A DNA stretch of 64,000 bases from Streptomyces griseoviridis. Its GTDB lineage: Bacteria; Actinomycetota; Actinomycetes; Streptomycetales; Streptomycetaceae. Positions 1 through 64,000 of this stretch are shown here, in pieces (position 1 is the stretch's first letter; the number at the start of each line of letters is the position of its first letter). The notes below the pieces were generated by a model, which was given only the letters and a program-made list of their open reading frames with translations, searched no databases and was not told the DNA's origin. Position numbers and translations under genes: made by a program. Location: assembly GCF_005222485.1 (NCBI RefSeq), contig NZ_CP029078.1, positions 2,322,001 to 2,386,000 of the forward strand, in the 5' to 3' direction.

Positions 1-989
1 GGGGTTCCGTCCCTTCGGGCGACCGGGGCCAGCTCGACCGCGGCTCCGAGCCGCTTGGCGGCCTCGGTGAGCACATCACGGTCGGGCACGGCGGCCTCGT
101 CGGCCAGCACCACGTCCAGGGCGAGTTTAGGGGCGTGTCGTCCCAAAACCTCCAAATGACGTTGCGGTGAGAAGCCCTCGGTTTCTCCGGGTTGCGGAAC
201 GAGGTTCAGGGAGAGCACCCGGCGGGCCTTCGTCTGGGTGAGCGCGTCGAGCAGTTCGGGGACCAGCAGATGCGGGATGACCGACGAGAACCAGGAGCCG
301 GGGCCGAGCACCACCCAGTCGGCGTCGAGCACCGCGTCGACGGCCTCGGGCACGGCGGGCGGGTCGTGCGGCACCAGGTGCACGGACTGCACCTCACCGG
401 GGGTGAGCGCCACCGTCGCCTGCCCGCGGACCGTGTCGACCTCGTCGGGGCGCTCCGGGTCGTGCCCCCTGACCAGGGCCTGAAGCTCCAGCGGGACGGC
501 GGACATGGGCAGCACCCGCCCGTGCGCGCCGAGCAGCTTGCCGACCAGGTCGAGGGCCTGGACGTGGTCGCCGAGCTGTTCCCACAGCGCGACGATCAGG
601 ACGTTGCCCACGGCGTGGTCGTGCAGGTCGCCCTGGGACTGGAAGCGGTGCTGGATGACCCGGGCCCAGGTCTGGCCCCAGTCGTCGTCGCCGCACAGCG
701 CGGCCAGGGCCTTGCGCAGGTCCCCGGGGGGCAGCACGCCCAGTTCGTCCCGCAGCCGGCCGCTGGAGCCGCCGTCGTCGGCCACGGTGACGACGGCGGT
801 GAGGTCACCGGTGATCCGGCGCAGCGCGGCGAGCGAGGCGGACAGGCCCATGCCGCCGCCCAGCGCGACGACCTTGGGCTGGGCGCCGCGGCGGCGCGGG
901 CGGGCGCCGCGGGGCTCGACGGGCCGGTCGGCGCGCCCGTCGGGCACGGCCCTGCGCAGCCGGCTCAGCCGCGAGGAACGTCCCGTCAT
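1..989 (-). CDS. yvcK: YvcK/CofD-like gluconeogenesis factor (3' end outside window)
   Basis: Partial: the frame runs off the left edge of the window. It starts at the ATG whose last base is 989, overlapping the rapZ stop codon by 4 bp (ATGA), which indicates translational coupling. After a basic N-terminal extension of about 36 residues comes the family's Gly-rich loop ([17 protein letters not shown]), then [18 protein letters not shown] and [12 protein letters not shown], all typical of YvcK/CofD-fold proteins that bind UDP-sugars. In Bacillus the family is needed for gluconeogenic growth and cell-wall balance. Position directly after rapZ is the conserved Gram-positive arrangement, usually followed by whiA, which would lie beyond the edge. 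Function is by family; the C-terminus is not seen. Confidence 0.93.
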
Positions 990-1987
990 TCCCGTCCCAT
1001 GTCCCGGTGCACGACCACCGTCTCCACGCCCTCGGCGGCGAGCCGGGCGGCGAGCTTCTCCGACATGGCGACCGAGCGGTGCTTGCCGCCGGTGCAGCCG
1101 ATCGCGATCGTCACGTACCGCTTGCCCTCGCGGCGGTAGCCGGCCGCGACGAGCCGCAGCAGCTCGGCGTAGCGGTCCAGGAACTCCTTGGCGCCGGGCT
1201 GGTTGAAGACGTACGCGGCGACCTCCTCGTTGACGCCGGTGAACGCGCTCAGCTCGGGGACCCAGTGCGGGTTCGGCAGGAACCGCATGTCGGCGACGAG
1301 GTCGGCGTCGACCGGCAGGCCGTACTTGAAGCCGAAGGACATCACCGTGGCCCGCAGCTCGGGCTCCTCCTCGCCCGCGAACTGGGCGTCCATCTTGGCG
1401 CGCAGCTCATGGACGTTCAGGCTGGAGGTGTCGATGACCAGGTCGGCGTCGCCGCGCAGCTCGCGCAGCAGCTCGCGTTCGGCGTCGATGCCGTCGACGA
1501 TGCGGCCGTCGCCCTGGAGGGGGTGCGGGCGGCGCACCGACTCGAAGCGGCGCACCAGGGCGTCGTCGGAGGACTCCAGGAAGACGATCCGCCGGGTGAC
1601 GCCCCGGGTGTCGAGGTCGGCGAGGGACTCGCGGAGGTTGTCGAAGAAGCGCCGGCCGCGGACGTCGACGACGACCGCGATCCGCGCCACGTTGCCCTGG
1701 GAGCGGGCACCCAGCTCCACCATGGTGGGGATCAGCGCGGGCGGCAGGTTGTCGACGACGAACCAGCCGAGGTCCTCCAGGCACTTGGCGGCCGTGGACC
1801 GGCCCGCTCCGGACATGCCGGAGATGATCACCAGCTCGGGGATGGCCTCGGGGGCCCCGGCTGTCTCGCTGCCCGTACTCACCTGTGCTCCGTCTTCCTG
1901 GCGGGGTCCGCTGTCCGCGTGGTCCCCGCCGCTCTCCTGGTGCGTGCTGTCCCGACCGGCTGTGAGCCGCTCGTCGTGCTCGTTCAT
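986..1987 (-). CDS. rapZ: RNase adapter/P-loop nucleotide-binding protein RapZ (YvcJ)
   Basis: 333 residues. An acidic, low-complexity N-terminus of about 45 residues precedes the P-loop [12 protein letters not shown] (about residues 58-69); Arg replaces the usual Lys of the Walker A, as I recall for actinobacterial RapZ. The family-defining C-terminal block FGFKYGLP ... [19 protein letters not shown] ... [11 protein letters not shown] is intact. In E. coli RapZ guides RNase E to the GlmZ sRNA; in Gram-positives it is a nucleotide-binding protein coupled with yvcK and whiA. It overlaps both uvrC upstream and yvcK downstream by 4 bp, so the three are probably one transcript. No separate promoter was seen. 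Role in this organism is inferred. Confidence 0.95.
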
Positions 1988-4032
1988 CTCTCCTGCCCCC
2001 GTCGTTCGTCCGGGGCGCCCGCGGTCACGGGCTCCCCCGGGGTGTCCGGCGTCGTCCCGGGCGTCCCGTCGTGTTCGTCCTCTTCCATGATCTCTCCGGT
2101 CGCCGTGTTCACGGCGGGTCCGGCCGGGGTCGCCCCGGCGAGGGCCGCGACGATGGTCTCGGCCGTCTTACGACCTATGCCCGGAATCTCGCAGATCTGG
2201 TCGATGGTCGCCGACCGCAGTCGCTTCACCGAACCGAAGTGCTTGATCAGCGCCTGTTTGCGGGCGTCGCCGAGGCCCGGCACGTCGTCCAGGGGGCCGG
2301 CCCTGAAGCGCTTGGCGCGCTTGGCGCGCTGGTAGGTGATGGCGAACCGGTGGGCTTCGTCACGCACGCGTTGCAGCAGGTAGAGGCCCTCGCTGGTGCG
2401 GGGCAGGACGACCGGGTCGTCGTCGTCGGGCAGCCAGACCTCCTCCAGGCGCTTGGCGAGGCCGCAGACGGCGATGTCGTCGATGCCCAGTTCGTCCAGG
2501 GCCCGCTTGGCCGCCGCGACCTGCGGCTGACCGCCGTCGACGACGACCAGCTGCGGCGGGTAGGCGAACCTGCGGGGGCGGCCGTCCTCGTCGGTGAGGC
2601 CGTCCTCGCCGTCCGCCCACTCGCCCGTCCGCTCCTTCTCGGCAAGGTAGCGGCGGAAGCGGCGGGTGATCACCTCGTGCATGGAGCGGACGTCGTCCTG
2701 GCCCTCGAAGCCCTTGATCTGGAAGCGGCGGTACTCGCTCTTGCGCTGGAGGCCGTCCTCGAAGACCACCATGGAGGCCACCACGTCGTCGCCCTGGAAG
2801 TGCGAGATGTCGTAGCACTCGATGCGCAGCGGGGCGCTCTCCAGGTCGAGGGCCTGGGCGATCTCCTCCAGGGCGCGGGAGCGGGTGGTGAGGTCGGAGG
2901 CGCGCTTGGTCTTGTGCAGGATCAGGGCCTGCTGCGCGTTGCGCGCGACGGTCTCCATGAGGGCCTTCTTGTCGCCGCGCTGCGGGATGCGCAGCGAGAC
3001 GTTCGCGCCGCGCCGCTCGGTGAGCCACTCCTGCACCGGCTCGACCGGGTCGGGCAGCGCGGGGACGAGCACCTCCTTGGGCACCGCGTCGCCCTTCTCC
3101 TCGCCGTAGAGCTGCTGGAGGGCGTGTTCGACGAGGGCGCCGGTGGTGATCTCCTCGACCTTGTCGGTGACCCAGCCGCGCTGGCCGCGCACCCGGCCGC
3201 CGCGCACGTGGAAGATCTGGACGGCCGCCTCGAGCTCGTCCTCGGCGACCGCGACGAGGTCCGCGTCGGTCGCGTCGGCGAGCACGACGGCGCTCTTCTC
3301 CATGGCCTTGCGCAGCGCCTCGATGTCGTCGCGCAGCCGGGCCGCCCGCTCGTACTCCATCTCCTCGGCGGCGTCCGTCATGCGCTGTTCGAGGCGGCGG
3401 ATGTAGGTGCCGGTGCGGCCGGCCATGAAGTCGCAGAACTCGTCGGCCAGTTCGCGGTGCTCCTCGGGGGTGACACGGCCGACGCAGGGGGCCGAGCACT
3501 TGTCGATGTAGCCGAGCAGGCAGGGGCGGCCGGTGCGGGCCGCGTTCTTGAAGACGCCGGCCGAGCAGGTGCGGACCGGGAAGACGCGCAGCAGCAGGTC
3601 GACGGTGTCACGGATGGCCCAGGCATGCCCGTAGGGCCCGAAGTAGCGCACGCCCTTGCGTTTCTGGCCGCGCATCACCTGGACGCGCGGGAACTCCTCG
3701 TTCATCGTGACGGCGAGGTACGGGTAGCTCTTGTCGTCGCGGTACTTGACGTTGAACCGGGGGTCGTACTCCTTGATCCAGGAGTACTCCAGCTGGAGCG
3801 CCTCGACCTCCGTGGACACCACGGTCCACTCCACGGACGCGGCGGTGGTGACCATCGTCCGGGTGCGCGGGTGGAGGTTCGCCAGGTCCTGGAAGTAGCT
3901 CGCCAGGCGCTGGCGCAGGCTTTTCGCCTTCCCGACGTAGATCACCCGGCGGTGCTCGTCGCGGAACCGGTAGACCCCGGGAGAGTCCGGGATCGATCCC
4001 GGGCCGGGGCGGTAGCTGGAGGGATCGGCCAT
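1984..4032 (-). CDS. uvrC: Excinuclease ABC subunit C (UvrC)
   Basis: 682 residues, normal length. Cytoplasmic nuclease that makes both incisions in nucleotide excision repair with UvrA and UvrB. Order: GIY-YIG nuclease (about 14-95; GVYRF ... [14 protein letters not shown]), a Cys-rich stretch (about 150-180), UVR motif binding UvrB ([18 protein letters not shown], about 210), RNase H-like nuclease ([21 protein letters not shown] ... [13 protein letters not shown], about 395-520) and two helix-hairpin-helix motifs ([26 protein letters not shown], about 575-630). The ATG lies 7 nt after the -10 of a RecA-NDp-like promoter with no Shine-Dalgarno, so the message is probably leaderless. rapZ follows with a 4-bp overlap, so damage signalling at this promoter would also raise rapZ-yvcK. 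Confidence 0.98.
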
Positions 4033-4039
4033 GTCTCAC

Positions 4040-4062
4040 ACCCTACTGGCGAGGGCTGACAG
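4040..4062 (-). promoter_or_regulatory. RecA-NDp/PafBC-type promoter of uvrC
   Basis: Read on the minus strand: CTGTCAGCCC, 7 bp, TAGGGT. The first bases of the two boxes are 17 bp apart, as at uvrA, uvrB, terD and ogt in this window. The -10 box matches the TAGGGT form, while the GTGG part of the upstream box has drifted to GCCC. The uvrC ATG follows after 7 nt, so transcription should start at or next to the start codon. In mycobacteria such promoters are activated by PafBC with the housekeeping sigma factor; transfer to this organism is inferred. Confidence 0.7.
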
Positions 4063-4073
4063 AGCGCGGGGCC

Positions 4074-4126
4074 TGTGGACAACCATGGACGGCCCGGGGC
4101 GGACGGGGCGCGGGGCCTGTGGACAA
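4074..4126 (-). promoter_or_regulatory. Two DnaA-box 9-mers upstream of uvrC
   Basis: TGTGGACAA, the complement of TTGTCCACA (the preferred Streptomyces DnaA box), occurs at 4074-4082 and 4118-4126. Each sits in a longer direct repeat (GCGCGGGGCCTGTGGACAAC). They lie 12-64 bp upstream of the uvrC -35 box. They may be a duplicated DnaA-binding or titration site, or just a small repeat; occupancy is not shown. Confidence 0.4.
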
Positions 4127-4138
4127 CCCCCGACACTC

Positions 4139-4816
4139 CTAGCGTGACTCCAGGAAGGTGAGGACGGCCAGCACCCGGCGGTGGTCGTCGGTGTCCTCCG
4201 GGAGGTGGAGTTTGCCCAGGATGCTGCGGACGTGTTTCTCGACGGTGCCCTCGGTGACCCACAGTCTGCGGCCGATGCCGGCGTTGGAGCGGCCCTCCGC
4301 CATCAGGGCGAGGACCTCGCGCTCGCGGGCGCTGAGGTGGCCGAGCGGGTCGTCGCGGCGGCGGGCCGAGAACAGCTCCCGCACCAGGGACGGGTCGACG
4401 ACCGGTCCGCCCCCGCGCACCCGTTCGAGCGCGTCGAGGAACTCCTCGACGACGGTGACCCGGCTCTTGAGCAGATAGCCGACCTGGCGCCCGCTCGCCA
4501 GCAGCTCGAGCGCCTCCTCGACCTCGACGAACGCCGACAGGACGAGGATGCCGGTGTCGGGGTGGCGCTCCCTGATGGCGCGGGCCGCCCTGAGCCCCTC
4601 GGTGGCGTGGTGGGGCGGCATCCTGATGTCGACGATCGCCAGGTCGGGGCGCTCGGCCGCGACCAGCTCCAGCAGGCCGACGGCGTCCCCCGCCTGCCCG
4701 GCGACCTCGTACCCGACGCGCGCGCAGAGGCTCGCCAGCCCCTCCCTGAGCAGCACGTCGTCGTCGGCGAGGACGACTCTTCCCCGCGCGGACCGCCGCG
4801 ATGCGTCCTCGACCAT
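4139..4816 (-). CDS. NarL/LuxR-family response regulator
   Basis: 225 residues. Receiver domain at about 12-130 with acidic pocket ADDD (17-20), predicted phospho-acceptor Asp63 (LAIVDIRMPP), switch Ser (LVLSAF) and conserved Lys (YLLKSRV). The LuxR-type HTH is at about 155-215 (LSAREREVLALMAEGRSNAGIGRRL...GTVEKHVRSIL). It should be a DNA-binding activator phosphorylated by the histidine kinase encoded just upstream on the same strand. The gap to the kinase is 400 bp, so it probably has its own promoter. A 16-bp near-palindrome at 4883-4898, also present upstream of the receiver gene at 8311, is a candidate binding site. The start has a purine-rich AGGGGGAG upstream. Signal and targets are unknown. 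Confidence 0.93.
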   Translation of the reverse strand: MVEDASRRSARGRVVLADDDVLLREGLASLCARVGYEVAGQAGDAVGLLELVAAERPDLAIVDIRMPPHHATEGLRAARAIRERHPDTGILVLSAFVEVEEALELLASGRQVGYLLKSRVTVVEEFLDALERVRGGGPVVDPSLVRELFSARRRDDPLGHLSAREREVLALMAEGRSNAGIGRRLWVTEGTVEKHVRSILGKLHLPEDTDDHRRVLAVLTFLESR

Positions 4817-5219
4817 GGCCCCGGCTCCCCCTGCCCGACCGATGCGGTGCGTACCCGCCGACAGCCTGCCGCACCGGCGCGGTTCCGGCTAGCAGGAAGC
4901 AGGATTGGGTGCCTGCCAGGACGACGTGGGCGCGCGGGCGGGGAATCCTCGAAGCAGGCCGACGGAACGGAGGCCGACGACAGGCGCCGCACCGCACCGG
5001 TGGTGCGGCCGATGCCGACCCGGCCGGCTCGGGCGAGAGCCGGCGGGTCGTGGGGCGAAGGCCGCGGAATGCGCGGCGGACGCGGGCCGGGGTACCGACG
5101 GCGGTCGGCCCGCGCCCGCCGGATCACGCGCCCGCCCCTGCCCGCCCGGACGTACGCGCACGGAGTTCATCACGGCTCCCCCGTGCCTGACGGCTCCCCT
5201 CCCGCGTACGTCCGGGCGG
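4817..5219. other. Non-coding spacer between regulator and kinase genes
   Basis: About 400 bp with no convincing gene; the open frames here lack ribosome sites and domain character. It holds the regulator's leader (AGGGGGAG close to its ATG) and the palindrome described separately. No terminator-like hairpin with a T-run follows the kinase stop codon. Confidence 0.6.
4883..4898. promoter_or_regulatory. 16-bp near-palindrome upstream of response regulator
   Basis: TTCCGGCTAGCAGGAA, with 7 of 8 symmetric base pairs, 67 bp upstream of the regulator's start codon. An almost identical element (TTCCGGCTAGCCGGGA) lies at 8261-8276 in the kinase/receiver divergent promoter. Recurrence of the same dyad upstream of two of the three genes of one signalling locus suggests an operator for the LuxR-type regulator; this is inference. 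Confidence 0.5.
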
Positions 5220-8105
5220 TCATCCGTGCGGCGGCGGCCCGTCCAGGGGCGCCCTGATCCGCAGGACGGTGCCCTCCCCCGGCGGGCTGTGCAGGTCGAG
5301 CCTGCCGCCGATGGCCTCGACCCGGTCGACCAGCCCGATCAGACCTGAGCCCCGGCCGGGCTCGGCGCCGCCCCCGCCGTCGTCGCGGACGGTCAGCTCC
5401 ATGACGCCGTCGCGCGCGTGGGCGTCGACGGTCACCACGCGCGCGTGCGCGTGTTTGACGGCGTTGGTGAGGCACTCGGAGACGACGTAGTAGGCGGCCA
5501 CCTCGACCCGCTCGGGGAGCCGCCGCGCGGGCAGCCGCAGATCCAGCTCGACGGGCACGGCGCACCGTCGGGCCAGCGAGCGCAGCGCGGGGCCGAGACC
5601 ACCCTTCGAAAGAATCGCCGGATGGATGCCGCGGGCCACCTGGAGGAGGTCGTGGGAGGCGTCCTCCAGCCCCTTGCCGACGTGCGCGAGCTGCCGGCCC
5701 AGCTCGGACGAGGCGTCGGTGACCAGGGACTCGGCGAGACGCAGGTCCAGTTGCAGGGCGACGAGCCGCTGCTGGACGCCGTCGTGCAGGTCCCGCTCGA
5801 TCCGCCGCCGGGAGTCGTCCCCCGCGGCGACCACCCGCGCGCGGGAGGCACTCAGCTGGGCGCGGCTGTCGGCGTTGGCGATGGCGGCGGCGATCAACTC
5901 GGTGAAGTCGGCCAGCCGGGAGGCGGCGGGGACGGCGGAGGCAGCGAAGGCTTCTGGTTCTGCGGCTGGTTCCTGTCGTGCGTCAGCCACCACCACGCCC
6001 CACAGCCGTCCGTCGACGACGATCGGCGCACCCACCGAGCGCCCCACCCGCGCGGGCGCCCGCGTGCGGATCACCTCGCGGGCCGCCGCCTCGCCCTCGC
6101 GCCCGGTGCCGTGCGCGGTGCCGAGAACCGTCAACGCGCCGTCGGACTCGTGCCGCAGCACCGCCGCGACCTCGGCACCCAGCAGCTCCTCCACCTCCCT
6201 GGCCACGGCCCCGAACACCCGTTCAGGCGGTTCACCGCGGGCCACCCGGGTGGCGACCCGGCGCAGCGCGGACTGCTCGCGCGCGGCGCGGCGCCGCTCG
6301 GTGACATCGCGCGCGACGGCGTACACGAGGCCCTCCTCGGGAACCGGGCGGGCGCTCCACTGGAGCCAGCACTCGGTGCCGTCCGGGCGCAGGAAGCGGT
6401 TCTCGAACTCGACCGGTTCGGAGCCGCCCGCCAGCCGTTCCATGGCGGCGCGGGTGGTCTCCCGGTCCTCCGCGTGCACCAGGTCGAGGGGGGGCCGGGC
6501 GAGCAGCGTGTCGCGCGGGTGGCCGAGGGTGCGTTCGAACGCTGGGTTGACGCGTCGGAAGGTGCCGTCGACGCCGAGGATGCACAGCAGGTCGAGGGAG
6601 AGGTGGAAGATGTCCTCCAGTTCCCGTTCGGCCTTGCGGCGCCTGCCCTGGGCCGCGGCGAACGACGCCATGGTGGCGTTCATGCCGCCGAGGAGCTGCG
6701 CCCAGGTGCCGTCGAACCCGGTGACGTCCACCCGGTGTTCGAGCCGGTTGTCGTCGACCGCGGAGTTCATGGAACGGATCTCGGCGGCCAACCGTTCTGT
6801 CATCAGCCGCAGTTCGCGGAAGGTGTCCGCGACGTCGCCGAGTTCGTCGTGGCCCGCGTAGCGGATGGCGAAGGAGAGGTCGCCCGCGGACAGGGCACGG
6901 GCTCCCGCGGTGACCTCCTGGAGCGGGCGGGTGATCGAGCGGCCGAGGGCGAGAGCGAGGAGGGCGACAGCGGTGAGGACGGCGAGGGAGACGGTGAGGT
7001 CGCGTGCGGCCCGCGTCCGCGCGTCGGCCAGATCGGCGGCGGCCGTGTCGGCGAGGTCGCGCGCGGCGCGGGCCTGGACAGCGCGCAGCGCGTCGATACG
7101 GGCCGTGGAGTCGGCGAGCCAGCCGCCGTACGAGGGCCATCGGGCCGTCGGCGGTTCCGGGTCGGCGAGCAGAGCGCGGACCGCCCGTACGGCACGGCCC
7201 GACCTCGCGAACTGCGCCTGGTAGAGGGCGGCCCGCAGCCGGTCGGAGGCGATCTGCCGGAACTCCCGCAGATGCGCCTCCTCCAGGGCGGACCAGCGGC
7301 CGGCGGCGGGGCGGTGTCCGGTGGGGGTGTCGAGCAGGACGGCCAGTTCGACGCGTTCGCGTTCGGCGGCCTCGACGGCCTCCAGGATCGCGAGGTGGGC
7401 GTCGGCGGCCCGGCCCGCGGCCCTGGTGGGACGGCCGGTCTCCAGGTCGGCGGCGGTGTCGAGAAGGGTGTCCTCGATGTCCTGGTACCGCTGGGCGATC
7501 GCCCGCGCGCTGAGCGCCCCGAGACCGGCCCGCACCCGCACGGCGCTCAACCGGCGGCTGACGGCGTCGAGTTCTTCGGCGGTCCGGTCCTCGGGCCGTG
7601 AGCCGGGCGGGGAGTCGGGCCGGGAGCCGGGCGCGGCCCGGCGCCGGGAGTCGGCCTGTTCGACGGCGTCGTCCAGGGCGCGGTCGGTGGCCCGCCGGGA
7701 GGCGGACCGCTCCGCGAGGGTCGCCGTGTCGGGGCGCAGCCGGGCCCGGACGGCGTCGATGCGTTCCCTCGCGACGGCGTCGGAGACCTCGGTGGTCGCG
7801 AAGGACACGTCGATCGCGGAGTGGAACCGTTCGAGGGTCCGTGCCTCGTCCCACTGGGCGAGGGCGCTGAAGGCGGTGAAGGCCAGCAGCCCGGCGACCG
7901 GCAGCAACGCGAGCAGCATCAGCTTGTGGCCGACCCGGAGCCGGGAGAGAAGGGGACCACGGCGCCGTCCCGACGGACCCCCGGTCCGCGGCCGTCCGGA
8001 GCAGCCCCCGGCTCGCGGCCGTCCCGAGGAGCCCCCGGTCCGCGGCCGTTTCTGCGGACCTCCGCCCTGCCGCCGCCCTCTCGTCCTGCCGAACGGCGCC
8101 CTCAT
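5220..8105 (-). CDS. Membrane histidine kinase (sensor-HAMP-PAS-GAF-HisKA_3-HATPase)
   Basis: 961 residues from the ATG at 8105; upstream in-frame starts add only arginine-rich sequence. Order: basic Gly/Arg/Ser/Pro tail (about 1-55), TM helix (about 60-85), long helical extracytoplasmic region of about 260 residues resembling the nitrate/nitrite-sensing (NIT) class, second TM (LTVSLAVLTAVALLALALG), HAMP, PAS (FHLSLDLLCILGVDGTFRRVNPAF), a GAF-like segment, HisKA_3 with phospho-His in RRIERDLHDGVQQRLVAL, and a HATPase domain ending in DDGGGG and GSGLIGLVDRVEAIGG. This is a typical NarX-type kinase for a LuxR-class regulator, most likely the one encoded at 4139-4816. The ligand cannot be read from the sequence, and the NIT assignment is tentative. 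Confidence 0.92.
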   Translation of the reverse strand: MRAPFGRTRGRRQGGGPQKRPRTGGSSGRPRAGGCSGRPRTGGPSGRRRGPLLSRLRVGHKLMLLALLPVAGLLAFTAFSALAQWDEARTLERFHSAIDVSFATTEVSDAVARERIDAVRARLRPDTATLAERSASRRATDRALDDAVEQADSRRRAAPGSRPDSPPGSRPEDRTAEELDAVSRRLSAVRVRAGLGALSARAIAQRYQDIEDTLLDTAADLETGRPTRAAGRAADAHLAILEAVEAAERERVELAVLLDTPTGHRPAAGRWSALEEAHLREFRQIASDRLRAALYQAQFARSGRAVRAVRALLADPEPPTARWPSYGGWLADSTARIDALRAVQARAARDLADTAAADLADARTRAARDLTVSLAVLTAVALLALALGRSITRPLQEVTAGARALSAGDLSFAIRYAGHDELGDVADTFRELRLMTERLAAEIRSMNSAVDDNRLEHRVDVTGFDGTWAQLLGGMNATMASFAAAQGRRRKAERELEDIFHLSLDLLCILGVDGTFRRVNPAFERTLGHPRDTLLARPPLDLVHAEDRETTRAAMERLAGGSEPVEFENRFLRPDGTECWLQWSARPVPEEGLVYAVARDVTERRRAAREQSALRRVATRVARGEPPERVFGAVAREVEELLGAEVAAVLRHESDGALTVLGTAHGTGREGEAAAREVIRTRAPARVGRSVGAPIVVDGRLWGVVVADARQEPAAEPEAFAASAVPAASRLADFTELIAAAIANADSRAQLSASRARVVAAGDDSRRRIERDLHDGVQQRLVALQLDLRLAESLVTDASSELGRQLAHVGKGLEDASHDLLQVARGIHPAILSKGGLGPALRSLARRCAVPVELDLRLPARRLPERVEVAAYYVVSECLTNAVKHAHARVVTVDAHARDGVMELTVRDDGGGGAEPGRGSGLIGLVDRVEAIGGRLDLHSPPGEGTVLRIRAPLDGPPPHG

Positions 8106-8260
8106 GGCGTACCCCCACTCGACCGGGTGACGCGGCCTCCCCCGGGGCTCCCTGATGCTACCGGCGGTGACCCGCCGCCGCGCCGCGGCGACGTGAACTC
8201 CCGATTTCGGCACAGGACTTCAGCACATTCCAGCTACCGGGTACCGGACGCCGTCCCTTT

Positions 8261-8276
8261 TTCCGGCTAGCCGGGA
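8261..8276. promoter_or_regulatory. Second copy of the 16-bp palindrome (divergent promoter)
   Basis: TTCCGGCTAGCCGGGA, 7 of 8 symmetric pairs, sharing 14 of 16 bases with the dyad at 4883. It lies 35 bp upstream of the receiver gene's ATG and about 155 bp upstream of the kinase start, in the 205-bp divergent spacer. Candidate operator of the local response regulator. Confidence 0.5.
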
Positions 8277-8310
8277 GGCGCAATCAACGGGCGGTGGGCA
8301 CGCTGTGCGC

Positions 8311-8685
8311 ATGACCATGCGCTGTCTTCTCGTCGATGACAGCATCCGGTTCCTCGACGCGGCGCGGACGCTGCTGGAGCGCGACGGGACAGCCGTCGTC
8401 GGCATGGCCTCGACAGGTGCGCAGGCGCTGGCGCACGCCGCGGCGCTCGCTCCGGACGTCGTCCTGGTCGACCTGGACCTCGCCGACGAGAGCGGTCTGG
8501 ACCTCGCGGTCGCTCTCACCCGCACCGTCCCCTGCGCCGTCATCCTGATCTCCACGCACCGCTTCGAGGACGTCCAGGAGTTGGTGGCGGCCAGTCCGGC
8601 CCGCGGCTTCCTGCACAAGGCGGAGCTGTCCGGGCGGGCGATCCGGGAGGTCCTGGGCCGCGAGGGAGCGGCGGACGCGACCTGA
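8311..8685 (+). CDS. Stand-alone receiver-domain protein
   Basis: 124 residues from ATG 8311; GTG 8305 and ATG 8317 are also possible and no strong ribosome site decides. One CheY-like domain: acidic pair VDD (9-10), phospho-acceptor Asp54 (VVLVDLDLADESGLDL), switch Ser (ILISTH) and conserved Lys (GFLHKAEL). No output domain follows; the protein ends 15-20 residues after the last helix. It is divergent from the histidine kinase, so it may be a second phosphate acceptor, a sink, or a protein-interaction switch in the same pathway. Receiver-only proteins of this kind are common in Streptomyces. Partnership is inferred from position and the shared palindrome. Confidence 0.88.
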   Translation: MTMRCLLVDDSIRFLDAARTLLERDGTAVVGMASTGAQALAHAAALAPDVVLVDLDLADESGLDLAVALTRTVPCAVILISTHRFEDVQELVAASPARGFLHKAELSGRAIREVLGREGAADAT

Positions 8686-8894
8686 GCGCGGCGGGCACCT
8701 CTGGCCAGGAGTACGCCGCTGTTGGGCGTCAGGTGTTGTCGGGACTAGGTCAACACGCTTCAATGCGGGGGAACTCGGGGCGCTGAACGAGGGCGTACGG
8801 ATGTGAAGGCGCCCCGGCGGCACCGGGGTCGCCCCGGCGCCGGCGCGGAACCGGTCTGACCAGCCGTAGCGAGCTTCCAGAGAAAGGCCCCCGC

Positions 8895-9851
8895 ATGCCG
8901 CACGCCACACAGCACGCTGACGTCGCCGCCGCCACCACCGCGGAACTGGACGCGGCCCTGCGGAGCGGCCCGTTCCATGTGGCGCTGCGTGCCGCGATCG
9001 CCGCCCGCGGGCTGCCGTTGCAGCGGGTGCAGCACCATCTGTCGCGGCGCGGGGTCAAGGTCGGTGTGACGAGCCTGAGTTACTGGCAGCAGGGGGCCCG
9101 CAGGCCGCAGCGTCCGGAGTCGCTCAGGGCCGTCCGCGCCCTGGAGGAGATCCTCCAGCTCCCCGAGGAGTCTTTGATCAGGCTGCTCGCCGAGAACGAC
9201 GCGCACGCCTGCGCGCAACGCCCCGCCGCCCGTTCGTACCGTTCCTTCGTGGAGGCGTCCGGGGTCCTGGAACGGCTGCTGGCCGAGCTGAGCCTGCCGC
9301 CCGACGGCGGGCTGCACACCCTGGGCCACCACGAACGGGTCCGGATCGGCGCCCGCCGTGAGCTGGCCGGCCGCGAGTCCCATCACATCGTGCGCGCCCA
9401 CCGGGACGGCGTCGACCGCTTCGTCGCCGTCCACCACGGCGACCCGGAGTGCGCGCCGGAGCGGATGCGGCTGCACGCGCTGGACAACTGCCGCACCGGA
9501 CGGACCCGGGTGCATCACGACACGGGTGTCCTGGTCGCGGAGCTTCTCTTCGACACCCGGCTGCGGGCCGGTGACACCTTCCTGTTCCGGTACGGCGTCG
9601 AGGACGGCACGGCCGGTGAGTCGCGCGAGTACGTGCGGGGTTTCGGGCCCGTGGGCGGGCAGTACGCGCTCCAGGTGAGTTTCGACGGGCGGGCCCTGCC
9701 GACCCGCTGCCACCGCTTCACCCAGCATTCGGCGGCGGCGCCGCGCGGCGGCCGGCTTGAGCTGCCGATCAGCGCCCGCCACCACTCGGTCCACCTGGTG
9801 GAACCGCGGGTGCGGACCGGGGTCCTGGGGATCGGCTGGGACTGGGAGTAG
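8895..9851 (+). CDS. Conserved Streptomyces protein with Xre-like N-terminal HTH
   Basis: 318 residues. A ribosome site (AGAGAAAGG) precedes the ATG. Residues about 25-100 (LRAAIAARGLPLQRVQHHLSRRG...VTSLSYWQQGARRPQRPESLRAVRALEEILQLPEESL) look like a degenerate Xre-type helix-turn-helix. The remaining 200 residues are predicted mostly beta, Arg/His-rich, with no catalytic motif I recognise; they could be a sensor or oligomerisation domain. No signal peptide or TM segment. It is a single-gene unit between the two-component locus and a sugar kinase. Probably a DNA-binding regulator, but I do not recognise the full-length family and give no target. Confidence 0.82.
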   Translation: MPHATQHADVAAATTAELDAALRSGPFHVALRAAIAARGLPLQRVQHHLSRRGVKVGVTSLSYWQQGARRPQRPESLRAVRALEEILQLPEESLIRLLAENDAHACAQRPAARSYRSFVEASGVLERLLAELSLPPDGGLHTLGHHERVRIGARRELAGRESHHIVRAHRDGVDRFVAVHHGDPECAPERMRLHALDNCRTGRTRVHHDTGVLVAELLFDTRLRAGDTFLFRYGVEDGTAGESREYVRGFGPVGGQYALQVSFDGRALPTRCHRFTQHSAAAPRGGRLELPISARHHSVHLVEPRVRTGVLGIGWDWE

Positions 9852-9947
9852 GAATGCCCCCAGCCCGCATATGGTAGGAAGATCGGCGCCCAGGCGGTGC
9901 GGACGCGCCCCGGGGCGCTCTGCTCAGTTCTCGGAAGGAACCGTCTC

Positions 9948-10859
9948 GTGATCGTCGTCGCCGGTGAAGCTCTGATCGACCTGGTGCCGCAGGGCACGGG
10001 CGCCCTCGCGGCGCTGACCCCGGCGCGCGGCGGCGGCCCGTACAACACGGCTGTGGCGCTCGGCAGGCTCGGTTCCTCCACCGCCTTCTGCTCCCGCACC
10101 TCGCGGGACGCCTTCGGTGAGGCGCTGCTCGACGGGCTGCGCTCCGCGGGCGTCGACGTCTCGGCCGTGCAGCGCGGCACGGAGCCGACGACGCTGGCGG
10201 TCGCCACGCTCGACGCGGGCGGCTCGGCCGCCTACACGTTCTACGTCGAGGGCACCGCCGACCGGCTGTTCTCGGCGGCCGAGGCGCTGCCCGCGGGGAC
10301 GCGCGCGGTGTCCTTCGGCACCTGTTCCCTCGTTCTCGAACCGGGCGCGACCGCCTATGAGCGGCTGCTGCGGACCGCCGCGGGGCAGGGCGTGTTCACC
10401 GCCCTCGACCCGAACATCCGGGCCGGGCTGATCCCCGACGCCGATGCCTACCGGGCCCGGTTCACGAGCTGGCTGCCCTCGGTGTCGCTGCTGAAGCTCT
10501 CCGAGGAGGACGCCGGGTGGCTGGGCGGCTCTCCTCGCGAGTGGCTGGCCGCGGGCCCCTCGGCCGTCGTGATCACGCGGGGCGGTGACGGGCTGACCGC
10601 GTACACGCGGGACGGCGCGGAGTACTCCGTGCCGGGCGAGAAGGTCGACGTCGTGGACACGATCGGGGCGGGCGACACCGTGAACGCGGCGCTGCTGCAC
10701 GGCCTCGCCGCCACCGACGCGCTCTCCCCGGAGGGGGTGGCGGCGCTGGGGGCTCGGGGTTGGGACCGGCTGCTGGGGTTCGCGGCTCGTGCGGCTGCGA
10801 TCACCTGCTCCCGGGCGGGCGCGGAGCCGCCGTTCGCCTCCGAGGTGGGCGAGGTGTAG
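9948..10859 (+). CDS. PfkB-family carbohydrate kinase (fructokinase-like)
   Basis: 303 residues from GTG 9948, chosen because GGAAGGA sits 9 nt upstream and MIVVAGEALIDLVP is the canonical PfkB N-terminus; the longer frame only adds unrelated residues. Substrate-side motif RGGGPYNTAVALGRLG (about 25-40) and the catalytic signature DTIGAGDTVNAALLHG with its Asp base (about 240-255) are both intact. It should phosphorylate a sugar such as fructose at the expense of ATP in the cytoplasm. No sugar transporter is adjacent, so the substrate is open. Two strong hairpins separate it from convergent uvrA. Confidence 0.93.
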   Translation: MIVVAGEALIDLVPQGTGALAALTPARGGGPYNTAVALGRLGSSTAFCSRTSRDAFGEALLDGLRSAGVDVSAVQRGTEPTTLAVATLDAGGSAAYTFYVEGTADRLFSAAEALPAGTRAVSFGTCSLVLEPGATAYERLLRTAAGQGVFTALDPNIRAGLIPDADAYRARFTSWLPSVSLLKLSEEDAGWLGGSPREWLAAGPSAVVITRGGDGLTAYTRDGAEYSVPGEKVDVVDTIGAGDTVNAALLHGLAATDALSPEGVAALGARGWDRLLGFAARAAAITCSRAGAEPPFASEVGEV

Positions 10860-10878
10860 GCAGGCCCTCGGTGGTGGC

Positions 10879-10972
10879 GGGGTCGCGGTCGGCGGAGAAT
10901 CGCGACCCCAGCCGAGAGCCCGAGCCCGACAGGAATCGCGAGCCCGGCCGGAAACACGGTCCCGGCCGGGCT
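10879..10972. terminator. Two hairpins between convergent pfkB-type kinase and uvrA
   Basis: First stem: GGGGTCGCG (10879-10887) pairs with CGCGACCCC (10901-10909). Second stem: AGCCCGGCCGG (10941-10951) pairs with CCGGCCGGGCT (10962-10972), 11 perfect pairs with a 10-nt loop. There is no T-run, as is usual for Streptomyces terminators. Position between two convergent genes supports bidirectional termination. Confidence 0.65.
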
Positions 10973-10989
10973 GGAATCCGCTCGGTCGC

Positions 10990-13900
10990 TCAGTCCTTGC
11001 GGGCCCGCGAGGCGGTCGTCTTCTTTGCCGCGGCCGCCTTCTTGGCGCCGGTCGCCTTGGTCGCGGCGGCCGTCCCCTTCGTGGCGGCGGCCGTCTTCGC
11101 CACCGTCTTCTTCACGGCGGCCTTCTTCGCCGTAGTGCGGCGCGGGGCCTTCGACGGGGACGCGTCGCTGATCCGGTCGACGTCGAGGATGTCGCGCAGG
11201 AACTTGCCGGTGTGGCTGGCCGGCACCCCGGCGACCTCCTCCGGCGTGCCCTCGGCGACCACGAGTCCGCCGCCCGCGCCGCCTTCGGGGCCCATGTCGA
11301 CGACCCAGTCCGCGGTCTTGATCACGTCGAGGTTGTGCTCGATGACGATGACCGTGTTGCCCTTGTCGACCAGGCCCGACAGGACCGTCAGCAGCTTGCT
11401 GATGTCCTCGAAGTGCAGACCGGTGGTCGGCTCGTCCAGGACGTAGACGGTGCTGCCGGTGGAGCGGCGCTGCAACTCGCTCGCGAGCTTGACGCGCTGT
11501 GCCTCACCGCCGGACAGGGTGGTCGCGGACTGGCCGAGTCGGACATAGCCGAGGCCGACGTCGTTGAGGGTGCCGAGGTGACGGGAGATCGCGGGGACGG
11601 CCTCGAAGAACGAGCACGCCTCCTCGATCGGCATGTTCAGGACGTCGGCGATGGACTTGCCCTTGTAGTGGACCTCCAGGGTCTCCCGGTTGTACCGGGC
11701 GCCGTGGCAGACCTCGCACGGGACGTACACGTCCGGGAGGAAGTTCATCTCGATCTTGATCGTGCCGTCGCCCGCGCAGTTCTCGCAGCGGCCGCCCTTG
11801 ACGTTGAAGGAGAAGCGGCCGGGCATGTAGCCGCGGACCTTCGCCTCGGTGGTCTCGGCGAACAGCTTGCGGATGTGGTCGAAGACACCGGTGTAGGTGG
11901 CCGGGTTCGAGCGCGGGGTGCGGCCGATGGGCGACTGGTCGACGTGCACGACCTTGTCGACGAGGTCGTCGCCCGCCACGCGCGTGTGCCGCCCGGGGAC
12001 GCTCCTCGCGCCGTTCAGCTCGCGCGCGAGGTGGGTGTACAGGATGTCGTTGACCAGCGTCGACTTGCCCGAACCCGAGACGCCCGTGACGGCCGTGAAG
12101 ACACCGAGCGGGAAGGAGACGTCGATGTCCTGGAGGTTGTTCTCGCGGGCGCCGTGCACGGTGAGCCTGCGGGACGGGTCCTGCGGGCGGCGGACGTCGG
12201 GCAGCGGGATCGCCTTCTTGCCCGCCAGGTAGAGGCCGGTCTGCGACCGCGGGTTGTCGAGCAGCTCCTTGTAGGAGCCGCTGTGCACGACCTTGCCGCC
12301 GTGCTCACCGGCGCCGGGGCCGATGTCGACGATCCAGTCGGCGACCTTGATGGTGTCCTCGTCGTGCTCGACGACGATGAGCGTGTTGCCCATGTCACGC
12401 AGCCGGACCAGGGTCTCGATCAGCCGGTGGTTGTCCCGCTGGTGCAGGCCGATGGACGGCTCGTCGAGGACGTAGAGCACGCCGACGAGTCCGGAGCCGA
12501 TCTGAGTGGCCAGCCGGATGCGCTGGGCCTCGCCGCCGGAGAGGCTGCCGGCGGCGCGGTTGAGCGAGAGGTAGTCGAGGCCGACGTCGACGAGGAACCG
12601 CAGCCGTTCGTTGACCTCCTTGAGGACCCGCTCGGCGATCTTCTTGTCGCGGGCGTTGAGCTTCAGCTCGCCCAGGAAGTCGGCGCAGTCGCTGATGGAC
12701 ATGCCGGAGACCTCGGCGATCGACTTCCCCATGACCGTGACGGCGAGGACGATCGGCTTGAGGCGGGTGCCCTCGCAGGTGGGGCAGGGCACCTCGCGCA
12801 TGTAGCCCTCGAAGCGCTCCCGGCTGGCGTCGCTCTCGGCCTCGCTGTGCCGGCGCTTCACGAACGGGACGGCGCCCTCGAAGGGTGTCGTGTACACGCG
12901 CTCGCGGCCGTACCGGTTGCGGTAGCGGACCTCGATCTGGGTCTTGTGCCCGTACAGGAGGGCCTTCTTGGCGCGCTGCGGCAGCCCCGCGAAGGGGATG
13001 TCGGTGCGGAAGCCCAGCGCGTCCGCGAGGGCGCCGACCAGCCGGCCGAAGTAGTCCTTGGTGTGGCCGTGCGACCAGGGGTGGATGGCGCCCTCGTCGA
13101 GGGACTTGTCCTCGTCCGGGACGATCAGCTCCGGGTCGACCTCCATGCGGGTGCCGATGCCGGAGCAGTCGGGACAGGCACCGAAGGGGGAGTTGAAGGA
13201 GAAGGAGCGCGGCTCGAGCTCCTCGAAGGACAGGTCGTCGTACGGGCAGTACAGGTGCTCCGAGTACATGCGCTCGCGCTCGGGGTCGTCCTCGGGGAGG
13301 TCGACGAAGTCGAGCACGACCATGCCGCCGGAGAGGCCGAGGGCGGTCTCCACGGAGTCGGTGAGGCGGCGCTTGGCGGAGTCCTTCACCGTGAGGCGGT
13401 CGATGACCACCTCGATGGTGTGCTTCTCCTGCTTCTTCAGTGTGGGCGGCTCGGAGAGCTGGACGGTCGCACCGTCCACGCGCGCGCGGCTGTAGCCCTT
13501 GGTCTGGAGGTCGGCGAAGAGGTCGACGAACTCGCCCTTGCGCTCGCGCACCAGCGGGGACAGCACCTGGAACCGGCTGCCCTCGGGCAGCTCGAGCACC
13601 CGGTCGACGATGGCCTGCGGCGACTGGCGGGAGATCGGCCGGCCGCACTCGGGGCAGTGCGGCTTGCCGATGCGCGCGAACAGCAGCCGGAGGTAGTCGT
13701 AGACCTCGGTGATGGTGCCGACCGTCGAGCGCGGGTTGCGCGAGGTCGACTTCTGGTCGATGGACACCGCGGGCGACAGACCTTCGATGAAGTCGACGTC
13801 CGGCTTGTCCATCTGGCCGAGGAACTGCCGGGCGTACGAGGAGAGCGACTCCACGTAGCGGCGCTGGCCCTCGGCGAAGATGGTGTCGAAGGCGAGGGAG

Positions 13901-14016
13901 GACTTGCCCGAACCGGACAGGCCCGTGAAGACGATGAGCGAGTCCCTGGGCAGGTCGAGCGAGACGTTCTTCAGGTTGTGCTCGCGCGCGCCACGGACGA
14001 TGAGACGGTCGGCCAC
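10990..14016 (-). CDS. uvrA: Excinuclease ABC subunit A (UvrA) with lysine/alanine-rich tail
   Basis: 1008 residues from GTG 14016 ([20 protein letters not shown]); GTG 14028 is in frame but sits directly on the AAGAAAGG ribosome site, which fits 14016 better. DNA-damage recognition ATPase of nucleotide excision repair, loading UvrB. Both ATPase modules are complete: Walker [13 protein letters not shown] (about 30) and [13 protein letters not shown] (about 650), signatures [12 protein letters not shown] and [12 protein letters not shown], and Zn modules including CENCAGDG...CEVCHG. The last about 55 residues are Lys/Ala/Thr-rich like a histone H1 tail, an extension I recall in other Streptomyces UvrAs that may add non-specific DNA affinity. 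A damage-type promoter lies 58 bp upstream. Confidence 0.97.
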
Positions 14017-14048
14017 GCCGGTCCGCACCTTTCTTGAGAGAAGTGACA

Positions 14049-14062
14049 GGGGCCAAAGCCCC
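14049..14062 (-). other. Small hairpin in the uvrA leader
   Basis: GGGGC-CAAA-GCCCC stem-loop inside the 5' leader between the uvrA -10 box and its ribosome site. It leaves the AAGAAAGG site free, so any regulatory effect is speculative; it could stabilise the transcript. Confidence 0.35.
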
Positions 14063-14073
14063 CGTGCTTCTTC

Positions 14074-14096
14074 AGACTAGGGGGAGCCACTGACAA
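14074..14096 (-). promoter_or_regulatory. RecA-NDp/PafBC-type promoter of uvrA
   Basis: Minus strand: TTGTCAGTGG, 7 bp (CTCCCCC), TAGTCT, with 17 bp between box starts. The upstream box is a perfect match to the mycobacterial RecA-NDp consensus TTGTCAGTGG. It is the best copy in the window. Unlike the uvrB, uvrC and ogt promoters it leaves a leader of about 50 nt with a ribosome site. Confidence 0.8.
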
Positions 14097-14241
14097 CGCC
14101 GGTCGGATTCCTGGTTGCCTTAACAATCCCCGGCCCTCCAGCATGCCCGACGCCGCCACCGACCTTATAGCACGTGCATTCGATTTAAGGCCGGGCTTCA
14201 TCACCTTCACCCGAAGGTGTGGCGCAGCTAATGTCAGCAGC

Positions 14242-14931
14242 ATGATTGATCACGCTCATGACCTGGCGTCTGTACGGGACGCGACCGACCGGCTGCTCAG
14301 CGCTGCCGCCGCACTGGACAACGCTTCGGCGGCCGAGGCGTCACGGCTGCCTGGCTGGAGCCGCGGTCACGTCCTCGCCCACCTCGCCCGCAACGCCGAC
14401 GCACTCGTGAACGTCCTCGAAGGCCGCCCCATGTACCCGTCGGCGGCGGCCAGGGACGCCGACATCGAGCGGGACGCCCCGCGCCCCCTGGACGTCCAGC
14501 TCGCCGATCTGCGGGCGACGGCCGACCGCTTCCAGGCGGCGGGGGCGGCGCCCGCGGACTGGTCGCGCACGGTGGAGCTGCGCAACGGCGTCACCGACGC
14601 GGCGGCCAGGGTGCCGTTCCGGCGCTGGATCGAGGTGGAGCTGCACCACGTGGACCTCGGCATCGGGTACGAGCTGGAGGAGCTGCCCGAGGCGTTCACG
14701 GAGCGGGAGATCGCCTTCCTCGCCGACCGCTTCGCCGGTCACCCCGAGGTGCCGTCGACCCGTCTGACGGACTCCACGCGCGCGTGGAGCACCGGAAGCG
14801 CCGCCCAGGGAGCCCCGGCGCTCACCGTCACGGGCCCGGCGCCCGACCTGCTCGGCTGGCTCGCGGGACGCCGTGACGGCGCGGCCCTGACCGTCACGGG
14901 TGGCCCGCTGCCCGCGCTGCCCCCGCTCTGA
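14242..14931 (+). CDS. Maleylpyruvate isomerase-family mycothiol-dependent enzyme (DinB fold)
   Basis: 229 residues from ATG 14242 (MIDHAHDLASVRDATDRLL). N-terminal DinB-like four-helix bundle (about 1-150) with family motifs LPGWSRGHVLAHLARNADAL (metal-binding His in HxLAR) and RWIEVELHHVDLGIGY (second His pair), then a small C-terminal domain ending in TVTGPAPDLLGWLAGRRDGAAL. The family includes mycothiol-dependent maleylpyruvate isomerase and S-transferases of actinobacteria; the three-His metal site appears intact. It sits directly before an MBL-fold hydrolase, a pairing that suggests joint handling of a mycothiol conjugate. The actual substrate is unknown. Confidence 0.9.
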   Translation: MIDHAHDLASVRDATDRLLSAAAALDNASAAEASRLPGWSRGHVLAHLARNADALVNVLEGRPMYPSAAARDADIERDAPRPLDVQLADLRATADRFQAAGAAPADWSRTVELRNGVTDAAARVPFRRWIEVELHHVDLGIGYELEELPEAFTEREIAFLADRFAGHPEVPSTRLTDSTRAWSTGSAAQGAPALTVTGPAPDLLGWLAGRRDGAALTVTGGPLPALPPL

Positions 14932-14988
14932 CCGCGGGACCTGTAGCGGGGCGGTTGCGGTGCGCTCCCCCGCTATAGGCTGGCGGCC

Positions 14989-15645
14989 ATGACCTACAGC
15001 GGACAGGTGACGGTCGGCGGACCGGCGGACGTGCACGAGCTCAGGGACCTGATGATCACCAAGATCGCGGTCGGCCCGATGGACAACAACGCCTATCTGC
15101 TGCGCTGCCGGGCCACCGACGAGCAACTGCTGATCGACGCGGCGAACGACGCGCAGACCCTCCTCGGCACGATCGGCGCCGACGGCATCGCCTCCGTCGT
15201 CACCACGCACCAGCACGGCGACCACTGGCAGGCGCTGGCCCAGGTGGTGGCGGCCACCGGCGCGCGCACGTACGCGGGCCGCGAGGACGCGCCCGGCATC
15301 CCCGTGCCGACCGACACCCTCGTCGACGACGGCGACACCCTGCGCGTCGGCCGGGTCACCCTCACCGCGCGCCATCTGGTCGGCCACACCCCGGGCTCGA
15401 TCGCCCTCGTCTACGACGACCCGCACGGCCACCCCCATGTCTTCACCGGGGACTGCCTGTTCCCCGGCGGCGTCGGCAACACCCGCAAGGATCCAGAGGC
15501 GTTCGCGCGCCTGATCCACGACGTCGAGACGAAGATCTTCGACGCCCTGCCGGACGAGACCTGGGTCTACCCGGGGCACGGCGACGACACGACGCTGGGC
15601 ACCGAGCGGCCGCATCTGCCCGAGTGGCACGCGCGGGGGTGGTGA
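14989..15645 (+). CDS. MBL-fold metallo-hydrolase (glyoxalase II-like)
   Basis: 218 residues. Metallo-beta-lactamase fold with the metal motif TTHQHGDHWQ (HxHxDH, about 68-77), a third His in LVGHTPGS, Asp in FTGDCLFPGG and a C-terminal His in YPGHGDDT; these are the full dinuclear-metal ligands of glyoxalase II-type thioester hydrolases. Cytoplasmic, no signal peptide. It lies 57 bp after the DinB-fold mycothiol-type gene, so a mycothiol-thioester substrate is plausible but not shown. A hairpin terminator follows at 15661. Confidence 0.93.
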   Translation: MTYSGQVTVGGPADVHELRDLMITKIAVGPMDNNAYLLRCRATDEQLLIDAANDAQTLLGTIGADGIASVVTTHQHGDHWQALAQVVAATGARTYAGREDAPGIPVPTDTLVDDGDTLRVGRVTLTARHLVGHTPGSIALVYDDPHGHPHVFTGDCLFPGGVGNTRKDPEAFARLIHDVETKIFDALPDETWVYPGHGDDTTLGTERPHLPEWHARGW

Positions 15646-15660
15646 GCCCAGCGGTAACAG

Positions 15661-15689
15661 GGGGTGCGCGAAGGAGGAACGCGCGCCCC
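15661..15689 (+). terminator. Hairpin after MBL hydrolase
   Basis: GGGGTGCGCG (15661-15670) pairs with CGCGCGCCCC (15680-15689), 10 pairs including one G-T, 9-nt loop, 16 bp past the stop codon. It is followed by about 245 bp before the lipoprotein gene, in which I see no gene. Confidence 0.6.
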
Positions 15690-15933
15690 GTGTGAAGTGT
15701 TCGCACACGCCGGTGGTGTCCGCGCGCTCCCGTCGCGGGCCGGTGACGCGGTGAACTGGTGGCGGCCCCGCACAGGAAGACGGCTCCTGCGCGGCGTGGG
15801 CCGCCGGTCTCTCCATCCCGCCCTCGACCGGCGGCCCCGGCCTGTTCACAGTGGCGCAACACCCGTTCCCACCATGCGGACACATCCGGTCGTGACCTCG
15901 ACAAACCGAACGCCGGGCTGCCACTCTCCCGCC

Positions 15934-16818
15934 ATGCACCCTGCCCCTCGCGTCCCGCGCCCCGCGATCGTCGCCGTCACCACAGCCCTGCTCGCCCTCG
16001 CGGTCGGCTGTGCTCCGCAGCCGGAGCGGAAGGCGGCCGACGCGCCGTCCGGGTCGGCGGGCGGCACGTGTGCCCCGGGCGAGCTGGCGACCAGGACGGC
16101 GGGCAAGCTGACGGTCGCGACGGACGAACCGGCCTACGAACCGTGGTTCAAGGACGACAGGCCGGCGGGCGGCGAGGGCTACGAGTCCGCGGTCGCCTAC
16201 GCGGTGGCGGAGCGGCTCGGCTACGACAGGAGCGCCGTCGTCTGGCAGAGCGTGCCCTTCAACAAGGCGTTCGCGCCCGGCGAGAAGACCTTCGACTTCG
16301 ACATCAACCAGGTGTCGATCAGTGACGAGCGCAAGAAGGCCGTGGACTTCTCGTCCGGCTACTACGACGTGCGCCAGGCGGTCCTCGCCCTCAAGGGAGG
16401 CAAGGCGGCCGGCGCCACGACCGTCGCCCAGCTGCGCGGCCTCAAGCTGGGCGCCCAGGTCGGCACCACCAGCCTCGACTACATCACCGACGTGGTGAAG
16501 CCCGAGCGGCAGCCCGCGGTCTACGCCAAGAACGACCAGGCCAAGTCCGCCCTGAAGAACGGTCAGGTCGACGCGATCGTCGTCGACCTGCCGACCGCGT
16601 TCTACATCACCGCGGCCGAGGTCACGGACGCGCGGATCGTCGGGCAGTTCGAGAACCAGGGCGGCGCCCCCGAGCAGTTCGGCCTGGTGCTCGACAAGGG
16701 CAGCGCGCTCACCTCGTGCGTGACGGACGCCGTCGACGCGCTGCGCGAGAACGGCACCCTGACGAAGATCGAGAAGCGGTGGCTCTCCGACGCCGTCGAC
16801 GTCCCGGTCCTCAAGTGA
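15934..16818 (+). CDS. ABC transporter substrate-binding lipoprotein (polar amino acid type)
   Basis: 294 residues from ATG 15934 (MHPAPRVPRPAIVAVTTALLALAVGCAPQ). Basic n-region, hydrophobic core and lipobox LAVGC place it as a membrane-anchored lipoprotein outside the cell, cleaved before the Cys near residue 28. SBP_bac_3 domain: GKLTVATDEPAYEPWFKDD, FDFDINQVSISDERKKAVDFSSGYYDVRQAV, GAQVGTTSLDY and LKNGQVDAIVVDLPTAFYI. It feeds the permease and ATPase encoded next with 4-bp overlaps. The fold is that of amino-acid binders such as glutamine or cystine; the exact substrate is open. ATG 15874 is in frame but would spoil the signal peptide. Confidence 0.93.
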   Translation: MHPAPRVPRPAIVAVTTALLALAVGCAPQPERKAADAPSGSAGGTCAPGELATRTAGKLTVATDEPAYEPWFKDDRPAGGEGYESAVAYAVAERLGYDRSAVVWQSVPFNKAFAPGEKTFDFDINQVSISDERKKAVDFSSGYYDVRQAVLALKGGKAAGATTVAQLRGLKLGAQVGTTSLDYITDVVKPERQPAVYAKNDQAKSALKNGQVDAIVVDLPTAFYITAAEVTDARIVGQFENQGGAPEQFGLVLDKGSALTSCVTDAVDALRENGTLTKIEKRWLSDAVDVPVLK

Positions 16819-17735
16819 CGTCCGTCGAGACGGAGTCCGGGCACGGCGGCGCGGACGGCGACGGCGTCCCGTCCGGCCGGGACCACGACGGCTACACGCC
16901 CTCCGCGCGCCGGATCGAGCGCGAGCGCCACCGGCGCGCGCGGGCGCGGCGCGCGACCGCGATCGGCGCGCTCTCCACCCTCGTGACGGGCGTCGTCCTC
17001 TACCTGGTCGTCGTCCACGCGCCCGGCTGGCCGCGCACCAAGGAGACGTTCTTCAGCGCGCGGTACGCGCGCGAGGCGTTCCCCAAGGTCCTCGAAGGAC
17101 TCTGGCTCAACGTCCGGCTGCTGCTGATCTGCGGCGCGGCCGTGCTGGTCCTCGGCATGCTGATCGCCGTCGCGCGGACCCTGCGCGGCCCGGTGTTCTT
17201 CCCGCTGCGCGCGCTGGCCGCCGCGTACACGGACTTCTTCCGCGGACTGCCGCTGATCATCAACCTGATGATCGTCGTCCTCGGGGTGCCGGCGCTGCGG
17301 CTGCAGGGCGTCACGGTCGACCCGGTGCTGCTCGGCGGGACCGCCCTGACGCTCACGTACTCGGCGTACGTCGCCGAGGTGTTCCGCGCCGGCATCGAGT
17401 CCGTGCACCCCTCGCAGCGCGCGGCGGCCCGCTCCCTCGGCCTCACCAACCGGCAGGCGCTGCGCCATGTGGTGCTCCCGCAGGCCGTGCGCCGCCAGGT
17501 GCCGCCGCTCCTCAACGACCTGGTGTCGCTGCAGAAGGACACCGGACTGGTGTCGATCGGCGGCGCGATCGACGCCGTACGGGCCGCGGACATCATCGTG
17601 GGCCGCAGCCTCAACTACACGCCGTACATCGTCGCGGGCCTGGTCTTCGTGGCGCTGACGATCCCGATGACCCGGTTCACCGACTGGGTGACGGCCCGGA
17701 TGGACCGCCGTCGGGCCCAGGGAGGTGCACTGTGA
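16815..17735 (+). CDS. ABC transporter permease (amino acid, HisM/GlnP type)
   Basis: 306 residues from GTG 16815, overlapping the lipoprotein gene's TGA (GTGA). A long acidic then Arg-rich cytoplasmic N-terminus of about 55 residues precedes TM1 (IGALSTLVTGVVLYLVVV). The BPD_transp_1 domain follows with about five TM segments and the ATPase-coupling EAA loop (AGIESVHPSQRAAARSLGLTNRQ). DFFRGLPLIINLMI is typical of the polar amino-acid uptake family. One permease type is encoded, so the channel is presumably a homodimer. Stop overlaps the ATPase start by 4 bp, giving tight translational coupling across the operon. Confidence 0.93.
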   Translation: MTSVETESGHGGADGDGVPSGRDHDGYTPSARRIERERHRRARARRATAIGALSTLVTGVVLYLVVVHAPGWPRTKETFFSARYAREAFPKVLEGLWLNVRLLLICGAAVLVLGMLIAVARTLRGPVFFPLRALAAAYTDFFRGLPLIINLMIVVLGVPALRLQGVTVDPVLLGGTALTLTYSAYVAEVFRAGIESVHPSQRAAARSLGLTNRQALRHVVLPQAVRRQVPPLLNDLVSLQKDTGLVSIGGAIDAVRAADIIVGRSLNYTPYIVAGLVFVALTIPMTRFTDWVTARMDRRRAQGGAL

Positions 17736-18484
17736 GCGACGCGCCCGTGCTGCGCATGGAGTCGGTCCGCAAGACCTTCGGCGCCTCGGTGGTGCTGCGG
17801 GACGTCGATCTGGAGGTCGCCCCGCACACGGTGACCGCGCTGATCGGCGCGTCGGGCTCCGGCAAGTCGACGCTGCTGCGCTGCGCGAACCTGCTGGAGG
17901 AGATCGACGACGGCGCGATCTGGCTGGACGGCGAGGAGATCACCGACCCGCGCGCCGACCAGGACGCGGTACGGCGCCGGATCGGCGTCGTCTTCCAGTC
18001 GTACAACCTGTTCCCGCACATGACCGTGCTGGAGAACATCACGCTGGCCCCGCGCCGGGTGCACGGTGTGCCGCGCGCGGAGGCCGAGGAGCGGGCCAGG
18101 GAGCTGCTGGAGCGGCTCGGGCTCGGCTCCAGGGCGGGCGAGTACCCGGACCGGCTCAGCGGTGGCCAGCAGCAGCGGGTGGCGATCGTGCGCGCCCTGG
18201 CGGTACGGCCGCGGCTGCTGCTCCTCGACGAGGTCACCGCCGCGCTCGACCCCGAGCTGGTCGGCGAGGTCCTCGCCGTCGTCCGCGACCTCAAGGCGGA
18301 CGGGATGACGATGGTGCTGGCCACGCACGAGATGGGGTTCGCCCGGGACGTGGCCGACCAGGTCTGCTTCCTGGACGGAGGGGTCGTCCTGGAACGGGGC
18401 ACAGCCGAACAGGTCTTCGGCGATCCCCGGGAGGACCGCACCCGGCGCTTCCTGAAGCGGATCGTGGAGGCGGGCCGCCTGTAA
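17732..18484 (+). CDS. ABC transporter ATP-binding protein (amino acid, GlnQ type)
   Basis: 250 residues starting with the GTG in GTGA overlap with the permease. Complete ATPase: Walker [14 protein letters not shown] (about 38-50), Q-loop VFQSYNLFPHMTV, signature LSGGQQQRVAIVRALA, Walker B LLLLDEVTAALDPEL and H-loop LATHEMGFA. The arrangement is that of the polar amino-acid subclass. It energises import through the adjacent permease and lipoprotein. It is the last gene of the three-gene operon and is convergent with aroQ. No regulator gene is attached and no obvious operator was seen upstream. Confidence 0.95.
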   Translation: MSDAPVLRMESVRKTFGASVVLRDVDLEVAPHTVTALIGASGSGKSTLLRCANLLEEIDDGAIWLDGEEITDPRADQDAVRRRIGVVFQSYNLFPHMTVLENITLAPRRVHGVPRAEAEERARELLERLGLGSRAGEYPDRLSGGQQQRVAIVRALAVRPRLLLLDEVTAALDPELVGEVLAVVRDLKADGMTMVLATHEMGFARDVADQVCFLDGGVVLERGTAEQVFGDPREDRTRRFLKRIVEAGRL

Positions 18485-18550
18485 GCCCCACACGCCATGG
18501 CGGCCGCCCCTTACCCAGGGCACGGATGCGCCGGTCCCCGGGGGGCGTTC

Positions 18551-19024
18551 CTAGGTGTCGGCGCGCCCCTCCCCCGCCAGCGCGGCGACCCGTTCGACCG
18601 CGAACGCGTACCCCTGCACCCCGCACCCGGCGATGACCCCGTCGGCGCGCAGCGAGACGTAGGAGTGGTGGCGGAAGGACTCGCGCCGGTGGATGTTGGA
18701 GATGTGCACCTCCAGCACGGGCAGCCCGTCGCAGGTGTTGAGAGCGTCCAGGATGGCGACCGAGGTGTGCGAGTAGGCACCGGGGTTGATCACGATGCCG
18801 CTGTGGTTCAGCCGCGCCTCATGGATCCAGTCGACCAGTTCGCCCTCGTGGTTGGACTGCCGCAGGTCCACCGTGCCGCCGTGCGCCGCCGCCGCCTTGA
18901 CGCACAGCGCCTCGACGTCGGCGAGCGTCTCGGAACCGTAGATCTCCGGCTGGCGCTGCCCGAGCAGGTTCAGATTGGGGCCGTTGAGAATCATGATCGG
19001 GGCGTGGGCCAGGCTGCGGGGCAC
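18551..19024 (-). CDS. aroQ: Type II 3-dehydroquinate dehydratase
   Basis: 157 residues from GTG 19024, chosen because GGAGGAA stands just upstream and length matches the family. Cytoplasmic dodecameric enzyme of the shikimate pathway converting 3-dehydroquinate to 3-dehydroshikimate. Motifs: [17 protein letters not shown] with catalytic Arg and Tyr (about 14-30), [30 protein letters not shown] with active-site Asn and His, and [19 protein letters not shown] with the second catalytic His. It stands alone, away from other aro genes, as is usual in Streptomyces. It is divergent from the MFS porter, sharing a 156-bp spacer. Confidence 0.96.
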
Positions 19025-19180
19025 GGTTCCTCCGGTCCGGTCGGATGATGCGATCCGCGAAGGACCGCTGCTCGCACCCGGTCTATCACGGTGCGCGGGC
19101 GCCGGGGCGGCCCCTGCCGGTGAGTGCCGCGCCCCCGCGCGCCCCCGTAACTCGTGATCACCGTGGGTAGTTGACGCGAC

Positions 19181-20485
19181 ATGCACGATGCACACACCGT
19201 AAGGGCGCCCTCCATGACGCGGGTCGCCGCGGCCTCGCTCGCCGGAACCGCCATCGAGTTCTACGACTTCTTCGCCTACGGGACCGCGGCGGCGCTGGTC
19301 CTGGGGCCGCTGTTCTTCCCGACCTTCTCGCCGGTCGCCGGAGTGCTGGCCGCCTTCGCGACGTTCGGGGTGGGCTTCGTCGCCCGGCCGCTCGGCGCGG
19401 CGCTGTTCGGGCACCTCGGGGACCGGCGCGGGCGCCGGCCGGTGCTCGTGGTGTCCCTGGTGCTGACGGGGGCGTCCACGGTCGCCGTCGGGTGTGTGCC
19501 GACGTACGAGTCGATCGGGACGGCGGCCCCCGCGCTGCTGCTGGTCCTGCGGTTCGCGCAGGGGCTCGGGGTCGGCGGCGAGTGGGGCGGGGCCGTGCTG
19601 CTGGCCACGGAGCACGCGCCGGCCGAGCGGCGCGCGCTGTGGTCGAGCTTCCCGCAGGTCGGGCCCGCCGTGGGGTTCCTGCTCGCCAACGGCGCGATCC
19701 TGGCGCTGTCGGCGACCCTGTCCGACGCGCAGTTCGCCTCCTGGGGCTGGCGGGTGCCGTTCTGGGCGGCCGGGGTGCTGGCGACGGCGGGTCTGTGGCT
19801 GCGCTCGTCGCTCACCGAGAGCCCCCGGTTCCTGGAGATCGACGACCACGCGCGGGTGCCGTTCGTGGAGGTCGTGCGCGACCACTGGCGGCTGGTCCTG
19901 CTGACGGCGGGCGCGCTCGCCGTCGGGTACGCGATCTTCTACTCGGTGACGACGTGGTCGCTGGCCTACGGGACCGAGCGGCTCGGGGTGAGCCGTACCG
20001 TCATGCTGACCTGTGTGATGGCCGCCGTGGCGGTGAAGGGCACGCTGATGCCGGTGATGGCGCTGCTCGGGGACCGCTACGGGCGGCGGCCGCTGTGCCT
20101 GATCGGGTGCGGCGCCTCGGCGCTGTGGATGTTCCCGATGGTGGCGCTGCTGTCGACCGGGCAGCCGCTGCCGATGTTCGTGGGGTTCCTGGGGGCGCTG
20201 CTGTCGTTCGCCACGGTGTACGGGGTGATCGCCGCGTATCTGCCGGAGCTGTACGAGCCGCGCATCCGCTGCACGGGCGCGGCCTTCGGCTACAACCTCG
20301 GCGGGGTGCTCGGGGGCGCGCTGACGCCGATCGCGGCGACCGCGCTCGCCGCGCACAGCGGGCGGGTGCCGTGGGGCGTGGGCGCCTATCTGACCGGGAT
20401 GGCGCTGCTGAGCCTGGGCTGTTTCGCGCTGCTGCCGGAGACCCGGCCGGTGCGGGTGGCGGCCGGGCGGCCGGTCATGGATTGA
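19181..20485 (+). CDS. MFS transporter, metabolite:H+ symporter (MHS) family
   Basis: 434 residues; ATG 19181 or ATG 19214 ([20 protein letters not shown]) could be the start, the latter giving the usual family N-terminus. Twelve predicted TM helices. Motifs typical of the proline/betaine/shikimate MHS group: [18 protein letters not shown] in TM1, [18 protein letters not shown] between TM2 and TM3, [18 protein letters not shown] in TM4, and [13 protein letters not shown] in the second half. It should import a small organic acid or osmolyte with protons. Neighbouring aroQ makes a shikimate-pathway ligand conceivable, but this is only positional. Its 3' end overlaps the antiporter gene by 11 bp, convergent. 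Confidence 0.93.
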
Positions 20486-21572
20486 TCGCCAGTTCCAGGT
20501 AGGCCGCGAACAGCACCAGGTGGACGCCGCCCTGGAGCGGGGTGGCGCGGCCCGGGACCACGGTCAGCGAGCTGACCACGACGGTGAGCGCAAGCAGCAC
20601 CAGATGGGTGTCGCCGAGGCCGAGGACGAGCGGCCCGGAGAGCCAGATCGACGCCAGGGCGACGGCGGGGATGGTCAGGCCGATGCTGGCCATGGCGGAG
20701 CCGAGGGCGAGGTTGAGGCTGGTCTGCACCCGGTCGCGGCGGGCGGAGCGGAGCGCCGCGATGGTCTCGGGCAGCAGCACCAGCAGGGCGATGATCACAC
20801 CGACGACGGCGTGGTGGAGCCCGGCCGCCTCCACGCCCGACTCGATGGTGGGCGACACGCCCTTCGCGAGGCCGACCACGCCGATCAGGGCGAGGCCGAG
20901 CAGTCCGAGGCTGGTCCAGGCGGTGCGGGCGGAGGGCGCGTCGGCGTGGTCGTCCTGGGTGATCGGCTCCCCCAGGCGGGTGAGGGGGAGGAAGTAGTCC
21001 CGGTGCCGCACGGTCTGGGTGGTGACGAACAGGCCGTACAGGATCAGTGAGGAGATCGCGGCGAAGGTGAGCTGGACGCCGGAGAACTCCGGTCCCGGCT
21101 TGCTGGTGGTGAAGGTCGGCAGCACCAGGCTGAGGGTGGCCAGGGTGGCGACGGTGGCGAGGGCCGCGCCGGTGCCCTCGGGGTTGAAGACGGCGGTGCC
21201 GTGGCGCAGCGAGGCGACCAGCAGGCAGAGGCCGACGATGCCGTTGCAGGTGATCATCACTGCGGCGAAGACGGTGTCGCGGGCCAGGGTCGTGCTCTTG
21301 TCGCCGCCGTCGATCATGAGGGTGACGATGAGGGCGACCTCGATGATCGTCACGGCGACGGCCAGGACGAGGGAGCCGAAAGGCTCGCCGACCCGGTGGG
21401 CGACCACCTCGGCGTGGTGGACGGCCGCGAGGACGGCTCCGGCCAGGACCAGGGTGACCAGCGCGACGATGACGCCAGGCAGATCGCGGCCCCAGGTGAG
21501 GATCAGCAGGACGACCGCGAGCACGGGCACACCGGACGTCCAGTGTGCGAGCGACCTGAGCGTGGCGATCAT
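20475..21572 (-). CDS. Calcium/cation:proton antiporter (CaCA, ChaA-like)
   Basis: 365 residues from ATG 21572 ([11 protein letters not shown]). About 11 hydrophobic segments. The two inverted alpha-repeats of the CaCA superfamily are visible: [21 protein letters not shown] with its conserved Glu (about 65-85) and [47 protein letters not shown] (about 265-310). Expected to export Ca2+ or Na+/K+ in exchange for H+ across the plasma membrane. It lies 121 bp downstream of terC on the same strand and might be cotranscribed with it, which would place it under the manganese riboswitch; that is unproven. Confidence 0.92.
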
Positions 21573-21693
21573 GCAGCGATCGTCGCAGAGCGGTCGGGGC
21601 GCCGCATGTCCTGCGGCGGGGTGGAGCACCGGGAGCGGTGCCCGGCCGATGCCGTGCGCCGCTCCCGGCGGTGGTGTCCGCGTGTCACGGTTG

Positions 21694-22695
21694 TCAGGCC
21701 TCGACGCTGTCCTTGGGGGCGTCGTCGCCCTCGGTCCGGGCCGCCTCGGCCGCCGCCTGCTTCTTGGAGGCGTAGAGGCTGGTGATCGTGGTGACGATCA
21801 GGACGCCGCAGATCACACCCAGCGAGACGGGTATGGAGATCACCGGGACATGGACGCCGGCCTCGTGCAGCGCGTGCAGCACGAGCTTGACGCCGATGAA
21901 GCCCAGGATGATCGACAGACCGTAGCTGAGGTGGACCAGCTTCTTCAGCAGCCCGCCGATGAGGAAGTACAGCTGGCGCAGGCCCATCAGCGCGAACGCG
22001 TTGGCCGTGAACACGATGTACGGGTCCTGGGTGAGGCCGAAGATCGCGGGGATGGAGTCCAGCGCGAACAGGACGTCGGTGGTGCCGATCGCGAGCATCA
22101 CGACCAGCATCGGGGTCATGACCCGCTTGCCGTTCTGCTCGATCCACAGCTTGGTGCCGTGGTAGCGGTCGGCGACACCGAAGCGGCGCTCGGCGGCCTT
22201 GAGGAGCTTGTTCTCCTGGAACTCCTCGTCGTCCTCGTCGGCCCGCGCCTCCTGGACGAGCTTCCAGGCGGTCCAGATCAGGAAGGCGCCGAAGAGGAAG
22301 AAGACCCAGGAGAAGCTGGCGAGGATGGCGGCGCCCGCGGCGATGAAGACCGCCCGCAGCACCAGGGCTATCAGGACGCCGATGAGCAGGACCCGCTGCT
22401 GGTACTGGGACGGGACCGCGAACTTCGCCATGATCAGGACGAAGACGAAGAGGTTGTCGACGCTCAGCGACTTCTCGGTGATGAAGCCGGCGAAGAACTC
22501 ACCCGCGGGCTGTCCGCCGCCGAAGACGAGCAGTCCGAGCCCGAACAGGCCGGCGAGGGTGATCCAGACGACCGTCCAGATTCCGGCTTCCTTGATGGAA
22601 ACGTCGTGCGGCTTGCGGCCGATGAAGAAATCGACCGCGATCAGGGCGGCTAGGCCCACGATGGTCAGGACCCATAGGGCCAAGGAAACATCCAC
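21694..22695 (-). CDS. TerC-family membrane metal transporter
   Basis: 333 residues from GTG 22695, fixed by GGAGG 4 nt upstream. About seven to nine TM helices; TerC-family blocks ALIAVDFFIGRKPHDVSIKEAGIWT, GFITEKSLSVDNLFVFVLIM (Asp-rich SVDNLFVF signature), VLFALDSIPAIFGLTQDPYIVFTANAFALMGLRQLYFLI and YGLSIILGFIGVKLVLHAL are intact. TerC proteins of the Alx/MntP-like type export Mn2+ or help metalate exoenzymes. A predicted manganese riboswitch in the leader agrees with a manganese role. It neighbours two TerD-family genes, forming a ter-like cluster, but has its own promoter. Confidence 0.95.
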   Translation of the reverse strand: MDVSLALWVLTIVGLAALIAVDFFIGRKPHDVSIKEAGIWTVVWITLAGLFGLGLLVFGGGQPAGEFFAGFITEKSLSVDNLFVFVLIMAKFAVPSQYQQRVLLIGVLIALVLRAVFIAAGAAILASFSWVFFLFGAFLIWTAWKLVQEARADEDDEEFQENKLLKAAERRFGVADRYHGTKLWIEQNGKRVMTPMLVVMLAIGTTDVLFALDSIPAIFGLTQDPYIVFTANAFALMGLRQLYFLIGGLLKKLVHLSYGLSIILGFIGVKLVLHALHEAGVHVPVISIPVSLGVICGVLIVTTITSLYASKKQAAAEAARTEGDDAPKDSVEA

Positions 22696-22741
22696 TGCGC
22701 CTCCGGCAGTACGTAACGGCAAATGTCAGCGTCGTCGCTGC

Positions 22742-22838
22742 CGGAGGTCTCTTCCACCCAGGATGGGCCGACGCCCCGGGATCTGGCCTGATCCGTATTG
22801 ACGGGTACGCCGCAGTTGGCAGGGAGTACTCCCCTCCG
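22742..22838 (-). ncRNA. yybP-ykoY (Mn2+) riboswitch in the terC leader
   Basis: Minus-strand RNA begins CGGAGGGGAGTACTCCC, carrying the GGGGAGUA hallmark of the yybP-ykoY class, and ends GGGUGGAAGAGACCUCCG, carrying the class's 3' GA-rich/ACCU segment. P1 is six perfect pairs: CGGAGG (22838-22833) with CCTCCG (22747-22742). A GC-rich internal stem (around CCCGGGGCGUCGGCCC) fits P3/P4. The downstream gene is terC, the most common partner of this class. Downstream, CCTCCGGCAG (22747-22738) is perfectly complementary over 10 nt to CTGCCGGAGG (22709-22700), which contains the terC ribosome site. P1 formation would therefore free the site, predicting an ON switch for Mn2+. Confidence 0.78.
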
Positions 22839-22846
22839 TACGGAAA

Positions 22847-22876
22847 ACAGTACCCCAATCACCAAGGATTGGTAAA
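22847..22876 (-). promoter_or_regulatory. Promoter of the terC riboswitch transcript
   Basis: Minus strand: TTTACC (22876-22871), 18-bp spacer, TACTGT (22852-22847), in an unusually AT-rich patch for this genome. The predicted start site falls at about 22840, right at the 5' strand of riboswitch P1, which is the expected distance for a leader aptamer. Confidence 0.5.
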
Positions 22877-22921
22877 GCGATTGGCAAAGAAACCATCAAA
22901 TCCGCAGGTCAGGACTCTTTA

Positions 22922-24859
22922 CTAGTACTTGGTACGGGCTGTCGCCACCCGGGCGAGCACCTGCTGGAGCACCTCGCTGCCGGGCGGCACCAGCGCCGGC
23001 TCGTACGTCCAGGCGTGCCCCACCCACGGGTCGGCGAGATGGTCGTCGGCCACCGGCGTCAGTCGCATCAGCGAACGCCACAGCAGGTCGAGCAGCGGCC
23101 CGTACCCGTCGGCGTCCTCCCGGTCCGCGACCATCAGCAGATGGACGCCGACCGCGGGGCCCTCGTCCGCGAGGTAACGCAGCTGGGTCACCGCGCGGTC
23201 GTCGAAGCCGTGCGGGAAGTCGTTGACGATCAGCAGCTGCTCGGCGGTGTCCACCTCGGGCGGCAGGGAGTCGGCCGCGCCGCCGCGCACCGCCATCTGC
23301 ACCAGGTCGACGCGCCGGGTGAGCCGGCCGAGCACCTCGGCCACGCCCCCGGCCCCCAGGGCGGGCGGAGCGGCGAGGGCGCCGGTGCCGACCAGCGGCG
23401 CGAGCGCCTCCCTGCCGGTGCCCGCCGGGTCGATGACCTGCACGGCGAACTCGTGCGCCGGGTACACGGCGAGGAGCCGGGCCGCGACCGCGACCGCCGT
23501 GTCCAGCGCGAGCCGCCGCAGCCGGTGCGGGTCGGCGAACGACTCGTCGAGCACGCCGGTGCGGCCGCTGTCGATCCACAGACCGCGCTCCAGCGGCAGC
23601 CTGACCAGCATCGGTATGCGCAGCGGGCCGCTCTCGGGCAGACGCAGATCGCCCAGCCGCACGGCCATCGGCAGCTCCATGGGTACCCGGTAGCCGTGCC
23701 ACACGGGGTTGTCCCAGCGCGCGTAGGCGGGCGGCAGGGCGGGCTCGACGACGTCGGACTCGGCGGCGAGCTGCGCGAGGTCCCGGTCGAGGGCGGCCCT
23801 GGCCCGGTCGACGAGTTCGGCGTGTCGGGCACGGGCCGCCTCGCGCACCGCGTCGCCCTGGCCGCCGATCCTGCTGCGCGGGTCGGACAGAACCTGGTCC
23901 AGCTCCTTCTCCTGGCGCGAGTCGGCGAAGTCCACGGCGCTGCGGTAGGCGGCGGTGGTCCTGGCCAGGTCCTCGAACATGCCCCAGACCTGGTTGTAGA
24001 GCCGCTCGTCCATGGACCAGCCGTTGGCGTCGCCCGCGACGGGCTGCGGGTGCTGCCCCGCCGGCGGCGGGGGCGGGGGCGGCGGGGCCGTCGCGCGGCG
24101 GCCCGGGTGGGTGTAGTCGACCGGGCCGCCCGCCATCGGCGGGGCGACCGCGGAGGAGGTGTCGGGGGCCCCTGGCGGGGTGTCCTGCGGCCCGTACGGG
24201 GAGGTGGCCCGCGGTGCGGCGGCCTGGTCCGGTTGCGGGGCGCCGCTGTGGCGGGTGCGGTCGCCGTCGGCCGTGCGCTGCCGCGGGGGCGCCGCGACGG
24301 AGCGGGCGAGCCCCTGTGCCACCGCCTCGTGGACGGTGTCCGCCAGCCGGACCGCATCGGGCAGGCCCTGGTCGGCGAGGAGCGCGGCGAGTCCGTCGGC
24401 GTACCCCTGGCCGACCGCGCGCACCTTCCAGGCGCCCTGTCTGCGGTACAGCTCCAGGGCGACGACGGCGGACTCGGTGTCGAGGCCGGTGAGGGTGAAG
24501 GTGGCCAGCTCGGTGCCGTCGAGGCCGGTGACCGCGACGAAGGGCGCCGCGACGGCGCCGAACCGGGCGGGGACGCCCACGCCGGCGGGCAGGGCGAGCA
24601 GCACGCTGAGGCGGTGCGCGGACTCCGGCATCGCGCCGAGGTCCACGGCCAGCCGGTGGGCGGTCGCCGCCTGCTTGGGGACCTCCAGGCCGGGCAGGGC
24701 GGGGGCGCCCGGGTGGGCGACCCCTTCCCAGCCGCGCACCGTGCCGTGCTCGTCGCCGATCGCCACCGCGGCGACGACCGGTGAGCCTGCCGAGATCCTG
24801 ATCTCCAGGCGGACCTGGGAGAGCGGGTGGTTCTGCCCCCGCGTCAGCTCGGCCGTCAT
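22922..24859 (-). CDS. TerD-domain protein with proline-rich linker and FtsK-like C-terminal half
   Basis: 645 residues. Residues about 1-190 form a TerD-like beta domain (GYADGLAALLADQGL at its end) that lacks the GDNLVGG calcium loop seen in the neighbouring TerD. About 190-290 is a disordered Pro/Ala/Gln/Thr linker with a run of ten prolines. About 290-390 is charged and helical. The last about 230 residues (PMLVRLPLERGLWIDSG...LRRLALDTAVAVAARLLAVYPAHEFAVQVIDPAG...EQLLIVNDFPHGF...GVHLLMVADRED) resemble an FtsK/SpoIIIE-type ATPase core, including a Walker-B-like strand (LLIVNDF), but no GKS/T P-loop is present, so it is probably a dead ATPase or scaffold. It follows terD by 63 bp and should share its damage-type promoter. 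The FtsK link is tentative. Confidence 0.85.
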   Translation of the reverse strand: MTAELTRGQNHPLSQVRLEIRISAGSPVVAAVAIGDEHGTVRGWEGVAHPGAPALPGLEVPKQAATAHRLAVDLGAMPESAHRLSVLLALPAGVGVPARFGAVAAPFVAVTGLDGTELATFTLTGLDTESAVVALELYRRQGAWKVRAVGQGYADGLAALLADQGLPDAVRLADTVHEAVAQGLARSVAAPPRQRTADGDRTRHSGAPQPDQAAAPRATSPYGPQDTPPGAPDTSSAVAPPMAGGPVDYTHPGRRATAPPPPPPPPAGQHPQPVAGDANGWSMDERLYNQVWGMFEDLARTTAAYRSAVDFADSRQEKELDQVLSDPRSRIGGQGDAVREAARARHAELVDRARAALDRDLAQLAAESDVVEPALPPAYARWDNPVWHGYRVPMELPMAVRLGDLRLPESGPLRIPMLVRLPLERGLWIDSGRTGVLDESFADPHRLRRLALDTAVAVAARLLAVYPAHEFAVQVIDPAGTGREALAPLVGTGALAAPPALGAGGVAEVLGRLTRRVDLVQMAVRGGAADSLPPEVDTAEQLLIVNDFPHGFDDRAVTQLRYLADEGPAVGVHLLMVADREDADGYGPLLDLLWRSLMRLTPVADDHLADPWVGHAWTYEPALVPPGSEVLQQVLARVATARTKY

Positions 24860-24922
24860 CGCCTTCAGTCCCCCCGTGTCGCCCGGTGATGTCGTGTCGT
24901 GCGCCGCCCCGCCCGGCGTCTC

Positions 24923-25501
24923 CTACAGGTGCGGCAGGATCGTCGGCATCAGGTCCTGGAAGGTGCGGCCGTTGGCCGGGGAGCCGAGCGCGGTCAGCGT
25001 CCAGCCCGCGCCCGCGCGGTGCACCTTCGCCATGATCTGGGCCGTGTAGGCGCCGCCGCCGGCCAGCGTGTAGCGGGCCAGTTCCTGGCCGTTGGTCTCG
25101 TCGACCAGACGGCAGAACGCGTTCTGCACCTCCTGGAAGGTCTGACCGGTGAAGGAGTTGACGGTGAAGACGATCTGGTCGATGTGGACCGGCACCCGAG
25201 ACAGGTCGACGAGGATCGACTCGTCGTCGCTGCCCTGACCGACACCGCCGACGAGGTTGTCGCCGGTGTGACGCACCGAGCCGTCGTCGCTCACCAGGTG
25301 GCGGAAGAACACCACGTCGACCGGCTGCTTGTCGGCGAACAGGACGGCGGAGGCGTCGAGGTCGATCTCGCGTGTGCGCGAGCCGAACAGACCGCGCCGC
25401 GGAGCCGCCTGCCAGCCGAGACCCATGCGTACCGCGGTCAGGCTGCCCCCGTCGCTCTTCTCCAGACTGATGGCCTGACCCTTGGTCATGTTGACGGTCA
25501 C
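24923..25501 (-). CDS. terD: TerD-family calcium-binding stress protein
   Basis: 192 residues from GTG 25501 (AGGGGAA upstream). Canonical single TerD domain: KGQAISLEKSDGG, GLGWQ, DLDASAVLF, the calcium-site segments HTGDNLVGGVGQGSDDESILVDLSRVP, FTVNSFTGQTFQEVQNAFCRLVD, and ELARYTLAGG. TerD proteins bind Ca2+ and act in tellurite, oxidative and developmental stress responses; in Streptomyces, TerD levels are reported to affect differentiation. First gene of a two-gene unit with the larger TerD-domain protein. Its upstream region carries a RecA-NDp-type promoter matching those of uvrA, uvrB and ogt, which would put it in the DNA-damage response. It is separated from uvrB by a strong terminator hairpin. 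Confidence 0.96.
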   Translation of the reverse strand: MTVNMTKGQAISLEKSDGGSLTAVRMGLGWQAAPRRGLFGSRTREIDLDASAVLFADKQPVDVVFFRHLVSDDGSVRHTGDNLVGGVGQGSDDESILVDLSRVPVHIDQIVFTVNSFTGQTFQEVQNAFCRLVDETNGQELARYTLAGGGAYTAQIMAKVHRAGAGWTLTALGSPANGRTFQDLMPTILPHL

Positions 25502-25558
25502 GCGCTGATTCCCCTCTCGGACGTTCCCCTGTTGCCGCGGAGTCCGCGGTTGACCAAA

Positions 25559-25581
25559 ACCCTATGCAGGGGCACTGACAG
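25559..25581 (-). promoter_or_regulatory. RecA-NDp/PafBC-type promoter of terD
   Basis: Minus strand: CTGTCAGTGC, 7 bp (CCCTGCA), TAGGGT; 17 bp between box starts, identical spacing to the repair-gene promoters. The -10 is the ideal TAGGGT. The leader is about 50 nt with a ribosome site. This is the only non-repair gene in the window with a strong copy. Confidence 0.7.
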
Positions 25582-25631
25582 TGCCGTACCCCCGTCCACG
25601 CTTTGTGTCGGTCTTGCAACACAGCGCGGGA

Positions 25632-25657
25632 ACGGCGGGGGCAGGGGCCCCCGCCGT
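25632..25657 (-). terminator. Hairpin terminator after uvrB
   Basis: ACGGCGGGGGC (25632-25642) pairs perfectly with GCCCCCGCCGT (25647-25657), 11 pairs with a 4-nt loop, 14 bp beyond the uvrB stop codon and upstream of the terD promoter. No T-run. Confidence 0.75.
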
Positions 25658-25671
25658 CACAGAAGGGGACG

Positions 25672-27807
25672 TCAGGCGAGTCCCGCCTCCTTCATCTGGC
25701 GGAGTTCCTTCTTCATCTCGGAGACCTCGTCGCGCAGCCGGGCCGCGACCTCGAACTGGAGGTCGCCAGCGGCGGCCCGCATCCGCTCGGTCATCTCCTC
25801 GATCTGGTCCGCGAGGTCGGCCGCGGGGCGGTCGGTGGGGACCGTCTCCTTGGCCTTGCCCTTGCCCTTGGCGGACTTGGCCGCCTTGGCGCCGAGGGCG
25901 GGCACCGGCGTCTTGGCTCCCTTGCCGTCCTTGGCCTTGCGGTAGCCGGAGCCGAGCAGCTGCTCGGTGTCGACGTCCTCGCGGGCGATCTGCGCCACGA
26001 TGTCGTTGATCTTCTTGCGCAGCGGCTGCGGGTCGATGCCGCGTTCCTTGTTGTAGGCGACCTGCTTCTCGCGGCGCCGGTTGGTCTCGTCGATGGCCCG
26101 CTCCATCGCCGGGGTGATCTTGTCGGCGTACATGTGGACCTGACCGGAGACGTTGCGCGCGGCGCGGCCGATGGTCTGGATCAGCGAGGTGCCGGAGCGC
26201 AGGAAGCCCTCCTTGTCGGCGTCGAGGATCGCCACCAGGGACACCTCGGGCAGGTCGAGGCCCTCACGGAGGAGGTTGATGCCGACCAGGACGTCGAACT
26301 CGCCGGCCCGCAGCTCGCGCAGCAGCTCGATGCGGCGCAGGGTGTCGACGTCGCTGTGCAGGTAGCGGACCTGGATGCCCAGCTCGAGGAAGTAGTCGGT
26401 GAGGTCCTCGGCCATCTTCTTGGTGAGCGTGGTGACCAGGACGCGTTCGTCCTTCTCGGTGCGCTTGCGGATCTCGTGCACCAGGTCGTCGATCTGGCCC
26501 TCGGTGGGCTTGACGACGACCTCGGGGTCGATGAGGCCGGTGGGGCGGATGATCTGCTCCACCACGCCGTCACCGCGCGACAGCTCGTACTTGCCGGGGG
26601 TGGCCGACAGGTAGACGGTCTGGCCGACCCGCCCCTGGAACTCCTCCCACTTCAGCGGGCGGTTGTCGAGCGCGGACGGCAGCCTGAAGCCGTGGTCGAC
26701 GAGGGTCCGCTTGCGGGAGGCGTCGCCCTCGTACATGGCGCCGATCTGCGGGACCGTGTTGTGCGACTCGTCGATGACGAGGAGGAAGTCGTCCGGGAAG
26801 TAGTCCAGGAGGGTGTTGGGCGGGGAGCCGGGCTCACGGCCGTCGAAGTGCATCGAGTAGTTCTCCACGCCGGAGCAGGAGCCGATCTGCCGGAGCATCT
26901 CGATGTCGTAGGTGGTGCGCATCCGCAGGCGCTGGGCCTCCAGGAGCTTGCCCTGCTTCTCCAGCTCGGACAGCCGCTCCCCCAGCTCCTTCTCGATGTC
27001 GTTGACCGCGCGCTCCATGCGCTCGGGGCCCGCGACGTAGTGGGAGGCCGGGAAGACGTACAGGTGTTCGTCGTCGCTGATGATCTCGCCGGTGAGCGGG
27101 TGCAGGGTGGAGAGCGCCTCGATCTCGTCACCGAACATCTCGATGCGGACGGCCAGCTCCTCGTAGACCGGGAAGATCTCGATGGTGTCGCCGCGGACCC
27201 GGAAGGTGCCGCGGGTGAAGGCCACGTCGTTGCGGGTGTACTGGATGTCGACGAAGCGGCGCAGCAGCTGGTCGCGGTCGATCTCGTCACCGACCCGGAG
27301 CGGGACCATGCGGTCCACGTACTCCTGGGGGGTGCCGAGGCCGTAGATGCAGGACACCGAGGCGACCACGACGACGTCACGCCGGGTGAGCAGGGAGTTG
27401 GTCGCGGAGTGGCGCAGCCGCTCCACCTCCTCGTTGATCGAGGAGTCCTTCTCGATGTAGGTGTCCGACTGCGGGACATACGCCTCGGGCTGGTAGTAGT
27501 CGTAGTACGAGACGAAGTATTCGACCGCGTTGTTCGGCAGCAGCTCGCGGAACTCGTTGGCCAGCTGGGCGGCGAGTGTCTTGTTCGGCGCCATGACCAG
27601 GGTGGGGCGCTGGAGCTTCTCGATCATCCACGCGGTGGTCGCGGACTTGCCGGTGCCGGTCGCGCCGAGCAGCACGACGTCCTTCTCGCCGGCTTCGACG
27701 CGCCGGGCTAGCTCTGCGATGGCCTGCGGCTGGTCACCGCTGGGCTGGTAGGGGCTGACGACCTCGAAAGGCGCCACCGTGCGTTCGATCTGGGAAACGG
27801 GCCGCAT
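25672..27807 (-). CDS. uvrB: Excinuclease ABC subunit B (UvrB)
   Basis: 711 residues, normal actinobacterial length. Helicase-like damage-verification subunit of nucleotide excision repair. Walker [17 protein letters not shown] (about 49-64), beta-hairpin region [30 protein letters not shown] (about 100-130), DEAD-like box [21 protein letters not shown], helicase C motifs [31 protein letters not shown] and [12 protein letters not shown], a Lys/Ala-rich insertion (about 625-655) and a C-terminal UVR motif ([21 protein letters not shown]) that contacts UvrC. The ATG comes 6 nt after a TACGGT -10 box and has no Shine-Dalgarno, so a leaderless message is likely. Its promoter fills the 39-bp gap after the MHYT gene. 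Confidence 0.98.
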
Positions 27808-27813
27808 GCAACC

Positions 27814-27836
27814 ACCGTACGACCCACCACTGACAA
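27814..27836 (-). promoter_or_regulatory. RecA-NDp/PafBC-type promoter of uvrB
   Basis: Minus strand: TTGTCAGTGG, 7 bp (TGGGTCG), TACGGT; 17 bp between box starts. The first box is a perfect consensus. Six nt separate the -10 from the ATG. The segment from GTCAGTGG to the -10 is nearly identical to the ogt promoter. Confidence 0.8.
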
Positions 27837-27846
27837 TGCGAGGTGA

Positions 27847-28716
27847 TCAGCGGTTCTGCGGGGTGCGGACGCCGCGTCGGTCCTGGTGGCGGCGGGGGTG
27901 CGGGGGCGAGGGGTGGGCGGTGGCGTGCCGCACGGCGGGGTGCGCGGGGACGCCCGGTTTCTGCTCCACCGGCGCCTGGGCCGGGCCGCCCATGATCATC
28001 ATCGGGTCGAGGACCACGACCACCCCCGCGAGCAGCAGGAACGCAAGCGGGCCGATGAGCATGGGCGCGACGAGTCCGGTGGGCGCGTCGCCCACGACGG
28101 GGGCGCCCGTGGTGTGGACGTGGACGCTGAGGGAGGCCATGCCGGTGTAGTGCATGCCGGTGACGGCGAGGCCCATGACGAGGCTCGCGCCGACGCTCCA
28201 CAGGAAGCCCCTGACCTGCCCGGCCGCCCACAGGGCGGCGGTGGCGGCGGCCATCGCGATGACCACGGAGCAGGCGACGAGCACGGTGTTGTACTCCAGG
28301 GTGCCGTTCAGCTGCATGCCGGCCATGCCCAGGTAGTGCATGGACGCGATGCCGAGGCCGGTGATGGTGCCGCCGGTGAACAGGGCCGTGCCGGTGGCGC
28401 CCCGGTAGCCGACGATGAAGATCCCCACCCCGACCATGACGACGGCGACGCCGAGGCTGGCGAACGTCATCGGCCGGTCGTAGTGGATCGGGGCCTGGTC
28501 GACGCTGAAGCCCATCATGGCGATGAAGTGCATCGTCCATATGCCGGAGCCGATGGCCGCGGAACCGAGGGCGAGCCAGGCGGGCCGCCGGGAGTGCGAG
28601 ACGAGCAGGGACCTGGTGGTGCAGCGCAGGCCCAGGGCTCCGCCCAGGCAGGCCATCAGGTAGGCCACCAGCGGTGTGACGAGTCCGTAGCTGAATCCGT
28701 CGATCGTGCCGTGCAT
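27847..28716 (-). CDS. MHYT-domain membrane signalling protein
   Basis: 289 residues from ATG 28716 (MHGTIDGFSYGLVTPLVAYLMACLGGALGL). Seven predicted TM helices carrying three MHYT-type motifs: WTMHFIAMMGFSV, ASMHYLGMAGMQL and TGMHYTGMASLSV. The paired Met/His residues near the outer membrane face are thought to bind copper or sense O2/CO/NO. The C-terminal cytoplasmic tail is short, Pro/His/Arg-rich and has no GGDEF, EAL or kinase domain, so output would need a partner. Homologous stand-alone MHYT proteins are common in Streptomyces. It lies immediately upstream of uvrB, whose promoter starts 11 bp beyond its stop, with no evidence of a functional link. Confidence 0.93.
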   Translation of the reverse strand: MHGTIDGFSYGLVTPLVAYLMACLGGALGLRCTTRSLLVSHSRRPAWLALGSAAIGSGIWTMHFIAMMGFSVDQAPIHYDRPMTFASLGVAVVMVGVGIFIVGYRGATGTALFTGGTITGLGIASMHYLGMAGMQLNGTLEYNTVLVACSVVIAMAAATAALWAAGQVRGFLWSVGASLVMGLAVTGMHYTGMASLSVHVHTTGAPVVGDAPTGLVAPMLIGPLAFLLLAGVVVVLDPMMIMGGPAQAPVEQKPGVPAHPAVRHATAHPSPPHPRRHQDRRGVRTPQNR

Positions 28717-28995
28717 GCGCGGCTGCCCTTCCCGCCCTCTTGCGTCCCGATTGCCGTGGAGTACACCCCCTCCCAGGACCGCCCGAGCGGTCAGGGTTGT
28801 GGCAGAGAGTATGACCCCCACCGGAACGGTCGAACGACTTTCCGGCAAAGAAACACGGCCTTGCCCCAGTTGTGCGGCACCCGTGAGCGCGCTCGGCCGT
28901 CTCCGTTCGATGTGTGCTCATTCTGCACCCGCCCGCCGTCGACGCTCTGCTGTCACAGTTGAACCGAACGTGATCGCTCGACGCGAGGAGTACGC

Positions 28996-29919
28996 ATGTA
29001 CGTGCGCGTAGTCGCAGCCGCCGCCACGGCGCTCCTGGGGGCCGCCACCCTTCTGCTGCCCAGCTCCGACGCCCGTGCCCGCGACGTCGACGATCCGCCC
29101 CGGATGCCCGCGCCGTCCGCCCCGTCCGCGCCCCCGGTGTCGGCGCCCCAGGTGCTGGCGCACCGCGGTGCCTCCGCCTACGCGCCCGAGAACACCCTCG
29201 CCGCTGTCAGCCGGGCGGCCGGGCTGGGCTCCACATGGGTCGAGAACGACGTCCAGCGCACCAAGGACGGCGAGCTGGTCGTCATCCACGACGACACCCT
29301 GGCCCGGACGACGGACGCGGCACGGGTCTTCCCCGACCGGGCTCCGTGGAAGGTGCGGGACTTCACCGCGGCCGAGATCGCCCGCCTCGACGCGGGGAGC
29401 TGGTTCGGCGCCGCGTTCACGGGCACGCGCGTGCCGACGCTCGCCCGCTACCTGCGCGCGGTGGAGCGCCACCACCAGAACCTGCTCCTGGAGATCAAGA
29501 GCCCCGAGCTGTACCCCGGCGTCGAGCGGCAGATCGTGAAGTCCCTCGGCGACCAGGGCTGGCTCGACGCCCGTCATCTGGAGCACCGTCTCGTGGTGCA
29601 GAGCTTCAGCGTGGACAGCCTGCGGACCGTGCACGAGCTGGAACCCGGGCTCAGGACGGCGTACCTGGGCCGGCCGGCCACGGCGAACCTGCCCGCGTTC
29701 GCGTCCTTCACGGACGGCGTCAACCCGTCCTTCGGTTCGCTCTCGACCGGCTATGTGAACGCCGCGCACGGCTTCACGGGACCGCACGGGCGGCCGCTGG
29801 CGGTGTTCACATGGACGGTGAACGACGCCGACACCGCCCGGAAGGCGGCCGGGCTCGGGGTCGACGGGATCATCACCAACAAGCCCGACGTGATCCGGGC
29901 GGCCCTGCCGGGTTCCTGA
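28996..29919 (+). CDS. Secreted glycerophosphodiester phosphodiesterase
   Basis: 307 residues; GAGGAG 7 nt before the ATG. Signal peptide at about 1-28 (MYVRVVAAAATALLGAATLLLPSSDARA), so the enzyme is exported. GDPD TIM-barrel with catalytic motifs VLAHRGASAYAPENTLAAV (HRG...PENT) and WVENDVQRTKDGELVVIHDDTLARTT (E-x-D and H-D), metal-binding EIKSPELYP, and C-terminal WTVNDADTARKAAGLGVDGIITNKPD. It hydrolyses glycerophosphodiesters to glycerol-3-phosphate and alcohol, probably for phosphate or carbon scavenging. No PHO-box search was possible. It ends 13 bp before the ogt promoter. Confidence 0.95.
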   Translation: MYVRVVAAAATALLGAATLLLPSSDARARDVDDPPRMPAPSAPSAPPVSAPQVLAHRGASAYAPENTLAAVSRAAGLGSTWVENDVQRTKDGELVVIHDDTLARTTDAARVFPDRAPWKVRDFTAAEIARLDAGSWFGAAFTGTRVPTLARYLRAVERHHQNLLLEIKSPELYPGVERQIVKSLGDQGWLDARHLEHRLVVQSFSVDSLRTVHELEPGLRTAYLGRPATANLPAFASFTDGVNPSFGSLSTGYVNAAHGFTGPHGRPLAVFTWTVNDADTARKAAGLGVDGIITNKPDVIRAALPGS

Positions 29920-29931
29920 GCCGCAGGGGCA

Positions 29932-29954
29932 CTGTCAGTGGCGGGTCGTACGGT
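29932..29954 (+). promoter_or_regulatory. RecA-NDp/PafBC-type promoter of ogt
   Basis: CTGTCAGTGG, 7 bp (CGGGTCG), TACGGT; 17 bp between box starts. Six nt separate the -10 from the ogt ATG, predicting a leaderless message. Confidence 0.75.
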
Positions 29955-29960
29955 GGGCGC

Positions 29961-30515
29961 ATGGACAGCCATGGGCGGTACGGACAGCGGGTCGTGTGGG
30001 CGGTGGTGGGCACTGGGATCGGGCCACTGCTGCTGGCGGCGACCGGCGAGGGCCTGGTCAGCGTCGTCTTCCACGCCACGGACCCGGTACGCGACACGGC
30101 GCTCGCCCGCCTCGCGGCGCGGCTGGGCACCGAGCCCGTCGAGGACCCCGGATCTCCGCTGCTGGCCGACGCGATACGGCAGGTGGACGAGTACTTCGCC
30201 GGTGAGCGTCAGGTCTTCGAGCTGCCCCTCGACTGGTCGCTGATCTCCGGCTTCAACCGGCAGGTGCTGCGCGAGCTCGCGGCCGGTGTGCCGTTCGGCT
30301 CGGTCGTCGGGTACGGGGACCTGGCCCGGCGGGTCGGCCAGCAGGGGGCGGGCCAGGCCGTGGGCGTGGCGATGGGCTCCAACCCGCTGCCGGTGGTCGT
30401 GCCCTGCCACCGGGTCGTGGAGAAGGACGGCGGCATCGGCGGCTTCGGCGGCGGTCTCGAGACGAAGCGGAAGCTGCTCGCCCTGGAGGGTGTGCTGCCC
30501 GAACCGCTGTTCTGA
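29961..30515 (+). CDS. ogt: Methylated-DNA-[protein]-cysteine S-methyltransferase
   Basis: 184 residues from ATG 29961. Suicide repair protein that moves O6-alkyl groups from guanine to its active-site Cys. The C-terminal DNA-binding domain contains the HTH VPFGSVVGYGDLARRVGQQGAGQAVGVAM, the Asn-hinge NPLPVVVPCHRVV with the nucleophilic Cys of PCHR, and GGFGGGLETKRKLLALEG. The N-terminal domain is short and lacks the Ada phosphotriester Cys site, so it is Ogt-type. The start was chosen because the -10 box ends 6 nt upstream with no ribosome site, giving a leaderless arrangement like uvrB. The damage-type promoter fits its role. Confidence 0.96.
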   Translation: MDSHGRYGQRVVWAVVGTGIGPLLLAATGEGLVSVVFHATDPVRDTALARLAARLGTEPVEDPGSPLLADAIRQVDEYFAGERQVFELPLDWSLISGFNRQVLRELAAGVPFGSVVGYGDLARRVGQQGAGQAVGVAMGSNPLPVVVPCHRVVEKDGGIGGFGGGLETKRKLLALEGVLPEPLF

Positions 30516-30618
30516 CGGCGGCCACGGCAAGGGTGGCCGGGCGGCTTCCGCAGGAGCAGACTTGGCGGTGCGTACAGCCACTGGCATCCGAACGGAGCCG
30601 AAGGGACGGCGATCACGC

Positions 30619-31845
30619 ATGACCGGAAACCGGGCAGTCGCATACCTCAAGCCGGGAGCGGTGGACGTGAGGGCCACCGACTACCCGACGCTCGAACTTC
30701 AGGACGGGCCCGGGGTCGCAACCGAGAACATCGGCCGCAAGAGCCGCCACGGTGTGATCCTCAAGGTACTCGCCACCAACATCTGCGGAAGCGACCAGCA
30801 CATGGTGCGCGGGCGGACGACCGCGCCCGAGGGGCTGGTCCTGGGACACGAGATCACCGGCGAGGTCGTCGAGCGGGGGCCCGACGTCGAGTTCATCGAG
30901 GTCGGCGACATCGTCTCCGTACCGTTCAACATCGCCTGCGGGCGATGCCGCAACTGCAAGGAGCGCAAGACAGGCATCTGCCTGAACGTGAACCCGGCCC
31001 GCCCCGGCGCCGCCTACGGCTATGTCGACATGGGCGGCTGGGTCGGCGGGCAGGCCGAGTACGCCATGGTCCCCTACGCGGACTTCAACCTGCTCAAGTT
31101 CCCCGACCGGGAGGAGGCGTTGGAGAAGCTGCTCGACCTGACGATGCTGTCGGACATCTTCCCGACCGGCTTCCACGGCGTGGTGACCTCGGGCGCGGGC
31201 GTCGGTTCGACGGTGTATGTCGCCGGGGCCGGACCTGTCGGTCTCGCGGCGGCCGCCTCGGCGCAGCTGCTGGGCGCGGCCGTCGTCATCGTCGGCGACC
31301 TCAACACCGAACGCCTCGCCCAGGCACGGAGCTTCGGCTGCGAGACCGTCGACGTGTCCAAGGGCTCCATCGAGGAGCAGATCGCCGAGATCACCGGCGA
31401 GCCCGAGGTGGACGCGGCGGTCGACGCGGTCGGCTTCGAGGCGCGGGCGCACGGCCCGCAGTCCCAGGAGGCGCCCGCGACGGTCCTCAACTCGCTGATG
31501 GGCGTCACGCGCGCGGGTGGCGCGCTGGGCATCCCCGGCCTCTATGTCACGGACGACCCGGGCGGCGTCGACGAGGACGCGAAGTCCGGGACGCTGAAGG
31601 TCAGGCTCGGTCTCGGCTGGGCGAAGAGTCACAGCTTCGCCACCGGACAGTGCCCGGTGATGAAGTACCACCGGGGCCTGATGCAGGCGATACGGCACGG
31701 GCGCGTGCACATCGCGAAGGCCGTCAACGCGACCGTGATCGGCCTCGACGACGCGCCGCGCGGCTACGCGGAGTTCGACCAGGGCGCCAGCCGCAAGTAC
31801 GTGCTCGACCCGCACGGGGCGTTGCAGGGGGTGCGGCCCGTCTGA
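30619..31845 (+). CDS. Glutathione-independent formaldehyde dehydrogenase (zinc ADH family)
   Basis: 408 residues from ATG 30619. Medium-chain zinc dehydrogenase: catalytic Zn ligands in TNICGSDQHMVRG and LGHEITGEV, four-Cys structural zinc site CGRCRNCKERKTGIC (about 98-115), Rossmann fold VYVAGAGPVGLAAAASAQLLGA and VGDLNTERL for NAD. Length and the DQH/MGGWVGGQAEY segments match the Pseudomonas putida-type dismutating formaldehyde dehydrogenase, which keeps NAD tightly bound and needs no glutathione. It should oxidise formaldehyde to formate. Lies downstream of ogt but 103 bp away; alkylation and formaldehyde damage are related stresses, though shared control is not shown. Ends before a bidirectional terminator. 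Confidence 0.93.
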   Translation: MTGNRAVAYLKPGAVDVRATDYPTLELQDGPGVATENIGRKSRHGVILKVLATNICGSDQHMVRGRTTAPEGLVLGHEITGEVVERGPDVEFIEVGDIVSVPFNIACGRCRNCKERKTGICLNVNPARPGAAYGYVDMGGWVGGQAEYAMVPYADFNLLKFPDREEALEKLLDLTMLSDIFPTGFHGVVTSGAGVGSTVYVAGAGPVGLAAAASAQLLGAAVVIVGDLNTERLAQARSFGCETVDVSKGSIEEQIAEITGEPEVDAAVDAVGFEARAHGPQSQEAPATVLNSLMGVTRAGGALGIPGLYVTDDPGGVDEDAKSGTLKVRLGLGWAKSHSFATGQCPVMKYHRGLMQAIRHGRVHIAKAVNATVIGLDDAPRGYAEFDQGASRKYVLDPHGALQGVRPV

Positions 31846-31860
31846 TCCGCCCGCCGGCAG

Positions 31861-31886
31861 GTGCCCGCGCCCGGTGGCGCGGGCAC
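31861..31886. terminator. Bidirectional hairpin between dehydrogenase and VOC gene
   Basis: GTGCCCGCGCC (31861-31871), loop CGGT, GGCGCGGGCAC (31876-31886): 11 perfect pairs in the 85-bp gap between two convergent genes. Confidence 0.75.
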
Positions 31887-31930
31887 TCACGCGCCGTCAC
31901 GTCCGTTGTCCGGCCGAGGCGCTGTGCGCG

Positions 31931-32359
31931 TCAGTCGTAGTGCCGAGCCTCGACGACGTTCCCGTCGGGGTCGCGGAAGTAGAAGCTGCGGGTCGCGGGG
32001 CCGCGCGCGCCGAAGGAGCCCTCGGACACCGTGGAGACGGGGACGGCGCGTTCCTCCAGCCGCGCCCGCAGGGCGTCGTAGCGGTCGCCGGGCAGGGCGA
32101 GGCAGATGTGGTTGACCGGGTGGCCCGAGCTGGCGGCGGCGCCGGGGAGCATGGTCATGCGCTCCGCCATGGAGTGCGGCATGAGGTCGATGAGGCTCTC
32201 GTCGTCGATCCGCACGGACGGGAAGGGGACCTCGCCGTCGGTGAACTCGGCGAGCCGCACGGGTGGCAGTCCGACGGCCCGCTCGTAGAAGTCGGCTGCG
32301 GCCACCGGGTCGTTCACCCACAGGACGACATGGTCGAGGCGGGTCGTGTTGTCGGTCAT
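31931..32359 (-). CDS. VOC-family (glyoxalase/dioxygenase fold) protein
   Basis: 142 residues from ATG 32359 (MTDNTTRLDHVVLWVNDPVAAADFYERAVGL). Two beta-alpha-beta-beta-beta modules: metal-ligand His in RLDHVVLWV, second module PVNHICLALPGDRYDALRARLEE, and the C-terminal RSFYFRDPDGNVVEARHYD with the Glu ligand. This is the vicinal-oxygen-chelate fold found in glyoxalase I, extradiol dioxygenases and fosfomycin-resistance enzymes. Cytoplasmic. Neighbours give no firm clue; it is convergent with the formaldehyde dehydrogenase and divergent from psuG. Substrate unknown. Confidence 0.92.
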   Translation of the reverse strand: MTDNTTRLDHVVLWVNDPVAAADFYERAVGLPPVRLAEFTDGEVPFPSVRIDDESLIDLMPHSMAERMTMLPGAAASSGHPVNHICLALPGDRYDALRARLEERAVPVSTVSEGSFGARGPATRSFYFRDPDGNVVEARHYD

Positions 32360-32457
32360 GCGTCCCAGGCTGGTGTCGTCCCCCACAGGCCGCAAGTGTT
32401 TGACCGGGCGCGTCGCCCGCCAGGGATGAGGGAAACCGGACGACAGGAGGCGGGCAC

Positions 32458-33366
32458 GTGGTGCTGGTGGTGTCGGAAGAGGTTCGCGAGGCGGTCGACG
32501 CGCGTCGGCCCGTGGTCGCCCTGGAGTCCACGATCATCGCGCACGGGCTGCCCCGCCCGCGCAATCTCCAGGTGGCGCGGGAGCTCGAGGACGTCGTACG
32601 GCGGGAGGGAGCCGTTCCCGCGACCGTCGCGGTGCTCGACGGGCGGCCCCATGTCGGCCTGGACAAGGACCAGTTGGACCGGATCGCCAACGAGGACGGC
32701 ATCCGCAAACTGGGCCACAGGGACCTGCCGCTCGCGGTCGCGTCCGGGGTGAGCGGGGCGACCACCGTGTCGGCGACGGCGCTGCTCGCGGCCCAGGCGG
32801 GCGTGCGGGTGTTCGCGACCGGCGGGCTCGGCGGGGTGCACCGGGAGTGGACGGTGACGCAGGACGAGTCGGCCGATCTGGGGCTGCTGGCCCGCACCCG
32901 GATCACCGTGGTGTGCGCGGGCGTCAAGTCGATCCTGGACGTTCCCGCGACCCTCCAGCGGCTGGAGACCCTGGGCGTCGCGGTGGCCGGCTACGGCACC
33001 GACCGCTTCCCCGGCTTCTACCTGTCCGACTCGGGTCATCCGGTGGAGTGGACGCTGCGGGACCCCGGGCAGGTCGCGGACGTGATGCGGGCGCAGGACG
33101 CGCTGGACGGGCCCGGCTCGGCGCTGATCGTCGCCAACCCGGTGCCCCGCGAGGAGCAGTTGGATCCCGCGCTGCACGCGCGCGTACTCGCGGACGCGCT
33201 GCACGCGTGCGAGGAGGCGGGCGTCTCCGGTCAGGGCGTCACCCCCTTCCTGCTCGACTATCTGATGCGGCACACCGACGGCGCGTCGCTGAGCGCCAAC
33301 CTGGCGGCGGTGCGCGGCAATGTGCGGCTCGCGGCACGGATCGCGGCGGCCTGGACCGGAGCGTGA
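32458..33366 (+). CDS. psuG: Pseudouridine-5'-phosphate glycosidase
   Basis: 302 residues from GTG 32458 with AGGAGG 9 nt upstream. Splits pseudouridine-5'-phosphate to uracil and ribose-5-phosphate. Family blocks are complete: VALESTIIAHGLPRPRNL, PATVAVLDGRPHVGL, VASGVSGATTVSATALLAAQAGVRVFATGGLGGVHRE (active-site Lys/Asp region follows), VVCAGVKSILD, TLGVAVAGYGTDRFPGFY and LIVANPVPREEQLD. Followed after 40 bp by a PfkB kinase, the usual PsuK-PsuG partnership for pseudouridine salvage, where the kinase makes the PsuG substrate. No pseudouridine transporter is adjacent. Confidence 0.96.
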   Translation: MVLVVSEEVREAVDARRPVVALESTIIAHGLPRPRNLQVARELEDVVRREGAVPATVAVLDGRPHVGLDKDQLDRIANEDGIRKLGHRDLPLAVASGVSGATTVSATALLAAQAGVRVFATGGLGGVHREWTVTQDESADLGLLARTRITVVCAGVKSILDVPATLQRLETLGVAVAGYGTDRFPGFYLSDSGHPVEWTLRDPGQVADVMRAQDALDGPGSALIVANPVPREEQLDPALHARVLADALHACEEAGVSGQGVTPFLLDYLMRHTDGASLSANLAAVRGNVRLAARIAAAWTGA

Positions 33367-33406
33367 CGGCGGGTCCCGGCGGGGCCCGGCCGCCGGTGGC
33401 CAGGGC

Positions 33407-34321
33407 GTGACGACGGCGTCGGGCGGAGCGCTGCTGGTGGTCGGGGACGTCGTCACGGACGTCGTCGCCCGCCATCTCGGTCCGCTCGCTCCGGGCACGG
33501 ACACGGCGGCCGTGATCCGTACCGTGCCGGGCGGCGCGGGCGCCAACGTGGCGTGCTGGGCCGCCTATCGGGGAGCCGCCGAGGTGCGGCTGCTGGGGCG
33601 GGTGGGCTCGGACGCGGCGGACCGGCACGCTCGGGCGCTGACCGCTCTCGGGGTGCGGCCCCTGCTCGTCGTCGATCCGGAGGCCGCGACCGGAACGGTG
33701 ATCTGCCTCGTCGACATGGGCGCGGCGGGCGAGCGGACGTTCCTCACCGACAGCGGGGCGTCCGTGCGGCTCGGTCCTGACGACTGGTCGGACGCGCTGC
33801 TCGACGGGGTCGCCCGGCTGCATCTGTCGGGCTATCTGCTGTTCTCCGAACCGAGCCGCGCCCTGGTGACGAGGGCGCTGGCGTCCGCACGCGCGCGGGG
33901 CGTGCCGGTGAGTCTGGACCCCGCGTCTACGGGCTTCCTGACGGAACTCGGCGCGGACCGCTTCCTCGGCCTCGTCGACGGGGTGGACGTCCTGCTGCCG
34001 AGCCGTGACGAGGCGTGCCTGCTGACGGGGCTGCCCGACGCGGCGGAGGCGGCGGCCGAACTGAGCAGGCGAGTCCCGCTCGTCGTCGCCAAACAGGGCG
34101 CCGAAGGGGCGCTGGTCGCGTGCGCGGGTTCGGTGCGGGCACGGGTCCCGGCCGTCCCGGCGACGCCCAGGGACACGACGGGCGCCGGGGACGCCTTCAC
34201 CGGCGCGTTCCTCGCGGCGCTCCTGACGGGAGCCGAGCCGGTGGAGGCGGCGCGGGCGGGGTGCGTGGCGGGAGCGGCGGCGGTGGAACGGGTGGGGGGA
34301 CGGCCACCGGAACGGAAGTGA
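33407..34321 (+). CDS. PfkB-family kinase, probable pseudouridine kinase partner of psuG
   Basis: 304 residues from GTG 33407. Ribokinase fold: N-terminal GGALLVVGDVVTDVVARH, substrate motif RTVPGGAGANVACWAA, SLDPAS, ATP-site VVAKQGAEGAL and catalytic TPRDTTGAGDAFTGAFLAALL with the Asp base. It follows psuG by 40 bp in the same direction. Pseudouridine kinase phosphorylates pseudouridine to the substrate of PsuG, so salvage of RNA-derived pseudouridine is the likely joint role. Ribokinase or adenosine-kinase activity cannot be excluded from sequence. The 3' flank carries short GGAGCGGGAGTG repeats. Confidence 0.88.
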   Translation: MTTASGGALLVVGDVVTDVVARHLGPLAPGTDTAAVIRTVPGGAGANVACWAAYRGAAEVRLLGRVGSDAADRHARALTALGVRPLLVVDPEAATGTVICLVDMGAAGERTFLTDSGASVRLGPDDWSDALLDGVARLHLSGYLLFSEPSRALVTRALASARARGVPVSLDPASTGFLTELGADRFLGLVDGVDVLLPSRDEACLLTGLPDAAEAAAELSRRVPLVVAKQGAEGALVACAGSVRARVPAVPATPRDTTGAGDAFTGAFLAALLTGAEPVEAARAGCVAGAAAVERVGGRPPERK

Positions 34322-34400
34322 GGGCGCCCACCGGAGCGGGAGTGAGGGCGGCCACGGGAGCGGGAGTGGGAGCGGGAGAACGGCCGCTCCTTCCCGTGCC
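34322..34400. repeat. Purine-rich short tandem repeats after the kinase
   Basis: Iterations of (CC/AC)(C/G)GGAGCGGGAGTG(A/G)G, about 24 bp then shrinking to 12 bp, in the space between the PfkB kinase and the convergent methyltransferase. No coding sense and no clear hairpin. Confidence 0.5.
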
Positions 34401-34408
34401 TTCCGTCC

Positions 34409-35203
34409 CTACGCCTTCCGTCCCCAGGCGGAGATCATCGGGGCCGTCGCCAGATCCATCGTGCCGGTGGCGACGTTGGCCAGATGGCGGTCGATCTCGT
34501 CGTCCGTGGCGAGTCCGGCGGCGACGAGCTGGTCGCGGATCTGACGGATCGTGGCCGATTCGAGGGCGGCGCAGGCGGGCGAGGCGACCGGGAAGTACCC
34601 GTCGGCCTGGACCCGCTGGAGACCGGCCTCGCGCAGCAGCCTCGGGAGGGTGCGGCCGTAGGAGAGGTCGGCGCCTCGGTCGGCGAGCAGCCGTCGGAAG
34701 CCCTGGCGCAGCCGGTTGGCGAGCCGTTCCTCGGGGCCGTGCGCGTCGGGGCAGGTCAGCGGCTGGAGGGCGGGGTCGGCGTCCTCGATCAGCAGCCGGC
34801 CGCCGGGGCGCAGCGCCTTGATCATGGTGCGCAACGCCCTTTCCCGGTCGGGCACATGGACGAGGACGAGCCGGGCGTGCACCAGGTCGAACCCCTCGGC
34901 CGGCGGCTCGTCGGCGCCGATGTCATGGACGCGCACGGTGACCGGCGGGCGGGCGACGGAGGTGAGCCGCGAGGTGTCGATGTCGGTGGCGAGGACCCTG
35001 CCGGTCGGGCCGACCTTCTTGGCCAGCCAGGAGACCACCGAGGTGCCGCCCGCGCCGACCTCCCAGCAGCGCCAGCCGGGGCCGATGCCGAACCCGGCGA
35101 GGTGCCGGAAGGTGGTGGGGTCGAAGAGGGAGGCGAAGGCGTCGAAACGCTCTCCCGCCTCGGTCTGCCGGTTGTCGAGGAGATACCCGTCGGTTCGCGT
35201 CAT
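34409..35203 (-). CDS. Class I SAM-dependent methyltransferase
   Basis: 264 residues from ATG 35203 (MTRTDGYLLDNRQTEAGERFDAFASLFDP). Rossmann-like methyltransferase: motif I WRCWEVGAGGTSVVSWLAKKVGPTGRVLATDID, then VHDIGADE, motif II/post-I FDLVHARLVLVHVPDRERALRTM, and RPGGRLLIEDADP. The N-terminal block is shared with a Streptomyces group of small-molecule methyltransferases. No metal or cofactor motif beyond SAM. Convergent with the PfkB kinase and divergent from CorA across a 280-bp spacer. Substrate unknown; the nearby genes do not form a biosynthetic cluster. Confidence 0.92.
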   Translation of the reverse strand: MTRTDGYLLDNRQTEAGERFDAFASLFDPTTFRHLAGFGIGPGWRCWEVGAGGTSVVSWLAKKVGPTGRVLATDIDTSRLTSVARPPVTVRVHDIGADEPPAEGFDLVHARLVLVHVPDRERALRTMIKALRPGGRLLIEDADPALQPLTCPDAHGPEERLANRLRQGFRRLLADRGADLSYGRTLPRLLREAGLQRVQADGYFPVASPACAALESATIRQIRDQLVAAGLATDDEIDRHLANVATGTMDLATAPMISAWGRKA

Positions 35204-35328
35204 GCCGTGATCATCCCAGTTGCCCGGCTTGTCGGCAGGGGTAGACGCGGCGCCGGCTTCGGGGAGGACCGGTCGGCGCGCGCCGTCCGCGCTGCTCGGC
35301 AGCTGCCCGGAACCGCGTCGCGGGCACG

Positions 35329-35337
35329 TTGTCCACA
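35329..35337 (+). promoter_or_regulatory. DnaA-box 9-mer upstream of corA
   Basis: TTGTCCACA, exact preferred Streptomyces DnaA box, in the 280-bp divergent spacer between the methyltransferase and corA. Single copy; may be chance or a titration site. Confidence 0.3.
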
Positions 35338-35483
35338 GGCGGGAACCAAGCGGAATTCCCTGTTCCCACAGGCTTGCCCGGTGTGTGCGCGAAGCTGGCA
35401 AACTGGCCGTCACGGCGCGAGAACACGGCCCGTCGACCCGCTCACGCGGGCGAGTCCGGGGAGATCGAGGAAAGGAGTCGCAG

Positions 35484-36611
35484 ATGTCCATGGCAGGGAA
35501 TCTGCGGAAGGTCACGAGCCTCGGCAGGGTCGGTGGCCTCCGCAAGGTGGCGCGGCTGACCCGGCGGCGCCCGCGCGTCGACCTGAGCCATCCGGCCCGT
35601 TCCCCGCTGGGCTCCTCGGTCGTCAACTGTGTCACCTACCGGGACGGCACCCGGGAGCCGGGCGACGGTGACGTCGTCGACGCGGTGCGGCGGGTCCGCA
35701 GGAGCCGGGACGGATTCGTGTGGCTCGGGCTGCACGAGCCGACGGACCGTGAGTTCGCGGGCATCGCCGAGCTGTTCGACCTGCACCCGCTGGCCGTCGA
35801 GGACGCGGTGGAGGCCCACCAGCGCCCGAAGCTGGAGCGGTACGGGGAGACGCTGTTCGCGGTGTTCAAGACCGTCTGCTACGTCGAGCACGAGAAGCTG
35901 ACGGCGACCAGCGAGGTGGTCAACACCGGCGAGATCATGGTGTTCGTCGGCGAGGACTTCGTGATCACCGTGCGGCACGGCATGCACGGCTCCCTCGGTC
36001 CGCTGCGCGAGGATCTGGAGGACCGTCCGGACCAGCTCGCCAAGGGCCCGGCGGCGGTGCTGCACGCGATAGCCGACCATGTCGTCGACGACTACCTCAG
36101 TGTCACCGACTCGGTCCAGGGCGACATCGACCAGGTCGAGACGGACGTCTTCGCGCCGGACGGCGCCCGCACCGACCCCGGCCGGATCTACCAGCTCAAA
36201 CGTGAACTGCTCGAACTGAAGCGGGCGGTGATGCCGCTGGCCCGCCCGGTCGAGGATCTCGCGACCCGTCCGATACGGGTGGTCCCACCGGAGATACAGG
36301 CCTACTTCCGGGACGTCCTCGACCATCTCATGCGGGCGAAGGACCAGATCTCCGCCTTCGACGAACTGCTCAACTCGATCCTCCAGGCTCACCTCGCCCA
36401 GGTCACGGTCGCGCAGAACGAGGACATGCGGAAGATCACGGCGTGGGCCGCGGTGATCGCCGTGCCGACGATGGTGTGCGGCATGTACGGGATGAACTTC
36501 GACCACATGCCGGAGCTGCGGTGGAGGTTCGGATATCCGCTGGTGATCGGTGTGATAGCGGTCGCGTGTCTGTCCCTCCACCGGGGTTTCCGGCGCAACG
36601 GCTGGCTCTGA
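35484..36611 (+). CDS. corA: CorA-family Mg2+/Co2+ transporter
   Basis: 375 residues from ATG 35484, set by AAAGGAG 6 nt upstream. Large N-terminal cytoplasmic domain with the typical FVWLGLHEPTDREFAGIAELFDLHPLAVEDAVEAHQRPKLERY block, long stalk helix (RIYQLKRELLELKRAVMPLARPVEDL), then two C-terminal TM helices. The selectivity signature YGMNF is intact at the end of TM1 (PTMVCGMYGMNFDHMPE) and a basic C-terminus (HRGFRRNGWL) follows TM2. Imports magnesium as a pentamer. Separated from the convergent CBS-domain gene by only 7 bp, so the two transcripts must overlap or share processing. Confidence 0.96.
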   Translation: MSMAGNLRKVTSLGRVGGLRKVARLTRRRPRVDLSHPARSPLGSSVVNCVTYRDGTREPGDGDVVDAVRRVRRSRDGFVWLGLHEPTDREFAGIAELFDLHPLAVEDAVEAHQRPKLERYGETLFAVFKTVCYVEHEKLTATSEVVNTGEIMVFVGEDFVITVRHGMHGSLGPLREDLEDRPDQLAKGPAAVLHAIADHVVDDYLSVTDSVQGDIDQVETDVFAPDGARTDPGRIYQLKRELLELKRAVMPLARPVEDLATRPIRVVPPEIQAYFRDVLDHLMRAKDQISAFDELLNSILQAHLAQVTVAQNEDMRKITAWAAVIAVPTMVCGMYGMNFDHMPELRWRFGYPLVIGVIAVACLSLHRGFRRNGWL

Positions 36612-36618
36612 CCCGGGG

Positions 36619-37047
36619 TCAGCGCGGCCCGCTCATCGCGTAGACGCTCTCGGCCCAGCCGGCGATCTGGTCCTCCGTCAGGTGCTGCGCGAGGTCGGAC
36701 TCGCTGATCATGCCGACCAGCCGCTTGTTCGCGATGACGGGGAGCCTGCGGATCTGGTGGTCCTTCATCTCCCTGAGCACGTCGTCCACGTCGGCGTCGG
36801 AGGCGATCCAGCGCGGGGTGCCGTTGGCCATCTCGGCGGCGGTGACCTTGGCGGGGTCGTGCCCCATGGCCACACACCCGATGACGATGTCGCGGTCGGT
36901 GAGGATGCCGCAGAGCCGGTCGTTCTCGTCGCTGATGGGCAGGGATCCGACGTTCAGCTCACGCATCAGCTGGGCCGCCCGGTCCAGGGTCTCGTGGGCG
37001 GGGATCCACTGGGCGCCGCTGTGCATGATGTCTCCGGCTGTGGTCAT
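36619..37047 (-). CDS. Paired CBS-domain protein
   Basis: 142 residues from ATG 37047 (GGGAGG 8 nt upstream). Two CBS motifs fill the protein: about 5-65 (MTTAGDIMHSGAQWIPAHETLDRAAQLMRELNVGSLPISDENDRLCGILTDRDIV) and about 75-130 (AAEMANGTPRWIASDADVDDVLREMKDHQIRRLPVIANKRLVGMISESDLA). A Bateman module binds adenosyl compounds such as AMP, ATP or SAM. With no effector domain, it probably acts on a partner. Such small CBS proteins are frequent in Streptomyces. Convergent with corA at 7 bp; a link to magnesium transport is only positional. Confidence 0.93.
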   Translation of the reverse strand: MTTAGDIMHSGAQWIPAHETLDRAAQLMRELNVGSLPISDENDRLCGILTDRDIVIGCVAMGHDPAKVTAAEMANGTPRWIASDADVDDVLREMKDHQIRRLPVIANKRLVGMISESDLAQHLTEDQIAGWAESVYAMSGPR

Positions 37048-37140
37048 GGAGTGCCTCCCGGTGCCGGACGGCCGGCGCGGCACGGGACGTACCGCTGATA
37101 CCCGGCGCCCTACATTCTCGCCGGGTCCGGAGCGGGGCGC

Positions 37141-37219
37141 ACCCGGAGCCGGACGGCGGCGGTCAGCCGTTCCAGGCCGACCCGGAGCCGGACGGCAGCG
37201 GGTCAGCCGTTCCAGGCCG
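37141..37219. repeat. 40-bp tandem duplication covering the uridine-kinase 3' end
   Basis: Two units of 39 and 40 bp (37141-37179 and 37180-37219). Each has ACCCGGAGCCGGACGGC followed by GTCAGCCGTTCCAGGCCG, the second half being the last codons and stop of the uridine-kinase-like gene. The copy beyond the stop is a fossil of an earlier 3' end or a slippage duplication. Confidence 0.7.
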
Positions 37220-37844
37220 GACGGCGGGGGTCGTCCGCGCGGACCAGGATGTCGGCCGTGCCCGCCGGGTCGGTCTCGGCGGCGTAGCGCTCGAAGGCCG
37301 GCAGCGTCCACTGGTCGGCCTCGGGGGTACGGCGGCGCAGGGCGCCGGGCGTGAGGAGGAGGTGGACGGTCAGGTCGAACGGGAACCAGTGCCGCAGCAG
37401 GAAGGGGCCGTGCAGCAGCAGGAAACCGCCGGGAGGGAGGGGCACGTAGGGGCTGCGGGTGGCGCGATCGGTGGCCGGGTCCCACAGGTCGGGCAGGACA
37501 TGGCCGTCGCCGCCGGGGTCGAGGGGGCCGAGCACCTCGCGCCACAGGGCGGCGGTGTCGAACCAGCCGTTGTAGTAGGCCTCGACGTCCTGGTGGCCGT
37601 ACTCCAGGCGGAGCGAGGCGGGGCGCAGGAAGCCCTCCGTGCCGACGACCAGCGAGGGGCGCCCGTGCGGGCGCAGCACCTCGGCGACGCGTTCGGCGAG
37701 GTCACCGGGGCGGGCGGCGGGGGCACCGTCGATGGCGACGCGGGGCCAGGAGCCGCCGTCGGCCGGCTTCAGGTCGAGCAGTCGCTCGGCCAACAGGTCG
37801 CCGAGCCGGTCCCAGGTGATCGCTTCGAGTCGCACAGGGCCCAT
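37203..37844 (-). CDS. Uridine kinase-like P-loop protein with degenerate Walker A
   Basis: 213 residues from ATG 37844. Resembles the Streptomyces uridine kinase/phosphoribulokinase group: VAIDGAPAARPGDLAERVAEVLRPHGRPSLVVGTEGFLRPASLRLEYG, then YYNGWFDTAALWREVLGPL, DRATRSPYVPLPPGGFLLLHGPFLLRHW and ERYAAETDPAGTADILVRADDPRRPAWNG. The P-loop position reads GAPAARPGD, without the GKS/T needed for normal ATP phosphate binding. I recall other family members also being degenerate, so it may use another mode or have lost kinase activity. The 3' end lies in a tandem duplication. Cytoplasmic; no linked nucleotide genes. Confidence 0.85.
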   Translation of the reverse strand: MGPVRLEAITWDRLGDLLAERLLDLKPADGGSWPRVAIDGAPAARPGDLAERVAEVLRPHGRPSLVVGTEGFLRPASLRLEYGHQDVEAYYNGWFDTAALWREVLGPLDPGGDGHVLPDLWDPATDRATRSPYVPLPPGGFLLLHGPFLLRHWFPFDLTVHLLLTPGALRRRTPEADQWTLPAFERYAAETDPAGTADILVRADDPRRPAWNG

Positions 37845-38180
37845 GATGCGCCGCGGAGAGGAGACCGGAACAGGGCATGCCCGCAATGCCGGAAAGGACG
37901 GAACCATGTCACCTCTCTCGACTCCCCTGCCCCGGGGGCGTGGGACATCGTGGCGCGTGGGACATCGTGGTGGGAGAGGTGCGGGAGGGCGTGGTGTGAG
38001 GGGTGCGGGAGTGCGTGGGGTGAGGGGTGTGGGGCGTGGGGTGCTTTCCGTTCGCTCAGGTGCGGGCGTCGTCCGGTCGCGCATGTGCCCGTGCTTCTCG
38101 GGCATGGTCGTCGGGGGTGTCAGGGAATCGATCGGTGAGGCCGGGCCGGGGTGCCCGGAGGAACAGGGGAGGGCGTGGAC
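37845..38180. other. Non-coding divergent spacer with short repeats
   Basis: About 335 bp between the uridine-kinase-like gene and the DUF1772 gene. It includes a doubled GCGTGGGACATCGTGG and a run of GTG-GGG-rich iterations (GAGGGGTGCGGGAGTGCGTGGG type) between about 37940 and 38045. I see no gene in it; promoters for both flanking genes are expected here but no convincing box was found. Confidence 0.5.
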
Positions 38181-38660
38181 GTGATCGATGGTCCGTACTT
38201 CGTGCTGACGGTGCTCGGCGTGCTCGGGACCGGGCTGGTGGCCGGGGTGTTCTGCGGGTTCTCGACCTTCGTGATGAGAGGGCTGGCCGAGTTGCCGCCC
38301 GCGCAGGGGGTGGCCGCGATGAACTCGATCAACCGGACGGCGGTGACACCGGCGTTCATGACGGTGTTCATGGGGTCGGCGGTGCTGTGCGCGGTGATCG
38401 GGGTGGTGACGTTCGTGCTCTGGCCGGAGAAGGGCACGGCGGAGCTGCTGATAGGCAGCGCGCTGTATCTGTTCGGTTCGTTCGGGGTGACGCTGGTGGC
38501 GAACGTGCCGCGCAACAACGCGCTGCTCGGACTGGCCGCCGGCTCTCCGGAGGCCACCGCGTACTGGCCGTCGTACGTAAGGGGGTGGACGCTGTGGAAC
38601 CACGTCAGGACGGTCGCCTCGGCCGGTGCGGCGCTGGCTTATGTGCTGGCGCTCGCCTGA
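38181..38660 (+). CDS. DUF1772/anthrone-oxygenase-like membrane protein
   Basis: 159 residues from GTG 38181, chosen because GGGGAGGG ends 7 nt upstream; GTG 38175 would be too close to it. Four TM helices: about 5-28 (FVLTVLGVLGTGLVAGVFCGFSTFVM), 55-80 (AFMTVFMGSAVLCAVIGVVTFVLW), 85-105 and 135-155. The conserved AMNSINRTAVTPAFM and NVPRNNALL...W..YV..WTLWNHVRT blocks belong to the DUF1772 family, which includes cofactor-independent anthrone oxygenases and many uncharacterised membrane proteins. No polyketide genes are nearby, so the role is unknown. Confidence 0.9.
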   Translation: MIDGPYFVLTVLGVLGTGLVAGVFCGFSTFVMRGLAELPPAQGVAAMNSINRTAVTPAFMTVFMGSAVLCAVIGVVTFVLWPEKGTAELLIGSALYLFGSFGVTLVANVPRNNALLGLAAGSPEATAYWPSYVRGWTLWNHVRTVASAGAALAYVLALA

Positions 38661-38843
38661 GCGGGCCTGAGAGCGGACCGCGAGGCGTTGGGCGGGTCCT
38701 GCGGGAGCCCTGGGAGGAGCTGGTGGAGAGCATCTCCGGCCCACTCTGCGGGTCCGGTGGATGCGTCGTACATTGGCCGGAAGAGTGCCGCCCGGCGACG
38801 CATGGCGCGCCGGATGTCGTCCGCGTACGCAAGGAAGACGACC

Positions 38844-40331
<1,488 letters not shown>

Positions 40332-40353
40332 CGCACGGCGACGGCGGAGGAGA

Positions 40354-40426
40354 CGGGGGCGCGGGGTGGGGCGGGGAGGGGAGGGGTGGGGGCGGGGGGA
40401 GGGGGGAGGGCCCCCGGGGAAGCCGC
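40354..40426 (+). repeat. G-rich tract with quadruplex potential after gltD
   Basis: The stretch contains at least eight runs of four or more G separated by 1-2 nt (GGGGTGGGGCGGGGAGGGG...), ending in the stem GGGCCCCCGGGG. It starts 23 bp past the gltD stop codon. G-quadruplex formation on the plus strand or its transcript is plausible and could aid termination. The remaining space to 40626 holds imperfect copies of CCCGGGTCAGGTTTCC and no gene. Confidence 0.5.
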
Positions 40427-40626
40427 GAGCAACGGGAGCAGAGCCGGAAACGGCGACAGGCGCGGCCCGGACCAGTTACCGTCCGCGCCGCGCCCGCCCC
40501 ACCTGACTCGAATTCCCCCGTCCCCCGTCCCCAGCGCCCTCACCGAAGACGCCCGGGTCAGGTTTCCCCGCCACCGGCGAAGGCTCCCAGGTCAGGGCTT
40601 CCGCACCCTCGCCGAAGGCCCCCGGG

Positions 40627-41430
40627 TCACGGTTTCCGGGCCACCGCTCCGTATCCCGGGATCACCCCGTCGTCCTGGCCTGGGACGGGGTCGCCGAGTT
40701 CGGGGTGCCAGTGCTGCGGCACCTCGACGCCGGGTTCGACCAGTTCGAGGCCGTCGAAGAAGCGGCTGAACTCCTCGCGGGAGCGGAGTGCGAGGGTGAC
40801 GCCCGCGGCCTTCAGCTTCTCGATGGCCGCGGCCGACTCCTCCGGGGTGAAGTCCGCGGTGGCGTGGCTGATCACCAGGTAGCTGCCGGAGGGCAGCGCG
40901 GAGACCAGTCGGCGTACCAGGTCGTGCGCGCCGTCGTCGTCGGAGACGAAGTGCAGCAGCGCGATGAGTGAGAGCGCCACCGGCCGGCCGAGGTCGAGGA
41001 CCCGGCGGGCGCCGTCCAGGATGGCGTCCGGGTCGCGGGCGTCGGCCTGGAGGTACTCGGTCATGCCGTCGTCGGTGCCGCGGAGGAGGGCCGCGGCGTG
41101 GGCGAGGACGATCGGGTCGTTGTCGCAGTAGACGACCCGGGCGTCGGGCGCGATCTCCTGGGCGACCTGGTGGAGGTTGGGTGCGGTCGGTATGCCGGTG
41201 CCGACGTCGAGGAACTGCCGCACGCCCTGGTGGGCCAGCCAGCGGGTGGCGCGCTGCATGAACGCCCTGTTGACACGTGCCATGACGGGGACACGTGGGT
41301 CGAGGGTGAGCATCTGGCGGCCCATGGCCTCGTCGACGGGGTAGTTGTCCTTGCCGCCGAGGTACCAGTCGTACATGCGGGCGGGGTGCGGTCTGCTGGT
41401 GTCGATGTCGGTGAGGGAATGCCCGGTCAT
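40627..41430 (-). CDS. SAM-dependent methyltransferase (DUF574/Methyltransf_19 family)
   Basis: 267 residues from ATG 41430, preferred because GGAG sits 6 nt upstream; ATG 41442 is an alternative. Family hallmarks: IDTSRPHPARMYDWYLGGKDNYPVDEAMG at the N-terminus, VRQFLDVGTGIPTAPNLHQVAQEIAPDARVVYCDNDP (SAM loop), LQADARDPDAIL, PVALSLIALLHFVSD and SYLVISHATADF. The family is nearly restricted to actinomycetes, occurs in dozens of copies per Streptomyces genome, and often sits beside WhiJ-like HTH/DUF397 genes, as here. Substrate unknown; a role in signalling by the adjoining module is a guess. Confidence 0.93.
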   Translation of the reverse strand: MTGHSLTDIDTSRPHPARMYDWYLGGKDNYPVDEAMGRQMLTLDPRVPVMARVNRAFMQRATRWLAHQGVRQFLDVGTGIPTAPNLHQVAQEIAPDARVVYCDNDPIVLAHAAALLRGTDDGMTEYLQADARDPDAILDGARRVLDLGRPVALSLIALLHFVSDDDGAHDLVRRLVSALPSGSYLVISHATADFTPEESAAAIEKLKAAGVTLALRSREEFSRFFDGLELVEPGVEVPQHWHPELGDPVPGQDDGVIPGYGAVARKP

Positions 41431-41521
41431 GACGGACTCCATAACAATGCGCAACTGTTAGTGATCAACTCAGTGCCAAGATAGGGGAATTGGATGGAAC
41501 ACAAGGCAAGCGCAACAAGGT

Positions 41522-41776
41522 TCAGGACAGCAGGAAGTCGGCCTCACCCGCCTTGGCGCCCTCGATGAAGGCGGTCATCTCGTCGGTGGTGTAGATCAGC
41601 GCGGGCCCGTCCGGGTCGGTGGACTGGCGGACGGCGATCCGGCCGTCGGCGAGCTTCATGGCCTCCAGGCAGTTCCCGCCGTTTCCGCCGCTCCACGGCT
41701 TGTGCCAGCCCTCGCTGCCCAGTTCCCGCGCGGGCATGCCGTTGTAGACCTGTTTGCGCGGCTTGATGCGATCCAT
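41522..41776 (-). CDS. DUF397 protein
   Basis: 84 residues. DUF397 core: GWHKPWSGGNGGNCLEAMKLADGRIAVRQSTDPDGPALIYTTDEMTAFIEGAKAGEADFLL, with the usual GGNCLEA variant of the (S)x(G)xxCVEVA motif. Its ATG follows the stop codon of the HTH gene with no gap, so the two are translated together. In the Scr1/Scr2 and WhiJ-type systems of Streptomyces, the DUF397 protein binds the HTH protein and antagonises it. It is therefore the predicted antidote-like partner of the upstream regulator. Confidence 0.93.
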   Translation of the reverse strand: MDRIKPRKQVYNGMPARELGSEGWHKPWSGGNGGNCLEAMKLADGRIAVRQSTDPDGPALIYTTDEMTAFIEGAKAGEADFLLS

Positions 41777-42637
41777 TCACAGCTCCTTGCGGAGATCCAG
41801 GAGGATCTCCTTCGTGCGATGTGCCGTAGCGGCCTGGGCCGCCATGCGGTCCATGACCTCGAGGTGGGTCGCCACCTCGGAGCGCGCGTCCAGATAGACG
41901 GCGCCGGTCAGGTACTCGCTGTAGACCATGTCCGGAAGTTCTGACATGGCAAATCGGAACAGCACGAAGGGCCCGAACGTGCCGGGGTGCGGCCCGCTGG
42001 CGAAGGGGGCGACCTGGATGGTCACGTTGGGCAGCTTCGTGGCGTCGAGCAGCTTGTCGATCTGGGCACGCATCACCTCCGGTCCGCCGCAATGGCGGCG
42101 CAGTGCGGTCTCGTCCATGACGGCCCAGAAGCGGGGGCCGTCGGGACGGGTGAGCAGTTCCTGACGCTGGACGCGGAGCGCGACGTGGCGCTCGATCTCC
42201 TCGGGCTGGGTCTGACCGATCGCGCCGGACTTGAGCACCGCGCGGGCGTAGTCCTCGGTCTGGAGCAGTCCGGGCACGAAGTGCGGGTCGTACGAGCGGA
42301 TCAGGGCGGCGGCGCCCTCCAGGCTGACGTACATGGAGAACCAGCCGGGCAGGATGTCGTGGAAGCGCTGCCACCAGCCGGGCTGGTTGGCTTCCTCGGC
42401 GAGCCGTACGAAGAGTTCGGCCTCCTCGTCGGAGACCCCGTAGGACTTCAGGAGGAGCTGGAGGTAGGGGATCTTGAGGGAGACCTCGGCCATCTCCATG
42501 CGGCGCACGGTGGCGGGCGCGACGCGCAGTACGCGGGCCGCCTCCTCGCGCTTGAGTCCCGCGCGTTCCCGCAGGTCCAGGAGCCGGCGACCGAGGACGA
42601 CCTGGCCGACCGTCGGCGCGGACCGCGGTTCACTCAC
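41777..42637 (-). CDS. Xre-family regulator of the WhiJ/Scr1 type (HTH + DUF5753)
   Basis: 286 residues from GTG 42637 with GGAGGTGGAG just upstream. N-terminal HTH at about 10-65 (VGQVVLGRRLLDLRERAGLKREEAARVLRVAPATVRRMEMAEVSLK), then the DUF5753 effector domain (SYDPHFVPGLLQTEDYARAVL, HVALRVQRQELLTRPDGPRFWAVMDETALRRHCGG, MRAQIDKLLDATKLPNVTIQVAPFASGPHPG, YSEYLTGAVYLD). Members repress development or respond to their DUF397 partner. It is divergent from an HATPase protein; two inverted repeats in the shared spacer are candidate operators for autoregulation. Many paralogues exist per genome, so the specific role is unknown. Confidence 0.94.
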   Translation of the reverse strand: MSEPRSAPTVGQVVLGRRLLDLRERAGLKREEAARVLRVAPATVRRMEMAEVSLKIPYLQLLLKSYGVSDEEAELFVRLAEEANQPGWWQRFHDILPGWFSMYVSLEGAAALIRSYDPHFVPGLLQTEDYARAVLKSGAIGQTQPEEIERHVALRVQRQELLTRPDGPRFWAVMDETALRRHCGGPEVMRAQIDKLLDATKLPNVTIQVAPFASGPHPGTFGPFVLFRFAMSELPDMVYSEYLTGAVYLDARSEVATHLEVMDRMAAQAATAHRTKEILLDLRKEL

Positions 42638-42859
42638 GCTCCACCTCCACTGCTGGCCCTGGCGGGCACGGACTCCCTGTCGGGCCGCCGGGGCATGGGT
42701 CCGGCCGGCCTCGAACAGCACGGAAAGCATGCTGACAGCCCTGCGGCGCCATTCGAAGACCTATTCGAAGATCTGTGCGGATCTCCGGTGATCCCAACTG
42801 GCGCCGCTCGACGTTCTGTTGTCAGCAGTGTGCCACGCCCTTCCAGAACGTCACACCGC

Positions 42860-42894
42860 ACTCTGCATTTTTCAGAGTGACACTTGCCAAGTGT
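42860..42894. promoter_or_regulatory. Two inverted repeats between HTH and HATPase genes
   Basis: ACTCTG-N7-CAGAGT (42860-42878) and ACACTTG-C-CAAGTGT (42880-42894), back to back in the 273-bp divergent spacer, just upstream of the HATPase start. Both are perfect dyads. Likely operator(s) for the neighbouring Xre-type regulator; the remaining spacer shows no gene. Confidence 0.55.
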
Positions 42895-42910
42895 TCACGG
42901 CGGGGCGATA

Positions 42911-43600
42911 GTGGCAAGCGTGATTCCGTCCGCGCCCTTAGGAACAGACGCAGCCGTGGGCCGCCTCGGCCTCGGTGCCGCCGCGGGAGCAGGCCCCTCC
43001 GGGGCCGTTGCCGAGCGCCGGTTCCGTTTCGAGCTGGCCGCCCACCCGGCTTCGCCCGCCCAGGCGAGACGCCTGGCCAGGGCCAGGCTGTCCGGCTGGG
43101 CGGTGTGCGAGGACATCTGCGACACCGCGGTCCTGGTCATATCCGAGCTGGTCACCAACGCCCTCGTGCACACCGCGAGCAGCTCCATAGTCTGCGAGCT
43201 GCTCGACGGCGACGATCTGGTGCGCATAGCCGTGCGTGACGAGGGCTGCGCGCCGGGTGAACCCCGGCCGGGCCAGGGCAGGGCCGAGGACGAGCACGGA
43301 CGGGGACTGCTCCTCATCGAGGCGATGTGCCAGGCATGGGGCGCGCACGAGCACGGTCCTGGCCTGATGGTCTGGGCCGAGCTGCCCCGGCAGACCGACG
43401 CGCCCCGACACCGTTGCGGACCGTGCAACGACCTGGGCTGGGGGGCCCGCCCCAAACCCGGTCCGGCGGACGGGTCCGACGACAACGAGACGGTCGAAGC
43501 GGCAGAGGCACGACAGGCGACGGCACGGCACGCGACGGCGCGACAGGCGACGGCAGGGCACGCGGTGGCGCGGCACCGGACGGGGGGCGTATGGGAATGA
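42911..43600 (+). CDS. HATPase_c anti-sigma-factor-like protein (RsbW type)
   Basis: 229 residues from GTG 42911; GTG 42920 and TTG 42884 are alternatives. Core at about 35-165: RFRFELAAHPASPAQARRLARARLSGW, N-box ISELVTNALVHTAS, G1 VRDEGCAPGEPRP and G2 EHGRGLLLIEAM. This is the GHKL fold of RsbW/SpoIIAB-like kinases, which in Streptomyces often pair with WhiJ-type HTH genes. No sigma factor or anti-anti-sigma gene is adjacent. The C-terminal about 30 residues are repeats of (R/G)QATARHATA encoded by GCGACGGC-rich iterations, probably non-functional. Its stop overlaps the next gene by 4 bp. Confidence 0.92.
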   Translation: MASVIPSAPLGTDAAVGRLGLGAAAGAGPSGAVAERRFRFELAAHPASPAQARRLARARLSGWAVCEDICDTAVLVISELVTNALVHTASSSIVCELLDGDDLVRIAVRDEGCAPGEPRPGQGRAEDEHGRGLLLIEAMCQAWGAHEHGPGLMVWAELPRQTDAPRHRCGPCNDLGWGARPKPGPADGSDDNETVEAAEARQATARHATARQATAGHAVARHRTGGVWE

Positions 43601-44031
43601 GGGCGGCGTCCGGCGGCCAGGTCCTGAACCTGGACACGCTGGTGCGATTGCAGCGCGGACGGCAGACACCGGCCACGCCTCACCGGCTGCCGCTGCCGGC
43701 CGGTATGACGGCACCGATGGGCTGTGACGCGGTGGCCGCGCCGGCCCGTTTCGGACCGCTGGTGCTGCCCAGGCTGCCGAGGGTGGGATGCGTCTACGCC
43801 GACGAGGCGCACTGGTGGTGGCTGGTCCCGGCGGATTCCGACTACGCGCTGGAGTGGCCGGCTCCGGCCCAGTACGCCGCCGGGGCGGTTGTTCCGGACG
43901 CCCCGGCGGTACCCGGCCTCATCCACAAGCCGGACGGCACGCTGCCGTACACCCCGCCGATCCCGCTGTACCTGGCCCTGTGCCGGGTGATGGGGACGAC
44001 GCCGACCTGGTCCCGACCCGTCAGCGCCTGA
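43597..44031 (+). CDS. Conserved Streptomyces hypothetical protein
   Basis: 144 residues from ATG 43597, which overlaps the HATPase stop codon (ATGA) and has GGGGGG 9 nt upstream; ATG 43591 is possible. Composition: Pro/Ala-rich with hydrophobic patches and a WWWLVPADSDYALEWPAPAQYA stretch; ends in LCRVMGTTPTWSRPVSA. No known domain, signal peptide or TM helix. Coupling to the HATPase gene suggests the two proteins work together in the WhiJ-like module. I do not recognise a function. Confidence 0.8.
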   Translation: MRAASGGQVLNLDTLVRLQRGRQTPATPHRLPLPAGMTAPMGCDAVAAPARFGPLVLPRLPRVGCVYADEAHWWWLVPADSDYALEWPAPAQYAAGAVVPDAPAVPGLIHKPDGTLPYTPPIPLYLALCRVMGTTPTWSRPVSA

Positions 44032-44496
44032 GCGGACCCGCGCGAACGCGGACGCGGACCCGCTGACACACCCGGACGCGGACCCGCAGCGCCGCACAGA
44101 CCCCGCAGTGCCACACAGACCCGAGTGAGGGGGGTGGCTTCCGGTCATGGGGGTGACCGGGAGCCGGACCGGGGCGGAGGTGCCTTTTACAGGGGGGCGC
44201 CTCCGCCCCGGCCATGACAGCGCACTCCCCCACACCCCGGAACGCACGCCCCCACACCTCAAGGACCCGCGCGGCCCGCACTCCCCCACACCCCGCGCGC
44301 CCCACACTCCCCCGCCTCCACAGCCGTCACGGCGCGCACTCCCGCACCTCCACAACCCGCGCGGGCCGCGCACTCCCCCGCCCCTCCCGAGCCCGCGCCC
44401 CGCGCGCTCCCCGCCCGCTCCTCCATGCGCCCTCCCCCGCGTCGGCCCGGCCCGCGATAGTGGCCGTTCGTCCATCCGGAGGCGGGGAGGTCGGCG
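44032..44496. other. Non-coding spacer, C-rich
   Basis: About 465 bp without a gene. It begins with short CGCGGACCCGC iterations, contains the strong hairpin at 44169-44211, and continues as a C/A-rich tract (CACTCCCCCACACC, CGCGCACTCCCGCACC repeats) up to the ABC exporter. Apparent open frames in the tract are compositional. Confidence 0.6.
44169..44211 (+). terminator. Strong hairpin after the HATPase-orphan operon
   Basis: CCGGGGCGGAGGTGCC (44169-44184) pairs with GGCGCCTCCGCCCCGG (44196-44211), 16 pairs including one G-T, with an 11-nt loop. It lies 138 bp past the orphan's stop. The stem would work in either direction and is probably an intrinsic terminator without a U tail. Confidence 0.65.
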
Positions 44497-46674
44497 GTGC
44501 CGAAGAAGCGGGGACTGGCGGAGGGCGACGTCTCCGACTCGGAACGGCTGCTGTTCGGCGGGCCGCTCCGCTACGACATGGGGTGGAGCCAGCACCGGGA
44601 CGCCTTCATGGAACTGGGCTTCCGGGCCATGGTGACGCGGCTGCCCGCGCTGCTCGGGTCGAGTTTCCGGCTGGCCTGGCAGGCGGACCGGCGGGCCGCG
44701 CGGATCGTGCTGCTCGCCGAGGTGACCCGGGGCCTGACGCAGGCGGTGGGGCTGCTCGCCGTCAACAGCGTGCTGGCCCGGCTGATCGCCGGCGGTCCGA
44801 TCGAGGACCGGCTGCGCGGCGCCGCCCCCGCGCTGGCCGCGATGGCCGCCGTCACCCTGCTCGGGGCGCTGCTGCGGGCCGCGTCCACCTACGCCACCGG
44901 GCGGCTCGAACCGAAGGTGGAGCGGGTGGCCACCGAGCTGTACCTGGAGCGGGCGGCGGCCGTGGAGCTGGCCGCGATCGAGGACCACGCCTTTCACAAG
45001 CTGCTGGACACCGCGCAGTACGGCGCCGCGTCGGCCCGCCGGATGATCTCGTACGCCAGTCGGGTGGTGAACGCGGCGATCTCGCTGATCGCGGCGGCGG
45101 GCGTGCTGACCGTGCTGCATCCCGCCCTGCTTCCGCTCCTCATGACGATGACGCTGCCGAGCGCGTGGAGCGCGCTGACCAACGCACGGCGCCGCTACGC
45201 GTCGTTCCACACCTGGGTGCAGCACGCCCGTGCCGGTCAGCTGATCAGTTCGCTGCTCACGGAGCCGGCGGCGGCCCCGGAGATCCGGGTGCACGGTGTC
45301 GGGCCGTTCCTGCTGCGGCACTTCCGGTCGATGTCGGAGACGGCGGAGGCGGAGCAGGCCCGGCTGGCCAAGCTCGCCGCCCGTACGGGTCTGATCGCGG
45401 CGGTCTGGACCGGTCTCGCCACGGTGGCGACGTACGCGACGCTCGGCGGGCTGCTGCTCACCGGCGCGATGGCGCTCTCGGTGGCGGGTACGGCGGTGAT
45501 CGCGATCCGGACCGGTTCCAGCAGCCTGGACAGTCTGGTGCTGGAGGTGAACTCGCTGCACGAGGAGGCGCTGTTCGTCGGGGATCTGCGGCGCATGTAT
45601 GTCGAGGCGGCCGAGCGGGCGATCCCGGTCGGCGGTGATCCGCTGCCCGAGGACCCGAGCGAGATCAGGTTCGAGAACGTCACCTTCCACTATCCGGGTG
45701 AGTCGGTCCGCCCGGCGCTCGACGATGTCACGCTCACCCTTCCGCTGGGTCGGATCGTGGCGCTGGTCGGCGAGAACGGTTCGGGCAAGACCACCCTGGT
45801 CAAGCTGCTCGCGGGCCTGTACACGCCGGGCCGGGGGCGGATCCTGTGGGACGACGTCGACACCGCGACCGCGGACCGGCACGCGTTGGCCGAGCGGATC
45901 GCGATGGTGGCGCAGGACTTCAAGCGCTGGCCGTTCACCGCCCGGGTGAATGTCGCCGTGGGCCGTTCCTCCGCGCCCCTGACCGATGAGCGGCTGGCGC
46001 GGGCGGTGGCCGAAGCGGGCGCCGAGGAGGTCGTCGAGGAGCTGCCGAGGGGTCTTGACACGCTGCTGGCCCGCAATTTCAGCGGCGGCCACGAGCTGTC
46101 GGGCGGGCAGTGGCAGCGGCTGGGCATCGCGCGGGCCGCGTACCGGCGCGGCCGGATCCTGATCGTGGACGAGCCGACGGCGGCGCTGGACGCGCGGGCC
46201 GAGCTGGAGGTCTTCGAGAAGATCCGGGCGCTGGCCGCCACCGGGCAGACGGTCGTCCTCATCACCCACCGGCTGGCGTCGGTGCGGCACGCGGATCTGG
46301 TGCATGTCCTGGACCAGGGGCGTCTGGTGGAGTCGGGGACGCCCAACGAGCTGCTGGCCCGCGGGGGTGTCTACGCGGAGCTGTACTCGCTCCAGGCGGA
46401 GCAGTTCACGACCCCGGTCCCGCCGCCGTCGACCTCGAATCCCCCACCCACGCAGAACGCCGCGTCCGCGCCGAACCCGTCGCCCGCACCGAATCCCTCA
46501 TCCACGCCGAACCCGTCGCTCGCACCGAACTCCGCGTCCGCGCCGAACCCGTCGCTCGCACCGAACCCCTCATCCACGCCGCACCCCCGGTCGACGACAC
46601 GGACACCGGACCCCGGCTCCACGCCGGCCCCCGCAAAGGCCCCCTCACCGGTCCCTGCGCCGAAGGCGGGCTGA
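44497..46674 (+). CDS. ABC exporter, fused membrane and ATPase domains
   Basis: 725 residues from GTG 44497 (GGAGG upstream). Membrane domain (about 50-370) with six predicted TM helices (VLLAEVTRGLTQAVGLLAVNSVLA; LAAMAAVTLLGALLRAAS; AAISLIAAAGVLTVLHPALLPLLM; TGLIAAVWTGLATVATYATLGGLLLTGAMAL). ATPase domain (about 385-615): Walker A VGENGSGKTTLVKLLAG, Q-loop MVAQDFKRWPF, signature ELSGGQWQRLGIARA, Walker B ILIVDEPTAALDA, His VLITHRL. Exports lipid, peptide or drug as a homodimer. The last about 80 residues are tandem APNPS/TPNPS repeats with no fold. Substrate unknown; no linked biosynthetic genes. Confidence 0.94.
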   Translation: MPKKRGLAEGDVSDSERLLFGGPLRYDMGWSQHRDAFMELGFRAMVTRLPALLGSSFRLAWQADRRAARIVLLAEVTRGLTQAVGLLAVNSVLARLIAGGPIEDRLRGAAPALAAMAAVTLLGALLRAASTYATGRLEPKVERVATELYLERAAAVELAAIEDHAFHKLLDTAQYGAASARRMISYASRVVNAAISLIAAAGVLTVLHPALLPLLMTMTLPSAWSALTNARRRYASFHTWVQHARAGQLISSLLTEPAAAPEIRVHGVGPFLLRHFRSMSETAEAEQARLAKLAARTGLIAAVWTGLATVATYATLGGLLLTGAMALSVAGTAVIAIRTGSSSLDSLVLEVNSLHEEALFVGDLRRMYVEAAERAIPVGGDPLPEDPSEIRFENVTFHYPGESVRPALDDVTLTLPLGRIVALVGENGSGKTTLVKLLAGLYTPGRGRILWDDVDTATADRHALAERIAMVAQDFKRWPFTARVNVAVGRSSAPLTDERLARAVAEAGAEEVVEELPRGLDTLLARNFSGGHELSGGQWQRLGIARAAYRRGRILIVDEPTAALDARAELEVFEKIRALAATGQTVVLITHRLASVRHADLVHVLDQGRLVESGTPNELLARGGVYAELYSLQAEQFTTPVPPPSTSNPPPTQNAASAPNPSPAPNPSSTPNPSLAPNSASAPNPSLAPNPSSTPHPRSTTRTPDPGSTPAPAKAPSPVPAPKAG
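46432..46640 (+). repeat. Repeat-encoded Pro/Asn/Ser tail of the ABC exporter
   Basis: Imperfect 15-30-bp iterations (CCGAACCCGTCGCTCGCACC type) encode about 12 (A/T)PNP(S) units at the exporter C-terminus. Disordered extension, probably generated by replication slippage and hence variable between strains. Confidence 0.65.
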
Positions 46675-46735
46675 CGACGACGGTCCGCCCGGTTCCCCCG
46701 AGTTCCCCCGGTTCCCCCGGCTCCGCCCGGCCGCG

Positions 46736-46924
46736 TCAGGCCACCACGTCGACGACGGCCTCCTGGCCTCGCACGATCACCAGGAACGTGTCGCTCGCGA
46801 GGTCCATGACGACCTCGGCCGCCAGCCCCTCCTGCCGTCGCGCGTGCGCGAACTCCTCGGCCGGCCACGACCCGCGCGGCCCGCCCGCGGGAAAGCGTTC
46901 GAGCACGGTTCGCCCGTTCACCAC
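46736..46924 (-). CDS. Small conserved hypothetical protein (62 aa)
   Basis: 62 residues starting VVNGRTVLERFPAGGPRGSWPAEEFAHARRQEGLAAEVVMDLASDTFLVIVRGQEAVVDVVA, from GTG 46924 or GTG 46921, with GGAGG about 8 nt upstream. The predicted fold is alpha/beta with a hydrophobic C-terminal strand; no Cys, no TM helix. Good ribosome site and protein-like composition support it as real, and I recall similar short proteins in Streptomyces. Single-gene unit, convergent with the ABC exporter. Function unknown. Confidence 0.65.
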   Translation of the reverse strand: MVNGRTVLERFPAGGPRGSWPAEEFAHARRQEGLAAEVVMDLASDTFLVIVRGQEAVVDVVA

Positions 46925-47079
46925 CCTGCACCTCCAGAAAGCGTCATGCGTTGTAGGAGTTAACGCCTTCTGGGGGCGGAAGGTCGCGGTGGGCGACCGT
47001 ACTGAGATGTAGCCGACACCTGTGCACCGCGGACGGTGAAGCTCCGCTCACCGACGGATGATCGCCGGCACGCTCCGCG

Positions 47080-47769
47080 TCAGTCCTCGTACTCGTCGTG
47101 ATAGCGGACGCGGTCGCTGCCGGCCGGCGCACCGAGCGCCGACGCGCGCCCCGGGGGCTCCTCCCACTCCTCCTGCCGCCCGAGCGCGGTCAGGTCGAGA
47201 AAGCTGGTGGTCGAGCCGAGCCCGTCGAGCCCGCGCGCGAACGTCGAGTAGGTGTGGAAGACGCGGTCGCCGTCGCGCAGGAAGCAGCTGATCCCGGGCC
47301 GGTCGACGAGTTCCCCCTCATGGGTCAGGGTCGCCTCGAAGTCCCGGTTGAAGTCGTTGCCGTACGACGAGTACCAGGGGACCGTCCACCCCATCCGCGC
47401 CTTGAACGGCAGGATCTTCGTGTAGGGGGCCCGGGAGACGGCGGCGAAGGTGGTGCCGCGCGCCTTCAGGTGGGCGAGGTGGCCGACCTGGTCGAGGAAG
47501 CCGGAGCAGCTGCGACAGCCGGCGTCCCACTCCGGGGCGAACATGAAGTGGTAGACGACGAGTTGGAGGCGGCCCTGGAAGAGGTCGGCCAGTGCGGACT
47601 TGCCGTCGCCGCCCTCGAAGAGGTACTCCCGCTCGACCTCCACCATGGGCAGCCGGCGCCGCTCGGCGTTGAGCGCGTCCCGGGCCCGGGTCGCCTCCTT
47701 CTCTCTGACCAGCAGTTCTTCGCGCGCCGCGCGCCACTGCTCGCGCGAGACGATCTCCGGAAGCGACAT
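47080..47769 (-). CDS. DUF899 thioredoxin-like protein
   Basis: 229 residues; AGGAGG 6 nt before the ATG. DUF899 family: VSREQWRAAREELLVREKEATRARDALNAERRRLPMVEV at the N-terminus, then a thioredoxin-like domain with LFQGRLQLVVYHFMFAPEWDAGCRSCSGFLDQVGHL, VSRAPYTKILPFKARMGW and WYSSYGNDFNRDF. The CRSC pair stands where the redox CxxC of thioredoxins would be. Cytoplasmic. Members are widespread but uncharacterised, and are thought to be oxidoreductases. Lies 88 bp upstream of nothing obviously coupled on the same strand, after the P450 gene. Start chosen for the ribosome site. Confidence 0.92.
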   Translation of the reverse strand: MSLPEIVSREQWRAAREELLVREKEATRARDALNAERRRLPMVEVEREYLFEGGDGKSALADLFQGRLQLVVYHFMFAPEWDAGCRSCSGFLDQVGHLAHLKARGTTFAAVSRAPYTKILPFKARMGWTVPWYSSYGNDFNRDFEATLTHEGELVDRPGISCFLRDGDRVFHTYSTFARGLDGLGSTTSFLDLTALGRQEEWEEPPGRASALGAPAGSDRVRYHDEYED

Positions 47770-47856
47770 TGCTCCTCCTGTACCAACGGTCCGTACAGAG
47801 GGGCAGACCGGGGGCGGGACGGGAACTCATCGCCGTACCGGAGACTTTTTCCGCCG

Positions 47857-49179
47857 TCAGGAACCGGCGGGTGAAGGAGTCGGGGAGGAGTCGTCGGGTT
47901 CCACCTCGGGGTCGGCGTCGGGATCGGCCTCGGGGTCGGCCTTGGCGTGGGCCTCGGGGTCGGCCTCGGTGTCGGTGTCGGCGTCGGCGCCGGCGTGGGC
48001 CTCGGAGTCGGTCGAGTAGGTGACCGGCAGGGCCGCGAGGCCGCGGGCGCGCAGCGAGGGGCGCCAGCGGAGTTCGTCGTCGGCGAGGGCGAGCCGGGGG
48101 AAGCGTTCGAGGAGGGCGGCGAGGGCGATCTCCGTCTCGGCGCGGGCCAGTGGGGCGCCGACGCAGTAGTGGATGCCCAGGCCGAGCGCGAGGTGTCCCG
48201 AGGTGTCGCGGCCGATGTCGAGGCGGTCGGGGTCGGGGAAGCGGCCGGGGTCGCGGTTGGCGGAGGCGAGGGAGACCCAGACCGTCTCGCCCGCCGGGAC
48301 GGTCACGCCCGCGATGGTCACGTCCTCGACCGGGAAGCGCCGGATGGCGAACGCGGCGGGCCCCTCGTGGCGCAGGAACTCCTCGACGGCGGACGGGATA
48401 CGGGCCGGGTCCGCGCGCAGGGCGGCGAGCTGGTCGGGGTGCTGGAGCAGCAACGAGACGGCGTTGCCGATGAGTTGGACGGTGTTCTCGTACCCGGCGA
48501 ACAGGATGAGGAAGGCGAGGGACGTCAACTCGTCCTCGCTGAGCCGGTCGTCCTCGTCGCGTACGGCGATCAGGTCGGAGAGGAGGTCGTCGGCGGGGTG
48601 GGCGCGCTTGTCGGCGAAGAGTTGGGCGAAGAACCCGAGCATGGCGACGATCGCCTGCTTGCCCGCCTCGGGCCTGGCCGGGTCGGGCAGCAGGAGCGCG
48701 TCGGTCCAGGCCCGGAAGTCGTGCCGGTGGTGCTCGGGGATGCCGAGCAGATCGCAGATGACGGTGATCGGCAGGGGCGTGGCGTAGGAGGCGACGAGGT
48801 CGGTGGTGCCGTGCGGGCCGAGGGCGTCGAGGAGGCGGTCGGCGGACTCCCTCATGGGAGCCCGGAGTTGCTGGACCCGGCGGGGGGTGAAGGCGCGGCC
48901 GACCAGTCGGCGGACCCGGGTGTGGTCGGGCGGGTCCATGTTGAGGAGGTTGGCGTCGAGCGCGGGCGGCAGCCGGAACCCCTGGTAGGTGCCCGGCGTC
49001 GCGTGCTTCTTGTCGAGCGAGAGCCGGGGATCGGCCAGGGCGGCACGGACGTCGTCGTACCGGGTGACGAGCCAGGCGGGTGTGCCGTCGGGCCCGGTGA
49101 TCCGGTGCACGGGCGCGCTCTCGCGCAGCCGGGGGTAGACGTCGTGGGGGTGGTCGAGAAGGCCGTCGGCGGGGTCCAT
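47857..49179 (-). CDS. Cytochrome P450 with acidic repeat tail
   Basis: 440 residues from ATG 49179 (MDPADGLLDHPHDVYPRLRESAPVHRI). Soluble bacterial class: I-helix LAFLILFAGYENTVQ (AGYENT oxygen-binding groove), ExxR in the VEEFLRHEGP region, K-K' AIRRFPVEDV, and heme loop LGLGIHYCVGAPLAR with the ligand Cys; Leu replaces the first Phe of FGxGxHxC, a tolerated variation. The final about 40 residues are (A/P)(D/E)-rich repeats (ADADTDTEADPEAHAKADPEADPDAD), a disordered acidic tail. No ferredoxin gene is adjacent, so redox partners are elsewhere. Substrate unknown; no biosynthetic cluster surrounds it. Confidence 0.95.
   Translation of the reverse strand: MDPADGLLDHPHDVYPRLRESAPVHRITGPDGTPAWLVTRYDDVRAALADPRLSLDKKHATPGTYQGFRLPPALDANLLNMDPPDHTRVRRLVGRAFTPRRVQQLRAPMRESADRLLDALGPHGTTDLVASYATPLPITVICDLLGIPEHHRHDFRAWTDALLLPDPARPEAGKQAIVAMLGFFAQLFADKRAHPADDLLSDLIAVRDEDDRLSEDELTSLAFLILFAGYENTVQLIGNAVSLLLQHPDQLAALRADPARIPSAVEEFLRHEGPAAFAIRRFPVEDVTIAGVTVPAGETVWVSLASANRDPGRFPDPDRLDIGRDTSGHLALGLGIHYCVGAPLARAETEIALAALLERFPRLALADDELRWRPSLRARGLAALPVTYSTDSEAHAGADADTDTEADPEAHAKADPEADPDADPEVEPDDSSPTPSPAGS
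47870..48005 (-). repeat. GGCCTCGGGGTC/GGCGTC repeats encoding the P450 acidic tail
   Basis: Twelve- and six-base iterations (GTCGGCGTCGGGATCGGCCT...) in the plus strand, read on the minus strand as Asp/Glu-Ala-Asp/Pro dipeptides. Likely slippage-prone. Confidence 0.7.
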
Positions 49180-49263
49180 GGGGGCAAGCCTAGACAGTCG
49201 GGGGGCCGGGTCAGGCACACCCGGAGTCCGTCCGCTCACCGCCCGTCCGCCCAAGGTGTCCCC

Positions 49264-51144
49264 CTATCCGGCCAGTGGCAGGGGCCGTTCGGGGAGGCGC
49301 AGCCCGCTCCGTTCTCGTCCCTGCTCCAACTCGTCCAGAAGTGAGGTGAGTTGCTCGGCGTGCTGGGGTGCGAGGCGGCCGGAGTCGTCGAGCTGCACGG
49401 CGCACGCGGTGGTGGCGTCGACGAGTCGTTCCAGGGTGTGGACGATGTCGTCGGCGCCGGCCGAGTGCCGTGCCAGGAAGGGGAGTTCGGCGGCGGCGAG
49501 GGCGATGGCCGCGCGGGCCTCGGCGAGGGTGCGGTAGGCCTCCCGGCGCAGGGTCCAGCGGACCGCTCGGGCTTCGGGAGTGCCGCCGCCGAGCGCCGAC
49601 TCCCCGAGCACATGGGTGAGATAGGTGTGCGCGGCGTCGTGCGCGGCGGCGACCCGTGACCGTACGCCGCCGCCGCGCTGTCCCGGCATCGGGAGGTGTC
49701 CGACGACGAGGACGATCGCGCAGGCGAGCAGGGTCTCGCCGATCCGCCCGGCGGACGCCTGCGGTTCGCCGCCGACCATCACGAGGGCGAGGACGAGCAC
49801 GGTGACGACGGCGGTCTGCGCGGCGAAGTGCCGGGTGGCGACGGGTATGAGGGCGCCGCTCACGGCGACGAGCGCGATGAGCCCTTCGGGCCGGGGCAGC
49901 ACGGCGGCGAACCCGGCGAACAGGAGCGCGCCGAGGACGGTCCCCGCGGCCCGGCAGAGCACCCGTGACACCAGGGGTCCGAGGTCGGGCTTGACGAGGA
50001 AGACGGCGGTGGCGGGCAGCCAGTACCAGTGCTGGTGCTGCCCGTACCAGCGGGCGTGGTGCAGATACTGGGCGACGGCGACGGCGGCCCCGAAGCAGAG
50101 CGCGACCCGCAGTCCGTACTCGCGCCCGCCGGCCCCGAACACCGCGCGCCACCGGGCGCCGGCCGGCCGGGGCCGGGTGTGCAGGTCGCCGCCTTCGCCC
50201 TGGTCGAAGGCGTGGGCGGCGTGCAGGAGGGCGTCGTCGAGGGCGCGCAGGGCGGGCGCGGAGCGGTGCGGGGCGGGCAGTGGCCCGGTCGGGGTGCCGC
50301 CCCTGACGGCGTCCGCGAGCCTGCGGGGTCCTGCGGAGGCGCGGGCGGAGGCGGCGTCCCCGGCCCAGGCGAGCGCGGTCGCGGCCTCGGCGAGCGGGAG
50401 CGCGGCGGCGTACTGGGCGTGCAGTCGCCGTTCCGCGGCCGAGCTGGCGTAACGCCGTAGCCGGGGGCCGGTGAGGGCGTCCTGTGCCTGGTCGAGGGCG
50501 CTGGTCAGGGCGGCGCGGCGGGTGGTGGCGTCGTCGGTGCCCGCGGCGTCGAGGAGTGCGGCGACGGCGTCGTACACGGCGGCGACGGCGTCCCGCTCGC
50601 CGCCGAAGCGGAAGTCGCCCGCGGTGGCGCGCGGGGTCGGCAGCACGAGGCGTACCGCGAGCAGCCAGCCCGCGCCGGTCAGGAAGGCGAGGGCCCGCTG
50701 CCAGCCGGCGTCGGGCAGCGGCATCCCGGCGCCGATCGAGGAGGCGACCAGGAGCTGCGTCCCGGCTCCGGAGGCGATCGGTCCGACGGCGCTGACCGAA
50801 CCGGCCAGCAGTCCGACGGCGGTGAGGAGGAGGGTGAGGGCGAGTGGCCCGAGGTGGTCTCCGGCGGACGTCCCGACGAGCAGCCCGGCGGCCCCGGCGA
50901 GCGCGGGCATCCCGAGGCGCCGCACGGCGGCACGCCGGCTGCCGGGGCGGTCGTTGATCCCGGCGAGCATGGCGCCGATGGCGGCGACGACCCCGAGGGA
51001 GGTGCGGTCGAGGAGGACGGCGCCGAGCAGCACGGGCCCGGCGGCGAGCGCGCCTCTGACGACGGCGCTCCAGGGAACGGGACCGCGCTGGGCGCGGAGG
51101 GCGTGGGCGAGCCAGGGGGGCAGTGCGGGCAGGGACCGGGTCAC
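49264..51144 (-). CDS. FUSC-family membrane protein (aromatic-acid exporter type)
   Basis: 626 residues from GTG 51144 (AGGAG upstream). Two hydrophobic blocks of about six TM helices each: about 25-165 (VVRGALAAGPVLLGAVLLDRTSLGVVAAIGAMLAGINDRPGSRRAA is the FUSC motif) and about 350-490 (ALCFGAAVAVAQYLHHARWYGQHQHWYWLPATAVFLVKPDLGPLVSRVLCRAAGTVLGALLFAGFAAVL, second copy). Cytosolic helical domains sit between and after. The family includes AaeB p-hydroxybenzoate efflux and fusaric acid resistance pumps, but most actinobacterial members are uncharacterised. No AaeA-like adaptor is nearby, as expected in a Gram-positive. Confidence 0.92.
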   Translation of the reverse strand: MTRSLPALPPWLAHALRAQRGPVPWSAVVRGALAAGPVLLGAVLLDRTSLGVVAAIGAMLAGINDRPGSRRAAVRRLGMPALAGAAGLLVGTSAGDHLGPLALTLLLTAVGLLAGSVSAVGPIASGAGTQLLVASSIGAGMPLPDAGWQRALAFLTGAGWLLAVRLVLPTPRATAGDFRFGGERDAVAAVYDAVAALLDAAGTDDATTRRAALTSALDQAQDALTGPRLRRYASSAAERRLHAQYAAALPLAEAATALAWAGDAASARASAGPRRLADAVRGGTPTGPLPAPHRSAPALRALDDALLHAAHAFDQGEGGDLHTRPRPAGARWRAVFGAGGREYGLRVALCFGAAVAVAQYLHHARWYGQHQHWYWLPATAVFLVKPDLGPLVSRVLCRAAGTVLGALLFAGFAAVLPRPEGLIALVAVSGALIPVATRHFAAQTAVVTVLVLALVMVGGEPQASAGRIGETLLACAIVLVVGHLPMPGQRGGGVRSRVAAAHDAAHTYLTHVLGESALGGGTPEARAVRWTLRREAYRTLAEARAAIALAAAELPFLARHSAGADDIVHTLERLVDATTACAVQLDDSGRLAPQHAEQLTSLLDELEQGRERSGLRLPERPLPLAG

Positions 51145-51307
51145 GTGGCTCCTGTCGTCTCGACGAGGGCGGGTGGTGCCTTCGGGCGACGGTGGCCGGG
51201 GCGGTGGCGTTCAGTGCTGCGGGACGTCCACGGTAGTCGGAGCGGAAGGAGAAGGCGGAACGGTTGTATTGCGGAGATGTGACGGTTGGCGGGATGTCCG
51301 GGTTTCT

Positions 51308-52319
51308 TTATGAACGAAATCCCGGGACGTCGACCTTGGAAACGAAGGCGGCTTCGCAGATCTCTCGCACCCGCTGCACGCAGCGCGCCAGATCGCCGTC
51401 CGAGGCGGCCTCGGCGACGACGGCGTCGACGGCCCGCAGTCCGGCCCGTTCCAGGAGCCGTTTCTCGTTGGTCACCCACGCGCCGCGTGCCGCGAGCACC
51501 GCGTGTCCGGCCTGCGTGACGGCGACGGCGACGGCCCCGACGGTCTCGGTGAGCCGCCCGTGCGGGACGTGCTGGGCCTCGGCGTACCCGAGCGTCGCAC
51601 GGGCGCTGCCGCTCCACCGCTCGAAGGCGGCCCGCCGCAGCGCCTCCGGGTACGGTCCAGGAGGCGCCATTTCACCGCGCAGCACCCGGTTGACGGCCAG
51701 CTCGGCGACGACGAGGTACGTGGGGATCCCGGCGAGATGGAACAGCAACGGCTCCACCCGGAACCGTCCCGCCCGCGCCTCGGCCACCTCGCGCTCGACG
51801 ACGTCGAGATCGCGGTAGTGCACGTCGACCCGCCGTCCCTCGACGGTGAGCCAGGCCCCGCCGTTGAACACCCCGCCACCCCACCCGCCGACCTCGGACA
51901 CCTCACCTCCCCAGCCGACGGCCCGCAGGTCGGCGGGGTCGAAGTGGCCGCGGTAGTAGATGGCTAGGGCCTGTCGTTTGGATCAGGCGGCGCCGAGGTG
52001 CGGTGCCTTGTCGGCCGACCCGAGCGGGTCAGGACGCGTGCAGCTGCAAGGCGGAGGAGGGCGTCGACGCGGTGGGGGCACCTCCCGGCCGAAGGCCGGG
52101 GGACGTCGGCAACCGACGACAACGCCGCAGATGGGCGTGGCCTGACCCGCGACTCGCCGCATGATCCAAACGACAGGCCCTAAGGTCCCAGTCGCTGTCG
52201 TCGCGGGCGGTCCCCTCGGCCCGTGATCCGCCGAGCGCCACGGCCCGCACCCCGGGGAGGCGGGCGAGCGTGTCGGCGGTGCGGTCGAGGAAGGCGGCGT
52301 CGGAGAGGTCGTCGGGCAT
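51308..52319 (-). pseudogene. Nucleotidyltransferase gene split by a MITE-like insertion
   Basis: The 5' part (52319-52182) encodes MPDDLSDAAFLDRTADTLARLPGVRAVALGGSRAEGTARDDSDWDL, containing the catalytic GGSRAEG...DSDWDL motif of minimal nucleotidyltransferases. The 3' part (51964-51308) continues in a homologous way (AIYYRGHFDPADLRAVGWGGEVSEVGGWGGGVFNGGAWLTVEGRRVDVHYRDL...). Between them is a 214-bp element with perfect 21-bp inverted ends. The 5' part reads into the element and stops inside it. Removing the element plus one TA leaves the two halves one base out of frame, so the gene is broken even after clean excision. Remnants of a cytoplasmic aminoglycoside-type or kanamycin-type nucleotidyltransferase; substrate unknown. 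Confidence 0.85.
51967..52180. mobile_element. MITE-like non-autonomous element (214 bp)
   Basis: Terminal inverted repeats are perfect: GGGCCTGTCGTTTGGATCA (51967-51985) and its complement (52162-52180), both flanked outward by TA, which extends the symmetry to 21 bp. No transposase frame fits in 214 bp. The inside holds a second hairpin (CTCCCGGCCGAAGGCCGGGGGA, broken here as CTCCCGGCC / GGCCGGGGG). TA at both outer edges suggests an IS630/Tc1-type TA-targeting transposase acting in trans. From memory, closely similar repeats are scattered in many Streptomyces genomes; not checked here. Confidence 0.8.
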
Positions 52320-52410
52320 GGCAGCAGCCTGCCCGGACAACAACGACGACGTCGAGCCCTTTACCGCCCGGGGCGCGGCGGCGGGAAGGGAATGGGGTGG
52401 GGGTGGGGTG

Positions 52411-52500
52411 CGGGCCGAGCGCGGGAGAGGAATTGGGATGCGGTACGGGCCGGGCGCGGGAAGGGAATTGGGATGCGGTGGGGGCCGGGCGCGGGGAGGA
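52411..52500. repeat. 35-bp tandem repeat upstream of the GNAT gene
   Basis: Two full units (52411-52445, 52446-52480) and a partial third, each CGGGCC(G)GGCGCGGGAAGGG then AATTGGGATGCGGT. Purine-rich, non-coding, between the pseudogene and the acetyltransferase gene. Confidence 0.75.
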
Positions 52501-52557
52501 TCGGTGTGCCCTGTCCCTACCGGCCGCCGCTGCGGCTGTCCCCTAGGAGTGCCGTCG

Positions 52558-53037
52558 ATGAGCTCAACCGCGCCGGGCCGAACGGCCGGGTCCGATGTCG
52601 TCCTCCGTCGGGCGGGCGCGTCCGACGCCGGTCCGGCGGCCGACGTCTGGCTGCGCTCGTTCCGCGCCGCGCTGCCGACCGTCGTCCGACCGCGCTCCGA
52701 CGACGAGGTGCGGGACTACTTCCGCGAGGTCGTGGTGCCGTGCCGGGAGACCTGGGTGGCGGACGCCTGCGGGGAGGTCGTCGGGGTGATGGTGCTGGGT
52801 GAGGGTGAGATCTCGCAGCTCTATCTCGACCCCGGGTGGCGTGGCCGGGGGGTCGGGGACCGGTTCGTGGACCTCGCCAAGGAGCGGGCACCGGACGGGC
52901 TCGCCCTCTGGACGTTCCAGGTCAACACGCCCGCGCACCGCTTCTACGAACGTCACGGCTTCACCGCCGTCGCGCACACGGACGGCAGCGGGAACGAGGA
53001 GCGGGAACCGGACGTGCGGTACGTGTGGCGGCCGTAG
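52558..53037 (+). CDS. GNAT-family N-acetyltransferase
   Basis: 159 residues from ATG 52558, with AGGAG 8 nt upstream. Single GNAT domain: VVLRRAGASDAGPAADVWLRSF at the start, VADACGEVVGVMVLGEGEISQLYLDPGWRGRGVGDRFVDLAKE (beta4, then the acetyl-CoA pyrophosphate loop GWRGRGVGDRF), and LWTFQVNTPAHRFYERHGFTAV. Cytoplasmic acetyl-CoA-dependent acyltransferase of unknown acceptor. Lies alone after a tandem repeat and before the convergent GH6 gene. Confidence 0.93.
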   Translation: MSSTAPGRTAGSDVVLRRAGASDAGPAADVWLRSFRAALPTVVRPRSDDEVRDYFREVVVPCRETWVADACGEVVGVMVLGEGEISQLYLDPGWRGRGVGDRFVDLAKERAPDGLALWTFQVNTPAHRFYERHGFTAVAHTDGSGNEEREPDVRYVWRP

Positions 53038-53091
53038 GCGCGGGGAACGGCGGACGGCCGGGGGCTCGGCGGGGGCGTGAGCGGCGAGCGG

Positions 53092-54507
53092 TCAGCGGCT
53101 GCGGGGGGCGTTGCGGGCACCGCGGGCGCCATCACGGGCACCGTCACGGGCGCCGTCGGGGACCTCGTCCCGAATGTTGCGGGCCAGTTCCAGGGCGTAT
53201 TCCGGCCACCACTGGCCCGCCGCGGGGCCGCCCCGGCAGGTGCCGTCCGACTCTCCCGGGCGTTTGATCCACAGGTACGCGTCGAGGCGGTCGCCGCCCG
53301 TGCGGGTCGTCGGCGGGGTGCCGAGGGCCCGGCCCGGCGGATTGCACCAGGCGTCCGTGCCGGTCGCCGCCGGGAGCGGACCGTTGCCGTTGCGGCTGCT
53401 GTCGATGACGTAGTGGATACCGCCGAGATCCTTCGAGAGCCACTCCCCGTATCTCGAACTTGCCTGGTCGGTCTGGAAGTTGGAGACGTTGAGGGACACC
53501 CCGTCGGCCCGCCGCACCCCTGACGCCTTCAGCGCGTCGACCAGCCGCCAAGCCTCGGGAATCCAGGCGGAGTTGCCGGCGTCGAGGTAGACACGGGTGT
53601 GCGCCCTGCTCTTGAAACGGTCCACGGCGTAGGCCAGGAGGGCGTAGCGCTCGGCGGCCGTCACCTCGGTGCATCCCGCCACCACCTGGGCCACCGCGTC
53701 CGGTTCGACGACGATGTAGGCGCCGCGGTCGTCGAGCGCCGCCGCGAACGCGTCGACCCAGGCACGGTAGTCGGCCGCGCTCGGGGCGCCGCCGTGGGAG
53801 TACTGGCCGCAGTCGCGACTGGGGACGTAGTAGGCGACGAGCACGGCGAGGCGTCCGGCACGCGCCGCCGCCGTGGTGCGGGCGCGGACGGTCGGGGCCG
53901 GGTCGGGGCCGTAGATCCACTCGGCCTGCGGGCGTCCCGCGATCCGCTCCATCAGCGCGGCGTCCGCCGACCGCCCGGCCGCGCGCCACTCGGCGGCCTG
54001 GCGCGCGGCGGCGGAATCGGGGTCGGTCCAGAAGGGTTCGTCGGCCGGGGGCGCGGACGGGGGCGGATACGCGGACGGGGGCGGATATGAGGACGCGCCC
54101 GTGGCCGTGCTCGCGCCCGCCCCGGTGACTGTCGTCGGGGCCAGTGGGACGCCCGTGCCGGTGGCCGTCGCCGTGGCCGGTGCGACGGCCGCGCAGCACA
54201 GCCCGATCAGCAGCGCGGCCGCGGCCCCACGGCGGACCAGCGCGGCCGCGGCCCCTCGGCGAACCGTTCCCGCAGCGAGGGCGGCGACGGCGGTGGCGAC
54301 GACGCCGAGCGCGACGGCGGTGGCGGTGGCGCCGACGGCGACGGCGATCGACCGGTGGTGCCGCGTGGCCTCGGCGGTGGCGCTGACCTGGGCACGGGCG
54401 ACTCCGTTCCCGCCACCGGGGCGCGCGACACGACGGCGACCGGCGACGACCGGGCGGGGACTTTTCTTCCCGGGAGTGTGCGGGGCGCCGCACGCACCGC
54501 CCCGCAC
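53092..54507 (-). CDS. Glycoside hydrolase family 6 protein (secreted cellulase type)
   Basis: Up to 471 residues; the true start is uncertain because the first about 100 residues are Ala/Arg-rich with a hydrophobic segment (AAALLIGLCCAAVAPATATATG) that looks like the signal peptide, so translation may begin nearer it. A Pro/Ser linker follows, then the GH6 domain (about 165-445): LVAYYVPSRDCGQYSHGGA (catalytic Asp region), AYIVVEPDAVAQV, VYLDAGNSAWI, DGVSLNVSNFQT and YLWIKRPGESDGTC. No cellulose-binding module. Tail of GARDG repeats. Likely hydrolyses beta-1,4-glucans outside the cell. Confidence 0.88.
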   Translation of the reverse strand: MRGGACGAPHTPGKKSPRPVVAGRRRVARPGGGNGVARAQVSATAEATRHHRSIAVAVGATATAVALGVVATAVAALAAGTVRRGAAAALVRRGAAAALLIGLCCAAVAPATATATGTGVPLAPTTVTGAGASTATGASSYPPPSAYPPPSAPPADEPFWTDPDSAAARQAAEWRAAGRSADAALMERIAGRPQAEWIYGPDPAPTVRARTTAAARAGRLAVLVAYYVPSRDCGQYSHGGAPSAADYRAWVDAFAAALDDRGAYIVVEPDAVAQVVAGCTEVTAAERYALLAYAVDRFKSRAHTRVYLDAGNSAWIPEAWRLVDALKASGVRRADGVSLNVSNFQTDQASSRYGEWLSKDLGGIHYVIDSSRNGNGPLPAATGTDAWCNPPGRALGTPPTTRTGGDRLDAYLWIKRPGESDGTCRGGPAAGQWWPEYALELARNIRDEVPDGARDGARDGARGARNAPRSR

Positions 54508-54531
54508 TCCGCCCAGCGGTTCGCCGGAAGA

Positions 54532-55524
54532 TCACCCCGACGGCGGGACGGTCCCGGCGCCCGGCCCGCGCCGCTCGTACGCCCAGCGCGCCGCCTGCCC
54601 GGCGAGTGCCACGAGGTCGGGTTCGCCATGGCCGCCGTCGAGGTGGCGGTACTCCACGGCCGTGAGGATCACGATCCGTTCCGGCAGGCCGAGGTGGTCG
54701 TGGAAGCCGGTCGTGAGGATGTCGGCCGCGGCCTCGTAGGCGGGGACGCCCGCGGCGTGCCTGACGCGGATCAGTTCGGCCAACTCCCGCAGATAGGCAG
54801 CGTATTGGTGAACGTCCTCGGGGCTCATCAGCGGGCCGTGGCCGGGGACGATCACCTCGGGTTCGAGGGCGAGGACCGTCTCGCACGCGGCGGCGACCCG
54901 GGCGAGCGGGCCGTCCCAGTGCACGGGGTGGTCGTCGGCGAAGAGGACGTCGCCCGCGCAGACCACCCGTTGGGCGGGCAGATGGACGATCAGGTCGCCG
55001 GCCGAGTGCGCCGGGCCGACCTCGATCAGCTCGACGTCGATCTCGCCGACCCGCAGGTCGTGCCGCCCGGAGAAGGTGATGTTCGGCGGCACGGCGTCGA
55101 CGCCCTCGTACCGGTAGCGGCCGAAGTGCTCACGGGCGTACCAGCCGAGGGGCTCGTCGGCCGGTGTGCCGTGGGTGAGGAAGTGCATCTGCGCGGGCGA
55201 CGGTTCCCTGCACAGGTGTTCGGCGCTGGCCTTGGTGGCGATGATGTCGGCGCCGGGGAAGAGGCCGTTGCCGAAGGTGTGGTCGCCGTTGACGTGGGTG
55301 TTGACGATGGTGCCCACGGTGGCGCCGGCCAGCAGCGGCCGAGCCGCGGCGATCAGGGCCTCGGTCATCGGGCGGTCGTAGGGGGTGTCGACCAGGGCCG
55401 CGTCCCCGCCGGAGGTCACGAGCAGACAGTTCGCGAAGCCCCAGGTGCCCGGGTGTCCAGGGGACCAGAGGTGGAGTCCGTCGGCGACCAGGGGGAGTCC
55501 GTCAGGAAGGTTCATGACGATCAT
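54532..55524 (-). CDS. MBL-fold metallo-hydrolase (alkyl sulfatase/glyoxalase-like)
   Basis: About 330 residues; starts at ATG 55524 (MIVMNLPDGLPLVADGLHLW), ATG 55515 or GTG 55533 are all possible, with no clear ribosome site. Metal ligands: IVNTHVNGDHTFGNGLF (HxxxDH variant of HxHxDH, His replaced by Asn at the second His position), GPAHSAGDLIVHL, CAGDVLFADDHP and VPGHGPLM. The C-terminal about 110 residues are helical. The THVNGDH pattern matches a subgroup of quinoprotein-relay-type MBL proteins. Substrate unknown. Convergent or tandem partners give no clue. Confidence 0.88.
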   Translation of the reverse strand: MIVMNLPDGLPLVADGLHLWSPGHPGTWGFANCLLVTSGGDAALVDTPYDRPMTEALIAAARPLLAGATVGTIVNTHVNGDHTFGNGLFPGADIIATKASAEHLCREPSPAQMHFLTHGTPADEPLGWYAREHFGRYRYEGVDAVPPNITFSGRHDLRVGEIDVELIEVGPAHSAGDLIVHLPAQRVVCAGDVLFADDHPVHWDGPLARVAAACETVLALEPEVIVPGHGPLMSPEDVHQYAAYLRELAELIRVRHAAGVPAYEAAADILTTGFHDHLGLPERIVILTAVEYRHLDGGHGEPDLVALAGQAARWAYERRGPGAGTVPPSG

Positions 55525-55559
55525 TGTGGCCACAGCCGGCCACGGCCCTTCCCACCACC

Positions 55560-55745
55560 CCCACCCACCTCACCACCCTCACCTCACTCAACTCGCCTGC
55601 TTCACCCTGCTCCTCTCGCCCAGCCCACTTGACTCACCCCGCTCCTCTCACCCAACCCGCTCGACTCACCCCGCTCCCCTCACCCAACTCACCTGACCCA
55701 CACCGCTCCTCTCACTCACCTGGCGCACCCGGCCCCTCTCACTCC
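55560..55745. repeat. C/T-rich imperfect tandem repeats
   Basis: About 185 bp of polypyrimidine sequence on the plus strand with an imperfect period near 32 bp (GACTCACCCCGCTCCTCTCACCCAACCCG... at 55631 and 55663). It occupies the gap between the racemase gene and the MBL gene, both transcribed on the minus strand. Slippage-prone low complexity; no gene. Confidence 0.65.
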
Positions 55746-56491
55746 CCCGCCCCTCCCGGCCTCCCCATGCCCTCGCTCGCGCCCCCGCCCCACGTCCGCC
55801 GCTTCGCCACCGGGCGCGCGTAACTTCCCGCCCTGCTCGTGGTGAGCCCCAACTCGACCAGTGATTCGGCGAGTTTGACCGCGGCGCCGACCCCGTCCAC
55901 GACCGGCAGGCCCAGCTTCTCGCCCACCGTGCGTTCAAGGCCCGTCATCCCGGCGCAGCCGAGCACCAGGACCTCCGCTCCCGCGGCCCGCGCCTGTTCG
56001 GCGGCGGCCAGGAACGCCGCCTCGGTGCGGGCCGCGTCGCCGAGGTCGAGGACGCCGAGTCCGGTGCCGACGACGGCGGCGCAGTTGCGGGCGACTCCCG
56101 CCGTCTCCAGGCTGTCCTCGATCTGCCCGCGGGAGCGTTCCAGGGTGGTGACGACGCCGTACCGACGTCCCAGCAGGCACGCAAGGTGGGCGGCGGCCTC
56201 GGTGATGTCGACGACCGGCACGTCCACCAACTCCCGTACGCCTTCCCGCCCGTGCTCCCCGAACCCGGCGAGCACGACGGCGTCGTAGGCGGGACCCCGG
56301 TAGGTGCGCAGCAGGTCCATGACCGCGGCGGCCGAGAGGTAGCTGTCGAGCCAGCCCTCCGCCGACTCGGGGCCCCACGCGGGGGTCAGCCCGGTCACGG
56401 TGGTGCCCGCGCCCGCGGCGGTGCGGGCGCCCCGGACGATCTCCTCGGTCATCTCGCGTGTGGTGTTGCAGTTGGTGACGACGATCCGCAC
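55739..56491 (-). CDS. Asp/Glu/hydantoin racemase family protein
   Basis: 250 residues from GTG 56491 with GGAGGAGG upstream. Two pseudo-symmetric alpha/beta lobes with the catalytic Cys pair expected of the family: VVTNCNTTREMTEEIV (first), and VLVLGCAGMTGLERTVGEKLGLPVVDGVGAAVKLAESLV (second Cys). VVLAGFGEHGREGVRELVDVPVVDI matches hydantoin racemases. Follows the NCS1 porter with a 5-bp gap, so the two form an operon. Probably racemises 5-substituted hydantoins or allantoin imported by the porter. The C-terminal tail after SRAGSYARP is variable and runs into the polypyrimidine region. Confidence 0.93.
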   Translation of the reverse strand: MRIVVTNCNTTREMTEEIVRGARTAAGAGTTVTGLTPAWGPESAEGWLDSYLSAAAVMDLLRTYRGPAYDAVVLAGFGEHGREGVRELVDVPVVDITEAAAHLACLLGRRYGVVTTLERSRGQIEDSLETAGVARNCAAVVGTGLGVLDLGDAARTEAAFLAAAEQARAAGAEVLVLGCAGMTGLERTVGEKLGLPVVDGVGAAVKLAESLVELGLTTSRAGSYARPVAKRRTWGGGASEGMGRPGGAGE

Positions 56492-56496
56492 CCGGA

Positions 56497-57948
56497 TCAG
56501 CCCTCCTCCGCCGTGCGCTCGCTCCGGCACAGGACGGCGTACAGTCCGGCCGCGAGGGCGGTGCCGATGAACCAGGAGTAGGGGGCGACGTCGCTGAAGG
56601 TCTTCACCAGCGCGAGCACCGCGGCGACGCCCGCCGAGGGGAGGAACGCCCACAGGGCACGGGGGTTGACGCCCTTACGGTAGTAATAGCGGCTGCCGGG
56701 GCTGGCGTTGAAGAGGTCGTCGACGTCGATCCGGCCGCGCTTGACCCAGTAGTAGTCGACCATGATGACGCCGAACAGCGGTCCGAGGAAGGCGCCGAGC
56801 CCGCCGAGGAAGTAGTTGACGACGGTCGGGTTGGAGAAGAGGTTCCAGGGGGTGACGACCAGTGCGGCGACCGTGCTGATCCAGCCGCCGATCTTGAAGG
56901 TGATCTTCTGGGGCCAGACGTTGGCGAGGTCGTAGGCGGGTGAGACGAAGTTGGCGACGATGTTGACGCCCATGGTGGCGACGGCGAAGGTCAGGGCGCC
57001 GAGGACGAGCACCCAGGTGTTGCCGACCTTGGCGACCAGTTCGGCGGGGTCGGTGATGGCCTCGCCGAAGACCTTCAGCGAGCCGGCGGTGACGATGACC
57101 GAGACGACCACGAAGGCCGTGGAGTTGATGGGCAGGCCCCAGAAGTTGCCGCGCCGGACGGTGCGTTGGTCGGGTGCGAAGCGGGAGAAGTCGCAGAAGT
57201 TGAGCATCAGGGTGCCGTAGGTGGCGAGGATCAGGCCGATCGCGCCGAACCACTGGCGCCACTGCTCGCCGACCGGGACCGGATGCGGGGTGTCGGTGAG
57301 GGAGATCGTCCAGCCGGCCTTGGCAAGCACCCAGACGGCGAGGGCGATCATCACGATCCAGATGGCGGGTCCGCAGAAGTCCTGGAACTTCCTGACGGAC
57401 TCCATCCCCTGACTGATGATCAGGGCCTGCACGAGCCAGAGCGAGACGAACGAGAGCCAGCCGAGGGCGTCAAGTCCGAGGAACGAGCTGTGCGTCCAGG
57501 ACTCAAGGCCCGGCCAGGCGGCCAGCAGCATCACGTTGACGGCGACGGAGGCCAGGTAGGTCTGGATGCCGTACCACATGATGGCGATCACGGCCCGGAT
57601 CAGGGCGGGGATGTTGGCGCCCCAGACGCCGAAGCTGATCCGGCTGACGACGGGGAAGGGCACGCCGTGACGCTGGCCTATCGTGCCCATCCGGTTCATG
57701 CCGACGTAGATGAGCACGAACCCGGCGAGCAGGGCGGTGAAGACCTGCCAGACGTTCATGCCGAGGACCAACAGCCCTGCGGCGAACGTGTAGTTGCCGA
57801 GGTTGTGGACGTCGGACATCCACATGGCGAAGAGGTCGAAGACCTTCCAGTTCCGCTGCCCCGCGGGGGCGAGGTCTTCGTTGGTGAGCCGGGGATCGGG
57901 GGCGAACGCTGGTGCGCCGGTGGCTTCGGCGCGGTCGGCGAGGGACAC
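56497..57948 (-). CDS. NCS1-family nucleobase/hydantoin:cation symporter
   Basis: 483 residues from GTG 57948 (GGAGG upstream). Twelve TM helices of the LeuT-fold NCS1 family: signature RNWKVFDLFAMWMSDVHNLGNYTFAAGLL, FPVVSRISFGVWGANIPALIRAVIAIMWYGIQTYLAS, LMLNFCDFSRFAPDQRTVRRGNFWGLPIN, ANFVSPAYDLANVWPQKI and GPLFGVIMVDYYWVKRGRIDVDDLF. Similar to hydantoin (Mhp1), allantoin and cytosine permeases. Cotranscribed with the hydantoin-racemase-type gene; a divergent GntR regulator and a palindromic operator 54 bp upstream of the start suggest substrate-controlled expression. Confidence 0.95.
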   Translation of the reverse strand: MSLADRAEATGAPAFAPDPRLTNEDLAPAGQRNWKVFDLFAMWMSDVHNLGNYTFAAGLLVLGMNVWQVFTALLAGFVLIYVGMNRMGTIGQRHGVPFPVVSRISFGVWGANIPALIRAVIAIMWYGIQTYLASVAVNVMLLAAWPGLESWTHSSFLGLDALGWLSFVSLWLVQALIISQGMESVRKFQDFCGPAIWIVMIALAVWVLAKAGWTISLTDTPHPVPVGEQWRQWFGAIGLILATYGTLMLNFCDFSRFAPDQRTVRRGNFWGLPINSTAFVVVSVIVTAGSLKVFGEAITDPAELVAKVGNTWVLVLGALTFAVATMGVNIVANFVSPAYDLANVWPQKITFKIGGWISTVAALVVTPWNLFSNPTVVNYFLGGLGAFLGPLFGVIMVDYYWVKRGRIDVDDLFNASPGSRYYYRKGVNPRALWAFLPSAGVAAVLALVKTFSDVAPYSWFIGTALAAGLYAVLCRSERTAEEG

Positions 57949-58001
57949 GGGGGCCTCCAGAGCGGCGAGGGCTTGGGGATGACGGAGGACGAGCCGAACG
58001 C

Positions 58002-58017
58002 GTTTGGTATACCAAAC
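58002..58017. promoter_or_regulatory. Palindromic GntR operator GTTTGGTATACCAAAC
   Basis: Perfect 16-bp dyad built on TGGTATACCA, the classic FadR/GntR subfamily core (N-T-N-GTATAC-N-A-N). It stands 54-69 bp upstream of the NCS1 porter start, where a bound repressor would block its promoter. The cognate protein is most likely the GntR/FCD regulator encoded divergently at 58389. Confidence 0.85.
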
Positions 58018-58226
58018 TGCGCCATGGTCCCGCCGTCAAGCGTTCGAACCGATATCGCCACCGTTAAGGCTCAGTAAATTCGCCAGGGAACCCCAGAGAC
58101 ACCCATAAACCACCGGAACAGCACGAAAGCCCCCAGGGCCCTTGTCCTGGAGGCTTCACTCACGCCGGGGCGATCGGGCGCGATCGGGCGCACCGGCCGG
58201 CACAACCGGTGACCCGAGCGCGACGG

Positions 58227-58350
58227 ACGGCTCGGGAAGGCGGGACGAACCACGGCTCGGGAAGGCCGGACGAATGACGGCTCGGGAAAGCGGGACCAAC
58301 CACGGCTCGGGAAGGCGGGACGAACGACGGCTGGGAAGCCGGGACGGAAT
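58227..58350. repeat. 25-bp direct repeats (five units) upstream of the GntR gene
   Basis: Units at 58227, 58252, 58277, 58302 and 58327: ACGGCTCGGGAAGGCGGGACGAACC with 1-4 changes each; the last is 24 bp. Not an inverted repeat and no spacers, so not CRISPR. May be a regulator-binding array or neutral slippage. Confidence 0.85.
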
Positions 58351-58388
58351 ACAGCCGTCGCCGCCCCCGCGTCAGCGAGGATGGCCCC

Positions 58389-59048
58389 ATGGCGAAGATC
58401 GAACCTCTCGGCGCGGTGCGCGAGCGGGTCCTGGCGACCCTGCGGCAGGACATCATCGCGGGCCGGCTCTGCCCCGGTGACCGGCTCGTCGAAAGGGAGT
58501 TGGCGGAGCGGCTCGGAGTGTCACGGGTGCCGGTCAGGGAGGCGATCCGGGCGCTGGTCGCGGAGGGCTTCGTCCACTTCGAGTCCGCGCGCCGCACCGT
58601 CGTACGGCGGCTGACCCCGACCGACGTCAAGGAACTCTTCGAACTGCGCGAGGCGTTGGAGGTCTACGCGGCGGGGCTCGCGGCGGCGCGGGCGACACCG
58701 GAGGCGCTGGCGGAGCTGCGCGCGCTGCTGGCGCGGTCCGCGGCGGCGACCGAGGCGGACGACGCCGAGGCCATCACGGACATCAACACCCTCTTCCACG
58801 ACCGCATCCTCGCGCTGGCCGGCAACAGCCTGCTGATCTCGGTGATGGAACCGGTCGACGGCAGGCTGCGCTGGCTGACCCGGCAGAACGAGGAGTGGCC
58901 CCAACTCCTCACGGAACACCGGGACCTGTACGACGCCATCGCCTCGGGCGACCCGGACCGGGCCCGCGCCCACGCCCTGACCCACGTCAAGGCCAACTAC
59001 CGCTCCACGGTCCGGCACCTGTTCGGCGAGGACCAGCCCCCCGCCTGA
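58389..59048 (+). CDS. GntR-family (FadR/FCD) transcriptional regulator
   Basis: 219 residues. N-terminal winged HTH (about 8-72): VRERVLATLRQDIIAGRLCPGDRLVERELAERLGVSRVPVREAIRALVAEGFVHFESARRTVVRRL. C-terminal FCD effector domain (about 80-210): ELFELREALEVYAAGLAAARATPEALAELRALL, DINTLFHDRILALAGN (Asp/His metal ligands), HRDLYDAIASGDPDRARAHALTHV (His). FCD domains bind small carboxylates with a metal. Divergent from the racemase-NCS1 operon, so it should repress it through the TGGTATACCA palindrome and be released by the imported compound or a product. Confidence 0.95.
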   Translation: MAKIEPLGAVRERVLATLRQDIIAGRLCPGDRLVERELAERLGVSRVPVREAIRALVAEGFVHFESARRTVVRRLTPTDVKELFELREALEVYAAGLAAARATPEALAELRALLARSAAATEADDAEAITDINTLFHDRILALAGNSLLISVMEPVDGRLRWLTRQNEEWPQLLTEHRDLYDAIASGDPDRARAHALTHVKANYRSTVRHLFGEDQPPA

Positions 59049-59150
59049 CCGGCCCGGCCCGCAGTCCGTCACGGATCGAGGCTGGGACAGTCACCAGCGC
59101 CGACCGGACCGACACGGTCCCATCCCACGGCCCGCCGGCAGCCCCACCGC

Positions 59151-59846
59151 TCACCCCTCGGTCGGCAGCCCCGCCGCCCCCGCCGCCTCGCGCAGTACGT
59201 CCCGCAGCATCTCGGGGGTCAACTTCCCCGTGAACGTGTTGCGTTGGCTGACGTGGAAGCAGCCGAACAGGTCGAGTCCGGCCAGCCTCACCCGGGTAGC
59301 GTGGCCGAAGGGCGGCCGGGGGCGTGGGATGTCCCAGCCCGCCGCCGCGAACGCCGGGAGCGCCGCCTGCCAGCCGAAGGCGCCGAGGACGACCGCCGCG
59401 CGCACCGTCGGCCGCAGCAGCCGCAGTTCCTCCACGAGCCAGGGCCGGCAGGTGTCCCGTTCCGCCGGGGTCGGCTTGTTCTCTGGCGGCGCGCAGTGCA
59501 CCGGTGACGTGATGCGGACACCGCGCAGGGTCAGGCCGTCATCGGCGGAGACGGCCGTCGGCCGCGACGCGAGACCCACGTCGTACAGCGCCCGGTAGAG
59601 GACGTCGCCCGAGCGGTCTCCGGTGAACATCCGGCCGGTGCGGTTGGCGCCGTGGGCCGCCGGCGCCAGCCCGATGATCAGCAGCTTCGCGTCGGCCGGC
59701 CCGAACCCCGGCACCGCCCGCCCCCAGTACGTCCAGTCGGCGAACGCGGCCCGCTTGGTGCGGGCGACCTCCTCCCGCCACTCGACCAGCCGCGGACAGG
59801 CACGGCAGTCCGCGACACGTCGGTCGAGATCGGCGAGAGCGCTCAC
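59151..59846 (-). CDS. Uracil-DNA glycosylase, family 5 type (UdgB, iron-sulphur)
   Basis: 231 residues from GTG 59846. Four-Cys iron-sulphur site: RVADCRACPRLVEWREE (CxxC, about 14-17), SPVHCAPPENKPTPAERDTC (about 118-133). Active-site motifs: LLIIGLAPAAHGANRTGRMFTGDRSGD (motif 1, GLAPAAHGANRTG, lacking the usual catalytic Asp/Asn as in UDGb) and CFHVSQRNTFTGKLT (motif 2 HxSxxN). Excises uracil, hypoxanthine or related bases from DNA. GGAGGGG directly abuts the GTG and the -10-like TACGGT lies 6 nt away, so it may be leaderless. Upstream are four 22-bp repeats. Confidence 0.93.
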   Translation of the reverse strand: MSALADLDRRVADCRACPRLVEWREEVARTKRAAFADWTYWGRAVPGFGPADAKLLIIGLAPAAHGANRTGRMFTGDRSGDVLYRALYDVGLASRPTAVSADDGLTLRGVRITSPVHCAPPENKPTPAERDTCRPWLVEELRLLRPTVRAAVVLGAFGWQAALPAFAAAGWDIPRPRPPFGHATRVRLAGLDLFGCFHVSQRNTFTGKLTPEMLRDVLREAAGAAGLPTEG

Positions 59847-59930
59847 CCCTCCACCGTACGGCCGTCACCCCTCCACCGTACGGCCGTCACCCCGCCACCG
59901 TACGGCCGTCACCCCTCCCCCGTAGGGCCC
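59843..59930 (-). repeat. 22-bp tandem repeats covering the udg promoter
   Basis: Units begin at 59843, 59865, 59887 and 59909. Read on the minus strand, each carries GTGACGGCCG-TACGGTGG-AGGGG, so the -10-like TACGGT and the following purine-rich GGAGGGG have been duplicated in tandem. The copy nearest the gene has TACGGT (59858-59853) exactly 6 nt before the GTG, as at uvrB and ogt, but no TTGTCAG box at the right place. Confidence 0.8.
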
Positions 59931-60025
59931 CCGGCCCGCCACCAGGGCCGGCCCGGAGGCGAGCGGCGGGGGTGCGGCGGAAAATGCGTCCGGTGCGGCG
60001 GGTCCCGCGGACTAAGGTCGACGGC

Positions 60026-60565
60026 ATGGCTTCCGAAGAGTCCGCAGTGAACGACGACCAGGCGCCGGCGGCCGAGCCCGCGGAGCGGGACCCGAAGGTC
60101 GAGGCGGCCGTCGCCGCGGCCGAGGCCGCCGGGATCGCGGACGGCGGGACGGTACGGCTCGACAGCTGGATCTGGGCGGTGCGGCTGGTCAAGACCCGCT
60201 CGGTCGGCGCCAGCGCCTGCCGGGGCGGTCACGTGCACGTCAACGGCGAGCGGGTGAAACCGGCCTACGCGGTGCGGGTGGGCGACGAGGTGCGGCTGCG
60301 GCACGACGGCCGCGAGCGGATCGTCGTCGTCAAGCGCCTGATCTGCAAGCGGGTCGGCGCCCCCGTCGCCGTCCAGTGCTACGTCGACAACTCCCCGCCC
60401 CCGCCGCCCCGCCAGTCGGCGGCCCCTGCCGGTGTCCGCGACCGCGGCACCGGCCGCCCCACCAAGCGGGACCGACGCGACCTGGAACGGCTGCGCGGCC
60501 TGAAGGACTCGGCGGCCGCGGCCCGCACCAGCCGCCGCGGCGACGAGGAACAGCCCGGCAGGTGA
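60026..60565 (+). CDS. S4-domain RNA-binding protein (Hsp15/HslR-like)
   Basis: 179 residues from ATG 60026, 7 nt after a -10-like TAAGGT with no ribosome site. S4 domain at about 45-105: VRLDSWIWAVRLVKTRSVGASACRGGHVHVNGERVKPAYAVRVGDEVRLRHDGRERIVVVKRLI. Acidic Ala/Glu-rich N-terminus and basic C-terminus (TKRDRRDLERLRGLKDSAAAARTSRRG). Hsp15 rescues stalled 50S subunits carrying peptidyl-tRNA in E. coli, and the short S4 module with basic tail matches that group. Translation-quality-control role is inferred. Confidence 0.92.
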   Translation: MASEESAVNDDQAPAAEPAERDPKVEAAVAAAEAAGIADGGTVRLDSWIWAVRLVKTRSVGASACRGGHVHVNGERVKPAYAVRVGDEVRLRHDGRERIVVVKRLICKRVGAPVAVQCYVDNSPPPPPRQSAAPAGVRDRGTGRPTKRDRRDLERLRGLKDSAAAARTSRRGDEEQPGR

Positions 60566-60622
60566 GCTGAGCCCCGGCGCCGCGAGAGGCCCCGACGGGC
60601 ACCGCGGCGGCTGGCGGCGCCG

Positions 60623-61522
60623 CTACAGCGGGAACCAGCCGTGCCCGATGTACCAGTGGCCGCCCGCCCGCAGCCGGTCGCCGACGGCGCGTTCCAGCGC
60701 CGTCCGCCGGGGCAGCGACTCGACGGCGAGACCGGGGTCGCCGAACACGAACTGGACGGGCTCGGTGTCGGCAGGTTCGCTGTCCTCGCGGGCGACCCGG
60801 AACCGCTGCTGGAAGCGGACGATGTTGGATTCGGCGGGCAGGTCGTCGGCGAGCTGCGGGTCGAGCAGCCAGGAGTGGCAGAGCGCGGCCCGGTACTTCT
60901 CGTCCGGGTGGTGGCGGGCGAAGAACTCGCCCGCCATGGCCAGCGAGCGGTCGCAGGCATCCGGGGAGAGCGGGCCGAGGAAGTCGGGGATGTGGAGGTT
61001 CAGACAGGGCGTGCCGGGCGCCGCGTCGAGGCCGGCCTCGGCCAGCGCGCTCGCGGTGCGCTCGCCGTGCCGGGAGCGCTGGAACTGCAGCCGCCCCAGT
61101 TGGTACAGCTCGCCGCCGAAGTGCAGGGTCAGCCACCGCCTGGCCACCAGTCCTGGCACGCCGTGGCGCCTGCGGTGCACGGCGACGTGCCGGCCGAGGT
61201 CGGCGAGGGTGCGCCGGGATATGTCGTCGGGGACACCGATGGCGCGGTGGTGGGCGCGGACGTGGGGCAGCGCGGCGACGAAGACGTAGATCGGGAAGCA
61301 GCGCTGGAGGGCGCCGGACGGCCAGTCGAGGTCGGGCAGGTCGACCCCGCCGCGGATCTCGCCGAGGCCGTGCGTCAGCTGCCCGACGGACGCCTCGAGG
61401 AACTGCCGCAGCTCCGGGTCCTCGGTGACCCGGCGGCCCAGCCTGACCAACTCGTTGATGTCCTCGTGCGGCACCCCCAGGTCGAGCAGTGTCTCGGCCA
61501 GTGCGTCGGCTCGCGGAAGCAC
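60623..61522 (-). CDS. GNAT-like acyltransferase (C-terminal acyltransferase domain family)
   Basis: 299 residues from GTG 61522, with GAGGGGGAA upstream; the longer frame has no start signal. Helical N-terminus (about 1-110, LPRADALAETLLDLGVPHEDINELVRLGRRV), a central DISRRTLADLGRHVAVHRRRHGVPGL segment, then a beta-rich half: LTLHFGGELYQLGRLQFQR, CLNLHIPDFLGPLSPDACDRSLAMAGEFFARHHPDEKYRAALCHSWLLDPQLADDLP, and a WYIGHGWFPL end. This matches a GNAT-like family annotated as acyltransferase-domain proteins in actinomycetes. No named substrate. Cytoplasmic. Divergent from a small membrane protein. Confidence 0.88.
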   Translation of the reverse strand: MLPRADALAETLLDLGVPHEDINELVRLGRRVTEDPELRQFLEASVGQLTHGLGEIRGGVDLPDLDWPSGALQRCFPIYVFVAALPHVRAHHRAIGVPDDISRRTLADLGRHVAVHRRRHGVPGLVARRWLTLHFGGELYQLGRLQFQRSRHGERTASALAEAGLDAAPGTPCLNLHIPDFLGPLSPDACDRSLAMAGEFFARHHPDEKYRAALCHSWLLDPQLADDLPAESNIVRFQQRFRVAREDSEPADTEPVQFVFGDPGLAVESLPRRTALERAVGDRLRAGGHWYIGHGWFPL

Positions 61523-61588
61523 GCGTTCCCCCTCTTTTGGTGTCGTTGCCTCCGAAGAGTACGTTGCAAGGAGGAGAGGTGACCGGCT

Positions 61589-61858
61589 GTGCGAACAGGC
61601 AGTGAACCGACGACCGCACGCAGTGCGCTGCGGCTGCGGTTCTGGCTGAGCCTGTGGGGTCTCGTCTGGTCGGTCTTCGGCACGGCGGCCTTCGCGCTCA
61701 CCGGGCAGATCGGCTGGGCGGTGGCCTGCGGGGTGCTGTGGCTGGTGGTCACCGTTGATCTGGCGGTCATCCTGCGCCACATCCACCAGGGTCCGCACTT
61801 CCAGCCGGGCCCGGACGTCCCGCCCTACCGACCACCGGAGACGCGACGACCGGGCTGA
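61589..61858 (+). CDS. Small two-TM membrane protein (DUF6343-like)
   Basis: 89 residues from GTG 61589 with GGAGAGG upstream. Short polar N-terminus (MRTGSEPTTARSALRLRFWLS), two TM helices (about 20-38 GLVWSVFGTAAFALTGQIG and 43-62 AVACGVLWLVVTVDLAVILRHI), then a Pro-rich C-terminus (GPHFQPGPDVPPYRPPETRRPG). Conserved small family in Streptomyces. Function unknown; divergent from the acyltransferase gene by 66 bp. Confidence 0.85.
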   Translation: MRTGSEPTTARSALRLRFWLSLWGLVWSVFGTAAFALTGQIGWAVACGVLWLVVTVDLAVILRHIHQGPHFQPGPDVPPYRPPETRRPG

Positions 61859-61952
61859 GTCGGCAAGGGGCACGGAGCCTAGCCCGCCCAACCGCACCGG
61901 ATCGCGGGAGCGCGGCCTCCGAGGGCACTGAGCCGCATGGGATCGCGAGGGC

Positions 61953-62333
61953 TCAGTCGTCGAAGCGGGCGGCCTTCAGGTACTGCGGGTTGGGGTCGAG
62001 CGCGGCGGCCAGCCTGAAGTGCCGGGTGGCCTGCTCGGGCCTGCCCTGCCGCTCGTAGGTGCGGGCGAGGGCGAAGTGCGCGAACGCGTTGTCCGGCTCG
62101 CGCTCCAGGACGATCGTGAACTCCAGCTCGGCGGGCCGCAGTTGAGCGGCGGCGAAGAAGGCGCGGGCCCGCAGCAGCCGGGCGGCGGTGTTCTCCGGGT
62201 GGGCCGCGATGACGCTGTCGAGCAGCTTCACCGCGCCCTTCGGGTCACGCGCGTCGAGCAGCCGCTCGGCCGCGCGGAAGTCGATGACATGCGTCTCCGG
62301 AGTACGTCCGGTCGATCCGCTGCTCTCGGGCAC
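61953..62333 (-). CDS. Tetratricopeptide repeat protein
   Basis: 126 residues. Three TPR-like helical pairs: FRAAERLLDARDPKGAVKLLDSVIAAHPENTAARLLRARAFFAAAQLRPAELEFTIVLEREPDNAFAHFALARTYERQGRPEQATRHFRLAAALDPNPQYL. Cytoplasmic protein-interaction scaffold. GGAAGGA stands 7 nt upstream of the GTG start. Lies 50 bp downstream of coaE on the same strand, with a perfect inverted repeat between them, so expression relative to coaE may be set by that hairpin. Partner unknown. Confidence 0.9.
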   Translation of the reverse strand: MPESSGSTGRTPETHVIDFRAAERLLDARDPKGAVKLLDSVIAAHPENTAARLLRARAFFAAAQLRPAELEFTIVLEREPDNAFAHFALARTYERQGRPEQATRHFRLAAALDPNPQYLKAARFDD

Positions 62334-62357
62334 GGATGAGTCCTTCCCTCACTGGAA

Positions 62358-62379
62358 GGGTTCAACGCCCGTTGAACCC
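62358..62379 (-). terminator. Perfect inverted repeat between coaE and the TPR gene
   Basis: GGGTTCAACG (62358-62367), CC, CGTTGAACCC (62370-62379): 10 pairs with a 2-nt gap, unusually AT-containing for this genome. It lies 4 bp after the coaE stop and 24 bp before the TPR start. It could be a terminator/attenuator or a dyad operator. The tight 2-nt centre favours a protein-binding site or a cruciform over an RNA hairpin. Confidence 0.5.
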
Positions 62380-62383
62380 GACG

Positions 62384-63031
62384 CTATTCCTGGGACGCCC
62401 CCGACGCCCCCGACGCCCCTGATCCGCCGCGCGCCGCCGCGGCCCGCCGCACGAGGTCGCCCCACACCTCCCGCACCCGCCGCTCAAGACGTTCCAGCGG
62501 TACGTCGTTGTCGATGACGATGTCCGCGATCTTCCGGCGCTCCTCGCGGGTCGCCTGCGCCGCCATGCGGGCCCGCGCGTCCTGTTCGGTCATGCCGCGC
62601 AGCCGCACCAGCCGGTCGAGCTGGGTCTGCGGGCTGACGTCGACGACGATCACCAGGTCGTAGCGGGGCGCGAGGCCGTTCTCGGCGAGGAGCGGCACGT
62701 CGTGGACGACGACGGCGTCCTCGGCGGCGGCCGTCTCCAGCTCGTGGGAGCGGGCGCCGACCAGGGGGTGCACGATCGCGTTGAGGACGGCGAGCTGCCG
62801 CGGGTCGGCGAAGACGATCGCGCCGAGCTTCGGCCGGTCGAGGGCGCCCTCGGCGGTGAGCACCTCGGTGCCGAAGGCGTCGGTCACCGCGGCGAGGCCG
62901 GGGGTGCCGGGCGCGACGACCTCGCGCGCGATCCGGTCCGCGTCGATCAGTACGGCGCCGTGCTCCACGAGCAGCCGCGACACCTCGCTCTTGCCGGCTC
63001 CGATTCCACCGGTCAGGCCCACCGTCAGCAT
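62384..63031 (-). CDS. coaE: Dephospho-CoA kinase
   Basis: 215 residues from ATG 63031. Last step of coenzyme A synthesis: ATP-dependent 3'-phosphorylation of dephospho-CoA in the cytoplasm. P-loop [18 protein letters not shown] (about 4-21), [19 protein letters not shown] (acidic catalytic Asp-Ala-Asp), [41 protein letters not shown] (nucleotide-site Asp), [30 protein letters not shown], and [15 protein letters not shown]. The tail is Gly/Ala/Ser-rich. The -10 (TAAGCT) lies 7 nt before the ATG with no ribosome site, so the message may be leaderless. Confidence 0.96.
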
Positions 63032-63038
63032 GAGCGCC

Positions 63039-63061
63039 AGCTTAGGGCCTGCCACCGACAG
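63039..63061 (-). promoter_or_regulatory. Weak RecA-NDp-like promoter of coaE
   Basis: Minus strand: CTGTCGGTGG, 7 bp (CAGGCCC), TAAGCT; 17 bp between box starts, leaderless spacing. One core change (A to G in TGTCAG) and a poor -10 make regulation by DNA damage uncertain; it may be an ordinary promoter with chance resemblance. Confidence 0.4.
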
Positions 63062-63124
63062 CGCGACGGCCGGGACGCGACCGCTCCCCGACAGCCCCGG
63101 AGGCGACCGCGCGGGGCGTGGGCG

Positions 63125-64000
63125 TCAGCCCTCGCCCTCCCGTTCGGCGAGGAACCGCTCGAACTCCAGGCCGATCTCGTCGGCCGAGGGGATCTCGACG
63201 GGTTCGGCGAGCATGTTGCCCCGGGTCTCGGCGCCCGCGACCGCGTCGTACTGGTTCTCCAGACCCTGGACCAGGGAGACGAGTTCCTCGTCGCCCTCCT
63301 GGATCTGGCGGTCGATCTCGGTCTGGGTGCGGTGGGCGTCGGTGCGCAGGGTGTGCGCGATGCCGGGCAGCACCAGGCCGGTGGCGGCGGTGATGGCTTC
63401 GAGGACGGTCAGCGCCGCGTCCGGGTACGGGGAGCGGGCGATGTAGTGCGGCACGTGCGCGGCGACTCCGAGGACGTCGTGCCCGGCCTCCATCAGCCGG
63501 TACTCGACGAGGGACGCGGCGCTGCCGGGGACCTGCGCCTCGTCGAAGGGGCTGCGGTGGCCCGGGACGAGGTCGGTGCGGTTGCCGTGCGGGGTGAGGC
63601 CCACCGGACGGGTGTGCGGGACGCCCATCGGGATGCCGTGGAAGTTCACGGAGAGCCGGACCCCGAGCCGCTCCACTATCTGCCGGACGGCCACCGCGAA
63701 CCGCTCCCACTCGACGTCGGGTTCGGGCCCGGCCAGCAGCAGGAAGGGCGCGCCGGTGGCGTCCTGGACGAGCCGCACCTCGAGGGTGGGGACCTCGTAG
63801 TCGGTCCAGCGGTCGCGGGTGAACGTCAGCAGCGGGCGGCGGGCCCGGTAGTCGACGAGCCGGTCGTGGTCGAAGCGGGCGACGACCTGGTGGGGCAGCG
63901 AGTCGAGAATGCTCTCGGCGATCTGGTCGCCGGTCTCGCCCGCGTCGATGTATCCGTCGAAGTGGTAGAGCATGACAAGACCGGCCGACTCCTGGGCCAG
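63125..64000 (-). CDS. PAC2-family protein (5' end outside window)
   Basis: Partial: the frame continues past the right edge of the window (upstream residues LAQESAGLV are readable). The visible about 290 residues include PAC2 blocks [135 protein letters not shown], and a C-terminal helical tail ([22 protein letters not shown]). PAC2 proteins are homologues of proteasome-assembly chaperones found in actinobacteria; the client is not established. Follows upstream genes expected around rpsA. 64 bp precede the coaE promoter. Confidence 0.93.

Follow-up and report, generated by a model that had tools for sequence, protein, structure and literature searches.

The window, a stretch of 64,000 nucleotides from Streptomyces griseoviridis (NZ_CP029078.1, positions 2,322,001 to 2,386,000), encodes uvrA, uvrB and uvrC together with ogt and a terD gene, all assigned by Pfam and each preceded by a short promoter-like element (Table 1). 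In window coordinates the boxes of these elements start at 4062- (uvrC), 14096- (uvrA), 25581- (terD), 27836- (uvrB) and 29932+ (ogt). An initial annotation had placed five promoters of one geometry at these positions, in front of the same five genes; all five elements are present, with 17 bp from box start to box start, and the gene assignments hold. The shared form is TTGTC[A/G]GTG followed by a -10 element, TANNNT, whose first base lies 17 bp on from that of the box, and the uvrC box (TGTCAGCCC) fits it only in part. Upstream of the box, the four tabulated columns are all GC-rich or purine, with no -35-like pattern among those four. A sixth candidate, absent from the initial list, lies at 63061-, in front of an ORF (62384-63031-) that we take, by eye, to be CoaE-like.

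Table 1. Predicted promoters, LexA-like elements and associated genes, in window coordinates.
Feature	Sequence	Position	Strand	Remarks
uvrC		1984..4032	-	Pfam
RecA-NDp-type promoter of uvrC	CTGTCAGCCCTCGCCAGTAGGGT	4040..4062	-	ATG 7 nt past -10
uvrA		10990..14028	-	Pfam
RecA-NDp-type promoter of uvrA	TTGTCAGTGGCTCCCCCTAGTCT	14074..14096	-	GTG 45 nt past -10
LexA-like box	TCGAATGCACGTGCTA	14168..14183	-	overlaps extended -10 (TGCTATA); distal to uvrA RecA-NDp site
terD, TerD-domain gene		24923..25501	-	Pfam
RecA-NDp-type promoter of terD	CTGTCAGTGCCCCTGCATAGGGT	25559..25581	-	patchy in relatives
uvrB		25672..27807	-	Pfam
Candidate LexA half-site in uvrB	TCGAACGCACGGTGGC	27773..27788	-	within first codons
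RecA-NDp-type promoter of uvrB	TTGTCAGTGGTGGGTCGTACGGT	27814..27836	-	ATG 6 nt past -10, leaderless by prediction
RecA-NDp-type promoter of ogt	CTGTCAGTGGCGGGTCGTACGGT	29932..29954	+	ATG 6 nt past -10, leaderless by prediction
ogt, O6-methylguanine-DNA methyltransferase		29961..30515	+	Pfam
Sixth candidate promoter, G-form box	CTGTCGGTGGCAGGCCCTAAGCT	63039..63061	-	ATG 7 nt past -10 of CoaE-like ORF

The initial annotation had proposed a scan of the whole genome, and had named an equal frequency of the motif in random intergenic DNA of equal GC as one result that would speak against a regulon. With at most two mismatches, the pattern TTGTCAGTG-N8-TANNNT occurs five times in the window, compared with a mean of 0.42 in 100 shuffled versions, of which the richest held four matches and none attained five. 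These five matches are the uvrA, terD, uvrB and ogt sites and the site at 63061-; the uvrC site (CTGTCAGCCC...), the weakest of the original five, falls under this cut. Across the genome of 8.96 Mb, the pattern TGTCAG-N10-TANNNT is found at 64 sites, as against 1 for its reversed control. The A-form, TGTCAGTG, accounts for 49 sites in this genome, and the G-form, TGTCGGTG, for 14, compared with none for its control. When any spacer between 4 and 12 was permitted, the pattern search reported 43 matches, each with a spacer of 8. In one relative (L254) the uvrB spacer is shorter by one base.

The 59 sites outside the window were retrieved and their downstream ORFs called by a codon-usage score, with products taken from Pfam and NCBIfam and gene names assigned by us. 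A downstream ORF was found at 61 of the 64 sites (the exceptions being L055, L057 and L085), and its start lies within 110 nt in 54 of the 61. The predicted targets include recA, uvrA, uvrB, uvrC, uvrD/pcrA, an AdnB-like helicase-nuclease and a RecB-like nuclease, along with two proteins of the RecD2 type, a DinG-type helicase, xseA, ligA and rarA. Also among them are ung, ogt, an AlkZ-like protein, a glycosylase of the endonuclease III type and a nuclease of the exonuclease III type, as well as dnaE, dnaX and a DnaQ-type exonuclease. Further ones are rpsF, of which ssb is the usual partner, HU, helicases of the HelY and SNF2 types, and a protein whose match to NapA falls short of the cut-off. 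By our own classification, made without a formal baseline, 26 of the 61 downstream ORFs are of a DNA repair or replication type, or 21 of 61 in a narrower class, likewise our own, that drops rpsF, HelY, HU, the NapA-like protein and SNF2. The remaining ORFs are metabolic (aceE, fumarase, ppgK-like, murB and tyrS), transporters or unknowns, and part of this set probably does not consist of true targets.

Many of the regulon's transcripts are predicted to be leaderless, because the start codon sits where transcription should begin. An ATG lies 6-9 nt past the -10 element at 29 of the 64 sites, a sharp peak compared with about one per offset elsewhere, and the transcripts of uvrB, ogt and uvrC, whose start codons are 6-7 nt past the -10, look leaderless. 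Among 25 named Actinomycete genomes, 20 show this start-codon geometry at uvrB. The ORF calls predict leaderless transcripts for 33 of 61 genes, which is an upper figure, as recA was counted from a GTG that is possibly not its true start. Of the mapped primary start sites of S. coelicolor, 21% are leaderless in the available text of PMC4895711, and setting our prediction against that measurement gives a binomial p of 1.4e-8.

The genome also encodes a candidate regulator. Two WYL proteins encoded side by side give matches to PafB and PafC from the solved Mycobacterium smegmatis complex (E values of 5e-58 and 3e-50, respectively), PafA is encoded in the same 10-kb stretch, and a RecA-NDp site precedes the HelY-type gene just downstream. 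In mycobacteria, as described in the sections of PMC11804915 at hand, PafBC is activated by binding single-stranded DNA, PafB reads a -26 motif and PafC contacts domain 4 of SigA. Among 25 of 26 named genomes (L103 was left out), the uvrB promoter form is found in all 20 with a PafB match at E <1e-25 and in none of the five others (Fisher 1.9e-5, with kinship ignored); this cut was picked after the values were known, and at 1e-3 the figures become 20 of 23 and 0 of 2. The five genomes without the uvrB form are two of Bifidobacterium, with no PafB match, one of Mobiluncus with a trace, and those of Corynebacterium and Rothia with weaker PafB matches; the G-form is rare in these five, with counts of 0, 0, 0, 1 and 1.

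The motif recurs across the genus. In 101 genus genomes, that of S. griseoviridis included, 5063 sites were counted compared with 284 for the control (medians of 49 and 2), and all 101 genomes lie above their own control, the lowest ratio being 4.6. A phylum-wide scan for the A-form found a match in 98 of 396 genomes, with 13-57 per genome in 12 genus genomes and 0-5 in 26 others of the class; these low counts are not taken as absence, because the scan misses lineages that use the G-form.

Conservation of the individual sites varies. The uvrB motif is found at the start codon in 20 of 20 other genus genomes, matching at least 9 of 12 positions, and the ogt site is kept in 20 of 20 relatives at 10 or more of 12. 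The closest named uvrB is that of S. tendae, at 93% identity. Upstream of uvrC, TAGGGT is positioned 7 nt before the ATG in 30 of 30 Streptomyces loci and TGTC is present in 29 of 30, while the box drifts elsewhere; 24 of 30 loci match at 9 or more of 12 positions, compared with 2 of 1002 background windows, a count that includes one incomplete locus (L187) read at its true start and that stood at 23 of 30 before this correction. The initial annotation had also included terD in the regulon, and there the site is indeed present, but its occurrence is patchy from one species to the next: 13 of 30 loci match at 10 or more of 12 positions (0 of 1019 background windows), and the extended -10 is retained in 26 of 30. 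As for uvrA, 15 relatives had the gene covered (five further ones lacked coverage), and a full match to its RecA-NDp site is found in five and in none of the other ten; by this comparison the uvrA site is lineage-limited.

The initial annotation saw no LexA-type box at these genes and suggested that excision repair may be independent of LexA. This may still hold for uvrB and uvrC, but it is not supported for uvrA, given a conserved LexA-like box together with published LexA binding in S. venezuelae. The LexA-like box TCGAATGCACGTGCTA lies 87 bp upstream of the uvrA RecA-NDp site and fits 8 of 10 positions of the Streptomyces LexA consensus tCGAAC-N4-GNNCGa, as given in the consulted portion of PMC9380542, a score that is common by chance. 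The argument for uvrA rests on conservation, because consensus scores resemble those of nearby DNA: TCGAA.G..CGTGCTATA is common to 16 of 16 aligned upstream sequences, our own included, and 81 of 101 genus genomes each hold a single copy of a slightly longer form, with none in the control. At S. venezuelae uvrA, LexA is described as giving a ChIP peak and as binding in vitro, with an RNA change just below that paper's cut-off (PMC9380542, in the text available). The box falls between uvrA and the divergent gene, within the longest frame of the latter (ORF 14143-14931+), and may serve that gene instead or in addition. For recA, the validated S. venezuelae LexA box TCGAACATCCATTC is present in our genome about 125 bp upstream of the RecA-NDp site. 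Both uvrA and recA thus look to be under dual control by LexA and a PafBC-type activator, and dual control is also stated for their mycobacterial counterparts in the accessible part of PMC8223512. At uvrB and uvrC, no LexA box is established. All 20 relatives carry TCGAAC within the first codons of uvrB, and all 20 sequences read there (our own and 19 others) use the rare GAA codon; this TCGAAC may be a LexA half-site or else reflect early-codon bias.

Taken as a whole, the sequence evidence indicates that the five sites most probably act as RecA-NDp promoters within a PafBC regulon of Streptomyces. The dispersed regulon of PafBC-type promoters foreseen in the initial annotation is borne out by the genome-wide count of 64 sites to 1 and by the presence of both PafB and PafC. 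If mycobacterial work is a guide, single-stranded DNA would activate Streptomyces PafBC, with PafB reading the -26 element and PafC contacting domain 4 of the housekeeping sigma factor, and the ordinary polymerase would thereby start at promoters without a proper -35. Many transcripts of the regulon would be leaderless, and uvrA and recA would each possess a second, distal promoter controlled by LexA. Counting against a PafBC reading are the weaker PafB of Corynebacterium and Rothia, which lack the uvrB site, the shorter uvrB spacer of L254, the sites that precede metabolic genes or no ORF, and an initial search in S. venezuelae, mentioned in the consulted text of PMC9380542, that did not find the mycobacterial motif to be conserved.

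The motif could conceivably be read by some other activator or an alternative sigma factor, rather than by PafBC with the housekeeping sigma factor, and the box might then be a displaced -35. This seems unlikely, as the uvrB form tracks PafB over 25 genomes, the position of the box equals that of the published PafBC -26 motif (PMC11804915, as excerpted), and the bases just upstream of it are GC-rich, without a -35-like pattern in the four columns. It is also very unlikely that the genes are chiefly under LexA as part of the SOS response, with the motif serving as a basal promoter free of damage control. In favour of such control are the published LexA box of recA, the conserved LexA-like box of uvrA, a 9 of 10 consensus match 186 bp upstream of our terD and, at L053, one of the 64 sites, a complete fit to the looser form of the LexA consensus. 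However, each of the 25 perfect LexA palindromes in the genome is at least 2.9 kb from all 64 sites, and the 64 promoters, when scanned with the published consensus, show no excess of LexA-like matches over the DNA around them. Conserved boxes are likewise lacking at uvrC and ogt, where just 2 of 30 uvrC and 2 of 20 ogt sequences have TCGAA[C/T] upstream; upstream of terD it is found in 6 of 20, mostly near -20. That the pattern of five sites arose by chance or was fitted is a fair suspicion on one count, as it was drawn by eye from these very sites, but with no shuffle in 100 attaining five matches, the genome-wide excess and the retention of sites in relatives, there is next to no likelihood of it.

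A wider reading that we consider somewhat more likely than not is that of a genus-wide PafBC damage regulon that takes in a large share of the repair genes and some of the replication machinery, works largely through leaderless transcripts and has LexA as the smaller arm, in which uvrA switches by species between control by LexA only and by LexA plus PafBC. The 2022 LexA study of S. venezuelae stated, in the text seen, that the PafBC motif did not seem to be conserved there, judging by an initial search, and that a RecA/LexA-independent response was still to be shown in Streptomyces (PMC9380542). A motif above control in 101 of 101 genus genomes, with named targets and an encoded regulator, makes the statement on non-conservation testable, and the sites point to genes without annotation whose expression may change upon DNA damage. 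Among the literature matches listed on PafBC or PafB, or on RecA-independent damage control, in the form available, none was found on PafBC function or a PafBC regulon in Streptomyces, and the papers listed as containing the literal string TTGTCAGTG had off-topic titles.

The promoter type itself is already known, in Streptomyces too. Mycobacterial RecA-NDp promoters were reportedly treated by Gamulin in 2004, and a RecA-NDp promoter at Streptomyces recA is said to have been described by Ahel in 2002. Such promoters are in print for Streptomyces recA and for the SCO6735 macrodomain gene (PMC5087735, PMC9411070, as excerpted); these cases share the promoter type and the genus with ours but concern single genes, whereas the present sites form a genome-wide set with a proposed regulator. 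Compared with the Streptomyces LexA/SOS regulon, as set out in the available text of PMC9380542, recA and uvrA are common targets, but that system uses a repressor box instead of an activator element, and its perfect palindromes lie apart from the 64 sites. A close parallel is the mycobacterial PafBC regulon with its RecA-NDp promoters (PMC8223512, PMC11804915 and PMC6789036, in the parts consulted), which has the same form of box and -10 element, PafB and PafC homologues near pafA, targets that include recA and uvrABC, and LexA acting also at recA and uvrA. Two differences stand out: Streptomyces mostly has A at position 6 of the box, where G predominates in the other genera examined at uvrB, and alkA-ogt of M. 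tuberculosis is tied to an SOS box in the text of PMC8151990 at hand, whereas a RecA-NDp site precedes ogt here.

The gene 3' of pafB-pafC, the adjacent pair that encodes the two WYL proteins of the putative regulator, is of the HelY type and carries its own RecA-NDp site (L041; positions 2571-2592 of L178). Because this downstream gene bears such a site, the regulator locus may itself be a target. Among sites elsewhere in the genome, the ORFs downstream of L034, L037, L038, L071, and L075 found no match in Pfam and NCBIfam searches, and are possible uncharacterised members of the damage regulon. Two distinct sites, L088 and L089, each lie ahead of a gene for a DUF4132 protein, and the L061 site precedes a DUF3263 protein whose match to mycobacterial NapA is below the cut-off. 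At the CoaE-like ORF, the start codon follows 7 nt after the -10 element of the candidate site.

Features in the window
Feature	Position	Strand	Remark
Sixth candidate RecA-NDp-type site	63039-63061	-	G-form box (G at position 6); precedes CoaE-like ORF
CoaE-like ORF	62384-63031	-	named by eye
TCGAAC within uvrB start	27773-27788	-	

Codon 8 of uvrB is the rare GAA in all 20 sequences read, which creates TCGAAC within the gene start; this may be a LexA half-site, or else reflect early-codon bias. At position 6 of the uvrB box (loci L098-L129 and L239-L258), A predominates in Streptomyces and G in other genera, a difference that may explain why a search with a mycobacterial motif failed.
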